Source: Clostridia bacterium (GTDB lineage Bacteria; Bacillota; Clostridia; Oscillospirales; CAG-272). From it: DNA of 45,006 bases. Below, in pieces: positions 1 to 45,006 of this stretch (the stretch's first letter is position 1; every line of letters begins with the position of its first letter). The stretch lies in the NCBI GenBank assembly GCA_028720145.1, contig JAQYLJ010000027.1:1-45006 (forward strand). The letters are read 5' to 3'. A program made the translations under genes and the position numbers. Under the pieces are notes generated by a model, which had not been told where the DNA came from, searched no databases, and was given only the letters and a program-made list of their open reading frames with translations.

Positions 1-120
1 CACACGAGATGCCATTCGGTTGAGACCAAAGACAGGGGGCTTGTGGTCCACGAGGGCGAATACTCGCTTGGCGCGGGGAGTGAATATGCAACAGATCTGC
101 ATGTCAAACTTATGTTCTGA
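1..120 (+). CDS. C-terminal fragment of a gene cut by the window edge (possibly glycoside hydrolase family 3)
   Basis: Frame 1 is open from the first base to a TGA at 118-120 and gives 39 residues. The ORF track misses it because no start codon lies in the window. The tail contains a segment of the form VHEGEYSLGAGS, which resembles the end of the fibronectin-III-like domain that closes many family 3 beta-glucosidases (a G-E-Y/F-x-L/V-x-x-G strand pair). That match rests on a few residues only. A rho-independent terminator follows at 231. A GH3 enzyme would fit the carbohydrate locus downstream, but the family call is tentative; the existence of a coding 3' end is better supported. Confidence 0.45.
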   Translation, partial: HTRCHSVETKDRGLVVHEGEYSLGAGSEYATDLHVKLMF

Positions 121-230
121 AAAACCCCAACGCAACCCGAACCGGACCGCAAATCAGCACCCGAAAAATCGGCGCGGAGCCCGGAAAAATAGTGCGTTCG
201 GGAATTCATGCTTGCAGTCCACCAAAAAAG

Positions 231-261
231 CACAGCCCCCAAGACGGGGCTGTGTTTTTTT
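231..261 (+). terminator. Rho-independent terminator after the partial upstream gene
   Basis: A 9-bp perfect stem, CACAGCCCC/GGGGCTGTG, has a six-base loop and is followed by a run of seven T. An A-run on the 5' side means it could also work on the minus strand. Confidence 0.85.
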
Positions 262-451
262 TGACGAACCCGCCGCAGACGACCCCGCGCCGGTGCGATA
301 AAAAGGGGTTGAAGACAAACGAGAATCCGGCGCCGGGGGACGCAACATTCGCGCATAGCGCGAACCCCCCATCGGGTCCACCAAGTTAAGTTTTCTCGAA
401 CTGCCCGAAAGTCCTACACTGACCTTGGCGGCGCGCCGCGAGAAAGCAAAT

Positions 452-494
452 AAAAACGGAGAGTTGCTTCCGACGAGGAAGGCTCTCCGTTTTT
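452..494. terminator. Terminator-like inverted repeat among IS remnants
   Basis: AAAAACGGAGAG pairs perfectly with CTCTCCGTTTTT across a 19-base middle that can itself pair (TTCC/GGAA). It is U-rich on either strand. No intact gene ends here. It may be a leftover terminator of a lost gene or part of the inserted element. Confidence 0.6.
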
Positions 495-543
495 GTCTTC
501 CTTAGTGATGGATTCGTTTGAAACACAATCAAACTCTCTTTGC

Positions 544-597
544 CATAAAAATGCACCTCCAAAAGTTTTTTCTCTGTCCAACTTTTGGGGCGCACTT
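544..597 (-). mobile_element. Remnant of an IS3-family insertion sequence end
   Basis: Read on the minus strand, the sequence has the layout of an IS3-family left end: a terminal inverted-repeat-like stretch with GCCCCAAAAGTTGGACA, its partial inverse AACTTTTGGAGG a few bases on, then a short spacer and ATGGCAAAG, the usual beginning of orfA. The frame runs into a stop after five codons, and no transposase domain follows. Only the tip of the element is left. The assignment rests on recognising the end layout, not on any protein match. Confidence 0.45.
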
Positions 598-606
598 CAC
601 TGATTT

Positions 607-646
607 GGTATCATAAAACACAAAAGTATCAACTTAGCTATTTACA
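607..646 (+). promoter_or_regulatory. AraC-type operator, copy D (TATCA-N13-TATCA), upstream of the SDR gene
   Basis: A TATCA-N13-TATCA direct repeat is followed after 15 bases by TTTACA. It matches copies A (5572) and B (12215) over most of a 40-base block, including the shared ATTTACA end. It lies between the IS3 and IS110 remnants, about 420 bases from the SDR start. Binding is inferred from the repeat, not shown. Confidence 0.6.
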
Positions 647-669
647 CGCGGCGAACATTCATTTATATT
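641..669 (+). promoter_or_regulatory. Candidate promoter directed at the SDR gene
   Basis: TTTACA at 641-646 and TATATT at 664-669 are 17 bases apart, each one mismatch from consensus. The -35 element is the 3' edge of operator D. The same geometry occurs at the other operator copies. The IS110 remnant now lies downstream of it, so whether it still drives the SDR is uncertain. Confidence 0.45.
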
Positions 670-784
670 TACGATGTAAGTAATCCGTAAACGCAGACGG
701 GCAGGGAGAACGATAAGAGCGTTTATGATAAAACGTGGATTCGTGAGATCTTTCAGCGACGTCGATACCAACAAAGAACATCAT
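659..784 (-). pseudogene. IS110-family transposase remnant (N-terminus only)
   Basis: The minus-strand ORF contains FVGIDVAERSHES, the signature start of IS110-family DEDD recombinases (normally V-G-I-D-V-A-K-x-x-H, where the Asp is the first catalytic residue). It then loses family resemblance and stops after about 40 residues, whereas full transposases are 300-450 residues. The likely start is the ATG at about 781-784. In IS110-group elements the non-coding end upstream of the transposase encodes a bridge RNA. The sequence from about 785 to 1000 could be the decayed remains of that end; it contains a CTCACC/GGTGAG hairpin near 920. No second element end was identified. Confidence 0.6.
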
Positions 785-1065
785 GCACCTACGAGCGGGG
801 ATTACAGACTGAGTGCCACAAGCACAACGGAACACGACCTTGTGAGACATAAGAAGATAACGGCAGAGACTGAATCGACATCCGGCTTATTCATGTAGAC
901 CCGCTGTACAAGAGGCTCTCACGCTTTTGGTGAGCAGAATCACTACAAGGAGAACGCCGAGAAACCTCTGTCTGCGAGAATATGATCTCATAAAGGCTGT
1001 GGGATAAGCCATTAAAAGTAACCAAGTTGCTTGGAATTTTATGATACAAGGAGGAAGGAAATACG

Positions 1066-1830
1066 ATGAAAAGATTTGAAGGCAAGGTAGTTATCGTGAC
1101 GGGCGCAGGCGGCGGTATCGGATCGGACACGGCGATCTCGTTCGCAGCCGAGGGCGCAAAGGTCGCTGTAGTCGATTTCAACGGCGAAACCGCGAACGAA
1201 ACGGTAAAGAAAATCACTGAAAACGGCGGTGAAGCAAAGGCTTACGTTTGCGACGTGACCGATTTTCACGCGGTCGAGAAGTGTGTAAACGATATAGTCG
1301 CAGACTTCGATGGTGTGGACGTGTTGGCGAATATTGCCGGCGGAAGCGCGAGAAAAGACCGAGCACTCTCGTACGAGCAGTCGCCGGAGGTTTTCGACAG
1401 AATTATCAAGGTCAATCTTTACGGCAGTTATTATTTCGCTCGCCAGTGCGCGAGAGTGATGATAGAAAAAGGCAAGGGCGGTAAGATCGTCAATACGACT
1501 TCGGTCGTGGGACTGAACGGACACGTCATGCACACCGAATACGGAGCGTCGAAGGGCGGGGTGCTGAGTATGACCAAGTCTATGGCGAAAGAACTCGGGA
1601 AGTTCGGGGTGAACGTAAATGCGGTTTGCCCGGGCATGATTCCCACGGCAAGCGCGACCGGCGGCGATCTTTCATACACGAACTATTTGCGCATGACTCC
1701 ATCGCCGCACGATATCACGGCGGCGGTCATGTTCCTTGCTTCGGAGGATGCGCGTTTTATCACAGGACACAATCTTGTCGTCGACGGTGGCAGATGCCTC
1801 GCGACCCGCGGTACGGAGCCGAAGGACTGA
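1066..1830 (+). CDS. Short-chain dehydrogenase/reductase (SDR family)
   Basis: A 254-residue NAD(P)-dependent oxidoreductase of the classical SDR fold. The cofactor loop TGAGGGIG is at residues 12-19. An Asp at the end of strand 2 (VVDF, about residue 37) favours NAD(H) over NADP(H). The catalytic Ser is at about 146 (NTTSVVG) and the YxxxK pair is Y159/K163 (YGASK). PG follows, then a rather short substrate loop before the C-terminal VVDGG motif. A strong AAGGAGGAAGG site nine bases upstream fixes the ATG. The gene stands alone on the plus strand, ends before a bidirectional terminator, and has operator D about 420 bases upstream. Family members act on sugars, polyols or steroids, among others. 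A sugar or uronate substrate would fit the locus but is inference. Confidence 0.9.
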   Translation: MKRFEGKVVIVTGAGGGIGSDTAISFAAEGAKVAVVDFNGETANETVKKITENGGEAKAYVCDVTDFHAVEKCVNDIVADFDGVDVLANIAGGSARKDRALSYEQSPEVFDRIIKVNLYGSYYFARQCARVMIEKGKGGKIVNTTSVVGLNGHVMHTEYGASKGGVLSMTKSMAKELGKFGVNVNAVCPGMIPTASATGGDLSYTNYLRMTPSPHDITAAVMFLASEDARFITGHNLVVDGGRCLATRGTEPKD

Positions 1831-2190
1831 TTGATAACGAATCGGCAAACGGAACCGTTGCGGCTTCCTCGAGTTACGGCGTAAACGACAGTGCGGTTTC
1901 GGCTCCGTCGGAGTCCGTCCGCGCGACGGCGCGGCAAAGATTTCCGAGCGCAAGACCGAGAAAAACGTGCGACAGACAATTGCACAGTGATCATCGTGCT
2001 CGCGAGCCTGTTCGTAACGACCGTACAATAACGGCGATTATGCGGGTATCTTTCCCACACCGGCAGCCGTTTGTCTTTCAACCAGACTCGGAGCCAAATC
2101 AAACTCGTACATCAGGTGGAGACAATCTGCAATTTATCAATGCGGAGCCCGGAAATATAGAGCCTTTTGAAGTCGCGCTCGCAGTCTTCC
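1831..2190. other. Intergenic stretch without a recognisable gene
   Basis: About 360 bases between the SDR stop and the convergent terminator. ORFs on both strands here are extensions or shadows, with no ribosome-binding site and no family motif. I see no RNA gene or mobile-element signature. Confidence 0.5.
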
Positions 2191-2235
2191 AAACGTGCAA
2201 AAAGCCACCATTGCGGTGGCTTTTTGCACGTTTTT
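2191..2235. terminator. Bidirectional terminator between the convergent SDR and M20 genes
   Basis: AAACGTGCAAAAAGCCACC pairs with GGTGGCTTTTTGCACGTTT around a four-base loop (ATTGC region), a stem of about 19 bp. T-runs on both strands let it end both genes. Confidence 0.9.
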
Positions 2236-2241
2236 GAGTGT

Positions 2242-3588
2242 TTACAGATTGACGGTGACGGAACCGTCTTCCCCCCAGATGAGCAGGTCATGCTCCGCCA
2301 TGTACTTGTCCCAATCGGCAAAGTAGGCTTCCTTGTTCGGGTAGAGCGGCTCGTAGGTGTCCACCACCTTGCGCGCGAGGCGGGCATCGTCCGAGAGGAG
2401 CGCGGCGGCGAGGGAAAGCTGCCCCTCGGCGGAGACGACGCAGGCGTTCTCGACGTCCGCGATGCGGAAGTCGTTGCCGTGGCTGGCACCCGCGGCGCCG
2501 CTGATGTAGGGGTGCAGGACGGGCATCAGGCAGGAGAGGTTCCCCATATCGGTCGAACCGCCGCCGAAGTTATGCGTGATATTCAGGTTCTCCCGCCCGA
2601 CCAGTTCCGCCATGACGTCGGTCGCGATCTCCTTCAGGCACGGGGCGTTATGCAGAGGGCAGGCGCCCGGATGGTCTGTAACCGTGACCGTCGCACCCAT
2701 GGCGAGCGCACCGGATGCGATCGCGCGGTTGACCTTGCGGTTCGTGCGGGCGATGGAGGGGAGGCTGTTCCCGCGCACGAGCGTGGAGAGCGCCGCCTCT
2801 GCCGGAATCACGCTGACCGAATCCCCGCCGTTTGTCATAATGGGATGGACGCGCACATTTTCCTTGTCCGGGAACGTCTCGCGCAGGGCGTTGATAGCGT
2901 TCAGGGTGAGGGTCGCGGCATACAGTGCGTTGATGCCCGCCTGCGGGAAGCTACCGGCGTGCGCCGCCTTCCCGTGAAAAACAATATCCTTGGAGATATT
3001 GCCGTTGCACCCGTCGTGGATATCCAGTTTGCTGTGCGGATTGGTGCCGGTGTGGAACATATAGGCGAGGTCTACGCCGTCAAAGTAGCCGCGGAAGAGA
3101 AACTCGTCTTTCCCACCGCAGTAGCGGATGGTACCCGCGCGGCGCAGCTCGTCCCGGAAGTCCAGTTGGATCTCCTCCTCGGCGGGTACCGCCGCGAGAC
3201 GAATTGAGCCCGAAAGCCCGTCGAGCGCACCCGGCTCCCGGAGCGCGAGCGCGATCCCTACCATGGCGGCGCACTGCGCATGATGCCCGCAGGCGTGTGC
3301 ACAGCCGTCCACCGCCGCGAAATGGTGCGGCATGGCGATGGCATCGAGCTCACAGATGATGAGGAGCCTCGGTCCCGGTCTGCCGGTATCGATGTCGGTA
3401 TAGAAACCGGGGATATTCCCGGCTTTCGTCAGCGTGTAGCCCGCGTCCTCGAAGATCTTCTCGAGGTAGGCACCGGTCTGCCATTCCTTGAACCCTGTCT
3501 CCGGGTGCTCCCAGATGTATTTCTCCGCCGCGACGATCGCTTCTCTGTGTCGGGCGACGAGAGCCGCGTATTTGTCGGTATGAAACAT
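2242..3588 (-). CDS. M20 family (M20D-like) amidohydrolase/peptidase
   Basis: A 448-residue cytosolic metal-dependent amidohydrolase of the family that includes aminoacylases and the AbgB/AbgA p-aminobenzoyl-glutamate hydrolases. The metal-binding HACGHHAQ box is at about residues 98-105. A PAEEE segment around residue 136 carries the catalytic Glu pair. A GGGSTDMGN segment near residue 330 and a late SHGNDF motif complete the expected ligand set. An AAAGGAG site eight bases before the ATG supports the start. A promoter lies at 3670-3698 and operator copy C is upstream. M20D enzymes remove acyl or amino-acid groups from amides. The substrate is not readable from sequence. Co-regulation with the glycan genes suggests an N-acyl or amide decoration, which is inference. 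Confidence 0.85.
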   Translation of the reverse strand: MFHTDKYAALVARHREAIVAAEKYIWEHPETGFKEWQTGAYLEKIFEDAGYTLTKAGNIPGFYTDIDTGRPGPRLLIICELDAIAMPHHFAAVDGCAHACGHHAQCAAMVGIALALREPGALDGLSGSIRLAAVPAEEEIQLDFRDELRRAGTIRYCGGKDEFLFRGYFDGVDLAYMFHTGTNPHSKLDIHDGCNGNISKDIVFHGKAAHAGSFPQAGINALYAATLTLNAINALRETFPDKENVRVHPIMTNGGDSVSVIPAEAALSTLVRGNSLPSIARTNRKVNRAIASGALAMGATVTVTDHPGACPLHNAPCLKEIATDVMAELVGRENLNITHNFGGGSTDMGNLSCLMPVLHPYISGAAGASHGNDFRIADVENACVVSAEGQLSLAAALLSDDARLARKVVDTYEPLYPNKEAYFADWDKYMAEHDLLIWGEDGSVTVNL

Positions 3589-3669
3589 GGCGATGCTCCT
3601 TTATTATTCCGTTTTGCTCCCCACCCGGAGAAGAGGCCTCCCCGGGCATGAGGGCTTCAATTCACCGCC

Positions 3670-3698
3670 ATTCTATCCGAAACGGCACACAAAGTCAA
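3670..3698 (-). promoter_or_regulatory. Sigma-A promoter of the M20 gene
   Basis: On the minus strand TTGACT and TAGAAT are 17 bases apart, ending about 80 bases before the ATG. Confidence 0.65.
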
Positions 3699-3732
3699 CT
3701 GTTTTGCACAAAAATCGCAATAAAAATATTGT

Positions 3733-3772
3733 TTCTTTTGTCCAAAATGATACTTTTATCCGTTCTGATAAC
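3733..3772 (-). promoter_or_regulatory. AraC-type operator, copy C
   Basis: On the minus strand it reads TATCA-N13-TATCA with an inner GATAAAAG, followed by TTTTGGACA. Over the direct-repeat core it matches copy B at about 20 of 24 positions. Unlike copies A, B and D, the promoter -35 is not inside the site but about 35 bases further on. It lies between the divergent M20 and ABC-ATPase genes and could serve either. Confidence 0.5.
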
Positions 3773-3801
3773 AAACCCAAAAGAAGGAAGCATCGCACAC
3801 C

Positions 3802-3831
3802 TTGCCAACAATCGTGCGCACATGTTACAAT
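3802..3831 (+). promoter_or_regulatory. Candidate promoter of the ABC ATPase gene
   Basis: TTGCCA and TACAAT are separated by 18 bases, about 85 bases before the ATG at 3917. Confidence 0.5.
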
Positions 3832-3916
3832 ACAAAGGAAAGAAATTGCGCGCTTTTTCGACAAAGGTGTCGGAGGAGGGACGCACAAATCCCGATGCAG
3901 GGCAGGGAGGATCACA

Positions 3917-4633
3917 ATGCCGGATATTAAGGTAAAGAATCTGACAGTGACCTATATTGATAAGAAAAAGAACGAGACGGTTGCCGTCCGGGGGCTCTCG
4001 GCACGGTTTGACGCCGGCACGCTGAACGTCGTCATGGGCTTTTCCGGGTGCGGGAAGACCACGCTGCTCAAAGCGATTGCCGGTTTCTTCGCCTTTGACG
4101 GCTATATTTACTTTGACGGTAAGGACGCCGATACCATTCCGACGCGGAAGCGAAACCTTGCCTATGTCTCACAGGATTATGTCCTGTATCCGTCACTGAC
4201 GGTTTTTGATAACATCGCCTTTCCCTTAAAAACCGCGCGCCTGAAGCGCGACGAGGTGACGGAACGGGTCAAGGCGATCGCCGAGACCTTCGGGCTCACC
4301 GACTGCCTCACGCGCCTGCCGAAACATCTCTCGGGCGGTCAGCAGCAACGTGTGGCGATCGCCCGCGCCATGGTGAAGCACCCGAATCTCATTCTCATGG
4401 ACGAGCCGCTCTCCAATGTGGACACCGAGAGCCGCGAAATGCTCCGCCGTTATATCCGCCATGTGCAGACGTCAGAGGGGGTCACGGTCATCTATGTCAC
4501 GCACGACTATCGCGAGGCGCTCGAACTCGCCGACCGGATCTACGTCATGGACGAGGGGCAACTGGTCTTTGAGGGGACGCCGGACGAGGTTCGTATGTCC
4601 GAGAACGAGACGGTCGCTCTGCTCCGTCAGTAA
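3917..4633 (+). CDS. ABC transporter ATP-binding protein
   Basis: A 238-residue nucleotide-binding subunit. Walker A (GFSGCGKTT) is at 41-49, followed by a Q-loop (SQDY), the signature LSGGQQQR, Walker B LILMDEP, a D-loop SNVD, and a switch His in THDYREAL. The ORF track extends it 110 codons upstream. The internal ATG at 3917 is preferred because the family fold starts here and a GGGAGG site precedes it. Sequence type is that of sugar-importer ATPases (MalK/MsmX), but it stops right after the catalytic core and lacks the roughly 120-residue C-terminal regulatory domain those proteins carry. No other ATPase gene lies in the locus, so it may energise the permeases at 22261-24028. It could instead work with the next gene. 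Confidence 0.9.
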   Translation: MPDIKVKNLTVTYIDKKKNETVAVRGLSARFDAGTLNVVMGFSGCGKTTLLKAIAGFFAFDGYIYFDGKDADTIPTRKRNLAYVSQDYVLYPSLTVFDNIAFPLKTARLKRDEVTERVKAIAETFGLTDCLTRLPKHLSGGQQQRVAIARAMVKHPNLILMDEPLSNVDTESREMLRRYIRHVQTSEGVTVIYVTHDYREALELADRIYVMDEGQLVFEGTPDEVRMSENETVALLRQ

Positions 4634-4645
4634 GGAGGAAACCGC

Positions 4646-5503
4646 ATGAAAGTCAAACGCGCCGCCACCGATTTTACCGCCGATGCTCTGCCCGCGACAA
4701 GACCTGCTGTCTTTTGGGACTGCTGGCGCGTCCGGCACCGTCTGCTTTTCGCGCTCGGCGGCATTCTGCTCCTCTTCCTCCTTCCGCTCCTCATCTCGCA
4801 TCTCTCGCGTGACGTCCTGTGTGCGTCCGTCGCTGTCTCCGATGCCGGAGACGAGGCGGCTCGCGCCGCCGCCGTCGCCAATCTGCGCTTTTGGTTTCGC
4901 CTCATCGACATTCCGTGCTGGCTGATCCTTTCCGTGGGGCTCGCCGGTACGGTGCGCGTCGTGCGGCAGCTGGTCTTCGGCGAGGGCGTGTTCCTCCGCG
5001 AGGACTTCTTCACCGGCGTGCGGCAGAACGGTGGGGCGTATGCGGGGGTATTCCTCTTCACGTCTCTGTGGCTCCTGCTCACCGAATACGCCGGCACGCT
5101 CCGAGGGAACACCGGGGGACTTGCCTATCTGCCGATCATCAGTGGGATTCTGCTCCTTTTGCCCATCGGGCTTCTGCTCCTTGCGGAAGTGGCAGTGTAC
5201 CGCGCGACCGTCGGAGGGCTCCTCAAGAATGCCATGATCCTGTATTTCCGCACCGTGCCGACGACGCTTGCGGCGACGGCGGCGCTGTTGCTCCCGCTCC
5301 TCGTCTGTTTCGTTCTGGACATCGCGGGCGCCATGCTCTTCGTCAAATATGTGTTTCTGGTTGCGTATGCCGTCCTGCTTCTGCCCTCGACGGTCATGGG
5401 GGAATTCTTATACTGCGCCTACGTCTTTGATAAGCATATCAACCGCAGGTATCACCCGGAAGAAGTAGACAAAGGTATTCATCGACGTGAACAATCCAAA
5501 TAA
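4646..5503 (+). CDS. Multi-pass membrane protein, possibly YesL/DUF624-like
   Basis: A 285-residue integral membrane protein with about six hydrophobic segments: one near residues 35-52, one near 90-105, then 130-145, 160-180, a long pair around 210-235, and one near 240-260. The segment GEGVFLREDFFTGVRQN between helices recalls the DUF624 (YesL) family, whose genes often sit with ABC sugar-uptake systems. The match is weak and the protein is longer than usual YesL proteins. It starts 12 bases after the ATPase stop with an AAGGAGG site, so the two genes are one operon. It ends before a terminator at 5517. Function unknown. It may be a partner of the ATPase or an uptake accessory. Confidence 0.6.
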   Translation: MKVKRAATDFTADALPATRPAVFWDCWRVRHRLLFALGGILLLFLLPLLISHLSRDVLCASVAVSDAGDEAARAAAVANLRFWFRLIDIPCWLILSVGLAGTVRVVRQLVFGEGVFLREDFFTGVRQNGGAYAGVFLFTSLWLLLTEYAGTLRGNTGGLAYLPIISGILLLLPIGLLLLAEVAVYRATVGGLLKNAMILYFRTVPTTLAATAALLLPLLVCFVLDIAGAMLFVKYVFLVAYAVLLLPSTVMGEFLYCAYVFDKHINRRYHPEEVDKGIHRREQSK

Positions 5504-5516
5504 CCTGTTTTTGTGA

Positions 5517-5548
5517 GAAACCGACAACAAAATTGTCGGTTTCTTTGC
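5517..5548 (+). terminator. Terminator of the ATPase/membrane-protein operon
   Basis: GAAACCGACAA and TTGTCGGTTTC form a perfect 11-bp stem with a five-base loop, followed by a T-rich tract. Confidence 0.85.
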
Positions 5549-5571
5549 CTTTTTGGCGATTTTTTGAAATG

Positions 5572-5611
5572 AGTATCAAATCTGACAAAAATATCATTAT
5601 CGACATTTACA
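5572..5611 (+). promoter_or_regulatory. AraC-type operator, copy A, upstream of the cytosolic GH43
   Basis: A TATCA-N13-TATCA direct repeat is followed by CATTTACA. It agrees with copy B (12215) at 33 of 40 aligned positions, although the two lie over 6 kb apart and outside coding sequence. It overlaps the -35 element of the promoter at 5606. Confidence 0.7.
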
Positions 5612-5634
5612 AAAAAAGAGTTCGCCAATATCAT
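5606..5634 (+). promoter_or_regulatory. Operator-overlapping promoter of the GH43 gene
   Basis: TTTACA (5606-5611) and TATCAT (5629-5634) have a 17-base spacer, 35 bases before the GTG start. The -35 element forms the end of operator A, the class II activator arrangement. Confidence 0.55.
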
Positions 5635-5668
5635 AATTTGTGAAGAATACCTAAAACGGAGGACGGCC

Positions 5669-6577
5669 GTGAAACTGACGTTTGACGGAGGCCGTTCGCA
5701 GGGTGACCCGTACGTCATCCGGCACGGCGATACGTATTATATGTACGCGACGGGCGCAAAAGGGGTGCAACTCTATACCGCCCGGGACAAATACCATTGG
5801 CACTACGCCGGTATCTGCTACTCGCTCGAGGGCGAGAAAGAATACTGGGCGCCCGCGGTGCTTTTCCATGAGGGTCGCTTCTGGCTCTATTATTCGTCCA
5901 TGGGCGAGTGGGAGACGGACACGCACCGCCAGCGTATGTGCGTCGCGGTCAGCGACCGTCCGGACGGAAGGTTCGCTTTCGTTGGGGAACTGATCGCGCC
6001 GTTTTCCATCGACGCGCATGTGGTCGAGTCGGGGGGAGACCTCTATATGTACTACTCCACGAACGATTACGAAGCGGAGCGGGCAGGGACGCTGATCGTC
6101 GTCGACAAAATGCTCTCGCCAACCAAAATGTGCGGACATCCGCAGGTGGTGGTGCGCGCGACGCTGGACGAAGAGATCTTCATGCGCGACCGTTTCAGGA
6201 AAGGGCAGCATTGGCACACCCTCGAGGGCGCGTTCTACTTCCGTGTCGGTGACGATCATTTCCTCACCTATTCCGGGAACTGCTATCAGAACGAAACCTA
6301 TTATATCGGGTACGCGGTGGCACACGGGCACACCGACGACCTGACGGAACTGCACTTCCATAAGTACCCGGACGACAACACCTATTGCCCGCTCGTCGCG
6401 AAGAACGACGTCGAAGAGGGGACGGGGCACAACAGCGTGCTTGCCGAGGGTGGGTACCTCTACCTCTTCTACCACGGCAGAGATTACGGCACCCGCGGCA
6501 CCGCCGCGGACGTGCGGACGGCGCGCATCTGCGAGATTGCGGAGCGCGACGGGAAACTCGAAGTCGTCAGTCGCTGA
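5669..6577 (+). CDS. Glycoside hydrolase family 43 protein, cytosolic
   Basis: A 302-residue five-bladed beta-propeller glycosidase with no signal peptide, so it should act on imported oligosaccharides. GH43 enzymes are inverting beta-xylosidases, alpha-L-arabinofuranosidases and arabinanases. The expected triad is visible: general base Asp13 in QGDPYV near the N-terminus, the pKa-modulating Asp115 in SIDAHVV, and the general acid Glu187 in HTLEGAFY. WAPAV near residue 60 and GTGHNS near 250 are typical family blocks. The start is a GTG at 5669 with a GGAGGA site. Operator A and its promoter lie directly upstream. A GC-rich hairpin separates the gene from the next lipoprotein gene. Which sugar it releases cannot be told from the motifs. 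Confidence 0.88.
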   Translation: MKLTFDGGRSQGDPYVIRHGDTYYMYATGAKGVQLYTARDKYHWHYAGICYSLEGEKEYWAPAVLFHEGRFWLYYSSMGEWETDTHRQRMCVAVSDRPDGRFAFVGELIAPFSIDAHVVESGGDLYMYYSTNDYEAERAGTLIVVDKMLSPTKMCGHPQVVVRATLDEEIFMRDRFRKGQHWHTLEGAFYFRVGDDHFLTYSGNCYQNETYYIGYAVAHGHTDDLTELHFHKYPDDNTYCPLVAKNDVEEGTGHNSVLAEGGYLYLFYHGRDYGTRGTAADVRTARICEIAERDGKLEVVSR

Positions 6578-6592
6578 AAAATAAAAAAATCG

Positions 6593-6636
6593 GAGGGGGA
6601 TCCCCCTCCCGCCGGGCAGGTTCCCTGCCCGGCGGG
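6593..6636. repeat. Back-to-back GC-rich palindromes between GH43 and the esterase gene
   Basis: A 16-base perfect palindrome (GAGGGGGATCCCCCTC) abuts a 13-bp stem CCCGCCGGGCAGG/CCTGCCCGGCGGG with a three-base loop. No T-run follows, so it is more likely an mRNA processing or stabilising element, or partial attenuator, than a simple terminator. Confidence 0.6.
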
Positions 6637-6710
6637 AACAAGAAGACAACAAAAGGAACTGTTAACCGAGGCGGGTCGCCCCCGCAATAACCGAAAAAGG
6701 AGATCAGCCT

Positions 6711-8945
6711 ATGAAAGCAAAATGGTGTATGACATTTCTTCTGGCGCTCGTGACCCTGCTGTCCGTTGCGCTCTTGACCGCCTGTGGCTCAGAAAAGGAG
6801 ATGAAAAAAACCTTCATGAAGATGGAAATTGATTCGTCGGGGGTCGGACAACTTACGGACGGGGATCTTTTCGACCCGAAAACGCTCCGTGTCACCATGA
6901 CCGCCGACCGCGGTGCTGATGGTGTTCTCGACCTTGCTAATGCCACCGTCACGGTGGACGGTGCCGCCTATACCGGCTCACCGATCGAGGTGCATGAACC
7001 GTCCTGCACGGTGAAGATCGTATATGAACAGGGAGAGGGAAAGCCGACGCTTACCGGCGAGGTGACGCTGGACGTCGCGAAAAAGACGACTCCCACGCCG
7101 GAGCCCACACCGACAGGAAAAGCCAAGGTCATCATCATGGCAGGGCAGAGCAACATGGTCGGGCACAGCATGGTGGACAGTCTGACGCCGGAACAGTTGG
7201 CGAAGTATCAGGCGGGTTTCAAAAATGTGCTGATCTTCAATTCCTGCAATCCGTATAACCCCAAAACCGACAAACGGAATTTGACGACGAACTTCATTCC
7301 CGTCAAGACGGGCATGGGCAGGATCCCGGACGATACGACCAACTGGCCGAACTGGTGCTTCGGTCCCGAGCTCGGGCTCGCCGAGTATCTCTCGGAGACC
7401 TATCCCGACGAGACATTCTACATCATCAAGGACGCGACGGGCGGCACGACCCTGCACGACAAGTGGTATTCGCCCTCCTCGCTCGCCTATCTCGGGAAGG
7501 AAACCCTCGCAGAAAACAGCCTGTACACCCATCTGCTCACCCGCGTGGACGAAGGCATGGGGCTGCTTGAGGAAAATCAGATCGACGCGGAGATCGTCGC
7601 CCTCCTCTGGATGCAGGGCGAAAGTGATACCCACCAATATACCACTGATTACGCGGTTCTCTGGTCGAACTTTATCGGAGACCTCACGACAGAGCTGGAG
7701 AGCCGGGGCTATGTGACGGAGAACGGGCTCGCTACGATCGACGGCGGCATCACCGAATACTGGGCAAACTACGAAATACTCAACGCCGTCAAGGAAATTT
7801 GGGCGGCAGAACACTCCAAAGGGTACTATGTGGATGTCCTCGGCGCGGGTCTGACCCGTAAGCCGAGCGACCCCGCCCATCTGGATTCTCCCTCGATGCT
7901 CCGCCTCGGGCGGCTCTTCGGAGAGAAACTCTCGCTCGCGATCGCCGACCTTGGGAATGCGGCGACCGTGACACCCGTCACGCTCCGCGGTACGGGTACG
8001 GCGGACGATCCGTATCTCATCGGGTCTTATGCCGAATGGTTGCGCCTGACGCATACGGCATTTGTCGACACAGACGCGCTCACGGGCAAGTATATCAAAC
8101 TGACATCCGATATCGGGAGCGCCAATATGCCGGTGCGCGCATCGCTCGGTGTCACCTCCGTGAGACCCTTTGCCGGTACGATCGACGGCGACGGACACAC
8201 CATCTATGTGAACCTCCGCAACCGACAGTATAAGACAGAGGGGCGCGCCATGGGGCTCATCGGCTACGCGAACGGCGCGACGCTCGAGAATCTCACGGTC
8301 GCGGGCGATGTGACCCTGACCGTCGGTAACTTCTACGCCGCCGGTTTCATCGGGATGGTGCAGTGGGCGAACGGCGCCGTGACCACCATCAGGAATTGTG
8401 TCAATATGGCGACGATTAACGTGACCGGCGCGTCGAACGCCGCGGGCTTCGTCGGGCGGATGCTCGGCAACCTCACGATTGTGAACTCGGAGAACAAAGG
8501 TAATGTGACAACAGCCGGTAACTATGCCGCAGGCATTGTCGGCTACATTAACAACTCGACTGTTGCGGGTGCCGGTGCGCCCTCCCTCACCGTCATCGGT
8601 ACGGTGAACTCGGGGAACATCACGGGTCAGACGGGCGTCGGCGGTATCGTCGGTCTGTTCATGACCGGGGCTTCCGGCGGGAAGCACATGCTGACGGATG
8701 TCTCGAACACGGGGGCCCTCACGGGCGAGGAGCAGGTTGGCGGCATCATCGGTGTCGTGACGAGCCAAGCGGCGAGCGGCTTCGATATCACGGTCATTTA
8801 CCTCGAGGCGGGATTGAAAGACGCCGAAGGAGCGGACATCGTGATCGGCTCAGACGGCAACAAGCAGACGACCGCCGTCACGAAGCGACTCTCCGGGGGC
8901 GATCCCGACGGAGGAGATTTCGGAGGATTCATTCCGTTCGTATGA
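6711..8945 (+). CDS. Surface lipoprotein: SASA/CE6-type acetylesterase fused to GLUG repeats
   Basis: 744 residues. A signal peptide ends in lipobox LLTAC (Cys25), so the protein is tethered to the outer membrane face. A small beta domain (about 40-122) and a TPTPEPTPTG linker lead to a SASA/CE6 esterase domain (about 138-410). The nucleophile is Ser147 in GQSNM, with DATGGTTL near 241-248, WMQGESD at 300-306, and the Asp/His pair in DPAHLD (387-390). This family removes acetyl groups from xylan or sialic acid. Residues from about 425 to the end are beta-helical GLUG-type repeats (GLIGYANG, AAGFIGMV, AAGIVGYI, VGGIVGLF). The last 150 residues closely resemble the end of the lipoprotein at 15572. 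The start has an AAAAGGAG site. Esterase plus glycan locus suggests deacetylation of hemicellulose or pectin outside the cell. Confidence 0.85.
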   Translation: MKAKWCMTFLLALVTLLSVALLTACGSEKEMKKTFMKMEIDSSGVGQLTDGDLFDPKTLRVTMTADRGADGVLDLANATVTVDGAAYTGSPIEVHEPSCTVKIVYEQGEGKPTLTGEVTLDVAKKTTPTPEPTPTGKAKVIIMAGQSNMVGHSMVDSLTPEQLAKYQAGFKNVLIFNSCNPYNPKTDKRNLTTNFIPVKTGMGRIPDDTTNWPNWCFGPELGLAEYLSETYPDETFYIIKDATGGTTLHDKWYSPSSLAYLGKETLAENSLYTHLLTRVDEGMGLLEENQIDAEIVALLWMQGESDTHQYTTDYAVLWSNFIGDLTTELESRGYVTENGLATIDGGITEYWANYEILNAVKEIWAAEHSKGYYVDVLGAGLTRKPSDPAHLDSPSMLRLGRLFGEKLSLAIADLGNAATVTPVTLRGTGTADDPYLIGSYAEWLRLTHTAFVDTDALTGKYIKLTSDIGSANMPVRASLGVTSVRPFAGTIDGDGHTIYVNLRNRQYKTEGRAMGLIGYANGATLENLTVAGDVTLTVGNFYAAGFIGMVQWANGAVTTIRNCVNMATINVTGASNAAGFVGRMLGNLTIVNSENKGNVTTAGNYAAGIVGYINNSTVAGAGAPSLTVIGTVNSGNITGQTGVGGIVGLFMTGASGGKHMLTDVSNTGALTGEEQVGGIIGVVTSQAASGFDITVIYLEAGLKDAEGADIVIGSDGNKQTTAVTKRLSGGDPDGGDFGGFIPFV

Positions 8946-8976
8946 GAACGGTGGATTATTGGGAAAGGAGAGAATC

Positions 8977-9129
8977 ATGAACGATCGGAAACCTATCTGG
9001 ACACCGCCGGTGACGGAGATTATTTACCTCGGCGCGGACGATGTGATCCGCACCTCCGACACCCACCGCCAAGAAGAAGGTGTCGGCGACAAAACGACCT
9101 GGAATGACCTGTTCGGCGACGGTCAATGA
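8977..9129 (+). CDS. Microprotein of 50 residues with a DVIRTS motif
   Basis: This ORF is absent from the track because of length. It has a textbook GGAAAGGAG site seven bases before the ATG, 31 bases after the esterase stop, and ends 40 bases before the next secreted-protein start, so it is within the operon. The peptide begins with a charged and Pro-rich segment, continues TEIIYLGADDVIRTS, and ends acidic. From memory, short Clostridia ORFs with a P-x-x-E-I/V-I-x-x-x-x-x-D-V-I-x-T-S core recur in gut genomes without assigned function. It has no transmembrane segment, signal peptide or Cys. Position between two GLUG proteins suggests a link to surface-protein production, which is inference. 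Confidence 0.7.
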   Translation: MNDRKPIWTPPVTEIIYLGADDVIRTSDTHRQEEGVGDKTTWNDLFGDGQ

Positions 9130-9169
9130 TCGCCGGGAACTATCAGAACGAAACGAAAGGGTTACTAAC

Positions 9170-11137
9170 ATGAAAAAGATTACTTCGCTTATCCTCTGTA
9201 TCGTTTTGACCGTGGTGGCACTGACCGCGCTCTCGGTGGCTGTGTTCGCCGATGAGGGGGAAACGCCTGCGGTCAGCGATATCACGCTCGCCGGGTATCA
9301 GAACAAGAACGGCGGCTTCGATATCCGTATCGTCGGTAAGATCGCGAATGAGACGAACTACCGCGAGGTCGGTTTCGTCTTCTCGAACGGCACGACCTCA
9401 AAGGAGTGCGCCGCGAAATACATGTTCAAGACGTTGCTCGCGTCCGATGGGGAAAACACCTACGAGGCGCTGACAGCCGGTGAGGGCGAATACCTCTATG
9501 CCTATATCATTGAGGGCATTGAAGAAACCGCCGCTCTGACGCTCAGCGTCAAGCCATATGCCGTGAATAACGACAACGAGAAGATTTACGGCGAGGAAAA
9601 AACGCTCGTCAAGGAAGCGGGCGGACAGTTTGCGCAGGAGACGGTACATACCCACGCGCCGATTCACCACGAGGCGACCGTCGCCACCGCGGCAAGCTAC
9701 GCAACGGCATGGAACACGGAATACTGGTCCTGTGAAGGCTGCTCCAAGCTGTTTAGTGACGCCGCTTGCACGACCGTGGTCGAGGCAGATGCGGTCATGG
9801 CACCGGCGCAGAAAGACAATGCGGACTTTGTCAACAGCGAAACGAATCCTTATCTGCTCGCGAACGTAGCAGACTGGCAAGCCTATGCGGAAGCCGTCAA
9901 CGGCGGTGACAACATGAGCAGCAAATATGTGAAACTGACTGCCGACATCGGCACCGAAGAAGCACCTGTGACGACGGCAATCGGTACATCCTCTAATAAC
10001 CCGTATTGCGGCAATTTTGACGGCAACGGCAAGGAGGTATATGTGAACTTAAGCAGCACTTCTGCCATTGGTGTGTTTGCTTATTATAGGGGCGGTAGCA
10101 TCAGCAATCTGACCGTTCGCGGAACTGTCGCGTATACAAATACAACAACAACTGATCATTCCACGGTTGGTGGTGTGGTAGGCATGATTCTGCAGAATGC
10201 TACGGCAACCATCACAAACTGCAAAAACTATGCGAACATTCAGGCACCCGATAACTGCAGTGCGGGGGGAATCGTCGGGAAGAACAACGGCGGCGTTACC
10301 ATTTCCGGGTGCACGAATTACGGGAATGTCAATGGCGGAAAACTTGGCAAAAACCGCAGTATTGGTGGTATTATCGGGTGGATCAATCAGGTTGATACCA
10401 GAATTGAGAATTGCATAAACAACGGTGCGGTCAGCAGTACAGGCGATACGGCTACGACTGCCGGTACGGGCGGTATTGTTGGTATATCGGGAATGAGTCG
10501 TTCCGTGATTGATGGCTGTATCAATAACGGCACGGTCAGCGGTTATCGCTTTATCGGCGGTATCATCGGGTATGTCGTCCAGAATGCTACCATAACGAAT
10601 GTCAGCAATACTGCTGCCATTAGCGGTACGCGTGATATCGGCGGTATCATCGGCGGCACAGACAATACAAAAACGTCATCCACTTTTAACGAACTGTATG
10701 TGACAGGCGCGACAAACAGCGGCGCCGTCACCGGTACCGGTGACTTCATCGGCGGTATTGTCGGATATATCAACAGTACGGGCAACGTGCTGACCGATTG
10801 CACCAACACCGGCAACATCACCGGTGCAAAGAGCGTCGGCGGTATCATCGGACTGGTGAACGTGAGCAAGACCGCGACGGTGGACAACGCGACCGTGCGT
10901 GACTGCACCATTTCCGGCTCGCAGTCCGTCGGCGGCTGGATCGGCAGAATCGTTTCCAAGGCGACCGCGACCTACAAGAATTATACGGCACCGACCGGTG
11001 TTGCCTATGTGCTGGGCGGCACGGAGACGGAAGCCGTCGCAGGATTTGACACTGCGGGGCGTACGGACGGCGCAACTGCCGCACCCGGTGAGGCGTTCGG
11101 TACCTGCCCCGGCACGGCGACCAACGTCACCGAATAA
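9170..11137 (+). CDS. Secreted GLUG-repeat protein
   Basis: 655 residues from the ATG at 9170. The track start at 9080 adds 30 residues that overlap the microprotein gene and precede the signal peptide. A Sec signal peptide (hydrophobic run, cleavage near VFADE at about residue 28) has no lipobox Cys. Residues 35-150 form an unassigned beta-rich domain. Next is a Cys-pair motif of the type WSCEGCSKLFSD that recurs in clostridial surface proteins. From about residue 225 onward it is GLUG repeats (GGIIG, GGIVGYI and similar, about ten units). No LPxTG or transmembrane anchor is seen, so it is either released or held non-covalently. A terminator follows. GLUG repeats are binding or adhesive solenoids in known proteins; the ligand is unknown. 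Confidence 0.8.
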   Translation: MKKITSLILCIVLTVVALTALSVAVFADEGETPAVSDITLAGYQNKNGGFDIRIVGKIANETNYREVGFVFSNGTTSKECAAKYMFKTLLASDGENTYEALTAGEGEYLYAYIIEGIEETAALTLSVKPYAVNNDNEKIYGEEKTLVKEAGGQFAQETVHTHAPIHHEATVATAASYATAWNTEYWSCEGCSKLFSDAACTTVVEADAVMAPAQKDNADFVNSETNPYLLANVADWQAYAEAVNGGDNMSSKYVKLTADIGTEEAPVTTAIGTSSNNPYCGNFDGNGKEVYVNLSSTSAIGVFAYYRGGSISNLTVRGTVAYTNTTTTDHSTVGGVVGMILQNATATITNCKNYANIQAPDNCSAGGIVGKNNGGVTISGCTNYGNVNGGKLGKNRSIGGIIGWINQVDTRIENCINNGAVSSTGDTATTAGTGGIVGISGMSRSVIDGCINNGTVSGYRFIGGIIGYVVQNATITNVSNTAAISGTRDIGGIIGGTDNTKTSSTFNELYVTGATNSGAVTGTGDFIGGIVGYINSTGNVLTDCTNTGNITGAKSVGGIIGLVNVSKTATVDNATVRDCTISGSQSVGGWIGRIVSKATATYKNYTAPTGVAYVLGGTETEAVAGFDTAGRTDGATAAPGEAFGTCPGTATNVTE

Positions 11138-11156
11138 AAACAAAAAATCAACAACG

Positions 11157-11193
11157 CCCCCACACGGATTTGATCCGCGTGGGGGAATTTTTC
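11157..11193 (+). terminator. Terminator after the GLUG protein
   Basis: CCCCCACACGGA pairs with TCCGCGTGGGGG (one mismatch) around a five-base loop, followed by AATTTTT. Confidence 0.85.
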
Positions 11194-11204
11194 CGGGGCA
11201 TGAC

Positions 11205-11237
11205 AAAGAGAGCCACCGCGCCGCGGTGGCTCTCTTT
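11205..11237. terminator. Long perfect palindrome, probable bidirectional terminator
   Basis: AAAGAGAGCCACCGCG and CGCGGTGGCTCTCTTT are perfect 16-base inverse complements with one base between. It lies in the convergent gap between the GLUG gene and araC, about 95 bases after the araC stop. Confidence 0.7.
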
Positions 11238-11332
11238 GATTGGTTTTTGGGGGGTCGCTGTTTGGCGGCGCTGTCGTACTGCCTCGTCGGGTCGGGGGCG
11301 TGCGGTGCTGTGACCGGGCGCGCCCCGGCGCG

Positions 11333-12136
11333 TCAGCGGTGGTTGCTGAAATATTCTTTCGCGTACTCGGTCGGGGAGACGCCCGTTTCGAGCTTAAACA
11401 TCTTGGAGAACGTGTAGACCGAGGAGTATCCCGTCATCTCGGCAATTCTCCCAATCGAGGCATCGTCGCCGATGAGCAGTTCCTTCGCTTTTTTAATACG
11501 GACGGTACGCAGGTACTTGATAGGTGACTCCCCGTAGACACGGGTGAACACCTTGCGGAAATATACCGTCGAGATACCCGCCATGGCGGCGAGGCTCTCG
11601 TTCGTGATATGTTTATCGAAATAGCGTGTGCGGATGTAGTCAATTACGGGTTCGAGCATATGCCGGTAGGAGCTCGGCAGATAAGTTTCTTTATGCTCCG
11701 TCACCGTGGCTTTATCGAGGATCTTATAGAACATGGACTTGCATTTGAGCAAATAATTGTCCTTTTTGAGATCCCACAGGTTCGCTACGTTCAGGAGCAT
11801 CGTGGCAATCTCCCGGCTGACTGCGTCGGAGAGCGCAAACTCATAAAAGTCGAACGGCTCGCCTTCCAGCTCCCCCTCGAACTCGATCGTGATGCACTTC
11901 CCCTGCTGCCCGAGCTGCCACTGATAGCGAGCATCCTTTGAGATGAGGAGCAGATGGTGCGGGTCGGTGACATAGGTCTTGCCGCCCGCGTAATAGTAGG
12001 TAAGTCCCTCGACCTTCAGCGTCAGGGCATAAGTCGAGCGGTCGTTGCGCGTGATGCGCTTCGTCTCATATCGGTAGATGGTGTTGACGGCAAGGATCCG
12101 GTGGAGGATCAGCTTTGAAATCGTTTTAGCATCCAT
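11333..12136 (-). CDS. AraC family transcriptional regulator
   Basis: 267 residues from the ATG at 12136; the track GTG start at 12208 would add 24 residues overlapping the promoter. The N-terminal half (about residues 25-110) is a cupin-like sensor domain. The C-terminal 100 residues carry the two helix-turn-helix motifs of the family: SLAAMAGISTVYFRKVF, and IAEMTGYSSVYTFSKMF followed by GVSPTEY. Such proteins usually activate sugar-catabolic operons on binding a monosaccharide. The gene is divergent from the Gfo/Idh operon and shares its intergenic region with operator B. No Shine-Dalgarno site is seen before the chosen ATG, and a TATAAT -10 box lies only nine bases upstream, so the mRNA may be leaderless. 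It is the best candidate to bind the four TATCA-N13-TATCA sites. Confidence 0.85.
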   Translation of the reverse strand: MDAKTISKLILHRILAVNTIYRYETKRITRNDRSTYALTLKVEGLTYYYAGGKTYVTDPHHLLLISKDARYQWQLGQQGKCITIEFEGELEGEPFDFYEFALSDAVSREIATMLLNVANLWDLKKDNYLLKCKSMFYKILDKATVTEHKETYLPSSYRHMLEPVIDYIRTRYFDKHITNESLAAMAGISTVYFRKVFTRVYGESPIKYLRTVRIKKAKELLIGDDASIGRIAEMTGYSSVYTFSKMFKLETGVSPTEYAKEYFSNHR

Positions 12137-12145
12137 AGTAAGGCT

Positions 12146-12174
12146 ATTATAAAGCATATTGTACAAAAAAACAA
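12146..12174 (-). promoter_or_regulatory. araC promoter, placed for leaderless transcription
   Basis: TTGTTT and a perfect TATAAT are 17 bases apart. The -10 box ends nine bases before the preferred ATG at 12136, so the transcript would begin within a few bases of it. Confidence 0.5.
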
Positions 12175-12214
12175 CCGCGTTTTTGATTTTTGCTAAATAT
12201 TTTAGCACGGGTTC

Positions 12215-12254
12215 AGTATCAAAACGGACAAAAATATCACAATGGGCATTTACA
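12215..12254 (+). promoter_or_regulatory. AraC-type operator, copy B, between araC and the Gfo/Idh operon
   Basis: A TATCA-N13-TATCA direct repeat is followed by CATTTACA, with its TTTACA forming the -35 of the downstream promoter. It lies about 40 bases upstream of the araC -35 region as well, so it could also serve autoregulation. Confidence 0.7.
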
Positions 12255-12278
12255 CCTTTTCGGGCATCCTCCTATAAT
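12249..12278 (+). promoter_or_regulatory. Promoter of the Gfo/Idh to ABC-permease operon
   Basis: TTTACA and a perfect TATAAT are 18 bases apart, 55 bases before the ATG at 12334. The weak -35 embedded in operator B fits activator dependence. Confidence 0.65.
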
Positions 12279-12333
12279 AAAAATGTAGAACGGGCGCGCC
12301 CGCGCGCCTGCACCATTTCGAGAGGACAGAATC

Positions 12334-13383
12334 ATGGCGGAAAACGGAAAACTTCGCATCGGCATCTTCGGTATCGGGCACAATCATGCGGCGGCTGCCA
12401 TCGCCGCACTGAAAGCGCGTGAGGACGTGGAGATCGTCGGACTATGTGAGCCGGACGACGCGATGCGGGAAAAACGACTGAAGGAGAACCCCGCCGTCTA
12501 TGGTGACATTCCCGTGATGAGCGAGGAGCGCCTCCTCGCCTCGGGTATCCGCGCCGCAATGGTCGAAGCCTCTGTCCCCGACCTTGTACCGACTGCGCTC
12601 CGCTGTGCGGAAGCCGGACTTCATATCCACATGGATAAACCCGCCGGTACCGACCTTTCGCTCTATCGCACGTTCCTGGATGTCGCTCGGGAGAAGCATC
12701 TTGTCTTTCAGACCGGGTACATGTACCGCTACAACGCCGGTGTGCGCTACGTACTGGAGCGCGTCCGCAACGGGGCGCTCGGGCGTATCTACAATATCAC
12801 GGCGGAGATGTGTACCAAGCATCCGGGCTGGTTCGAGCGGCAACTCATCGGTTACGGCGTCAAGGCGCCGGTCATGTACATCTTCGGCGGGCATCTCATC
12901 GACCTCTGTATGCAGGTCAAAGGAGTCCCCGCGGATCTGACCGCTTTCCACACCGAGTCGGGCGACGGAGACATCCACTTTGAAGATACCTCTCTCGCGG
13001 TTCTGACTTATCCCGACGGGATCGCGACGGTGCGGGTCTCCTCCTGCGAGGTCAACGGTTGGGGTCTGCGCGAGTTTACGGTCTTTGGAGAGCAGGGCAC
13101 GATCACGGTGAGCCCGCTGGAAGCCCCAATGCGCGTCCGCGAGACGACGCTCGCAGAGCAGGAGCCGTGGAAAGACCGCTACCACACGGTAGACGTCCCC
13201 GAAGTCGGGCGGTACGACGTCATGATGCACGATTTCGTGTACATGGTGGAGGGGAAGATCCCCTACGACGTCGATTTCACCCATGAATACCTGCTACAGA
13301 AACTGACCCTCGAGGCATGCGGTTACACGGCGGAGGAAATGAATGCCAACGCTTCCATCACTGCCCGTGCGTCAGATGATTGA
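12334..13383 (+). CDS. Gfo/Idh/MocA family oxidoreductase
   Basis: 349 residues. The N-terminal Rossmann domain starts GIFGIGHNHAAAA (about residues 10-22). The family signature is MDKPAGTD, near residue 105, whose Lys is the usual catalytic base of the EKP motif. A C-terminal alpha/beta domain begins near YMYRYN. The His in FGGHLIDL near 190 matches the conserved catalytic region. Members oxidise or reduce sugars and inositols with NAD(P). The start has a GAGAGGAC site. It is the first gene after operator B and its promoter, so it heads the long operon that continues through the transporter genes. The likely role is processing of an unusual sugar released by the locus; the substrate is unknown. 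Confidence 0.88.
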   Translation: MAENGKLRIGIFGIGHNHAAAAIAALKAREDVEIVGLCEPDDAMREKRLKENPAVYGDIPVMSEERLLASGIRAAMVEASVPDLVPTALRCAEAGLHIHMDKPAGTDLSLYRTFLDVAREKHLVFQTGYMYRYNAGVRYVLERVRNGALGRIYNITAEMCTKHPGWFERQLIGYGVKAPVMYIFGGHLIDLCMQVKGVPADLTAFHTESGDGDIHFEDTSLAVLTYPDGIATVRVSSCEVNGWGLREFTVFGEQGTITVSPLEAPMRVRETTLAEQEPWKDRYHTVDVPEVGRYDVMMHDFVYMVEGKIPYDVDFTHEYLLQKLTLEACGYTAEEMNANASITARASDD

Positions 13384-13423
13384 CAAACGAAACGCGAAAA
13401 GAGGATAATTGAATTGAAAATAA

Positions 13424-14575
13424 TTGACGGAAAAGTCGTCATTGAAACCGGTGCCGGCGGCAGACACCCTGCCACGCGCGGTGACGGGCCGAGGGACTGA
13501 CACGGTGACGCATTCCATCCAAACGACACAAGCGGTCACACCGCAGGCAGGTCAGCCGGACAGCACCGCCGGCACCACCCAAACGGGGGCAGAATCCGCC
13601 GGGGGCGGGAATCCTAAAGCCACGCTGACGGCAGTCGGGCTCGGTCTCATCGTCATGCTCCTCTGGGGGTCGCTGTTCCCGTTCGTCAAATACGGGTACA
13701 AGGTGTTCGAGATCGACACGTCGTTCTACCCGAACCTGATCCTCTTCGCCGGGGTGCGGTTCCTTGTGAGCGGCGCGCTCCTCTCGGCGTTCTGCCTCGC
13801 GACGCGGCGGACGTACCTCCTCCGACAACCGAAGAAGTGGCTCCCGACCGCCCTCGTCGCCCTGTTTGCCGTGGTACTTCATTATGCCTGCACCTATATC
13901 AGCCTCGGGCAGATCGACAGCTCCAAGACGGCGCTCCTCAAGCAGTCGGGCGTGCTCGTGTTCGTGTGCTTCTCGTTCCTGTTCTTCCGTGACGACCGAT
14001 TGACACCGGGGAAGATCATCGGCGCCGTGTGCGGGGTTGCCTCGGTGCTGGTCATCAATCTGGATTCCTTTAAGATCACGTTCGGTCTCGGGACGGCGCT
14101 CGTCATCGGCGCGAGCTTCTGCACTGTGATCTCCAACATCATCTTTAAGAAGAGTTTTCACGATGTCCCCGCCGTGACCGTCACGGGGTACTCGCAGCTC
14201 ATGGGCGGTCTGTTCCTGACCGTACTCGGGCTTGCCCTCGGCGGGCGAATCCCCTCCTTCGGTTGGCGCGCTGCGCTCGTCATGCTGTACATCATCGTCG
14301 CGACGGTGGTCAGCTACGGGCTGTGGTACTACGTCGTACAGAAATACGCGCTCTCAAAGCTCTTTATCATCAAGATGGCGGAGCCGCTGTTCGCGGCGCT
14401 CGTCAGCGTGCTGTTGCCGCTGGGGACGCATCTGACATGGCAGCACGCCGCCGCCTTTGCCCTCGTTGCCGTCGCCGTGTGCGTGAGCAACATACAATTC
14501 CCGAAACGAAGCAAAATCAAGAAAACCGTGTCCGCGGCAAGTAACGCCACGGAAGAAGAAGGAGAAACGAAATGA
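13424..14575 (+). CDS. EamA/DMT superfamily transporter with an odd N-terminus
   Basis: 383 residues with ten hydrophobic segments and the typical first helix MLLWGSLFPFVKYG near residue 75, plus the internal duplication of EamA domains. It is a drug/metabolite-type exporter or permease; the substrate is not readable. The N-terminal 65 residues before helix 1 are Thr/Gly/Ala-rich and not family-like. The track start is TTG at 13424 without a good ribosome site. The best site (AAAAGAGGA) instead serves a TTG at 13414 in another frame, which reads a 28-residue peptide and stops at 13500. A GTG at 13505 is a further candidate start. This suggests a deletion or fusion at the 5' end. The stop overlaps the next ATG (ATGA). 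Confidence 0.75.
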   Translation: MTEKSSLKPVPAADTLPRAVTGRGTDTVTHSIQTTQAVTPQAGQPDSTAGTTQTGAESAGGGNPKATLTAVGLGLIVMLLWGSLFPFVKYGYKVFEIDTSFYPNLILFAGVRFLVSGALLSAFCLATRRTYLLRQPKKWLPTALVALFAVVLHYACTYISLGQIDSSKTALLKQSGVLVFVCFSFLFFRDDRLTPGKIIGAVCGVASVLVINLDSFKITFGLGTALVIGASFCTVISNIIFKKSFHDVPAVTVTGYSQLMGGLFLTVLGLALGGRIPSFGWRAALVMLYIIVATVVSYGLWYYVVQKYALSKLFIIKMAEPLFAALVSVLLPLGTHLTWQHAAAFALVAVAVCVSNIQFPKRSKIKKTVSAASNATEEEGETK

Positions 14576-15561
14576 AAGCCATGCTGATCGATGCCGACAA
14601 ACAGTTTGTCTGGAGTGACGTCGAGGAGCCCGTCCTTACGGACGAGGGCGTCATCGTCGAGATCTATGCCGCCGCGCTGAACCGCGCCGACCTCTTACAG
14701 CGGCAGGGGACCTATCCGTCGCCCGCCGGCTGGCCGCAGTGGCCTGGACTTGAGCTCGCGGGAAGAATCGTCGCGATGGGCAAGACCGCGGAGCGCGCGA
14801 GCGGGTATCACATCGGGGACAGCGTCTGCGCCCTCGTGGGCGGTGGCGCGTATGCGGAGCGCATCTCCCTGCCGTATCAGCTGCTCCTGCCGGTGCCGAA
14901 GGGAATGAGCATGGAGGAAGCCTCTACGCTCCCCGAAGCCTATACGACCAGTTACCTGAACCTCTTCGTCGAGGGGCACCTCACCGCCGGTCAGGTGCTG
15001 TACGTTGCCGCCGGGGCGAGCGGGCTCGCCAGCGCGGCAATCCCGATGGGGAAGCTCAACGGGGCTTATGTCGTGACGAGCGTACAGACGCGCGCCGCGG
15101 CAGAGAAAATCAAAAACCTCGGCGCCGATGAGATCATCATCCAGGAAGAAGAGAGTATCCCCGACGCGTTCGCGAGACTGGAGCGCGAGGGGCACCCGGT
15201 AAACGTCTGCATGGACTGCCTCGCCGGCGGAGATCTCGGTGCCGCGATGCCTTTCATGGCAAACGGCGGCTACTGGGTCATCATCTCGACGCTCGCGGGC
15301 ATCACGACGGAGGTGAAGCTCCGCCCACTCCTGACAAAGGGTTTGCACCTGGTGGGCAGTATGCTCCGCCGCCGCTCGAACGAAGAAAAACACGCACTGC
15401 TCACGGCTCTGCGCGACAATATGTGGCACTGGTTCGAGGACGGGACGCTGAAGCCGTCCGTCTATCGCATACTGGATATTTCCGAAGTGGACGAAGCGCA
15501 CGGGATCCTCGAACGGTTTGAAAACACCGGCAAGGTCGTCCTGCGTGTGAAACAATCGTAA
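14572..15561 (+). CDS. Zinc-free quinone-oxidoreductase-like MDR protein (PIG3 type)
   Basis: 329 residues of the medium-chain dehydrogenase/reductase superfamily, quinone reductase branch. The N-terminal GroES-like domain has NRADLLQRQGTYP and PGLELAG, as in the TP53I3/PIG3 group, and lacks the zinc ligands of alcohol dehydrogenases. The nucleotide-binding domain starts at about residue 140. Its glycine-rich loop reads AAGASGLASAA where relatives have xGASGVGxAA, so one expected Gly is Ser. This could weaken or change NADPH binding. The gene overlaps the DMT stop by four bases (ATGA), so translation is coupled. Its role may be reduction of a carbonyl intermediate next to the Gfo/Idh enzyme; that is inference. 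Confidence 0.82.
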   Translation: MKAMLIDADKQFVWSDVEEPVLTDEGVIVEIYAAALNRADLLQRQGTYPSPAGWPQWPGLELAGRIVAMGKTAERASGYHIGDSVCALVGGGAYAERISLPYQLLLPVPKGMSMEEASTLPEAYTTSYLNLFVEGHLTAGQVLYVAAGASGLASAAIPMGKLNGAYVVTSVQTRAAAEKIKNLGADEIIIQEEESIPDAFARLEREGHPVNVCMDCLAGGDLGAAMPFMANGGYWVIISTLAGITTEVKLRPLLTKGLHLVGSMLRRRSNEEKHALLTALRDNMWHWFEDGTLKPSVYRILDISEVDEAHGILERFENTGKVVLRVKQS

Positions 15562-15571
15562 GGGAGGCGCT

Positions 15572-17014
15572 ATGAAAAAACACCTGTTATGGACAATGCT
15601 CCTGCTATGTCTCGTCCTGCTCCTCGCGGGGTGCGGTGCGAAATACAGCTGGGACGATGAACGCCTGAACTACAATATCACCGGGGAGACGGTGGAAAAC
15701 GGGACGCTCTATGTGACGCGCAAAGGCGAAAAGGTCAAGCGCGCCGCCGAGGGCGATATCCTCTACGTCAATCTTGTCCCCGCTACGGGCTATGGGCGCG
15801 CGAGCATCACGGTCAACGGTGAGGCGATCGAGGGGTCGCAATTCACGATGCCTGCAGGCGACGTGAAAGTGGCGGCGACCGTCCGCCCCATCGTCAGTCA
15901 GATCACCGTGGACACCGCGCTCGTCGGCGGTACCGTCACGGCGGATAAGACAGAAGCCATGTACGGCGAAACCGTTACATTGACCGTCACGCCCGAGGCC
16001 GATTACACGCTCATCGAGCGCAGTCTGACCGTGAACGGGGCGGAGATCTATCGAGGACAGGCGGCGGAGGCGACGCAGGTCACGTTCCGTATGCCGCCGC
16101 ATGACGTCCGCATCACCGCCCGCTTCCGGGATACGACCCTGCGGATCACCACGATGGATGAATATCGCGCGTTTGCCGCCCTCGTCAACGGCGGGACGGA
16201 TTTTCGCGGTCGCCGCGTCATCATCGACGCGGATATCGGCTCCCCCGAGGCGCCGGTCGACGTCATGATCGGGAATGCATCGGATAAGGCGTTTGCCGGT
16301 ACCATCGAAGGTAACGGTCATACCGTGTATCTCAATCTGACCGGCACAAAGGGCATCGGTCTCATCGGTTATTCAAACGGCGCTACGGTGAGAGACCTCA
16401 CGGTCGCAGGGCAGGTCAAGTTGACCGCAGGCAATATGTATGCGGGCGGCTTTGTCGGTCTTGTCCAATGGGCGAGCGGCAGGGTCACGACGCTCGAGAG
16501 ATGCGTCAACGAAGCGACGGTCAATGTGACGGATTCGTCCAATGCCGGTGGCTTTGTCGGGCGGACGCTCGGTAATCTCACGGTCACGGGATCGGAAAAC
16601 AAAGGCAATGTGACGACCGCCGGCAATTATGCCGCAGGCATTGTCGGTTACATCAACAATTCCGATGCCTTGGGGGCGGGCGCTCCCGCCATCACCATCA
16701 CGGATACGGTGAATACAGGCAACATCACCGCCGTGAAGGGTGTCGGAGGCATCGTCGGGCTGTTCCATAAAGGGGCGGCAGGTGCCGTGCACGTCCTCAC
16801 GAACGTCTCGAACACCGGCACCCTCACGGGGGATGAACAGGTCGGTGGCATCGTCGCCGTCATCACGAGCCAGGCGACAGGCGGCTTTGACATTACGATC
16901 ACCTACCGCGAGGCGGGACTGAAAGACGAAAACGGGGAAGACCTCGTCGTGGGCGCTGACAATAACCGGAAAACAACGGTCATCACACACATCACCGATG
17001 ACGGAAATGTATGA
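15572..17014 (+). CDS. GLUG-repeat surface lipoprotein
   Basis: 480 residues. A lipoprotein signal ends LLLAGC (Cys21). Residues about 40-190 hold two divergent InlB-B-like repeats, each ending in an F-x-MP-x-x-DV motif (FTMPAGDV, FRMPPHDV). Residues about 200-480 are GLUG repeats. From the GFVGRTLGNL segment to the end it parallels the C-terminus of the esterase lipoprotein at 6711 nearly position by position, including SENKGNVTTAGNYAAGIVGY and the closing AGLKD segment. It looks like the esterase gene with the catalytic domain replaced by binding repeats. An AGGGAGGC site precedes the start, ten bases after the previous stop. It probably displays a binding surface for glycan or partner proteins. 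Confidence 0.8.
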   Translation: MKKHLLWTMLLLCLVLLLAGCGAKYSWDDERLNYNITGETVENGTLYVTRKGEKVKRAAEGDILYVNLVPATGYGRASITVNGEAIEGSQFTMPAGDVKVAATVRPIVSQITVDTALVGGTVTADKTEAMYGETVTLTVTPEADYTLIERSLTVNGAEIYRGQAAEATQVTFRMPPHDVRITARFRDTTLRITTMDEYRAFAALVNGGTDFRGRRVIIDADIGSPEAPVDVMIGNASDKAFAGTIEGNGHTVYLNLTGTKGIGLIGYSNGATVRDLTVAGQVKLTAGNMYAGGFVGLVQWASGRVTTLERCVNEATVNVTDSSNAGGFVGRTLGNLTVTGSENKGNVTTAGNYAAGIVGYINNSDALGAGAPAITITDTVNTGNITAVKGVGGIVGLFHKGAAGAVHVLTNVSNTGTLTGDEQVGGIVAVITSQATGGFDITITYREAGLKDENGEDLVVGADNNRKTTVITHITDDGNV

Positions 17015-17025
17015 GGAGGGGAAAG

Positions 17026-18729
17026 ATGAAACAGAAACTGCTGGCACTGACTGTCCTCCTCTGTATGCTCCTGCCGCTCGCCCTCACCGGGTGCTCCGGC
17101 GGCGATAAACTCGAGTACGTCTCTTACGGTGAGGACATCAAGGAATTTGATACCTCTCTTTTCTACGGGAACGTAGAAACCATGCAGGGCGCCGACCCAT
17201 CGCTCATCTGGGTGCCGGAAGCGCTCGATGAGAACGGGCAGGTGAAGGAGGACACCGGGTACTATTACGCGTATATCACGGCGACCTCCATCATTAACGC
17301 ATGGCGCACGCGGGATATGACCAACTGGCAGTATCTCGGCGCCGTGTTCCGCCCCGACCTCGACACGTTCTGGGCGTACATGAACTTCTGGGCGCCCGCC
17401 GTTCACTATGATGCCGAGGACGGCGTGTACTATATGTATTACAGCGCGACGTCGAAGAGCGTCTCGGAATACAAGACGCATTACATCTCACTCGCCACCT
17501 CAACTTCTCCGATGGGGCCCTTCACCGAATGGGGCAGCATTTCGGAGCCGCTCATCGACTTTTCGAAGATGCCGAAAGATCATCCGCTCTATGAAGCGCA
17601 CGGGGAAGGCACCACCTGGGCGGACGGCTATTTTGCCGCCATCGATGCCGAGCCTTTCGTGGACGTGAACGGGGATATTTACCTGCTCTTCACGCACGAT
17701 AAGGGCGCGGGGTACTCCTCCAGCTCCACCTATATCATGAAGATGAAAGAATGGTGGGAGCCGGACTACGAGAGCATTACCTGCATCTCCCTCACAGGCT
17801 CCTGTGAGGTCGGCGGGAGCGAGAAGATGGATGAGGGCACCGTCAACGAGGGGCCGTTCATGCTCTATCACGAAGGGCTTTACTACCTAACGTTCTCCGT
17901 CCACACCTACGATGAATCGTCTTATCAGGTGCGGCAGGCGGTCAGCACCTCGCCGATGGGTCCCTTCCACAAAATTGCGACCGAGAAGGGCGGTACGGTC
18001 ATCACGACCGACGGGCTGAACGCCTACACCAACTCCGCCGGTCACCATTCGTTCATCACCGTGGGGGATGAGATCTACATCAGCTACCACACCTTCAAGA
18101 ACGACAAATCCATTTCACAGGCGCGGAAGATCCGCTTCGACAAGGTGTCCTTCGTCACCAATGACGACGGGATTCCCGTCATCTACGCGAACGGTCCCAC
18201 CGTGACGCTCCAGCCGCTCCCCACCGCCATCAGCGGGTACGAGAACAAGGCGACCTCGGCGCAGGTTACGGCGACAGGGCTCCGCGAGGGCAGCAGCCCT
18301 TACTGGCTGAACGACGGTACGCTCAAGATCCACGAGACGCCGAACATCGTCGACGAGACCTACTTTAACGTAGGGAAGAAAGCAAGTACCGTGACGCTGT
18401 CATGGGAGGACTACATTTCGGCAAAAGCCATCATGGTGTACAACAGCAATCTGTATGACACCTCTTTCACCAAAATTGACAATATCCGCATCTGGTACCG
18501 CGTCGGTGACACCGAGGGCGTGTGCGAGACGGGCGAGATCGCTTTCAGCTACGACCAGTATTCGCTGGTGCCGAAACATTATAACTGCATCTTCGCCGGC
18601 GCGTCCTGTACAATCCAGTTCGCGGACATGGATATCAGACAAATCGAAATTACCGTATCGGAATCCCGCGGCGGCGAGGTCTTCGCCATCTCGGAGATCG
18701 CGGTACTCGGTAAAAAGGAGGGAAGATGA
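17026..18729 (+). CDS. Surface lipoprotein GH43 glycosidase with a C-terminal discoidin-like domain
   Basis: 567 residues from the ATG at 17026, chosen over 17011 because AGGAGGGG precedes it and the signal peptide starts there. Lipobox LTGC (Cys23). The GH43 propeller spans about 50-390, with catalytic Asp57 (GADPSL), Asp207 (AIDAEPF) and the acid Glu275 (VNEGPFM), plus FWAPAV at about 121-126 and GHHSF near 345. Residues about 400-565 form a beta-sandwich of the F5/8 (discoidin) type, likely carbohydrate-binding. It is displayed outside the cell, in contrast to the cytosolic GH43 at 5669. Its stop overlaps the next gene by four bases. Expected to release arabinose or xylose side chains or cleave arabinan. 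Confidence 0.87.
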   Translation: MKQKLLALTVLLCMLLPLALTGCSGGDKLEYVSYGEDIKEFDTSLFYGNVETMQGADPSLIWVPEALDENGQVKEDTGYYYAYITATSIINAWRTRDMTNWQYLGAVFRPDLDTFWAYMNFWAPAVHYDAEDGVYYMYYSATSKSVSEYKTHYISLATSTSPMGPFTEWGSISEPLIDFSKMPKDHPLYEAHGEGTTWADGYFAAIDAEPFVDVNGDIYLLFTHDKGAGYSSSSTYIMKMKEWWEPDYESITCISLTGSCEVGGSEKMDEGTVNEGPFMLYHEGLYYLTFSVHTYDESSYQVRQAVSTSPMGPFHKIATEKGGTVITTDGLNAYTNSAGHHSFITVGDEIYISYHTFKNDKSISQARKIRFDKVSFVTNDDGIPVIYANGPTVTLQPLPTAISGYENKATSAQVTATGLREGSSPYWLNDGTLKIHETPNIVDETYFNVGKKASTVTLSWEDYISAKAIMVYNSNLYDTSFTKIDNIRIWYRVGDTEGVCETGEIAFSYDQYSLVPKHYNCIFAGASCTIQFADMDIRQIEITVSESRGGEVFAISEIAVLGKKEGR

Positions 18730-20282
18730 TGAAGAAAAGGCTTATGCTCCCTCTCATCGCCTGCCTTCTGCTCCTGGCGGCGAGCCTCACCGCCTGCGGC
18801 GGCGGTTATACGTTCGCGCCGTACTCCTACACAAATAAGGCGCCGATCCCCGCCGATATTCATGATTTTACGTCGGTGGACGGCATGACGGTAGACGGCG
18901 TGCGCGATGCGCAGTACGGCGACGCTGCACAGCACCGGCTTTATTACAAGAACAACGTCAACAGCGATATTTACGTCGACGCGTATCTGTACTTCGGTGA
19001 TGAGGGGATTCACTGCTTCGTGTCCGTCAAGGATAATATCCTCTCTTTCAATGCCAACCGCTCGGTCTATCTCAATTCCTCGGTGGAACTCTTCTTCAAC
19101 GCGACGCAAACCAAGAGCGGCAGGCAGAAGACCTCGATCGATAATGCCACCTGTCAGTGGCGCATCGACTGCGGCGGGAAGTCTGCGAAGCTCTGCGGCA
19201 TCGGTGGCAGAAACGCCTACACCGGCTCCTACTTTGACGGTCAGTTCGCCGTCAATCTGAACGGTGAACTCAATTCGCAGGACGCGACGGGCTTCGACGT
19301 CGAGACGTTCATTCCGTGGTACGAACTCGGCTTCACCCCGGACGAAAACGGGGACTACGGGGTCACGGAACTCATGTTCAACGTGGCGTACAACCACAAG
19401 GACGACCCGTACGGGGCAGAGGACAATACCTCCCGCGCCCGTTCCATGAAGACCTTCAGTTATCAGGCGACCCCCTATACATGGGTGCCTCTCGCGAAGA
19501 ATGCGGACGGCACGGCGCGGAACCTGACCTCGCCGGACGGCAACTTCTTCGGCACGCTCATCGTCGAGGGCGGTCTGCTCGCCGGGGTGTACGAGCCAAC
19601 GTACCTTGTTGATCTCTCGCAGGATAACGACGAGGGCGGGAACAAGATGTTCATTCGCTCGGATTCTCCCACCGCTTACGCGGTCGTGAAGAACAGCACC
19701 TCCTCGCACTTCTACTATGAAGCGTATCTCAGCGGCATCTCGGGTGAGCAGAGCAACACGCCGAAAATCGGTATTACGGTGCTGTTCCCCGCCAACCGGA
19801 TTACGCTCTACATCAAAATGTACGACGGCGCTAATATCGCCGACGGGATATGCGGTGTGGTACAGCGGACGATCACCAACGGCGGCTACAACTGGTCGGA
19901 GGCGGCAGACCCCAACGACGACACAATGAACTGGGGCTACTATACCAACAGTAAGTTCCCTGATCCGGACAATCACTTCATCACCGAAGGTGTCAAACTC
20001 GCCATCTACCGCGAGGACGACATTCTGTGCTTCTTCGTCAACGACGAGTTGTATTTCGCGAACCGGGCGGCGATTGACGCCGGCTTCACCCCGCTCTGCG
20101 AACAGCCCCTGAACCTCCACGACACCGCGAGCCGTGAGATCTTCGGCACGAAAATCGTGGACGACAGCATCGTGGGCGTGTTCTCGTTCGGCGCGAACGC
20201 CACCGTTTCGGACTACACGTTCGTGAAAGGCGACGATGCCTCCGCGCGTGTGGCGTCCTACCGCACCTCACAAGGCGATTGA
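18726..20282 (+). CDS. Surface lipoprotein with a CBM9/DOMON-like sugar-binding domain
   Basis: 518 residues. Lipobox SLTAC (Cys24). Residues about 45-230 resemble the CBM9/DOMON-like fold found at the start of clostridial xylan-utilisation proteins: a VDG start, YFGDEGIHCFVSVKD, SSVELFF and FDVETFIPW segments. The remaining 280 residues form a beta-rich, Trp/Tyr-rich region that I cannot assign; a concanavalin-like lectin sandwich is possible. No catalytic motif was recognised. It starts inside the GH43 stop (ATGATGA), with AAAAGGAGGG upstream. It lies directly before the ABC binding protein, so it may capture glycan at the surface for import. Confidence 0.7.
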   Translation: MMKKRLMLPLIACLLLLAASLTACGGGYTFAPYSYTNKAPIPADIHDFTSVDGMTVDGVRDAQYGDAAQHRLYYKNNVNSDIYVDAYLYFGDEGIHCFVSVKDNILSFNANRSVYLNSSVELFFNATQTKSGRQKTSIDNATCQWRIDCGGKSAKLCGIGGRNAYTGSYFDGQFAVNLNGELNSQDATGFDVETFIPWYELGFTPDENGDYGVTELMFNVAYNHKDDPYGAEDNTSRARSMKTFSYQATPYTWVPLAKNADGTARNLTSPDGNFFGTLIVEGGLLAGVYEPTYLVDLSQDNDEGGNKMFIRSDSPTAYAVVKNSTSSHFYYEAYLSGISGEQSNTPKIGITVLFPANRITLYIKMYDGANIADGICGVVQRTITNGGYNWSEAADPNDDTMNWGYYTNSKFPDPDNHFITEGVKLAIYREDDILCFFVNDELYFANRAAIDAGFTPLCEQPLNLHDTASREIFGTKIVDDSIVGVFSFGANATVSDYTFVKGDDASARVASYRTSQGD

Positions 20283-20309
20283 TTGAATGTAAATAAAGGA
20301 GACAAACAC

Positions 20310-22256
20310 ATGAAAAGATTTGTTGCCATCGCTCTCATGCTCGTGATGATGACGGCGCTCCTCGTGCCCCTGCTCAGCGGGTGTAAAAAGCGCGGGAGCG
20401 GCGTGGATATCTCGTTCGATGAGAACGGTAATCTGCTGCCGTCCTCCGGCACCACGATCCATGTCACCTCGTACTCCGAGGGGGACGAAGAAAAGCGTTT
20501 CTACCAGTTGTGCGACGCCTTCAATGAAAAGTATAAGGAATACAACATTCAGGCGATCTACGAGCCGAGCGACTCCGCCGGGTACGAGCAGACGATGAAG
20601 ACCTCGCTCTCCTCCTCCACCTGCCAGGACGTCCTGCTCGTCTCCGACAGCTACTACAAGCAGTGGGCGACGCTCGGCTACCTCGAACCGCTGGATAATT
20701 ATATCAAGAGCGAATATGCCGCACTCAACTTTGAAAAGGAAATCGCGGAAATGTACGAGGGCGGTGTCGGACGATACCTCTATGACGTCGTGACGACCAC
20801 CTCGGACGGTCCGAACGCGCATTACTACGGGCTCCCGAAGGGCACCGGCGCGACCGCCATTTACTACAACAAGACCTATATGAAGAATGCCGGCATCACG
20901 GAGATCTCCGTGTATGAGGAGGACATCGACGCCTACAATAACGGCGCGACGGATGCCTACGGAAATGTCAAGCCCTTCTCCGGCAACGCCCCCAAAAAGG
21001 CATTCTTCACCGTGGACGGCAGACGCTACTTCAACAACAAGATTCCGATGAGCTGGCAGGAGTGTTCGGAACTCGCCGCCATTCTTCAGGCGGTCAATGC
21101 GGCGGCAGGCTGTAAGTACGGCTTCATCACCAGCTGGTGGTTCAATTACGGCTTCTCGGTGGGCGGCAGCTGCATGCAGTATCTGACGTCCGACGATGCG
21201 GGGCTGACCGGCGGTTACTACACCTTCACCCTCGCGGACTCGACGGTCAACTACAAAGCCAAAGAAGATATTGCCGTCAACGGTCATACCTACAAGGCGG
21301 GCGAGATCGTCTCCTACGAGGATAAGTTCTACATGAGCGACACCCTTGCCGAGAAGTGCGAGGTGCTCCCCTCCCAGCGCGAGGCGTTCGCGGAATACAT
21401 GAGCCTCGCCGGCAAGGTGGGCAACAGCCACTACCATGCCGACGTCACCTACGGCGGTAAAACCTACACCGGCGTGACGGACGCTTTCTGGTCGGTAATC
21501 CCGTATCAACTCGGTGCGACGCCCAAAGAGGCGATCGCCAAGAACGAAGAGCTGCTCCGCAGCCCGAACAACCTCGGAGATCCCGGCAGTGCCGGCGCAC
21601 TTGCTGCGGCTTCGCACGAATATGTGATCGTGCAGAACAAGGGCATCTCGGTCAACCCGGCGACACTGAACACGGACGGCCGTTTCACCCAGTTCACGCA
21701 GGGTTATACCGCCATGGTCGTTGACGTCCGCGTCAGCGTGGCGCAGGCGCGCCTGATCCGTGACTTCGAGTGGGATGTCGCCCCCATGCTCGTGTGGAAG
21801 GATTTTGACGACGAGGGCAACACGATCGCCTCCGGCGTCGAGGGCGCACACTCCGGCTCGAACGCGTGGGCGGTGTGGAGCAAATCCACGATCAAAAATG
21901 CGGCTTATCTGTTCCTCAAGTTCGCGGCAGGTGAGGAGGGGCAGAAGATCCTCGCCGAGGCGGGCACCATCATCCCGAACCAGAAGAGCATCGCGAAAGA
22001 GATGATTCAGGAAGATCTTGCGAAGGGGCTTTCTCCCCGTAACATCGAGGTGTTCGAGCGCGGGGCAGAGTACCAGACCCCTGGTGACTGGTGGTTCCTC
22101 AAGGACGGCGACTGGATCGACGGCGACGGCTGCTGGGCAAACTACCTCAACCAGACCGTGCGTAACTTCAAAGCGACCATGACGACCTTCTATACCGTGA
22201 ACGACTATCTCAAGACCTTTGATACGCTGAAAAAATACACGGCAAAAGAGGACTGA
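20310..22256 (+). CDS. ABC sugar transporter substrate-binding lipoprotein
   Basis: 648 residues from the ATG at 20310 (AAAGGAGA site); the track start adds nine residues before the signal peptide. Lipobox LLSGC (Cys25). The mature part has the family 1 solute-binding pattern: ITVTSY-like first strand (IHVTSYSEG), a DVLLVSDSY segment, a GLPKGTGATAIYYNKTY segment and a NAWAVWSKS segment near residue 520. At about 650 residues it is longer than the common 420-550, with extra loops around residues 300-400, suggesting a large oligosaccharide ligand. It is followed after four bases by the permeases and is one operon with them. It delivers sugar to the membrane complex. Confidence 0.9.
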   Translation: MKRFVAIALMLVMMTALLVPLLSGCKKRGSGVDISFDENGNLLPSSGTTIHVTSYSEGDEEKRFYQLCDAFNEKYKEYNIQAIYEPSDSAGYEQTMKTSLSSSTCQDVLLVSDSYYKQWATLGYLEPLDNYIKSEYAALNFEKEIAEMYEGGVGRYLYDVVTTTSDGPNAHYYGLPKGTGATAIYYNKTYMKNAGITEISVYEEDIDAYNNGATDAYGNVKPFSGNAPKKAFFTVDGRRYFNNKIPMSWQECSELAAILQAVNAAAGCKYGFITSWWFNYGFSVGGSCMQYLTSDDAGLTGGYYTFTLADSTVNYKAKEDIAVNGHTYKAGEIVSYEDKFYMSDTLAEKCEVLPSQREAFAEYMSLAGKVGNSHYHADVTYGGKTYTGVTDAFWSVIPYQLGATPKEAIAKNEELLRSPNNLGDPGSAGALAAASHEYVIVQNKGISVNPATLNTDGRFTQFTQGYTAMVVDVRVSVAQARLIRDFEWDVAPMLVWKDFDDEGNTIASGVEGAHSGSNAWAVWSKSTIKNAAYLFLKFAAGEEGQKILAEAGTIIPNQKSIAKEMIQEDLAKGLSPRNIEVFERGAEYQTPGDWWFLKDGDWIDGDGCWANYLNQTVRNFKATMTTFYTVNDYLKTFDTLKKYTAKED

Positions 22257-22260
22257 GTCC

Positions 22261-23154
22261 ATGACGATCACAAAGAGTAAAAAAGCGAGATCAGACGAAC
22301 TCTGGGGTACGCTCTTCGCGGGGATCCCAGTGCTGGGGCTCATCATCTTTACCTATATACCGCTCCTCATGGCGGTCATCATGTCTTTCATGGAGGTGCC
22401 GGGGCTCACGCTGCGGGGGGCGAAGTTCTTCCCGCTGAAGCAGATCTTCACAAACTACGTCACGGTTATCAAGGATCAGTATTTCTGGAAGTCGATCCTC
22501 AATAACATCATCCTGATGATCGGTCTGCCGATCTCGATCGTTCTGTCCATCGCGATCGCGGAGCTGCTGACCAAGGGTCTCCGCGGCACCCGCTTCTTCA
22601 AGGTGCTGCTGTTTGTCCCGTATGTCTGCTCCGTGACGGCGACGACCTTCATGTGGAACTGGTTGCTCAACTACGACCACGGCGTTGTCAACAGCATCCT
22701 CGGCAAGAATATCAACTGGTTTGGTCCCGACCTGTTCATCTGGTCGGTCATGATCATGACCGTCTGGGCGACCTGTGGCTACCGCATCCTGCTCTTTACG
22801 GCGGCGATGACGAACGTCAACAGCTCGCTCAAGGAGGCGGCGGCGGTGGACGGCGCGAACAAATTGCAGATCTTCGGTCATGTCACACTTCCGTCCATCA
22901 CGCCGACCATCTTCTACATCCTCGTGATGGGCACCATCGGCGTTCTGCAGGAATTTACCCGTATCCAGGTGCTGGATCCCACGGGCGCCAAGTGCTCGAC
23001 CGTCGTGTTCTATGTCTATAAGAAGATGCTGGTCGGAACGCCGGAGGCAGGGGTCGGCTGTGCCGCGAGTATCATCCTCGCGCTCCTGGTCGCGCTCCTG
23101 ACCAAACTGCATTTCACGATTTCAAAGAAGTGGGTGAGCTACGATGCAAGCTAA
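22261..23154 (+). CDS. ABC sugar transporter permease (MalF/LplB type)
   Basis: 297 residues with six transmembrane helices. The cytoplasmic EAA loop that docks the ATPase reads EAAAVDGANKLQIFGHVTLP at about residues 196-215. It starts four bases after the binding-protein stop and overlaps the second permease by 11 bases. Confidence 0.92.
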   Translation: MTITKSKKARSDELWGTLFAGIPVLGLIIFTYIPLLMAVIMSFMEVPGLTLRGAKFFPLKQIFTNYVTVIKDQYFWKSILNNIILMIGLPISIVLSIAIAELLTKGLRGTRFFKVLLFVPYVCSVTATTFMWNWLLNYDHGVVNSILGKNINWFGPDLFIWSVMIMTVWATCGYRILLFTAAMTNVNSSLKEAAAVDGANKLQIFGHVTLPSITPTIFYILVMGTIGVLQEFTRIQVLDPTGAKCSTVVFYVYKKMLVGTPEAGVGCAASIILALLVALLTKLHFTISKKWVSYDAS

Positions 23155-24028
23155 TGAAATGACGAAAAAACCGAAAAAGAATCATAAGCATCTCGACAAC
23201 GCCCTCGTCTATACGGGTCTGATCGTCGCATCCCTCCTCGTCGTCCTGCCTTTTGCCATCGTGTTCATGACCTCGTTTATGACGGCGGAGGACGCGACGA
23301 CCGGCGGCTTCTCGCTCATCGGTCAGAGCGGCATGACGTTCCAGGGGTATAAGGAGTTCTTCAATTATAAGGACTACTATACCGGCGTGCCGCGTTTCCT
23401 CACAGGTCTCGGCAGTACCATGATCACGTCGCTCGTCCCGACCCTTGCATCCCTGTTTTTTGCGGCACTCGCTGCATTTGCTTTTGCGAAGATCCGCTTC
23501 CGCATGAGCAAGGTGTTCTTCAACATCATTCTGTTCACGATGATGATCCCCGGCACGATCCTAATGGTACCGCACTACCTGATGTATGAGTCCTTCGGGT
23601 GGATCGACACCTATCTGCCGCTTATCATCCCCGGGCTGTTCGGCGGTGCGAGCATGATCTTCTTCCTGCGTCAGTTCATGTTCGGTATCCCCGATTCCCT
23701 GATCGAGGCAGGGAAGGTGGACGGGCTCACATGGTTCGGCATCTTTATCCGCGTGGTATTGCCTCTGACGGTGCCGGCACTCCTCGCACAGGGGCTGCTC
23801 AGCTTCATCACGCATTACAACGCCTATCTCGGTCCGCGCCTCTATCTCAAGAGCCGCGATCTCGCCACCCTGCAGCTGGTGGTCGCGAACTTCAAGGACG
23901 CCGCGAAGTTCAATCAGCCTGCCATTATGGCGTGCTGTATCGTCACCATTCTGCCCATCCTCATTCTCTACACGATCTTCCAGAAGTATTTTGTGGAGGG
24001 CATCGCCACCACGGGCATGAAGCTGTAA
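23144..24028 (+). CDS. ABC sugar transporter permease (MalG/LplC type)
   Basis: 294 residues with six transmembrane helices. The EAA loop is LIEAGKVDGLTWFGIFIRVV at about residues 186-205. The C-terminus VEGIATTGMKL is the usual ending of this permease class. It overlaps the first permease gene by 11 bases. No ATPase gene follows; the nearest is 19 kb upstream at 3917, or a shared ATPase elsewhere is used, as with MsmX in Bacillus. Confidence 0.92.
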   Translation: MQANEMTKKPKKNHKHLDNALVYTGLIVASLLVVLPFAIVFMTSFMTAEDATTGGFSLIGQSGMTFQGYKEFFNYKDYYTGVPRFLTGLGSTMITSLVPTLASLFFAALAAFAFAKIRFRMSKVFFNIILFTMMIPGTILMVPHYLMYESFGWIDTYLPLIIPGLFGGASMIFFLRQFMFGIPDSLIEAGKVDGLTWFGIFIRVVLPLTVPALLAQGLLSFITHYNAYLGPRLYLKSRDLATLQLVVANFKDAAKFNQPAIMACCIVTILPILILYTIFQKYFVEGIATTGMKL

Positions 24029-24092
24029 CGCACAGCGGCAGCGCGAGCGGAACGCCTGTCTCATTTTTGCGGACGAATGTGAGCATATCGCA

Positions 24093-25019
24093 TTGACGGG
24101 TGACGGCACGATCGATTGTAACGGACACAATTTCGTCAAGCGGCGCCCCGCTGACAGAATCGATTGGAAGTATGAGCGGATCGACGCGCCGACACCACCT
24201 CGTGCCGTGTTTTTCACCGGCTGCCGGTATGTGAAAATCGAAGATATCCTGATGAAGAATCAACCCTCGGGGTGGTCATACTGGATTCATGATTGCGACT
24301 ATGTGACGATTGACAAGATCAAAATCCAAGCTTGCGTAGACTATCCGAACAACGACGGCATTCATGTGAATTGCTCTCGGAATGTGACCATTTCGAACTG
24401 CGATATCACCTGCGGTGACGACTGCATCGTCGTGCGTGCGAACAGCGCTTCGCTGAAAGAGAATACCGTATGTGAAAAGATTTGCGTGACGAACTGCAAC
24501 CTGACCAGTTATTCCGCGGGTATCCGCATCGCGTGGATCAACGACGGTACCATCCGAAACTGTGTGTTCTCCAATTTGGTGATGACCGATACGACCGTCG
24601 GGATCAGTCTGTTCATCCCACGAGGGAAACGACCCGAACTCACCGATGTGGGACGGGAGGAAACGGTCGTCGAAGGCCTGCTGTTCGATCACATTGTGAT
24701 GAATGAGGTGTGCTATCAGTCAATTCTTTTGAAACTGGCAGACAATGAACACGCACGGGTAAAACGCATTAAGAATTTGAGTTTTTCCGATATCCACGCC
24801 AAGGGACCGCATTTCTTTACCCTGCAAGGCAGAAAAGAATGCCCGCTTGAAAACATATCCTTTCACGACTGCCGGTTTGAAATCACGGACGGCACGGAAT
24901 TTCCCGATCCGCTTCACCACGGTGCCGCCTCCTATTGGGAGGAAGGCTATCAGCCGTGCACTGTCCATTATGTGAAGGGATGGAAGATGAACAATGTGGA
25001 GATTGATGTAGAGCGATAA
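24093..25019 (+). CDS. GH28 (polygalacturonase-like) protein lacking its 5' end; probable pseudogene
   Basis: 308 residues in the track, from a TTG with no ribosome site. In frame upstream, codons 24054-24092 read LIFADECEHIA, the usual GH28 lead-in to the LTGDGTIDCNG strand. The frame then meets TGA at 24018 inside the permease, with no usable start. About 60-90 N-terminal residues and the gene start are therefore missing. The beta-helix core keeps NNDG and CGDDC, which hold the catalytic Asp residues. The family GHG motif is replaced by SAG and RIK by RIA, so ordinary polygalacturonase activity is doubtful; rhamnogalacturonan-type relatives also differ there. Base composition is a little lower in GC than its neighbours. 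A terminator follows the stop directly. It most likely arose by a deletion that joined the permease to the GH28 interior. Confidence 0.75.
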   Translation: MTGDGTIDCNGHNFVKRRPADRIDWKYERIDAPTPPRAVFFTGCRYVKIEDILMKNQPSGWSYWIHDCDYVTIDKIKIQACVDYPNNDGIHVNCSRNVTISNCDITCGDDCIVVRANSASLKENTVCEKICVTNCNLTSYSAGIRIAWINDGTIRNCVFSNLVMTDTTVGISLFIPRGKRPELTDVGREETVVEGLLFDHIVMNEVCYQSILLKLADNEHARVKRIKNLSFSDIHAKGPHFFTLQGRKECPLENISFHDCRFEITDGTEFPDPLHHGAASYWEEGYQPCTVHYVKGWKMNNVEIDVER

Positions 25020-25020
25020 A

Positions 25021-25063
25021 ACAGACAGGGCTATCTTCCCAAACGTGGTAGCCCTGTCTGTCA
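25021..25063 (+). terminator. Terminator after the GH28 remnant
   Basis: ACAGACAGGGCTA and TAGCCCTGTCTGT form a perfect 13-bp stem with a 15-base loop. The T-run is poor. It would end the long Gfo/Idh-to-GH28 operon. Confidence 0.7.
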
Positions 25064-25175
25064 TATGTCCCATCGCCGTGGCACCGCCAAAGAATAAGAA
25101 GAGCGCATCATGTAGCGGTGCGGTATTTTCGGAAACCGAATATGAAAACCGCTATGCGAAATACATTGCTCGCCA

Positions 25176-25209
25176 AGAAAACCGCAGTCGGACGACTGCG
25201 GTTTTCTAT
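25176..25209. terminator. Terminator in the convergent gap
   Basis: AGAAAACCGCAGTCG and CGACTGCGGTTTTCT are perfect 15-base inverse complements, with two bases between. It works for either strand and would end the minus-strand hydrolase operon. I see nothing coding between 25062 and 25315. Confidence 0.75.
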
Positions 25210-25315
25210 TCGATTTGACGAAGATGATTGGTATGGCGACACGCAAAAAGGGGAATAAGGTTTTCCCGGCACGACAAGCAACGATGTGATCTGTCTGCTT
25301 TTGGGAGGGAGTCTG

Positions 25316-26275
25316 TCAGGTATCAAAAAAAGTCAGCAGATCGTCATAGTACGTGAATACCGTTTGGTCGTTGGAGCCGAAAATTTCGTGCTTGGCGTCT
25401 TCATAGATGCGCGTGGTACAATGCGGGAGTCGCGCGGCAAAAGCCGTCTGCGCGGAGCGGGAGACGACGGTGTCGCACGCGGCGAGCGCCATCCACACGG
25501 GGACGGTAATCTTTTCGACTGCTCCCTTTTTCATCAGCTGCCGTCTGACACGCAACGATTGATATGCCCATCCGTAGGTAGAGCAGGTGGTGTGAAAATG
25601 CGGTGTTGCCTCTTTGATGACCTCATATTCGTCGAACCGCTCGCGGCAGGTCTTGCAGGAACTCTCAAAGGTCTCTTTCCCCTCATAGGGGGCGGAGATA
25701 AAGGCGCGTTTTTTTCTCTTGCCGAACAGAGAAGCGCACCCGAGTACCGCTTTGGCAATCGGGATCGGCACGCCGTTACTTTCCGGTTGAATCATGGGAG
25801 ACGACAGGAATGCCTTTTGAAAGACATCGGGGTGCTTTTCCATCCAAAGTGCGCCGATGGCACAGCCCATGGAGTGCGCGAAGAAATACGGTTTCCCCAC
25901 AGAATGAGGCAGCACCTCGTCCATGAATGCCGTAAAGTCGTCCACATATTCTTCAAAGCGGTCTATGTGCGTGAGCGTTTGATCCGTGACGGCGCGACAG
26001 GAGCGCCCGTGCCCACGGTGTTCGAGCATCCATACCGCAAAGCCGCATTTCAGAAAGTAGTAGATCATCTCATGGTATTTTTCGACCGATTCGGTAAAGC
26101 CGTGGGAGATCACCACCGTTTTGGTAGGATTCTCGGGAGTAAACACGGCGTAATAGAGCGACTGCCCGTCGTAACCGCGCACACGACCGTCACGCCGTTT
26201 CTCTTCGAGATACGGGATGAGCGTTGCGGGGAAAAAGGCGGCTATCTCCTTGGCAGGAACATAAAAGTCTCTCAC
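25316..26275 (-). CDS. Alpha/beta hydrolase, monoacylglycerol-lipase/lysophospholipase type
   Basis: 319 residues, no signal peptide. Oxyanion segment HGFTESVEKYHEM near residue 80, the nucleophile elbow AHSMG (Ser near 150), a catalytic Asp in ACDTVVSR near 265, and His in DAKHEIFG near 297. The Hydrolase_4-type pattern LEHRGHGRS is also present. It overlaps the transporter stop by four bases (ATGA) and is cotranscribed with it. A cytosolic esterase paired with a sugar symporter may act on an acylated sugar brought in by it; that is inference. Confidence 0.87.
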   Translation of the reverse strand: MRDFYVPAKEIAAFFPATLIPYLEEKRRDGRVRGYDGQSLYYAVFTPENPTKTVVISHGFTESVEKYHEMIYYFLKCGFAVWMLEHRGHGRSCRAVTDQTLTHIDRFEEYVDDFTAFMDEVLPHSVGKPYFFAHSMGCAIGALWMEKHPDVFQKAFLSSPMIQPESNGVPIPIAKAVLGCASLFGKRKKRAFISAPYEGKETFESSCKTCRERFDEYEVIKEATPHFHTTCSTYGWAYQSLRVRRQLMKKGAVEKITVPVWMALAACDTVVSRSAQTAFAARLPHCTTRIYEDAKHEIFGSNDQTVFTYYDDLLTFFDT

Positions 26276-27642
26276 TGCGTATTCTCCGATTCGCCCTTGG
26301 GCTCACCCTCGTCTGTCGGCTTCTTTGCCGAGGTGATGATACCCATCACCGACTTTTCGCGATAGAAGAAGAACAGCACGGCACCGACCGCACAGCAAAC
26401 GGTGGCGATGACGGCGGTCATACGGTAACTGAACTCGGAACCGGAAACCGTGACGGAAGTAAAGATCAAAAGGGAGAGTGCCTGACCGAGTTTCATGGCA
26501 AAGGTGCGCGCCGCGAAGAACATGCCGCTGCGCTGTTCGCCGAAAGTCAGCGCGTCTGCCTCGGCAATATCGGCGACGACCGCCTGCGGGAGAATCCCGA
26601 GAATCGCCATGGGGACCCCTGCGAGGACGGCGATGAGGTAGCCCCACCAAATACCCTCTCCGCAGAACGAGGTGATGAGGAATACCGCTGCGTAGGCGAA
26701 AAAGCCAATGATGATGATGATTTTCTTGCCGAATTTCGGAGTCAGTTTATTGACGACGGGATAGAGACACAGACTGACGACCGTCATGACAACGGTCAAG
26801 AGAAAAGTGTTACCGTCGTCCGCGTGCATCAAGCGGGTGATATAGAACGCGAGACCGGTCTGAAACAGCGTGACGGCAAAGAAGTAGATGACATCCGAAT
26901 ACACAAAACGACGGAACTGCTTGTTCTGAAAGGATTTGAAAAGAGAGGAAAACGCTTTTGTCTTGACGGGTTCGGAGGCGATATAGTCGCGTTCTTTGAT
27001 GAAGAATGACGGCACCAGCATGGCGATCGCCGCGACGGCGGAAAGAATCGCGATGGCGAGACGGACGGCATTCGCTTCTCCGAGTGCTGCGGTGAACAGT
27101 CCCGCGATATTGGGCAAAAGATATGCGACCGAAAGACCCGCGATATAGGTGAACGAGATAAAGGTCGAGACATTGATGCGGTTCTTCTGCGTGTCGCCGA
27201 GTTCGGCGATCAGTGCATTATACGGTGTGCAGTACACCGTCATAAACAGATAGAAGAGCATCAGGGTGACGAACAGAATGATGTCGTTCGCGACTACGCT
27301 CTTGGTTTGGGGGAGCGCAAATACACCGACGGTGATCAAGGCAAATGGAATGGCAATCACCTTCATGAACGGGATGCGTCTGCCGCCCCGAAAACGGCTC
27401 GCGTCAGACCATCCGGCGATGAGCGGATCGGTCACGGCATCGAACAGTCGTCCGACCGCCGTAATCAGTCCGAACAGCGTGATCCCGAGAAACAGGGTAC
27501 CGCCGGTGATCGATGAGCCGAACACCGCGTTTTCGCCGGTGTAGTAATACACCATCCAACTGCTGATGATGCCCGCGAGCAGACTCCATCCGAATTGCCC
27601 AACGGCAAAAATCCACAGGACTTTATTTGTAATCTTTTTCAT
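26272..27642 (-). CDS. GPH-family (MelB-like) sugar:cation symporter, MFS
   Basis: 456 residues from the ATG at 27642 (GGAAAGGA site); the track start 22 codons upstream lies in the promoter. It has twelve transmembrane helices. The loop after helix 2 reads DAVTDPLIAGWSD, the family signature of glycoside-pentoside-hexuronide symporters with the conserved Asp residues for cation coupling, followed by RFRGGRRIPF. YxTPYNAL-like CTPYNALIAELGD is in the next cytoplasmic loop. It imports a sugar or glycoside with Na+ or H+. A consensus promoter precedes it. Confidence 0.9.
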   Translation of the reverse strand: MKKITNKVLWIFAVGQFGWSLLAGIISSWMVYYYTGENAVFGSSITGGTLFLGITLFGLITAVGRLFDAVTDPLIAGWSDASRFRGGRRIPFMKVIAIPFALITVGVFALPQTKSVVANDIILFVTLMLFYLFMTVYCTPYNALIAELGDTQKNRINVSTFISFTYIAGLSVAYLLPNIAGLFTAALGEANAVRLAIAILSAVAAIAMLVPSFFIKERDYIASEPVKTKAFSSLFKSFQNKQFRRFVYSDVIYFFAVTLFQTGLAFYITRLMHADDGNTFLLTVVMTVVSLCLYPVVNKLTPKFGKKIIIIIGFFAYAAVFLITSFCGEGIWWGYLIAVLAGVPMAILGILPQAVVADIAEADALTFGEQRSGMFFAARTFAMKLGQALSLLIFTSVTVSGSEFSYRMTAVIATVCCAVGAVLFFFYREKSVMGIITSAKKPTDEGEPKGESENTQ

Positions 27643-27679
27643 GGGGATTTCCTTTCCGAACACATGAAATTGCCTTTTT

Positions 27680-27708
27680 ATTATAAATCTTATACAAAGA
27701 ATTGTCAA
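27680..27708 (-). promoter_or_regulatory. Perfect consensus sigma-A promoter of the symporter/hydrolase operon
   Basis: TTGACA and TATAAT, both exact, are 17 bases apart, about 37 bases before the ATG. No operator of the TATCA type is present. Strong constitutive or repressor-controlled expression is likely. Confidence 0.85.
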
Positions 27709-27911
27709 CTTTTACGGGAGAATGTATTCAAACAGACCGTTATTTGTGCAGCGGCATCTTCCAAGAATTGTTCTCGTCATATCGGCAGCGTCGGAACGGG
27801 TAACCGAAACGGAGCCGGCGGGCGCAAGAGAGCCGCGTAGCGTCAAGCGTGACGGAAACGGATGAGTCGGTTGCCAGTCACTCGCGAACATCGGTGAATG
27901 TCTTTGAATGA

Positions 27912-27940
27912 TTGACTTATCGATACGGCGGCGTTACAAT
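27912..27940 (+). promoter_or_regulatory. Candidate promoter of the DMT gene at 28072
   Basis: TTGACT and TACAAT have a 17-base spacer, about 130 bases before the ATG. The remaining 27709-28071 region shows no gene or RNA motif that I recognise. Confidence 0.55.
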
Positions 27941-28071
27941 AGAGTATCCGCGCGCGGGCGGAGGGCTCGCAAGGATTCGTGGACGGAGCCGTTCGGGGGA
28001 GCGGGTGCTCCCGCTAGCGAAGAAGACAAAAAGTCGGGGAGAGTCCGCGGGGACGGAAATGAGGCACTGCG

Positions 28072-28974
28072 ATGGAGAAGAGGTCAACCCAAACGGGCAT
28101 TATGCTCGCGTTGCTGGCGGCGGCGTTTTACGCCGTCAGTTCGCCGCTGTCGAAAATACTGCTTTCCTATATGCCGTCGACGCTGATGGCGGGGTTTTTG
28201 TATCTGGGCGCGGCGCTCGGTATTTCGGCAGTCGCCGCCGTTCGGAAACTGCGTCACGGTGAAACAAAGGAAACAAAACTGACGAAAAGAGAACTCCCCT
28301 ATACGCTGGCGATGATTGTGCTCGATATCGCCGCCCCCATCTGTTTCCTCTTCGGTCTCAAATCGACGACCGCGGCGAATGCCTCTTTGCTCAACAACTT
28401 TGAGATTGTCGCCACGGCTGTCATCGCGCTGGCTATTTTCAAAGAGAGGATCAGCCCGCGTCTGTGGTGCGGGATTCTGTTCGTCACGCTGTCTTGCGCC
28501 CTGCTGTCTATCGAAGACCTCGGCAGTCTGCGGTTCTCGTACGGCTCTCTCTTCATTCTGCTCGCCTGTGTTTGCTGGGGGTTTGAGAACAACTGCACGA
28601 GAAAGCTGTCCTCCAAAGACCCGATGCAAATCGTGCTGTTAAAAGGCATCTTTTCGGGACTGGGCTCTGTTCTCATCGGTCTTTGTATCGGAGAGCGAAT
28701 CACCGTTTTGTGGAGCGTATTTGCCGTTCTGGGGGTCGGATGCGTCGCCTACGGTCTCAGCATATTCTTCTATGTATACGCGCAGAGACTCCTCGGCGCG
28801 GCGAGGACCAGTGCCTATTACGCCGTCGCGCCGTTCATCGGGACTGCGCTGTCCCTGATCATTTTCCGCACGTTGCCGCATTTTACTTATTTTATCGCCC
28901 TTGCCCTTATGGCGGTCGGCGCGTGGCTGTCGTCCGGGGACAAACCGTTATTCCGAAGAAAGCATACCGAATAG
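28072..28974 (+). CDS. EamA/DMT superfamily transporter
   Basis: 300 residues with ten predicted transmembrane helices in two homologous EamA halves. AAFYAVSSPLSK lies in helix 1. A conserved NFEIVATAVIALAIFKERIS segment closes the first half and is the characteristic end-of-helix-4 pattern. It ends in a short basic tail. The ATG has a GATGGAG-like weak site. It is monocistronic, between its own promoter and the terminator at 29075. The substrate is unknown. Confidence 0.88.
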   Translation: MEKRSTQTGIMLALLAAAFYAVSSPLSKILLSYMPSTLMAGFLYLGAALGISAVAAVRKLRHGETKETKLTKRELPYTLAMIVLDIAAPICFLFGLKSTTAANASLLNNFEIVATAVIALAIFKERISPRLWCGILFVTLSCALLSIEDLGSLRFSYGSLFILLACVCWGFENNCTRKLSSKDPMQIVLLKGIFSGLGSVLIGLCIGERITVLWSVFAVLGVGCVAYGLSIFFYVYAQRLLGAARTSAYYAVAPFIGTALSLIIFRTLPHFTYFIALALMAVGAWLSSGDKPLFRRKHTE

Positions 28975-29311
28975 CATCTTCTTCTCTTCAAAGTACCGAT
29001 ACAACCGAGTCTTCGTCGGGTGAAACCAACCATCTTTTGCCCGCGGACAAAAGAGCACTTCGTTTTTAAACATAAGTTCACGGAAAAACGCCCGTGAACT
29101 TTTTATTTTTACATTTTTCGACATGCTAAATGCATAAAATAAGACAAGAACGAAAAATCGAAACGGCGTTCAGAAGATGACTAACGGCTTTTTTATGTAA
29201 ATGGTTTTCGCCAAAACGAAAAGCGTGTCGGAGTCCACATGATCGGAATCGGTCTGTTCGATACCATATCGGTTTGCTTATCAACAGTCTACATAATAAG
29301 GAGAGAAAACA
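28975..29311. other. Intergenic stretch with one terminator
   Basis: Apart from the hairpin at 29075-29105 and an AAGGAGAG ribosome site before 29312, I see no gene. The short minus ORFs have no ribosome site or family motif. Confidence 0.5.
29075..29105 (+). terminator. Terminator of the DMT gene
   Basis: AGTTCACGG and CCGTGAACT form a nine-base stem with an eight-base loop, followed by TTTTTATTTTT. Confidence 0.85.
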
Positions 29312-31342
29312 ATGAAACAAAAAACAAAATGTATGCTTGGGAGTCTTTGGCGTTTGCTGTTCGGGATTGCGCTTGTATTGGGTGCGATGCTCAGCGGCAG
29401 CTTCATGACGGTTTCTGCGTCGGAAGAGGAGCATACGCACTGTATTTGCGGCGGAGGCGGTGCATCAGGCGAGCATACCGAATGCAGCGGCGCGACGTTT
29501 TCACCGTACAGCGGCGGTGACGTCTGGGTGAAGGGGTCCTTTACGATGTACGATGGCAATCTGAAAAACAGCAACGGTCTGAAAAACGGCGGCGGGCTGT
29601 ATCTGACGGGAAGCGGCAATGCAACGATGTACGGCGGTACGATTTCCGATAACTTCGCATCTGCTGACGGCGGCGGTGTGTTTTTGGATGGCACCTCCGT
29701 CTTTACCATGTACGGCGGCTCTATTTCGGGCAACAGAGCCACCGACGAGGGGGGCGGCGTTTTTGTGAAAACGGGTACAAAATTCATCATGAACGGCGGT
29801 GTCATCGAGAATAATGAAAACGGCTCGAACGGTGGTGGCGTGTTCGTCAGCGGCGGTGAGTTTATTATGAACGGCGGCAGTATCAAAGGGAATACCACGG
29901 CGGGGCGCGGTGGCGGCATCGGCGTGGAGTCTTACGGTAAAATGACGATAAACGACGGCGTCATTGAGGACAACATCGCTTACGGTAACGGCGGCGGCAT
30001 CTCCGCCTGTTGGGGCGCCACCTTTACGATGAACGGCGGCGTTGTGAAAAACAACGAAAGCAAGTTCAACGGCGGCGGAATATTCCTGTTCGGCAACGGC
30101 GGATGGAAGGATGCCACCAGTACATTTGTCATGACGGGCGGTACGGTAGAAAAGAACAAGGCGGGCGGCGTTGGCGGCGGCATCTATTTCTACGAGTACA
30201 CCAATTTTACGATGAACGCCACCACCGCTGACATCATCATCACGGAGAACGAGGGTTCTAACCTCTATCTCACCGATAACAAGAATTATGTGATCACTTT
30301 GACAGCCCTGACGGAGGGCTCGCGCATAGGCGTCAGTGCCATGCGCAACCCGTGGTACATTTCAACGGCGAACGATACCGACTACAGCCACTTGTTCAGC
30401 GCCGACAGCGACGATTACCACATCGGGTACAACCCCGCCGACAAGAAGCTGGCGCTGACATCCGATTTCACCAAATTGACGGTCAGATATGACCTCAACG
30501 GCGGCGATGGCACCGTTGCCGACAGTATCTGCAAAACCTTTTCGTCCGACGGCAGCGTGCAAGTCACATCCGTGCTGCCGACCCGCAAATGCCATGTGTT
30601 CCTCGGCTGGGCAGATAGCGCAGACGCAACCTCGGCTGCCTATACGGCAGGCGATACCGTGGACCTGACGGGCGACAAGACCCTTTACGCTGTATGGAGC
30701 TTGTCTCATGATTTGACGAATGTGGATAGGGTCGAACCCGATTGCACCCATGACGGCAAAGAGGAATACCGGTTCTGCGCGTGCGGCAAATATTTTGAAG
30801 ACGCCATGGCTACCGTCGAGATTGCGGAGATTACCACATGGGGCATTCTGCCCGTACGGCATTCGTTTACGGACTTTGTTGCAGAGGTTCCCGCAACTTG
30901 CGTAAGCGAAGGCGTGAAAGCACACAAAGATTGCGAAATTTGTCATAAACACTTTGACGCGGACGGCAACGAAATCGCCGATTTGTCAGTTGCAGTCGAT
31001 TCCAGCGCGCACCGCTTTGGCGAATGGATAGAAGAACTTCCGGCAACCGAAGACGCCGAAGGCGTAAAGGGACACAAGGATTGTGCTTTCTGTCATAAAC
31101 ACTTTGGCGCAGACGGCAAGGAAATCACCAACCTGACGATAGCAAAATTAACGACCGACGGAGAAGAACCCGACAAAGAACCCGAAAAGGGCGGGCTTTC
31201 GGACGGAGCGATTGTGGGCATTACGGTCGGAGTCGTTGCGGTCGCAGAAACCGCCGGATTCTCGATCTTTTGGTTTGCTATCAAGAAAAAGAGATTATCA
31301 GACCTTTTCGCGGCAGTCAAAGGCAGTCCCAAAAAGAAATAA
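29312..31342 (+). CDS. Large secreted, membrane-anchored beta-helix surface protein
   Basis: 676 residues. A long signal peptide runs to about residue 38 (TVSASEE). Residues about 60-330 contain roughly ten repeats of the form GGGxxxxxGTxFxMNGGxIxxN, the parallel beta-helix pattern of Pmp-like and adhesin-type surface proteins. Residues about 390-465 are a Listeria-Bacteroides repeat (YDLNGGDGTV, FLGWAD, LYAVW). Two or three Cys-rich units with CHKHFDADGNEI-type motifs follow. The C-terminus has a single transmembrane helix (VGITVGVVAVAETAGFSIFWF) and a Lys-rich tail, so it stays in the membrane without sortase. Strong AAGGAGAG site. No enzyme motif. Probably adhesion or binding. Confidence 0.85.
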   Translation: MKQKTKCMLGSLWRLLFGIALVLGAMLSGSFMTVSASEEEHTHCICGGGGASGEHTECSGATFSPYSGGDVWVKGSFTMYDGNLKNSNGLKNGGGLYLTGSGNATMYGGTISDNFASADGGGVFLDGTSVFTMYGGSISGNRATDEGGGVFVKTGTKFIMNGGVIENNENGSNGGGVFVSGGEFIMNGGSIKGNTTAGRGGGIGVESYGKMTINDGVIEDNIAYGNGGGISACWGATFTMNGGVVKNNESKFNGGGIFLFGNGGWKDATSTFVMTGGTVEKNKAGGVGGGIYFYEYTNFTMNATTADIIITENEGSNLYLTDNKNYVITLTALTEGSRIGVSAMRNPWYISTANDTDYSHLFSADSDDYHIGYNPADKKLALTSDFTKLTVRYDLNGGDGTVADSICKTFSSDGSVQVTSVLPTRKCHVFLGWADSADATSAAYTAGDTVDLTGDKTLYAVWSLSHDLTNVDRVEPDCTHDGKEEYRFCACGKYFEDAMATVEIAEITTWGILPVRHSFTDFVAEVPATCVSEGVKAHKDCEICHKHFDADGNEIADLSVAVDSSAHRFGEWIEELPATEDAEGVKGHKDCAFCHKHFGADGKEITNLTIAKLTTDGEEPDKEPEKGGLSDGAIVGITVGVVAVAETAGFSIFWFAIKKKRLSDLFAAVKGSPKKK

Positions 31343-31385
31343 GCGAAAAGTCATAAAACAAATAACCGTCAACAAAGCAAGAAAA

Positions 31386-31409
31386 CAGGCGTGGCATCAT
31401 GCCACGCCT
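31386..31409. terminator. Hairpin after the surface-protein gene
   Basis: AGGCGTGGCA and TGCCACGCCT form a ten-base perfect stem with a three-to-four-base loop. No T-run follows on the plus strand and a short U tract lies on the minus side, so efficiency is unsure. It is in the convergent gap between this gene and the QueD-like gene. Confidence 0.5.
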
Positions 31410-31519
31410 GACTCTGCATCTGCGACCTACCGAAAAATTCCGTCGGGGAAACACGGGAATCCGCTCGGCGGTTTGGCTTTGGTGATTGCGGAATATTTGC
31501 GATAGAATGCCCCGCTCAA

Positions 31520-32086
31520 TCAGTTCTTCTTATATCCGCATTTCGGGCATACGCCGTTCTCGTTCAGCGCGATGCCGCACAGCGGGCAGCGGTCGATGGT
31601 CTTTGTCGTCTCGTATTCCTGCGATGCCGCATTGACGCCGCTCGTGAAGGTGATCTTGGCGATATTCAGTTTGTCCTTCAGAAGATCGTATACGATCTTG
31701 ATCATGCCCTCGACGGTCATGGTCTCTTTGGTCACCACCAAACGGCAGTCGGGATAGGCGGTCGCCAGTTCCGTGTGGAAAGCCGGACCTTTCATCTTGT
31801 TCGTCGGTGCGCCGTTCTTAATCCCCTGCGCTTCATACACGGCAAGAATCGCGGGCAAGAGGGGATCGTCTTCTCTCAAAATCAACGCATGGTCGAAGTT
31901 TTTGAGCACCTCCCAGGCAGTTTTCTGAATCTCGTTACAGGGGAAAACCATATTTACGCCCGGCTCGACCGAATCCTCGACCTCGATGGTCAGAACGCCG
32001 GTATGTCCGTGCAGGTACTGTGCCTCTCCTTTGAATCCGTAGAAACGGTGTGCGTATTGCAGGTCAAGTGTCGTGATATTTCTCAT
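31520..32086 (-). CDS. 6-pyruvoyl-tetrahydropterin synthase/QueD-like protein with a C-terminal zinc ribbon
   Basis: 188 residues; QueD and PTPS are usually 120-140. Zinc ligands are recognisable as His13 (YAHRFYG), His26 and His28 (LHGHTG). DHALIL near residue 66 and ETMTVEG near 138 match the family Asp/His and Glu sites. The catalytic Cys that lies four residues before the HGH motif in QueD is Ala22 here (GEAQYLHGH), so the standard 6-carboxytetrahydropterin reaction is doubtful. The last 25 residues carry CPLCG and CPKCG, a four-Cys zinc ribbon. AAGGAGAA site. It lies downstream of the PerR-like gene on the same strand with an 87-base gap. No other queuosine gene is in the window. Confidence 0.8.
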   Translation of the reverse strand: MRNITTLDLQYAHRFYGFKGEAQYLHGHTGVLTIEVEDSVEPGVNMVFPCNEIQKTAWEVLKNFDHALILREDDPLLPAILAVYEAQGIKNGAPTNKMKGPAFHTELATAYPDCRLVVTKETMTVEGMIKIVYDLLKDKLNIAKITFTSGVNAASQEYETTKTIDRCPLCGIALNENGVCPKCGYKKN

Positions 32087-32173
32087 AGTAATTCTCCTTA
32101 TTTTTATGTTATATTAGCGGGTATATGCGCCCGTTTACGCCTTGATGGAAGAATTGTCCGCTTGCGCTTTTCT

Positions 32174-32590
32174 CTATTCGGTCGTCTTTTGGCAGTCGGG
32201 GCAAATCCCCCGAAACAGGATATCGTAGCCGGTAAATGCGAATCCGTGGGCATCCCGAATCCCTCTCTCCAGGTCGGAGACAAAATCCATATCCACATTG
32301 AAGACCCGCCCGCACCGCTCGCACTTGACATGGCAGTGGTCGTGGCACAGATGGTCGAAGCGGTCGGCACCTCCCGGGATTTCCATTTTGCGAATCTCAC
32401 CCATCTCGGACAGCACGCGGAGATTCCGATACACCGTCGCCCGACTCATGCTCGGGTAGTCCTTCTTGATTTCATCGTAGATTTCGTCCGCCGTGGCATG
32501 GCACTTCAATTTGTTGACAGTTGCCAATACCAGCGAGCGCTGAATGGTGTGACGCTGCTTCATTTTCGTTTTTCCAATCGTTTCTTGCAT
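32174..32590 (-). CDS. Fur family regulator, PerR-like
   Basis: 138 residues (or 129 from the internal Met10). The N-terminal winged helix holds SRATVYRNLRVL, the recognition helix of the family. The metal motif DRFDHLCHDHCHVKCERCG provides the regulatory His/Asp ligands and the first CxxC of the structural zinc site; CPDC near the end is the second CxxC. PerR and Fur differ by one ligand that I cannot assign with certainty, hence no symbol. Weak ribosome site at either start. A palindrome over its own promoter suggests autoregulation. In Firmicutes, PerR controls peroxide and metal stress genes. Confidence 0.85.
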   Translation of the reverse strand: MQETIGKTKMKQRHTIQRSLVLATVNKLKCHATADEIYDEIKKDYPSMSRATVYRNLRVLSEMGEIRKMEIPGGADRFDHLCHDHCHVKCERCGRVFNVDMDFVSDLERGIRDAHGFAFTGYDILFRGICPDCQKTTE

Positions 32591-32595
32591 CTTAA

Positions 32596-32610
32596 TGATA
32601 TTTTATATCA
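32596..32610 (-). promoter_or_regulatory. Fur/PerR-box-like palindrome at the regulator's own promoter
   Basis: TGATATAAAATATCA is a 7-1-7 inverted repeat with one mismatch, close to the PerR and Fur box layout. It overlaps the -10 of a promoter TTGGCA-N17-TAAAAT (32600-32628, minus). Confidence 0.55.
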
Positions 32611-32698
32611 ATAAGGATTCAATGCCAATAGTTTTCAAAAACTTACAAAAATCATTTGTTGTTCGTCGTTTACCGCGTCCTCTTGTTTCCTTACGCAA

Positions 32699-32731
32699 AA
32701 TGCACCCCATCACGGGGTGCATTCTCTTTTT
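32699..32731. terminator. Terminator between the LysR and PerR-like genes
   Basis: AATGCACCCC and GGGGTGCATT form a perfect ten-base stem with a five-base loop and T-rich flanks on both strands. On the minus strand it ends the LysR gene. Confidence 0.8.
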
Positions 32732-32821
32732 TGCTGTATTTCGGACTGCAGGCATATTCGCTTTTTGCGTATTTTTTCGACGGGGCGAAGCCGCGTCCAC
32801 AGGCGGCACGCCGTCCGTGCG

Positions 32822-33721
32822 TCAGCCGAGGTCGCGGGCGAGCAGGCGGTATTCTTCCACGAGATCGCGCAGAATATCGCTCCCCGAAAAGGTCTTGTGA
32901 TAGACGACATTGATTTCGCGAATCATGCTGAAATTCTCGATGGGGAGCGCGGTGAGACTTCTCTTCTTGACCTCCCGCTCGCAGGCACTTCCCGCGAGGA
33001 TGGAGACTCCGAAATCTTTGCGTACCAAATCTTTGATGGTCGCGATGTTGTCCACTTCGATGGCAATATCGAACGAGCGGATGCTCTCGTCGATGCTTTC
33101 GAGCGTCGATTCAAACAGGCGCCTCGTCGCCGAGGACGGCAGGCGTAGAATGAGTTTCTCTTTTTTGAGTTGTCCGATGGTGATGGCGGGACTCTTCGCG
33201 AGCGGGTTGTCGTTGCTCATCACGCAGACGAGTTTATCGGTGTCGAGCAGGGTGGAGTTCAGGTCGGGACTTTGGTTTTTCCCCTCAACAATCGCGAGAT
33301 CCAATTCAAAATTCGCGAGCATCCTATAAAGATTATTTATCGTATCAGTAATAATTGTTATGTTTAGTCCCGGGTTTTTGGTACCGATTTTTGCGAGCAC
33401 CTGCACAATCAGATTGCTCTCTGCGGTGTGGGTGATCCCCACCGTGATCTTCTGTACACGGTGCTTCGAGTCCTCGATTTCCTCGATCATTTTCTCCTCA
33501 ATCGCCCGCATCCGCTCGGCGAATTTCAGCACGATCTCCCCCTCGCGGGTGAGCGTCAGCTCATGCCTGCCGCGCAAGAAAAGCGGCGCGTTCAGTTCCG
33601 CCTCCAACTGGCTGATATGATGGCTAACGGCGGGCTGGGTGAGCGAGAGGACCTTCGCCGCTTTTGTAAAACTCTTCTGCTCCGCCGCCGTGAGAAAAGT
33701 CAGGATTTTCGGGTCAATCAT
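32822..33721 (-). CDS. LysR family transcriptional regulator
   Basis: 299 residues. The N-terminal helix-turn-helix FTKAAKVLSLTQPAVSHHI is at about 18-36, followed by the linker helix and a periplasmic-binding-like effector domain (about 92-295). It is divergent from the MATE efflux gene and shares a 167-base gap containing a perfect ATAAATA-N7-TATTTAT repeat. It has an AGGAGAG site and a TATAAT -10. It probably controls the MATE gene and itself; the inducer is unknown. Confidence 0.9.
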   Translation of the reverse strand: MIDPKILTFLTAAEQKSFTKAAKVLSLTQPAVSHHISQLEAELNAPLFLRGRHELTLTREGEIVLKFAERMRAIEEKMIEEIEDSKHRVQKITVGITHTAESNLIVQVLAKIGTKNPGLNITIITDTINNLYRMLANFELDLAIVEGKNQSPDLNSTLLDTDKLVCVMSNDNPLAKSPAITIGQLKKEKLILRLPSSATRRLFESTLESIDESIRSFDIAIEVDNIATIKDLVRKDFGVSILAGSACEREVKKRSLTALPIENFSMIREINVVYHKTFSGSDILRDLVEEYRLLARDLG

Positions 33722-33765
33722 AGCTTGTCTGCGCTCTCCTATTATAGAATTTTATGACACTCTAA

Positions 33766-33786
33766 ATAAATATAAGTTGTATTTAT
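33766..33786. promoter_or_regulatory. LysR-type operator candidate
   Basis: ATAAATA and TATTTAT are perfect inverse complements with a seven-base spacer, in the shared LysR/MATE gap and close to the LysR -35 region. Its dyad size and AT-rich T-N11-A-like form are typical of LysR sites. Confidence 0.5.
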
Positions 33787-33888
33787 GTCACGCATATTAT
33801 ACCATAAACATATAAGAAAGCAAGAGGCAATCCCACAGTTTGCGAAAAAAGCCGACCCGTCACGGAGTCGGAAGAAAGGAGGTCCCAC

Positions 33889-35448
33889 ATGCAGGAGATG
33901 GTTTCATGCGGAGAAAACGCGAGCGGCACGGTCAAAAATACCGAACTCTTCGAGAACTGCCCAATCCCGAAAGCGGTTTTGCGCCTTGCGCTCCCCACCA
34001 TCATCAGCCAGATCATTCTCGTGGTCTACAACATGGCGGACACCTTCTTCATCGGGCTGTCGGGCAGCGACGCGAAACTGACCGCCGCCACCATCTGTAT
34101 GCCGGCGTTTATGATTCTCTCTGCCATCGCAAACCTGTTCGGCATCGGCGGTGCGAGTGTCATTTCTCGCGCGCTCGGGAAGAATAAGATGGAAAAGGCG
34201 CGGGGAGCCGCCTCGTTTGCCTTTTGGGGATGCCTCTCGGTCGTCATCTGCTACGCTTGTCTGGTCTATTTCCTGCGCGACCCCATTCTGAACGCCCTCG
34301 GCGGGCGGGACCCATTCGTCCACGCCTACGCCTCGACCTATCTGCTTTGGGCGGTCGTCATCGGCGGGACGGTGACCTCGCTCAACTCCCTGTTCGGGCA
34401 TCTCATCCGCTCGGAGGGCAGAGCGCTCCACGCGGGGGTGGGGATTGTCCTCGGCGGGGTGCTCAATATGGCATTCGACCCGCTCTTTATGTTTGTGATT
34501 CTCCCGCGGGGACAGGAGGTCCTCGGCGCGGCGATCGCGACTTTCCTCTCGAACCTCATCGCGACCGTCTATTTCCTCGTCGTGCTGTGGCGGCATCGGA
34601 AACAATCCGTCCTGCGTCTCGCGCCCTCGCGTGCCATGTTCGGAAAGAGTATTGTCGCAGGGGTGCTGCTGACCGGTCTGCCCGCGTGTCTGATGACCCT
34701 TTTTGAGAATATCTCCTACGCGGTGCTCGATAACCTCATGTCGGGGTACGGCATCGACTATCAGGCGGGGGTCGGGGTCGCGAAAAAAATCAATATGCTC
34801 GCACACAGCATCGTCCGCGGGATGTCACAGGGCGTCCTCCCCCTCATCGCGTACAACTACGCGAAGAAGAACCTGAAACGCATGAACCACACGCTGTATC
34901 TCTCTGCCCTGTCCTCCATCACCATCGCGACGGTCTGCATGGCAGTCAGCATGATTTTCTCGAACGGACTTGTTTCGCTCTTCATCAAGAGCGGCTCGGA
35001 CGCGGTCGTTTTCGGCGGGAGATTCTTAAAGATTCTCGCGCTCGGCGCGCCTTTCTCCGCTTGGGCATACGCCGTGATCTCCTACTTTCAGGCGACCAAA
35101 CGCAGTATGCGTTCCTTTGTCCTCGCCATCATGCGGAAAGGGGTTCTCGACATTCCGCTCATGTTCCTCCTTGATCTCCGACTCCCCGTCTACGGCATCG
35201 TCTGGGCGACCCCCATCGCGGACATCGCCTGTGCCGTCGCCGCGTTGGTTCTCTTCCTGGTCTTCCGCACCGCGATGCGCCGCAAATATGGCACAACGCC
35301 GTCCGATGGCACCTCTCTCTCAAACGGCACAACCTCGTCTGCGACCTCACTTTCTTTCGACGGCTCCGCCTCGTCTGATACAGTGCTCCCCTCCGACGGC
35401 GGAAAAACTGCGATTCTCTCCCCGCACAGCTTGTCTGCCGACTCGTAA
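33889..35448 (+). CDS. MATE family efflux transporter
   Basis: 519 residues with twelve transmembrane helices in two halves. LPTIISQIILVVYNMADTFF is the typical helix 1 of the NorM/DinF-like family, GGASVISRALGKNK follows helix 2, and the second half starts near GLPACLMTLFENI. It exports cationic drugs or metabolites in exchange for Na+ or H+. GAAAGGAGG site. The last 55 residues after helix 12 are a Ser/Thr/Asp/Gly-rich, repeat-like hydrophilic tail, which is unusual for MATE proteins. LysR is divergent. Confidence 0.9.
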   Translation: MQEMVSCGENASGTVKNTELFENCPIPKAVLRLALPTIISQIILVVYNMADTFFIGLSGSDAKLTAATICMPAFMILSAIANLFGIGGASVISRALGKNKMEKARGAASFAFWGCLSVVICYACLVYFLRDPILNALGGRDPFVHAYASTYLLWAVVIGGTVTSLNSLFGHLIRSEGRALHAGVGIVLGGVLNMAFDPLFMFVILPRGQEVLGAAIATFLSNLIATVYFLVVLWRHRKQSVLRLAPSRAMFGKSIVAGVLLTGLPACLMTLFENISYAVLDNLMSGYGIDYQAGVGVAKKINMLAHSIVRGMSQGVLPLIAYNYAKKNLKRMNHTLYLSALSSITIATVCMAVSMIFSNGLVSLFIKSGSDAVVFGGRFLKILALGAPFSAWAYAVISYFQATKRSMRSFVLAIMRKGVLDIPLMFLLDLRLPVYGIVWATPIADIACAVAALVLFLVFRTAMRRKYGTTPSDGTSLSNGTTSSATSLSFDGSASSDTVLPSDGGKTAILSPHSLSADS

Positions 35449-35493
35449 TGTGCTATGATCAATATGACTTACACAGACGAAAAGAGAAATACC

Positions 35494-35724
35494 ATGATGG
35501 ACTCCTCTCTTACCGAACAAGAGATATCTACCCCCACAAATGAAGACCTCTATCGGCGGCAGATGGCTCTGCTCCGACAGTTTCTCTCGACGGGTGCCAT
35601 CACGCAGGCACAGTACGACAAGAGCGCGGGCGACCTGACCCGTAAGATGGGCTTTACCCCATCGGCTTCCTCATCCGCTCCCTTATCGGTCGCCCCATCG
35701 GCACCGCCCGAGATACAAGTCTGA
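35494..35724 (+). CDS. Small protein with a SHOCT-like segment
   Basis: 76 residues from the ATG at 35494, or 89 from the track start at 35455, which has no ribosome site; neither start is strong. The middle segment LLRQFLSTGAITQAQYDKSAGDLTRKMGF resembles the short helical-hairpin SHOCT-type motif (length, then G-x-I-T-x-x-Q/E-Y/F). The Ser/Pro/Ala-rich tail is disordered. No membrane segment. It follows the MATE stop by 45 bases. SHOCT domains mediate oligomerisation or membrane association in other proteins. No function is claimed. Confidence 0.55.
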   Translation: MMDSSLTEQEISTPTNEDLYRRQMALLRQFLSTGAITQAQYDKSAGDLTRKMGFTPSASSSAPLSVAPSAPPEIQV

Positions 35725-35836
35725 CGCTCTCGTCGCGTCAGCCGTAACAATGTCTCGTTTTGCGCGAACTTCCTCGCCGTCAGACGGTATGTCATCTGCC
35801 CCCGCACGGTGTTTTATCCATTCGTCGAAGGTCATA

Positions 35837-35929
35837 CAGCCGCTTGCGGCTGATGCCATGCCCGACTCCGTCGGGATTCCATCCGCGCTTTCGGCGCGAT
35901 GACATACCCATTCGCCTTCGTCGAATGGG
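35837..35929. repeat. Array of four short hairpins with a recurring GATnnCAT linker
   Basis: Four different stems follow one another at about 23-base intervals: CAGCCGC/GCGGCTG (35837-35852), CCCGAC/GTCGGG (35861-35875), CGCGC/GCGCG (35884-35898) and CCCATTCG/CGAATGGG (35907-35929). The linkers are ATGCCATG, ATTCCATC and ATGACATA. A fifth stem is the terminator at 35934. Stem sequences differ while spacing and linker persist. No ORF fits. It could be a small structured RNA, a repetitive extragenic element, or a run of decayed terminators. Confidence 0.6.
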
Positions 35930-35933
35930 ATAG

Positions 35934-35965
35934 AAAAAACGCAGTCATTCGACTGCGTTTTTTCT
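35934..35965. terminator. Strong bidirectional terminator ending the hairpin array
   Basis: AAAAAACGCAGTC pairs perfectly with GACTGCGTTTTTT around a four-base loop, giving T-runs on both strands. Confidence 0.9.
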
Positions 35966-36038
35966 TGGTGGAAGATATGGGATTTGATTGGGACTTAATA
36001 ACCTAGTTTTTTCAGTCAATAGTTCCTCAAAAAAACAA

Positions 36039-36061
36039 AGAGCGTGATTATCTCACGCTCT
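36039..36061 (-). terminator. Terminator of tRNA-Ala
   Basis: On the minus strand a nine-base stem AGAGCGTGA/TCACGCTCT is followed by a long T-rich run, about 60 bases after the tRNA 3' end. Confidence 0.8.
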
Positions 36062-36122
36062 CAATCGGAATGATGATTCCAAAACCGTTTTTCACAAAGA
36101 AAAGGTTCGGAATCGTCGGTAA

Positions 36123-36198
36123 TGGTGGAGCATACGGGATTCGAACCCGTGACCTCAACACTGCCAGTGTTACGCGCTACCAACTGCGCTAATGCCCC
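36123..36198 (-). tRNA. tRNA-Ala (anticodon GGC), with encoded CCA
   Basis: The minus strand folds into a full cloverleaf: acceptor GGGGCAT/ATGCTCC containing the G3-U70 pair that identifies alanine tRNAs, D stem GCGC/GCGC, anticodon loop CTGGCAG, T arm CGGGTTCGAATCCCG, discriminator A and an encoded CCA (36123-36125). The plus-strand ORF in the track over this region is an antisense artefact. Confidence 0.96.
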
Positions 36199-36472
36199 GT
36201 TACTCATGTATGTTATCATGTTTTCGGGTGGTTGTCAATCTTTTTTCAAACAATTTGTCGGGAATGCGGCAAGCAGGGCGGAGAGAGACGCGGGAATGAG
36301 TCGGGAGCGTGATGGGAACAACAAATCGGGGATGCGTTGCGAGGGTGCGGGTGAGGTTGGAGACCGGAAACCGCGCAGGAAACAGGAACAGGGGGAAAGG
36401 AAAAACATAAACGGCGCGGACACTCTGCGGAACAGGGAAACGGGGTGAAAACAAACGAAACGGGGCATCCGG

Positions 36473-36501
36473 TTGACTTCACGAGGTGTTTTGTTTATAA
36501 T
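36473..36501 (+). promoter_or_regulatory. Promoter of the O-antigen-ligase-like gene
   Basis: TTGACT and a perfect TATAAT are 17 bases apart, 65 bases before the ATG. Between the tRNA and this promoter (36199-36470) I see no gene. Confidence 0.75.
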
Positions 36502-36565
36502 GAGTGAGGTAGGTAAAATTTAAGTTAGATTTTATTCTGAATGATGATCAGAAAGGAGTGGGGTC

Positions 36566-38020
36566 ATGCGGGAACAGTGCAGAGCGTTTTTTGACCGCAA
36601 CACCGGGGTCGGGTGGATCCGCCGACTGACAGAGAGTCCGCTGTATCCCGCGTTTTTCTGTCTTCTTGTATTCATGTCGTTTTGCTCCAAGGTGGAGGTG
36701 GTCTTTGCCACGGTTATGATCGCCGTAGGGGCGGTAACCCTCGTAGTGGCACGGGATCTCAAACCGCTGATTCCTCCGCTCTTTTCGGCGTATTTTTTGG
36801 TGCCGCTTGTCCATGCGCCACAGCGCCCGACCTACTCCATCTACTATACTTCTCCCACGGTGCGCGTCTGTATCGTCGTTCTCATGGCGACGCTCATCGT
36901 GGCGCTCATCATCCACTTTTGGCTGTGGGGCGGGTTTGTCGAGATGTTCACCCGCAAGACGCGCATGACATGGTTCATTCTCCCGCTCGCGGTCGCGCTG
37001 CTCTTAAACGGCTTGTTCGCCGAGGGATATGCGCCCATCAACATCGGGTTTTCCCTTGTCACGATATTCAGCTGGATTATCCTCTACCTGATATTTATGT
37101 TCGGTCTCCCGCACGGGAAAGAGACCGTGCGCTATGTCGCCAACACCTGTCAATGGGTGGCGATTCTGCTTATCCTCGAACTGCTCTATGTCTATATCAC
37201 ACAGGATGTGCTGGAAGACGGCACCATCATGGAGGCGCGCATCCTGTTCGGATGGGGTATCAATAACAACTTCGGCGCCATCTTAACCGTCATGCTCCCG
37301 CCGCTCTTCTACCTCGCGGGCACACGGCGTAACGGCTGGATACAGTTCCTGCTCGCCGTCGCGGCATACGCAGCGATTGTCGCGTCTCTTTGTCGTGCCG
37401 CCATCCTGGTGGGCACCGTGGTGTTCGGGGTTTGTCTGATCGCGCTCTGCGTCTCGGGGAATAACCGAGGACTTTACCGCGTCGCGACTTTGTCGGTCTT
37501 CTTCTTTCTTTGCGTCAGCGCGATTTTCTTGCGCGACGAACTCGCGGAACTGTTCAGCTCGCTTGTCACCAAAGGGTTTTCCGGTGAGGGGCGGCTCGAA
37601 CTCTGGAAAGGCGGGTTCCGAATCTTCATCGAGAATCCCATTTTCGGAGGCGGCTTCAACAGCGTTTCCTACTATGACCTGTTCCATTCCTTCGCAGGTG
37701 GGGCGATGCCCGGTCTGTGTCACAACACCGTGATTGAACTCTTCTGTGCTGCGGGCGCATTCGGCGGGATTTCCTATCTCGCGTACCGTGCACGCACGGC
37801 GCAACTCGTCGTATCTCACATGACGTTCGATCGCTTCTTTCTCGGGATGATTCTCTTCACCCTGACGGCAATCGGACTGCTCGACAATGTGATGTTCAAT
37901 GTCTATCCGATGTTTTTCGGCAGCGTCGCTCTCGCACTCATTGAGGGGGATTACAACGAGACGCTCTCACACCTGCCGGTAAAAGAGAAGAAAAAACTGT
38001 GGAAATTCTCCCGTGCATAA
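36566..38020 (+). CDS. O-antigen ligase/Wzy-like polytopic membrane protein
   Basis: 484 residues with about 11-12 hydrophobic helices. A large outside loop near residues 340-395 contains GFSGEGRLELWKGGFRIFIENPIFGGGFNSV, the Wzy_C-type pattern (R-x-x-x-W, N-P-x-x-G-x-G) of O-antigen ligases and polymerases. It is followed by CHNTVIELFCAAG, where the H-N pair matches the catalytic His region. AAAGGAGTGG site. It has its own promoter and terminator and no polysaccharide genes beside it. It probably joins or polymerises a surface glycan or teichuronic-type polymer. Confidence 0.85.
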   Translation: MREQCRAFFDRNTGVGWIRRLTESPLYPAFFCLLVFMSFCSKVEVVFATVMIAVGAVTLVVARDLKPLIPPLFSAYFLVPLVHAPQRPTYSIYYTSPTVRVCIVVLMATLIVALIIHFWLWGGFVEMFTRKTRMTWFILPLAVALLLNGLFAEGYAPINIGFSLVTIFSWIILYLIFMFGLPHGKETVRYVANTCQWVAILLILELLYVYITQDVLEDGTIMEARILFGWGINNNFGAILTVMLPPLFYLAGTRRNGWIQFLLAVAAYAAIVASLCRAAILVGTVVFGVCLIALCVSGNNRGLYRVATLSVFFFLCVSAIFLRDELAELFSSLVTKGFSGEGRLELWKGGFRIFIENPIFGGGFNSVSYYDLFHSFAGGAMPGLCHNTVIELFCAAGAFGGISYLAYRARTAQLVVSHMTFDRFFLGMILFTLTAIGLLDNVMFNVYPMFFGSVALALIEGDYNETLSHLPVKEKKKLWKFSRA

Positions 38021-38036
38021 GACCGGAGAAAAAATG

Positions 38037-38066
38037 AAAGAGGAGCCGCAAACGCGGCTCCTCTTT
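38037..38066. terminator. Bidirectional terminator between the ligase-like gene and the secA operon
   Basis: AAAGAGGAGCCGC and GCGGCTCCTCTTT form a perfect 13-bp stem with a four-base loop. It serves both convergent genes. Confidence 0.9.
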
Positions 38067-38102
38067 GTCATCTATATCACGGATGGAGACAGTCCTCCGA
38101 AA

Positions 38103-39512
38103 TCAGAGAAGAAGATTCGCCTCCGCCTCGTCACGGAGACGGCAGACGACCCATAGAGAGAGGAAGAACCAAATGCCGCCCACGCTCCATACCACGAGAG
38201 GGAACCAGTCGAGGACGGGGAGGGTAAGGAATCCGGTGGTGTACTCCGAATCGATCCGCACGGTGGCGGTATTCCCGAGAGTGAGTTCGTAGACGAAAGA
38301 CGCCACTGCCGTCAGGCATGCGAATACCGTCATGATGACAGACTGCACGGTCAGCGATTTCTTGGTCTTTTGCATGACGGGCGCGAAGTGGGGGTCTATG
38401 TCGGGGGAGAAGATGTCGTTCTTGATGACTTTCAAGAACATGAGGAAAAGCAATATGGATGAGACCGCCATGAGGACCTCATTTGCAAACGCGGAGAAGA
38501 GTACATGGTTGTAAGCGACTCGGGCAGATTCGATCCGCTCGGAGGCACCCAAAGCAAATTCGTCGAAGAAATGCTGGAAGAGGATGGTGTGACTGAGGGC
38601 AGCTACCCCCCAGATGAGCGGGACAATCCATGCCCACTTCGCCTTTTTCTCGCCGGTGAAGCGGACGAGGGTAACCCCAGACGCGCAGAAGAACAACGCG
38701 GCGATGATGTCGGGCGTATAGTTCATGCCGTCGAGATAAATGTCGAAAGTCGCGGCGGCACCGAGCAGGTAGAGCAGGGTCGCCGATTTGAGGGTGACGA
38801 AACGACTGCGGCGGGTCGCCTGTTGGTTCACACTCATCTCCGAGAGGAGTGTGTCGGTCTCGGCGACGCTCGCCATGCGGCGGATATAGGCGGCAAAATA
38901 GCAGAACCAGACAATGCCGAATACAAGAACGATGACTGCCGCAATGAGCATGAGAGGTATGTAGAGGGTATTCCAGTTGACCGAATATTCGACCGTGCCG
39001 TCATTCAGAGGTACAAGAGCCATCTCGGGCAGACACGAGAGCGCCTGCCGCACACAGAAGAATACGATGGTCATGAGTTCGAGTTTTTCGGGGGCGATCC
39101 GAAAATGCTTTCCCGTTGTTTCCAACGCGGCGTTACAGCCGTACTGTTCCCCGAGACGGTAGAACGCCGAGAACAGCCGCCTGACCCAAGGGATCAGATA
39201 GCATAGCTCAATGACGGCAAATACCAGACAGCACACCGCGATGAGCGCCCGTTGATTCGCGTATTTGCCCCAAATTCCGAGCATGATAAACAGCGCGGGG
39301 ATGCGGAGTGCCGTCACCAAGAGCAATTTGTTCCCCGTATCCAGGACATCCTCAAAAGAGGGCATGATCGATGCGACTCTCCGCAGGGCGAATCGCAAGA
39401 GGAGAAAACCGATGACATCCGGCAAAAGATCGATGAGCATGGGCGAGGGGTTCAGAAGAAAGACCCCCGCTGCGAGGATGAGTCCCCACCCGATGACGGT
39501 TTTTCGTTTCAT
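38103..39512 (-). CDS. Polytopic membrane protein of unknown function
   Basis: 469 residues. The N-terminal 90 residues hold two or three helices with a MLIDLLPDVIGFLLLRFAL segment. About ten more helices follow, grouped as three plus four plus three, with charged loops near 130-150 and 240-260. I do not recognise a family or catalytic motif. It overlaps the next upstream gene by four bases (ATGA), so it is the last gene of the secA operon and ends before a terminator. Placement with secA and another membrane protein may hint at an envelope role, but genome order alone does not show that. Confidence 0.8.
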   Translation of the reverse strand: MKRKTVIGWGLILAAGVFLLNPSPMLIDLLPDVIGFLLLRFALRRVASIMPSFEDVLDTGNKLLLVTALRIPALFIMLGIWGKYANQRALIAVCCLVFAVIELCYLIPWVRRLFSAFYRLGEQYGCNAALETTGKHFRIAPEKLELMTIVFFCVRQALSCLPEMALVPLNDGTVEYSVNWNTLYIPLMLIAAVIVLVFGIVWFCYFAAYIRRMASVAETDTLLSEMSVNQQATRRSRFVTLKSATLLYLLGAAATFDIYLDGMNYTPDIIAALFFCASGVTLVRFTGEKKAKWAWIVPLIWGVAALSHTILFQHFFDEFALGASERIESARVAYNHVLFSAFANEVLMAVSSILLFLMFLKVIKNDIFSPDIDPHFAPVMQKTKKSLTVQSVIMTVFACLTAVASFVYELTLGNTATVRIDSEYTTGFLTLPVLDWFPLVVWSVGGIWFFLSLWVVCRLRDEAEANLLL

Positions 39513-40225
39513 TGTTTTTTTCGGCTTCCTTTCGCTTTTTGCTTTTCATCCCATTCTTTTTTCCGCCGCTTGCGGTATTCTTCCTGCTTTTTGCGGGATG
39601 CTTCACGCGCGGCGGCTTCTTTCTCGTCTGCACGGGCGCGCGCCTCGTTGACAAAGCCGAACCGTGAGGGTTTCCGCGGCATATCGAGGTCTTCCGGCAT
39701 ACAGATATTCGCGTATGCACGCCAGATGAGCAGACCGTTTAAGAAGAAGACGACCAGCCCGAGTACGATTATGGCGAGCGAGGCACCATGGAGAATCTCG
39801 ACGGCAAGATCGGGGAGGGGAACACCGTCGATCGCCGTGAGCAGAATGGCGGGAACATAGTATAGACAGGCGTATATTTTGTTGCGGAGTGCCCGCTGAC
39901 GGAGCAGGGGCAGTCCCGTCTCGGCAGAGACCCATTCAAGACCGGTCAAAACGAGAATATGCCAGACCAAAATGACCGCGAGGGCGATGGCTTCCGGATA
40001 GGATGCGTGTTCCTTCAGCGCGGGGAGACGGAACAGTGCGGCGACCCCGCCCGCGACCCCTAGGAGAATCGCGCAGAAGAAACTCTTACCGAACGGGCGG
40101 TTGACCCGTGCGAGTTTCCATCCCGCGATAGCGAAGAAGACAGCGGATACGGGAACCGTGTAGAAGAAGCCGATAGAAACCGGCACCAAGAGCAGGTAGC
40201 CGATGAACAAAAGTCCGAATCCCAT
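39509..40225 (-). CDS. Small membrane protein with a charged C-terminal tail
   Basis: 238 residues from the ATG at 40225, which shares TGATG with the secA stop; the track adds five residues. Six or so hydrophobic helices fill residues 1-190. The last 45 residues are almost all Glu, Lys, Arg and Ala (ARADEKEAAAREASRKKQEE), predicted to be a helical, highly charged cytosolic tail. No family recognised. Translation is coupled to secA, and the following membrane protein overlaps by four bases. Confidence 0.75.
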   Translation of the reverse strand: MGFGLLFIGYLLLVPVSIGFFYTVPVSAVFFAIAGWKLARVNRPFGKSFFCAILLGVAGGVAALFRLPALKEHASYPEAIALAVILVWHILVLTGLEWVSAETGLPLLRQRALRNKIYACLYYVPAILLTAIDGVPLPDLAVEILHGASLAIIVLGLVVFFLNGLLIWRAYANICMPEDLDMPRKPSRFGFVNEARARADEKEAAAREASRKKQEEYRKRRKKEWDEKQKAKGSRKKQ

Positions 40226-43200
40226 CACTTCACACCGCAACAGTATTTATACTTCTTGCCGCTCCCGCAGGGACAGGGGTCGTTCGGTCCCGTTTTGGTG
40301 ACGCGACGGGGGGCAGCGGGAGTGTTTCCTTTCGGCTGGGGGACGGGCACGGGGCGTTTCTTCGCGACAGGCGCTTTCTTTTCAGGGCGCGCCGTCAGGA
40401 CGATGCGTACAATCTCCCGTTTGAGTTTGGCGACCATCTCGTCAAACGCTTCGCCACCGATCAGACGGTATTCCACGATGGGCTTTCTTTGGGCGTAGGA
40501 GTTTAAACCGACGCTCTCTTTGATGTCGTCCATGTCTTCTAGGTGCTTCATCCAGTTGCGGTCGATGGCGGACAGGACGGCGGAGCGGACAAATTCTTTG
40601 CCCGGGATGTTCAGCGTGCTCTCGACCGTTTCCAGGGTGATTTTTTTCAGTTCTCCCGCGCGGTCGAGCAGGAGCGAGAGCAGTTCGTCCTCGCGCATTC
40701 CCTCGATTTCGTTTTTGTCTTTCAAAAGGAAAGGCAGTTCTTCCGTGACGGCACGCGGGTTCTTCCCGCCGTCCCATGCAGCGACCTGTTCGGAAAGGTA
40801 ATCCCGCACCATGCGCTCCGCGATGGATACCGGGTCGTCGGAGGTCAGCACTTCCTGCCGTTCCCCATAGATGACCTCGCGCTGCTGGTTCATGACATCG
40901 TCGTATTCGAGGACGGTTTTGCGCGCTTGGAAGTGGCGGCTCTCCACCGACTTCTGTGCGTTGCGGATAAAGCCCGAGAGCATCTTGAATTGCAGGGGAT
41001 AATCCTGATTGCCCGTCAGACGCGAGAACCGCTGCGCGGCGGTCTCCCCACCGAAGAGGCGGAGCAGGTCGTCTTCGAGTGAAACGATGAAGAGGGATTC
41101 CCCGGGGTCGCCCTGTCTGCCGCTGCGCCCGCGCAACTGGTTGTCGATGCGGCGGCTCTCGTGCCGTTCTGTCCCGAGGATGAAGAGCCCGCCTGCCTGC
41201 CGCACTTTCTCGGCGGCGGGGGCAATTTCTTCTGCATATTTTTTGCGCTTCTCCGCGTAGTCCGCCCGTACTTTCAAAACTTCCGGGTCTTCGGTCGGCA
41301 GGACGCTGTCGCAGACGGCGATGAGTTCATCCGACACGCCCTCGCGTTTGAGCGCGTCCTTGGCGAGGTATTCGGGGTTCCCGCCGAGCAGAATGTCGGT
41401 CCCGCGCCCCGCCATGTTGGTGGAAATGGTGACGGCGCCGGGGGTACCCGCCTGCGCGATGATATGCGCCTCGCGCTCGTGGTTTTTGGCGTTGAGAACT
41501 TCGGCTTTGATGCCGTTCTTTCTGAGATATTTGTCGAGGAGTTCGGACTTCTCGACCGACGCGGTACCGATGAGGACGGGTTGTTCTTTCGCCTGACATT
41601 CTTTGACGATCTCGACTACGCGTTTGTATTTGCTCTCTTGGGTGCAGTAGACGATATCGGGATGATCCACGCGAATCATGGGTCGGTTGGTGGGGATTTC
41701 CACCACATCGAGGCAGTAAATATCGCGGAACTCTTCTTCTTCGGTCAGCGCGGTGCCGGTCATGCCGGAGAGTTTTTCATAGAGGCGGAAGAAGTTCTGA
41801 TAGGTGATGGTGGCGACCGTCAGGTTCTCGCCCTGAATCGCGACATTCTCCTTGGCTTCGAGTGCCTGATGCAATCCGTGATTGAACCGTCTGCCGGGCA
41901 TGATGCGCCCCGTGTAGTGGTCGACAATCAGGACCTTCCCGCCCTGTACCACATAGTCTCTGTCGCGCTCCATGACACCGTGCGCTTGGAGCGCCTGTTT
42001 GATATAGGGGAGCAGCTCCGCGAGTTCTTCGCTGTCTTCGCCGACCGCGCCTTCTCCGTCTTCACTGCCGAAACTGATGCCGAAATACGCCTCCGCCTTG
42101 CGGATGCCCGCGCTCGTCAGGGTCGCGACGCGGTTCTTCTCGTCCACCATGTAGTCGAATTCGAGGCGGATGCCGTGCTTCGCGCCGAGTGCATAGAGCA
42201 CTTCCACATCTCCGCCCTCATTTTTGAGCGCATTATGGAATGCGTAACTGACCGGCACGACTTCATCCCGCTGAATGCGGTAGTCCCGTCCGAGGTCCCA
42301 GCGGGTGTATGCTTCTTCGGCATAGCGGACGAGACGGATGATCTCGTTTTTCAGAGCGGGGTCGTGCAGATCGGTTTCAAATCTCTTTTCGACTTTTTCC
42401 CGTCCGCGGCGGGTGAGGTGTCCCGCTTTCCCGTCCGCACCGTGCACGAGGTCATAGGCGGTCTCGTCGACGGGTTTCTCTTTGGTCGGTGCAGGGGAGA
42501 TTGCCATAGTTCCGAAGAGTTCCGCGAGTTCCATGCGCTTTTCGGCGGTATACTCTGCGGGAATATTCGCGTCTTGCGTCTGCTCTTGGTAGTCCTTTTC
42601 CGCCTCATCGAGCACATATTTTTTGAGGGAGCGCACGAATGCGTCTGCCTTTTTATAGGTGTCTGCGGATTCCCCGCGCGCGCCGGAAATGATGAGCGGC
42701 GTCCGCGCCTCGTCAATGAGAATGGAGTCCACTTCGTCGACGATGGCAAAATGGAGCGGTCTCTGTGCGAGGTCCTCGCGGCGGTGCTTCATGTGGTCGC
42801 GCAGGTAGTCGAAGCCAAATTCGCTGTTCGTCCCGTAGGTGATATCCGCCTGATAGGCGGCCTGCCGCTCGGAGGTGGTCATGCTTTGGGTGATGAGCCC
42901 CGTGGTGAGTCCCAGGAACCCGTAGACCCGTCCCATCTCTTCCCAGCCGCACTTCGCGAGATACTCGTTGACCGTGACGATATGCACGCCTTTCCCGGTC
43001 AGCGCGTTGAGATAGGCGGGGAGGGTCGCCACAAGGGTCTTCCCCTCACCGGTCTTCATTTCCGCGATTCTGCCTTGATGCAGGACGATACCGCCGAGGA
43101 GTTGGACATGGAACGGGCGTTTCCCGAGAATGCGGTCGTCGGCTTCCCGCACGGCGGCGAACGCGTCGGGCAGAATGTCGTCGGTGGTCTCGCCGTGCGC

Positions 43201-43356
43201 GAGCCGCGCACGCAGGGTATCGGTCACCCCGCGCAGTTCCTCATTCGTCATCGCTCGATAGGTGTCGGCGAGTGCTTCAATCTTCGCGGCGATGCGTTCC
43301 AGTTTTTTGACTTCTCTTTGGCTGTATGTGCCGAAGATGGATTGCAGTAGTCCCAT
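40225..43356 (-). CDS. secA: Preprotein translocase ATPase SecA
   Basis: 1043 residues (family about 840-900). Walker A is MKTGEGKTL near 99-107, the Walker B region AIVDEVDSILIDEARTP near 205-221, and AGRGTDI near 595 in the second helicase half. The helical wing and scaffold follow, and the SEC-C zinc motif CPCGSGKKYKYCC closes the C-terminus and binds SecB or ribosomes. About 150 extra residues lie between the FVRSLKK helix (about 240) and the YMVDEKNRVATLT strand (about 397) of the preprotein cross-linking domain. AAAGGAGC site. SecA drives export of the secreted and lipoproteins seen in the carbohydrate locus. It heads an operon with two membrane proteins and is divergent from trmL. Confidence 0.97.
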   Translation of the reverse strand: MGLLQSIFGTYSQREVKKLERIAAKIEALADTYRAMTNEELRGVTDTLRARLAHGETTDDILPDAFAAVREADDRILGKRPFHVQLLGGIVLHQGRIAEMKTGEGKTLVATLPAYLNALTGKGVHIVTVNEYLAKCGWEEMGRVYGFLGLTTGLITQSMTTSERQAAYQADITYGTNSEFGFDYLRDHMKHRREDLAQRPLHFAIVDEVDSILIDEARTPLIISGARGESADTYKKADAFVRSLKKYVLDEAEKDYQEQTQDANIPAEYTAEKRMELAELFGTMAISPAPTKEKPVDETAYDLVHGADGKAGHLTRRGREKVEKRFETDLHDPALKNEIIRLVRYAEEAYTRWDLGRDYRIQRDEVVPVSYAFHNALKNEGGDVEVLYALGAKHGIRLEFDYMVDEKNRVATLTSAGIRKAEAYFGISFGSEDGEGAVGEDSEELAELLPYIKQALQAHGVMERDRDYVVQGGKVLIVDHYTGRIMPGRRFNHGLHQALEAKENVAIQGENLTVATITYQNFFRLYEKLSGMTGTALTEEEEFRDIYCLDVVEIPTNRPMIRVDHPDIVYCTQESKYKRVVEIVKECQAKEQPVLIGTASVEKSELLDKYLRKNGIKAEVLNAKNHEREAHIIAQAGTPGAVTISTNMAGRGTDILLGGNPEYLAKDALKREGVSDELIAVCDSVLPTEDPEVLKVRADYAEKRKKYAEEIAPAAEKVRQAGGLFILGTERHESRRIDNQLRGRSGRQGDPGESLFIVSLEDDLLRLFGGETAAQRFSRLTGNQDYPLQFKMLSGFIRNAQKSVESRHFQARKTVLEYDDVMNQQREVIYGERQEVLTSDDPVSIAERMVRDYLSEQVAAWDGGKNPRAVTEELPFLLKDKNEIEGMREDELLSLLLDRAGELKKITLETVESTLNIPGKEFVRSAVLSAIDRNWMKHLEDMDDIKESVGLNSYAQRKPIVEYRLIGGEAFDEMVAKLKREIVRIVLTARPEKKAPVAKKRPVPVPQPKGNTPAAPRRVTKTGPNDPCPCGSGKKYKYCCGVK

Positions 43357-43517
43357 AGAGGCTCCTTTGGATGGATATATCTTTTCAAGTTACTATTCTA
43401 TCATACCATCCGCGAAATTACCAGTATGAAAGGTAAAAAATCTATATTTATGTGTACTACAGCGCACGCGAGGGCGCACGGAGGAGTAGATCGCGACCGC
43501 GTTGCGGCTTCTCCTGC

Positions 43518-43545
43518 TTGACTTTTTCAGGAGAACTGCTACAAT
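43518..43545 (+). promoter_or_regulatory. Promoter of trmL
   Basis: TTGACT and TACAAT are 16 bases apart, 22 bases before the ATG. Confidence 0.6.
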
Positions 43546-43567
43546 GGATAGGCAAGGAGAAAAACGA

Positions 43568-44059
43568 ATGATTCATATTGTTTTGCATTGCCCGGAGATT
43601 CCGCAGAATACCGGGAATATCGCCCGCACCTGTGCGGCGACCGGCGCGGCGCTCCACCTGATTCGCCCGCTGGGATTTGAGATTGATGATAAGAAACTCA
43701 AACGCGCGGGGCTCGACTATTGGGACAAACTGAATATTACCTATTATGACGACGAGGAGGCGTTTTTTCGGCTCCACCCCGATGTTTGCATCCGCTATTT
43801 TTCCACCAAGGCACCCCGTGCCTATACCGAGGTGACCTATCCCGAGGATGTCTGGCTCATGTTCGGACGGGAGACGGCGGGACTGCCCGAGCGGCTGCTC
43901 GCCGCACACCCCGAGGACTGCGTCCGCATCCCGATGAGAGACGGCTTGCGTTCTCTCAATCTCTCGAACAGCGTTGCGGTGGCAGTCTATGAGGTGCTCC
44001 GTCAGCGGGACTTCAAGGACCTGCGCTCCGACGGACACCCGACGACCTTCGACTGGTGA
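43568..44059 (+). CDS. trmL: tRNA (cytidine/uridine-34-2'-O)-methyltransferase, SPOUT class
   Basis: 163 residues from the ATG at 43568, which has an AAGGAGAAAA site; the longer track start overlaps the promoter. It has the trefoil-knot SPOUT fold: N-terminal PEIPQNTGNIARTC, LIRPLGF, LMFGRETAGLP and the C-terminal IPMRDGLRSLNLSNSVAVAVYE, the AdoMet-binding knot motif of the TrmL group. It methylates the wobble base of tRNA-Leu. Coincidentally, a tRNA-Leu gene lies just downstream. The length and motif order match the family closely. Confidence 0.95.
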   Translation: MIHIVLHCPEIPQNTGNIARTCAATGAALHLIRPLGFEIDDKKLKRAGLDYWDKLNITYYDDEEAFFRLHPDVCIRYFSTKAPRAYTEVTYPEDVWLMFGRETAGLPERLLAAHPEDCVRIPMRDGLRSLNLSNSVAVAVYEVLRQRDFKDLRSDGHPTTFDW

Positions 44060-44262
44060 CAGGGGAGGAACTTTGCAAATCGGCTTCACCGCTTTGTCTC
44101 CCGTCTTTCTCCCCATGATTTCTCTCTCGATTGCCCTTGCCCTATCGCGCGGCATGGTTTCCGACGCACGGAATCGAGACCCGAATCTCCCGTGAGCGAG
44201 GGTTCTCGTCCCGCCCGCGGGAGGGATTTCACAAAAAAGTTGAGAAAACAGTGAAATTTTCC

Positions 44263-44291
44263 TTGACAAGGCGGTATGCTTTCTGTATAAT
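44263..44291 (+). promoter_or_regulatory. Perfect consensus promoter of tRNA-Leu
   Basis: TTGACA and TATAAT, both exact, with a 17-base spacer, 13 bases before the mature tRNA 5' end. Confidence 0.9.
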
Positions 44292-44304
44292 GGTAAGCGT
44301 CCAC

Positions 44305-44388
44305 GCGAGAGTGGCGGAACTGGCAGACGCGCACGTTTGAGGGGCGTGTGGTTTATCCATACGGGTTCAAGTCCCGTCTCTCGCACCA
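44305..44388 (+). tRNA. tRNA-Leu (anticodon GAG), with encoded CCA
   Basis: An 84-base class II tRNA. Acceptor GCGAGAG/CTCTCGC, anticodon loop TTGAGGG between CACGT and GCGTG, a long variable arm, T arm CGGGTTCAAGTCCCG, discriminator A and an encoded CCA at 44386-44388. The minus-strand ORFs overlapping it are artefacts. Confidence 0.97.
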
Positions 44389-44390
44389 CG

Positions 44391-44419
44391 AAAAGGCGAT
44401 CCAACAGGGTTGCCTTTTT
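44391..44419 (+). terminator. Terminator of tRNA-Leu
   Basis: AAGGCGATCC pairs with GGGTTGCCTT (including G-U pairs) around AACA, and is followed by TTTCTCTTT, directly after the tRNA. Confidence 0.85.
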
Positions 44420-44449
44420 CTCTTTGTAAAAACGCCTTTTGCGTAGGTC

Positions 44450-44694
44450 GAGACGGGACAGCGCTAGGTATAACCTAGCGCTTCGGGCTAAAAACACCAC
44501 ACCGTGGTGTTTTCTTCACGCCCGACATCTCTCGCACCATTGGGGAGAGATGGGACAGTGCAAGGTGGAACCTAGCGCTTCGGGCATCGCTCCGTAAACG
44601 GAGCGAACGAGACCTCACCTCCGCTGTCGGTTCGGTCTTTTGGCTACGCAACCGTCCACCGGAAGGTTGCGTAACGCCAAACATCTCTCGCACC
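44450..44694 (+). repeat. tRNA-Leu-derived imperfect repeats downstream of the tRNA
   Basis: Two 39-base blocks (44450-44488 and 44547-44585) share GAGA-C/T-GGGACAG and the exact tail AACCTAGCGCTTCGGGC, each followed by a different hairpin. Copies of the tRNA-Leu 3' end (TCTCTCGCACCA) recur at 44528-44539 (exact) and 44684-44694 (11 of 12, without final A). The first block begins with GAGACGGGAC, the exact inverse complement of tRNA-Leu positions 44371-44380. No ORF or integrase is present. A further terminator follows at 44706. Confidence 0.6.
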
Positions 44695-44705
44695 GTCAAA
44701 GACGG

Positions 44706-44731
44706 AGCAATCCGAAAGGGTTGCTTTTTTG
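44706..44731 (+). terminator. Terminator after the third tRNA-end copy
   Basis: AGCAATCC and GGGTTGCT pair around GAAA, followed by six T. It mirrors the tRNA-Leu terminator in position and in the GGGTTGC half, suggesting that it was copied with the tRNA 3' end. Confidence 0.75.
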
Positions 44732-44734
44732 TTT

Positions 44735-45006
44735 TCGCGTGGCTGGCAGTCGAGGGAACCCGCTTTGTGCAAGGTAACAGTCGGTGATTTCGGAAGTTTT
44801 CGAGAGTATTCTTTTGCCCGAAGTGCTCACGGGAAGCGAAACCCACCTCGGGGCGGTTTGCTTATGAAAGCGCCCTTGCGCATCTCGTAATACAAGAATG
44901 AAAACACAATATCATATATTCCATAAAATGGCAAGCATTTCGACAAAATTAGAGAAAAAATGACAGAAAAATTTGAGAGAAGAGCGCAAAAAACCGTGAA
45001 AGACGG
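44735..45006. other. Intergenic end of the window
   Basis: I see no gene here. The track ORF covering 44475-44846 on the minus strand spans the repeat region and is rejected. The last 100 bases are AT-rich and could be a promoter region of a gene beyond the edge. Confidence 0.4.

Follow-up and report, generated by a model that had tools for sequence, protein, structure and literature searches.

Does this stretch of clostridial DNA encode one coherent system for capturing a glycan at the cell surface and importing it, and what might its GLUG proteins contribute? The window considered here is the whole stretch of 45,006 nucleotides that was analysed, and the locus within it, taken from 3917 to 25019, is probably a Gram-positive polysaccharide utilisation locus (gpPUL) of a gut-type, monoderm bacterium with lipid-anchored surface proteins, which would act on a decorated, probably arabinose-bearing glycan.

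Gene content, transcription units and surface anchoring

A gpPUL is defined by at least one polysaccharide-degrading enzyme, a carbohydrate transport system and a transcriptional regulator (PMC5320581). Judged by family, two GH43s and a SASA esterase would provide the enzymes, the transport system consists of a solute-binding lipoprotein (SBP), two permeases and an ATPase, and an AraC gene supplies the regulator (Table 1). Gene content and family membership can be read from the sequence, and the inventory of the original prediction was recovered in full, comprising four lipoproteins, the lipoprotein SBP, a secreted GLUG protein, both GH43s, two oxidoreductases and a truncated GH28. The overlapping starts and stops described earlier are likewise real across 14572-24028, with intergenic gaps of -4, 10, -4, -4, 27, 4 and -11 nt. 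A single operon over 5669-25019 is ruled out by the antisense AraC gene and by terminator-like hairpins at 5515-5545 and 11204-11238; hence, the cluster is better described as about three transcription units.

Table 1 Features of the locus, with positions in the window
Feature	Position	Strand	Evidence
MalK-type ABC ATPase, candidate importer ATPase; NBD of 238 aa without OB/TOBE	3917..4633	+	Pfam ABC_tran 2e-31
Membrane protein, weakly MusI/YesL-like, paired with ATPase	4646..5503	+	NCBIfam MusI_fam E 6e-9, below cut-off
Cytosolic GH43	5669..6577	+	Pfam GH43 2e-29
EstGLUG lipoprotein, SASA/CE6-type SGNH esterase fused to GLUG beta-helix	6711..8945	+	Pfam SASA 1e-19
GLUGsec, secreted GLUG protein	9170..11137	+	Pfam Glug 26.3 bits, cut-off 20.5
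AraC-family regulator, divergent	11333..12208	-	Pfam HTH_18 6e-22
Promoter-like TTTACA-18-TATAAT, upstream of 12334-25019 unit	12249..12278	+	11/12 match, consensus match only
Gfo/Idh/MocA oxidoreductase	12334..13383	+	Pfam
EamA-family transporter	13424..14575	+	Pfam EamA 2e-28
Zinc/quinone-type oxidoreductase	14572..15561	+	Pfam ADH_zinc_N
GLUG lipoprotein (GLUGlipo), InlB-B-like repeat and right-handed beta-helix	15572..17014	+	Flg_new_2 6e-10
GH43 lipoprotein, C-terminal discoidin-like domain	17011..18729	+	Pfam GH43 7e-34; orthologues adjoin importers
Two-domain lipoprotein, CBM9-like N half	18726..20282	+	N-half profile matches CBM9 structures 1i82 (1e-6), 7nwn (7e-5)
Solute-binding lipoprotein (SBP)	20310..22256	+	Pfam SBP_bac_1 1e-17; orthologues in syntenic loci
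CUT1-type permease 1	22261..23154	+	Pfam BPD_transp_1
CUT1-type permease 2	23144..24028	+	Pfam BPD_transp_1
GH28-like, N-truncated, without signal peptide or GHG motif	24093..25019	+	Pfam GH28, profile 50-278 of 324

A lipobox cysteine is present in five proteins of the window, namely EstGLUG (LTAC, C25), GLUGlipo (LAGC, C21), the GH43 lipoprotein (LTGC, C28), the CBM9-like protein (LTAC, C24) and the SBP (LSGC, C34), and GLUGsec, starting with ATG at 9170, carries a signal peptide without lipobox. Family searches of the genome for sortase, Omp85 and GH28 gave no match for sortase, with controls that did match, and none for Omp85, for which controls matched in 7 genomes. Since neither was matched, the lipoproteins could plausibly be anchored by their lipid on the outer side of a monoderm cell.

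Regarding the enzymes, the cytosolic GH43 has 4qqs (HoAraf43) as its nearest solved structure and orthologues of 45-50% identity in four syntenic loci. For the lipoprotein described earlier as GH43-discoidin, the GH43 assignment held, whereas the discoidin part came down to one sub-threshold Pfam match (DUF7402). EstGLUG retains the SASA/CE6-type catalytic blocks GQSNM at 145 and DPAH at 387; no solved relative of the esterase was found by sequence. The GH28 was correctly described as truncated: its Pfam match begins at profile position 50, the gap between its gene and the stop of the intact permease gene is a mere 64 nt, and, measured against a full-length fold with NTD, DD, GHG and RIK, the N-terminus and GHG are missing and NND, DD and an RIK string are present. 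As the sole GH28 in the genome is thus truncated and without GHG, pectin is disfavoured as main substrate. Because GH43 is a polyspecific family and the window yielded no recognisable endo-acting enzyme for the backbone, the substrate can only be guessed.

In support of the CBM9-like call, the family profile matches 1i82 and 7nwn and one member matches PF06452, whereas the window protein alone gave no match. Its AlphaFold model is poor (pLDDT 42) and unusable, hence the profile search. The C half matched nothing in the PDB below E 0.4 and nothing in Pfam better than 0.08; in four genomes, a homologous segment is fused to the GH43 lipoprotein as its C-terminal tail. Among 146 relatives, the CBM9-like protein found no match.

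The importer and its conservation in related genomes

The original prediction held that the locus lacks a dedicated ATPase beside its permeases. This reading was dropped once the MalK-type ATPase upstream and its conserved neighbourhood had been found: preceded by the ribosome-binding site gggagg ahead of ATG 3917 and with Walker A, LSGGQ and Walker B intact, the gene ends 12 nt before that of the membrane protein, and homologues of the two adjoin each other in four related loci (G022, G250, G292 and G328). If both genes belong to the system, the importer is complete, all of its parts being present in the sequence. By Pfam, this ATPase is an NBD alone and has no OB/TOBE region as expected of a MalK-type ATPase of CUT1 importers; other loci of the genome do encode MalK-type ATPases that carry OB/TOBE or TOBE. 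The ATPase at 3917 shares 43% identity with an ATPase on C40 that belongs to a different transporter of this genome and 43-45% with the syntenic ATPases; hence, the permeases could also be driven by a shared MalK from another locus. CUT1 importers with a MusI/YesL-like partner are alike in having an SBP, two permeases, a MalK-type ATPase and a small membrane protein, but differ in that the ATPase of this locus is without OB/TOBE regulatory region and the MusI match lies under the curated cut-off. A literature search on MusI yielded nothing useful.

The original prediction would have fallen if orthologous loci never kept the lipoproteins together, a check that it survived. An ordered core is kept in the same four genomes, which belong to two genera, running from SBP, permease, permease, GH43 lipoprotein and cytosolic GH43 through two small genes to the membrane protein and the ATPase. 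A second locus type, found in G022, G250 and G328, combines SBP-permease-permease-ATPase-GH43 lipoprotein-SASA lipoprotein-GH3 with AraC and an esterase-GLUG lipoprotein, and a paralogous set in the genome under study (G000:C62) comprises SBP, permeases, GH43 lipoprotein and CBM9 lipoprotein. A scan of genome contigs with the SBP gave one spurious match to a signal peptide. The locus is rare among relatives; full-length SBP orthologues occur in 4 of 395 genomes, own genome included. Recurrence thus supports the proposed array of surface lipoproteins coupled with an importer, since two genera have further genomes in which GH43, esterase, GLUG and CBM-like lipoproteins adjoin CUT1-type importers. 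This association, visible in the sequences themselves, suggests a recurring way for a bacterium without detected outer membrane or sortase to hold several glycan-handling enzymes on its surface beside an importer.

GLUG proteins and competing readings

GLUG modules had been proposed in three proteins, with a putative role as scaffold. GLUGsec exceeds the Pfam cut-off, whereas EstGLUG and GLUGlipo are assigned by homology and predicted fold; the GLUG parts of the latter two are 63% identical to each other and about 35% identical to GLUGsec. Run genome-wide, PF07581 failed to pick up the proteins of the window, and a purpose-built GLUG profile took its place. The AlphaFold model of GLUGlipo, with block means mostly above 80 over residues 190-460, predicts a confident right-handed beta-helix, for which 3n6z and M26 IgA1 proteases were the best PDB matches in Foldseek (probability 1.00), 3n6z (E 7.5e-5) being the only match below E 0.001. 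The repeats of 3n6z have been linked to GLUG (PMC4021314). In M26 IgA1 protease, the beta-helix makes contact with the protein substrate and controls access to the active site. Hence GLUG (PF07581) and the M26 N-terminal beta-helix (3n6z, 6xjb, 7uvk) are alike in a predicted right-handed beta-helix with related repeats; unlike the proteases, the GLUG proteins of this locus are without M26 protease domain and are fused to an SGNH-type esterase or to InlB-B-like repeats.

This resemblance, seen in the model, to a domain that contacts protein substrates may suggest a general surface or adhesion function of the GLUG proteins, which would bind host or microbial protein or matrix and lie beside an ordinary gpPUL in which glycan capture is left to the SBP and CBM-like domains. 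Additional GLUG-like proteins on C25, C29, C45 and C49, away from such loci and several of about 1000-2100 aa, fit that explanation. It is nevertheless rather doubtful, as fusions of GLUG with SGNH-type esterase domains are present in this locus and also in G022, G250 and G328 (SASA+GLUG; DUF4886+GLUG), and as GLUG loci lie near GH43 lipoproteins more often than expected: 4 of 11 are within 20 kb, compared with an expectation of 0.37, in a count that takes one genome per lineage and is to be read with caveats. The broader idea that GLUG beta-helix lipoproteins form a surface glycan-docking class with which sortase-less monoderms assemble Sus-like complexes, together with lipid-anchored esterases, GH43s and CBM9-like proteins, appears quite improbable. 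Very few papers on GLUG turned up in the literature searched, and the locus offers the family a testable context in esterase fusions within glycan loci and, at the level of models, in a predicted fold like the substrate-contacting beta-helix of IgA1 proteases.

Neighbouring genes in sister and paralogous loci raise the question of whether the target might be a bacterial or host glycan instead of plant hemicellulose; a sialylated glycan, or a polymer of wall or capsule that bears phosphodiesters, would be examples. GLUG lipoproteins of sister loci come with metallophosphatase domains and with GDPD domains or neighbours, and the paralogous C62 locus adjoins a BNR sialidase-like gene, a DHDPS/NanA-family gene, ROK and GH4. 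Such a target is unlikely, given that plant polysaccharides are the typical targets of GH43 and CBM9, that the closest GH43s with solved structures are entries for arabinofuranosidase, arabinanase and xylosidase/xylanase, and that no phosphatase or sialidase occurs among the window proteins scanned. That the cluster is decaying, chimeric or misassembled and without coherent function can be considered very improbable: the GH28 without N-terminus and GHG motif, the short ATPase without OB/TOBE region and the rare, patchy occurrence in relatives would agree with it, but the remaining genes are open and in order, both the GQSN and DPAH blocks of the esterase and the motifs of the ATPase are intact, and four genomes share the core order.

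Proposed mechanism and comparison with known systems

From the preferred reading as a gpPUL, we infer the substrate, the order of events, the binding roles and the pairing of ATPase and permeases. A decorated, probably acetylated and arabinofuranose-bearing glycan or long oligosaccharide would be retained at the membrane through the CBM9-like lipoprotein, possibly with the help of the GLUG beta-helices in a putative binding role. The SASA esterase-GLUG lipoprotein would then take off acyl groups and the GH43 lipoprotein would trim side sugars, after which the product may pass from the solute-binding lipoprotein to the permeases, powered by the upstream ATPase with its membrane partner. Inside, the cytosolic GH43 and perhaps the oxidoreductases would continue breakdown, and expression would be controlled by the AraC protein.

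The Sus-like logic of the original prediction stands as a loose analogy. Sus-type PULs of Bacteroidetes likewise place several surface lipoproteins for binding and hydrolysis beside a transporter, but homology is not borne out, since Pfam scans of the window proteins returned neither SusC nor SusD, the genome gives no sign of an outer membrane, with no Omp85, and transport here is assigned to a CUT1-type ABC importer. Closer are the gpPULs of Roseburia/Eubacterium rectale, such as Ros-2 with two GH43, CE12, GH28, AraC and an ABC transporter (PMC5320581), which also unite degrading enzymes, ABC importer, AraC, esterase, GH43s and GH28 within one locus. Unlike these, the outer enzymes of the present locus are lipoproteins, and a GLUG beta-helix-esterase fusion and a CBM9-like lipoprotein are added. 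The locus can thus be placed among the known Gram-positive sugar-utilisation loci as a recognisable though elaborate variant with lipid-anchored enzymes, and is not a Sus homologue.

Genes, importer and putative transcription units of the locus

The locus lies on contig C27 of a 1.9 Mb draft genome (98% complete), and the genes originally assigned to it were borne out by inspection of genes, families and lipoboxes, with a lipobox cysteine present in all five named lipoproteins. The accompanying statement that a dedicated ATPase is missing had to be abandoned: a MalK-type ATPase gene, preceded by a ribosome-binding site of its own, lies 12 nt ahead of a membrane protein gene with a weak, sub-threshold MusI match. 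As four further genomes keep this pair in an equivalent locus, the importer is complete as far as gene content goes. The OB/TOBE region of classical MalK is absent from the window ATPase. Since this enzyme resembles the syntenic ATPases (43-45%) no more than it does one from another transporter in the same genome (C40, 43%), it is from neighbourhood that we infer its work with these permeases. Hairpins and promoter-like sites, detected as matches to consensus and nothing more, suggest together with the minus-strand AraC gene three putative units besides AraC, namely ATPase and membrane protein; cytosolic GH43, EstGLUG (the esterase-GLUG lipoprotein) and GLUGsec (the secreted GLUG protein); and the long operon ending in GH28.

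Features of the locus and its surroundings
Feature	Position	Strand
MalK-type ATPase	from 3917	
Membrane protein	4646-5503	
Terminator-like hairpin	5515-5545	
Promoter-like site	5606	
Cytosolic GH43	5669-6577	+
EstGLUG, SASA/CE6-type esterase and GLUG part	6711-8945	+
GLUGsec	9170-11137	+
Terminator-like hairpin	11204-11238	
AraC regulator	11333-12208	-
Promoter-like site	12249	
In order: Gfo/Idh/MocA, EamA, zinc-type oxidoreductase, GLUG lipoprotein, GH43 lipoprotein, two-domain CBM9-like lipoprotein, solute-binding lipoprotein, two permeases, truncated GH28	12334-25019	+
GH28, sole one of the genome; N-truncated, no GHG motif, immediately after intact permease stop	24093-25019	+
MFS_2 (GPH-type) sugar symporter, adjoining the locus	26272-27708	-
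Large secreted protein; repeated GGG(V/I)F...MNGG units, List_Bact_rpt domain, C-terminal membrane segment	29312-31342	

Conservation and probable partnership of the lipoproteins

Full-length orthologues of the solute-binding protein (SBP) are rare, being found besides the own genome only in G022 within a 147-genome set of relatives and in three genomes of genus g20 within a 395-genome family sample. Four genomes (G022, G250, G292, G328) share the order SBP, permease, permease, GH43 lipoprotein, cytosolic GH43, two small genes, membrane protein and ATPase, preceded by a lipoprotein of ~1730 residues, whose G022 version contains an InlB-B-like repeat plus an SGNH domain. The window locus has the same components in changed order, with ATPase and membrane protein preceding the cytosolic GH43, and GLUG genes and oxidoreductases intervening. 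A second locus type (G022, G250, G328; partial copy in G039) comprises, in this order, SBP, two permeases, ATPase, GH43 lipoprotein, SASA lipoprotein and GH3, adjoining an AraC gene and a DUF4886-GLUG lipoprotein; on its contig in G250 and G328, more GLUG and SASA lipoproteins, a GH2-like protein and another GH43 lipoprotein are encoded. The GH3 gene lies 3' of the SASA lipoprotein in all three genomes and was assigned by Pfam in L081 (659-2935); the L107 and L108 copies were recognised from their position and start sequence. Additionally, contig C62 of the own genome holds a paralogous set of SBP, permeases, GH43 lipoprotein and CBM9 lipoprotein, whose neighbours (L050) are BNR sialidase-like, DHDPS/NanA-family, ROK and GH4 genes. 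Such lipoproteins are thus kept together in orthologous loci, as the ordered core, the second locus type and the C62 set show, contrary to the outcome named beforehand as refuting the proposed array.

In the four genomes with the ordered core, the GH43 lipoprotein is extended at its C-terminus by a domain homologous to the C half of the window's CBM9-like lipoprotein; in the window, a separate lipoprotein carries this domain, and the genes of this protein and of the GH43 lipoprotein overlap by 4 nt. Fusion and overlap are good evidence that both lipoproteins act together. Searched as a profile, the N half of the CBM9-like protein matches the CBM9 structures 1i82 (E 1e-6) and 7nwn (7e-5), while a search with the window protein by itself gave no hit.

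GLUG modules

The GLUG part of the protein at 15572-17014 is predicted by AlphaFold with high confidence as a β-helix, its handedness being taken from structural matches. In the PDB, 3n6z, whose repeats were independently related to GLUG (PMC4021314), was the sole match below E 0.001 (E 7.5e-5, probability 1.00), followed by Gram-positive M26 IgA1 proteases (E 0.003-0.16). In the pneumococcal IgA1 protease, this β-helix is part of the antibody-contacting domain, whose movement gives access to the active site (PMC7695701). By analogy, the GLUG β-helix may contact a ligand, which does not imply a glycan. A GLUG block of ~650 bp is duplicated between EstGLUG (8169-8823) and the GLUG lipoprotein (~16292-16928; 71-77% DNA identity).

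GLUG loci, found with the GLUG profile in four genomes and collapsed by contig, lay ≤20 kb (a limit picked after the loci were seen) from a GH43 lipoprotein in 5 of 12 cases versus 0.44 expected, or in 4 of 11 versus 0.37 with one genome per lineage, where the base rate is approximate due to contig ends handled by hand and the count is inflated because G022 and the g20 genomes were fetched for carrying the system. GLUG is not restricted to such loci, as GLUG-like proteins also occur on C25, C29, C45 and C49 of the own genome. Lipoproteins joining Laminin_G and metallophosphatase with GLUG-like regions were seen at sister loci in G022 (C98, L082) and G250 (C76, L106), with a GDPD domain fused in L082 and on a neighbouring lipoprotein in L106; they hint at phosphodiester-bearing glycans.

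Substrate and comparison with known systems

Judged from family names, an acylated glycan bearing arabinofuranose is the likely substrate; the GH43 is nearest to HoAraf43, at low similarity, and the esterase family acts on mixed substrates. Since scanning of the window proteins revealed no recognisable endo-acting backbone enzyme, the locus may serve for scavenging. Neither Omp85 nor sortase was found in the draft genome (controls positive), which fits a monoderm with lipid-anchored surface proteins, although 98% completeness leaves room for missed genes. The proposed likeness to the Sus system holds as an analogy and not beyond. With enzyme, transporter and regulator, the locus falls under the published definition of Gram-positive polysaccharide utilisation loci (gpPULs; PMC5320581) and is a variant of this known type. 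Its gene content resembles Ros-2 of Roseburia; what sets it apart are lipoprotein-based outer enzymes, an esterase-GLUG fusion and a CBM9-like partner.
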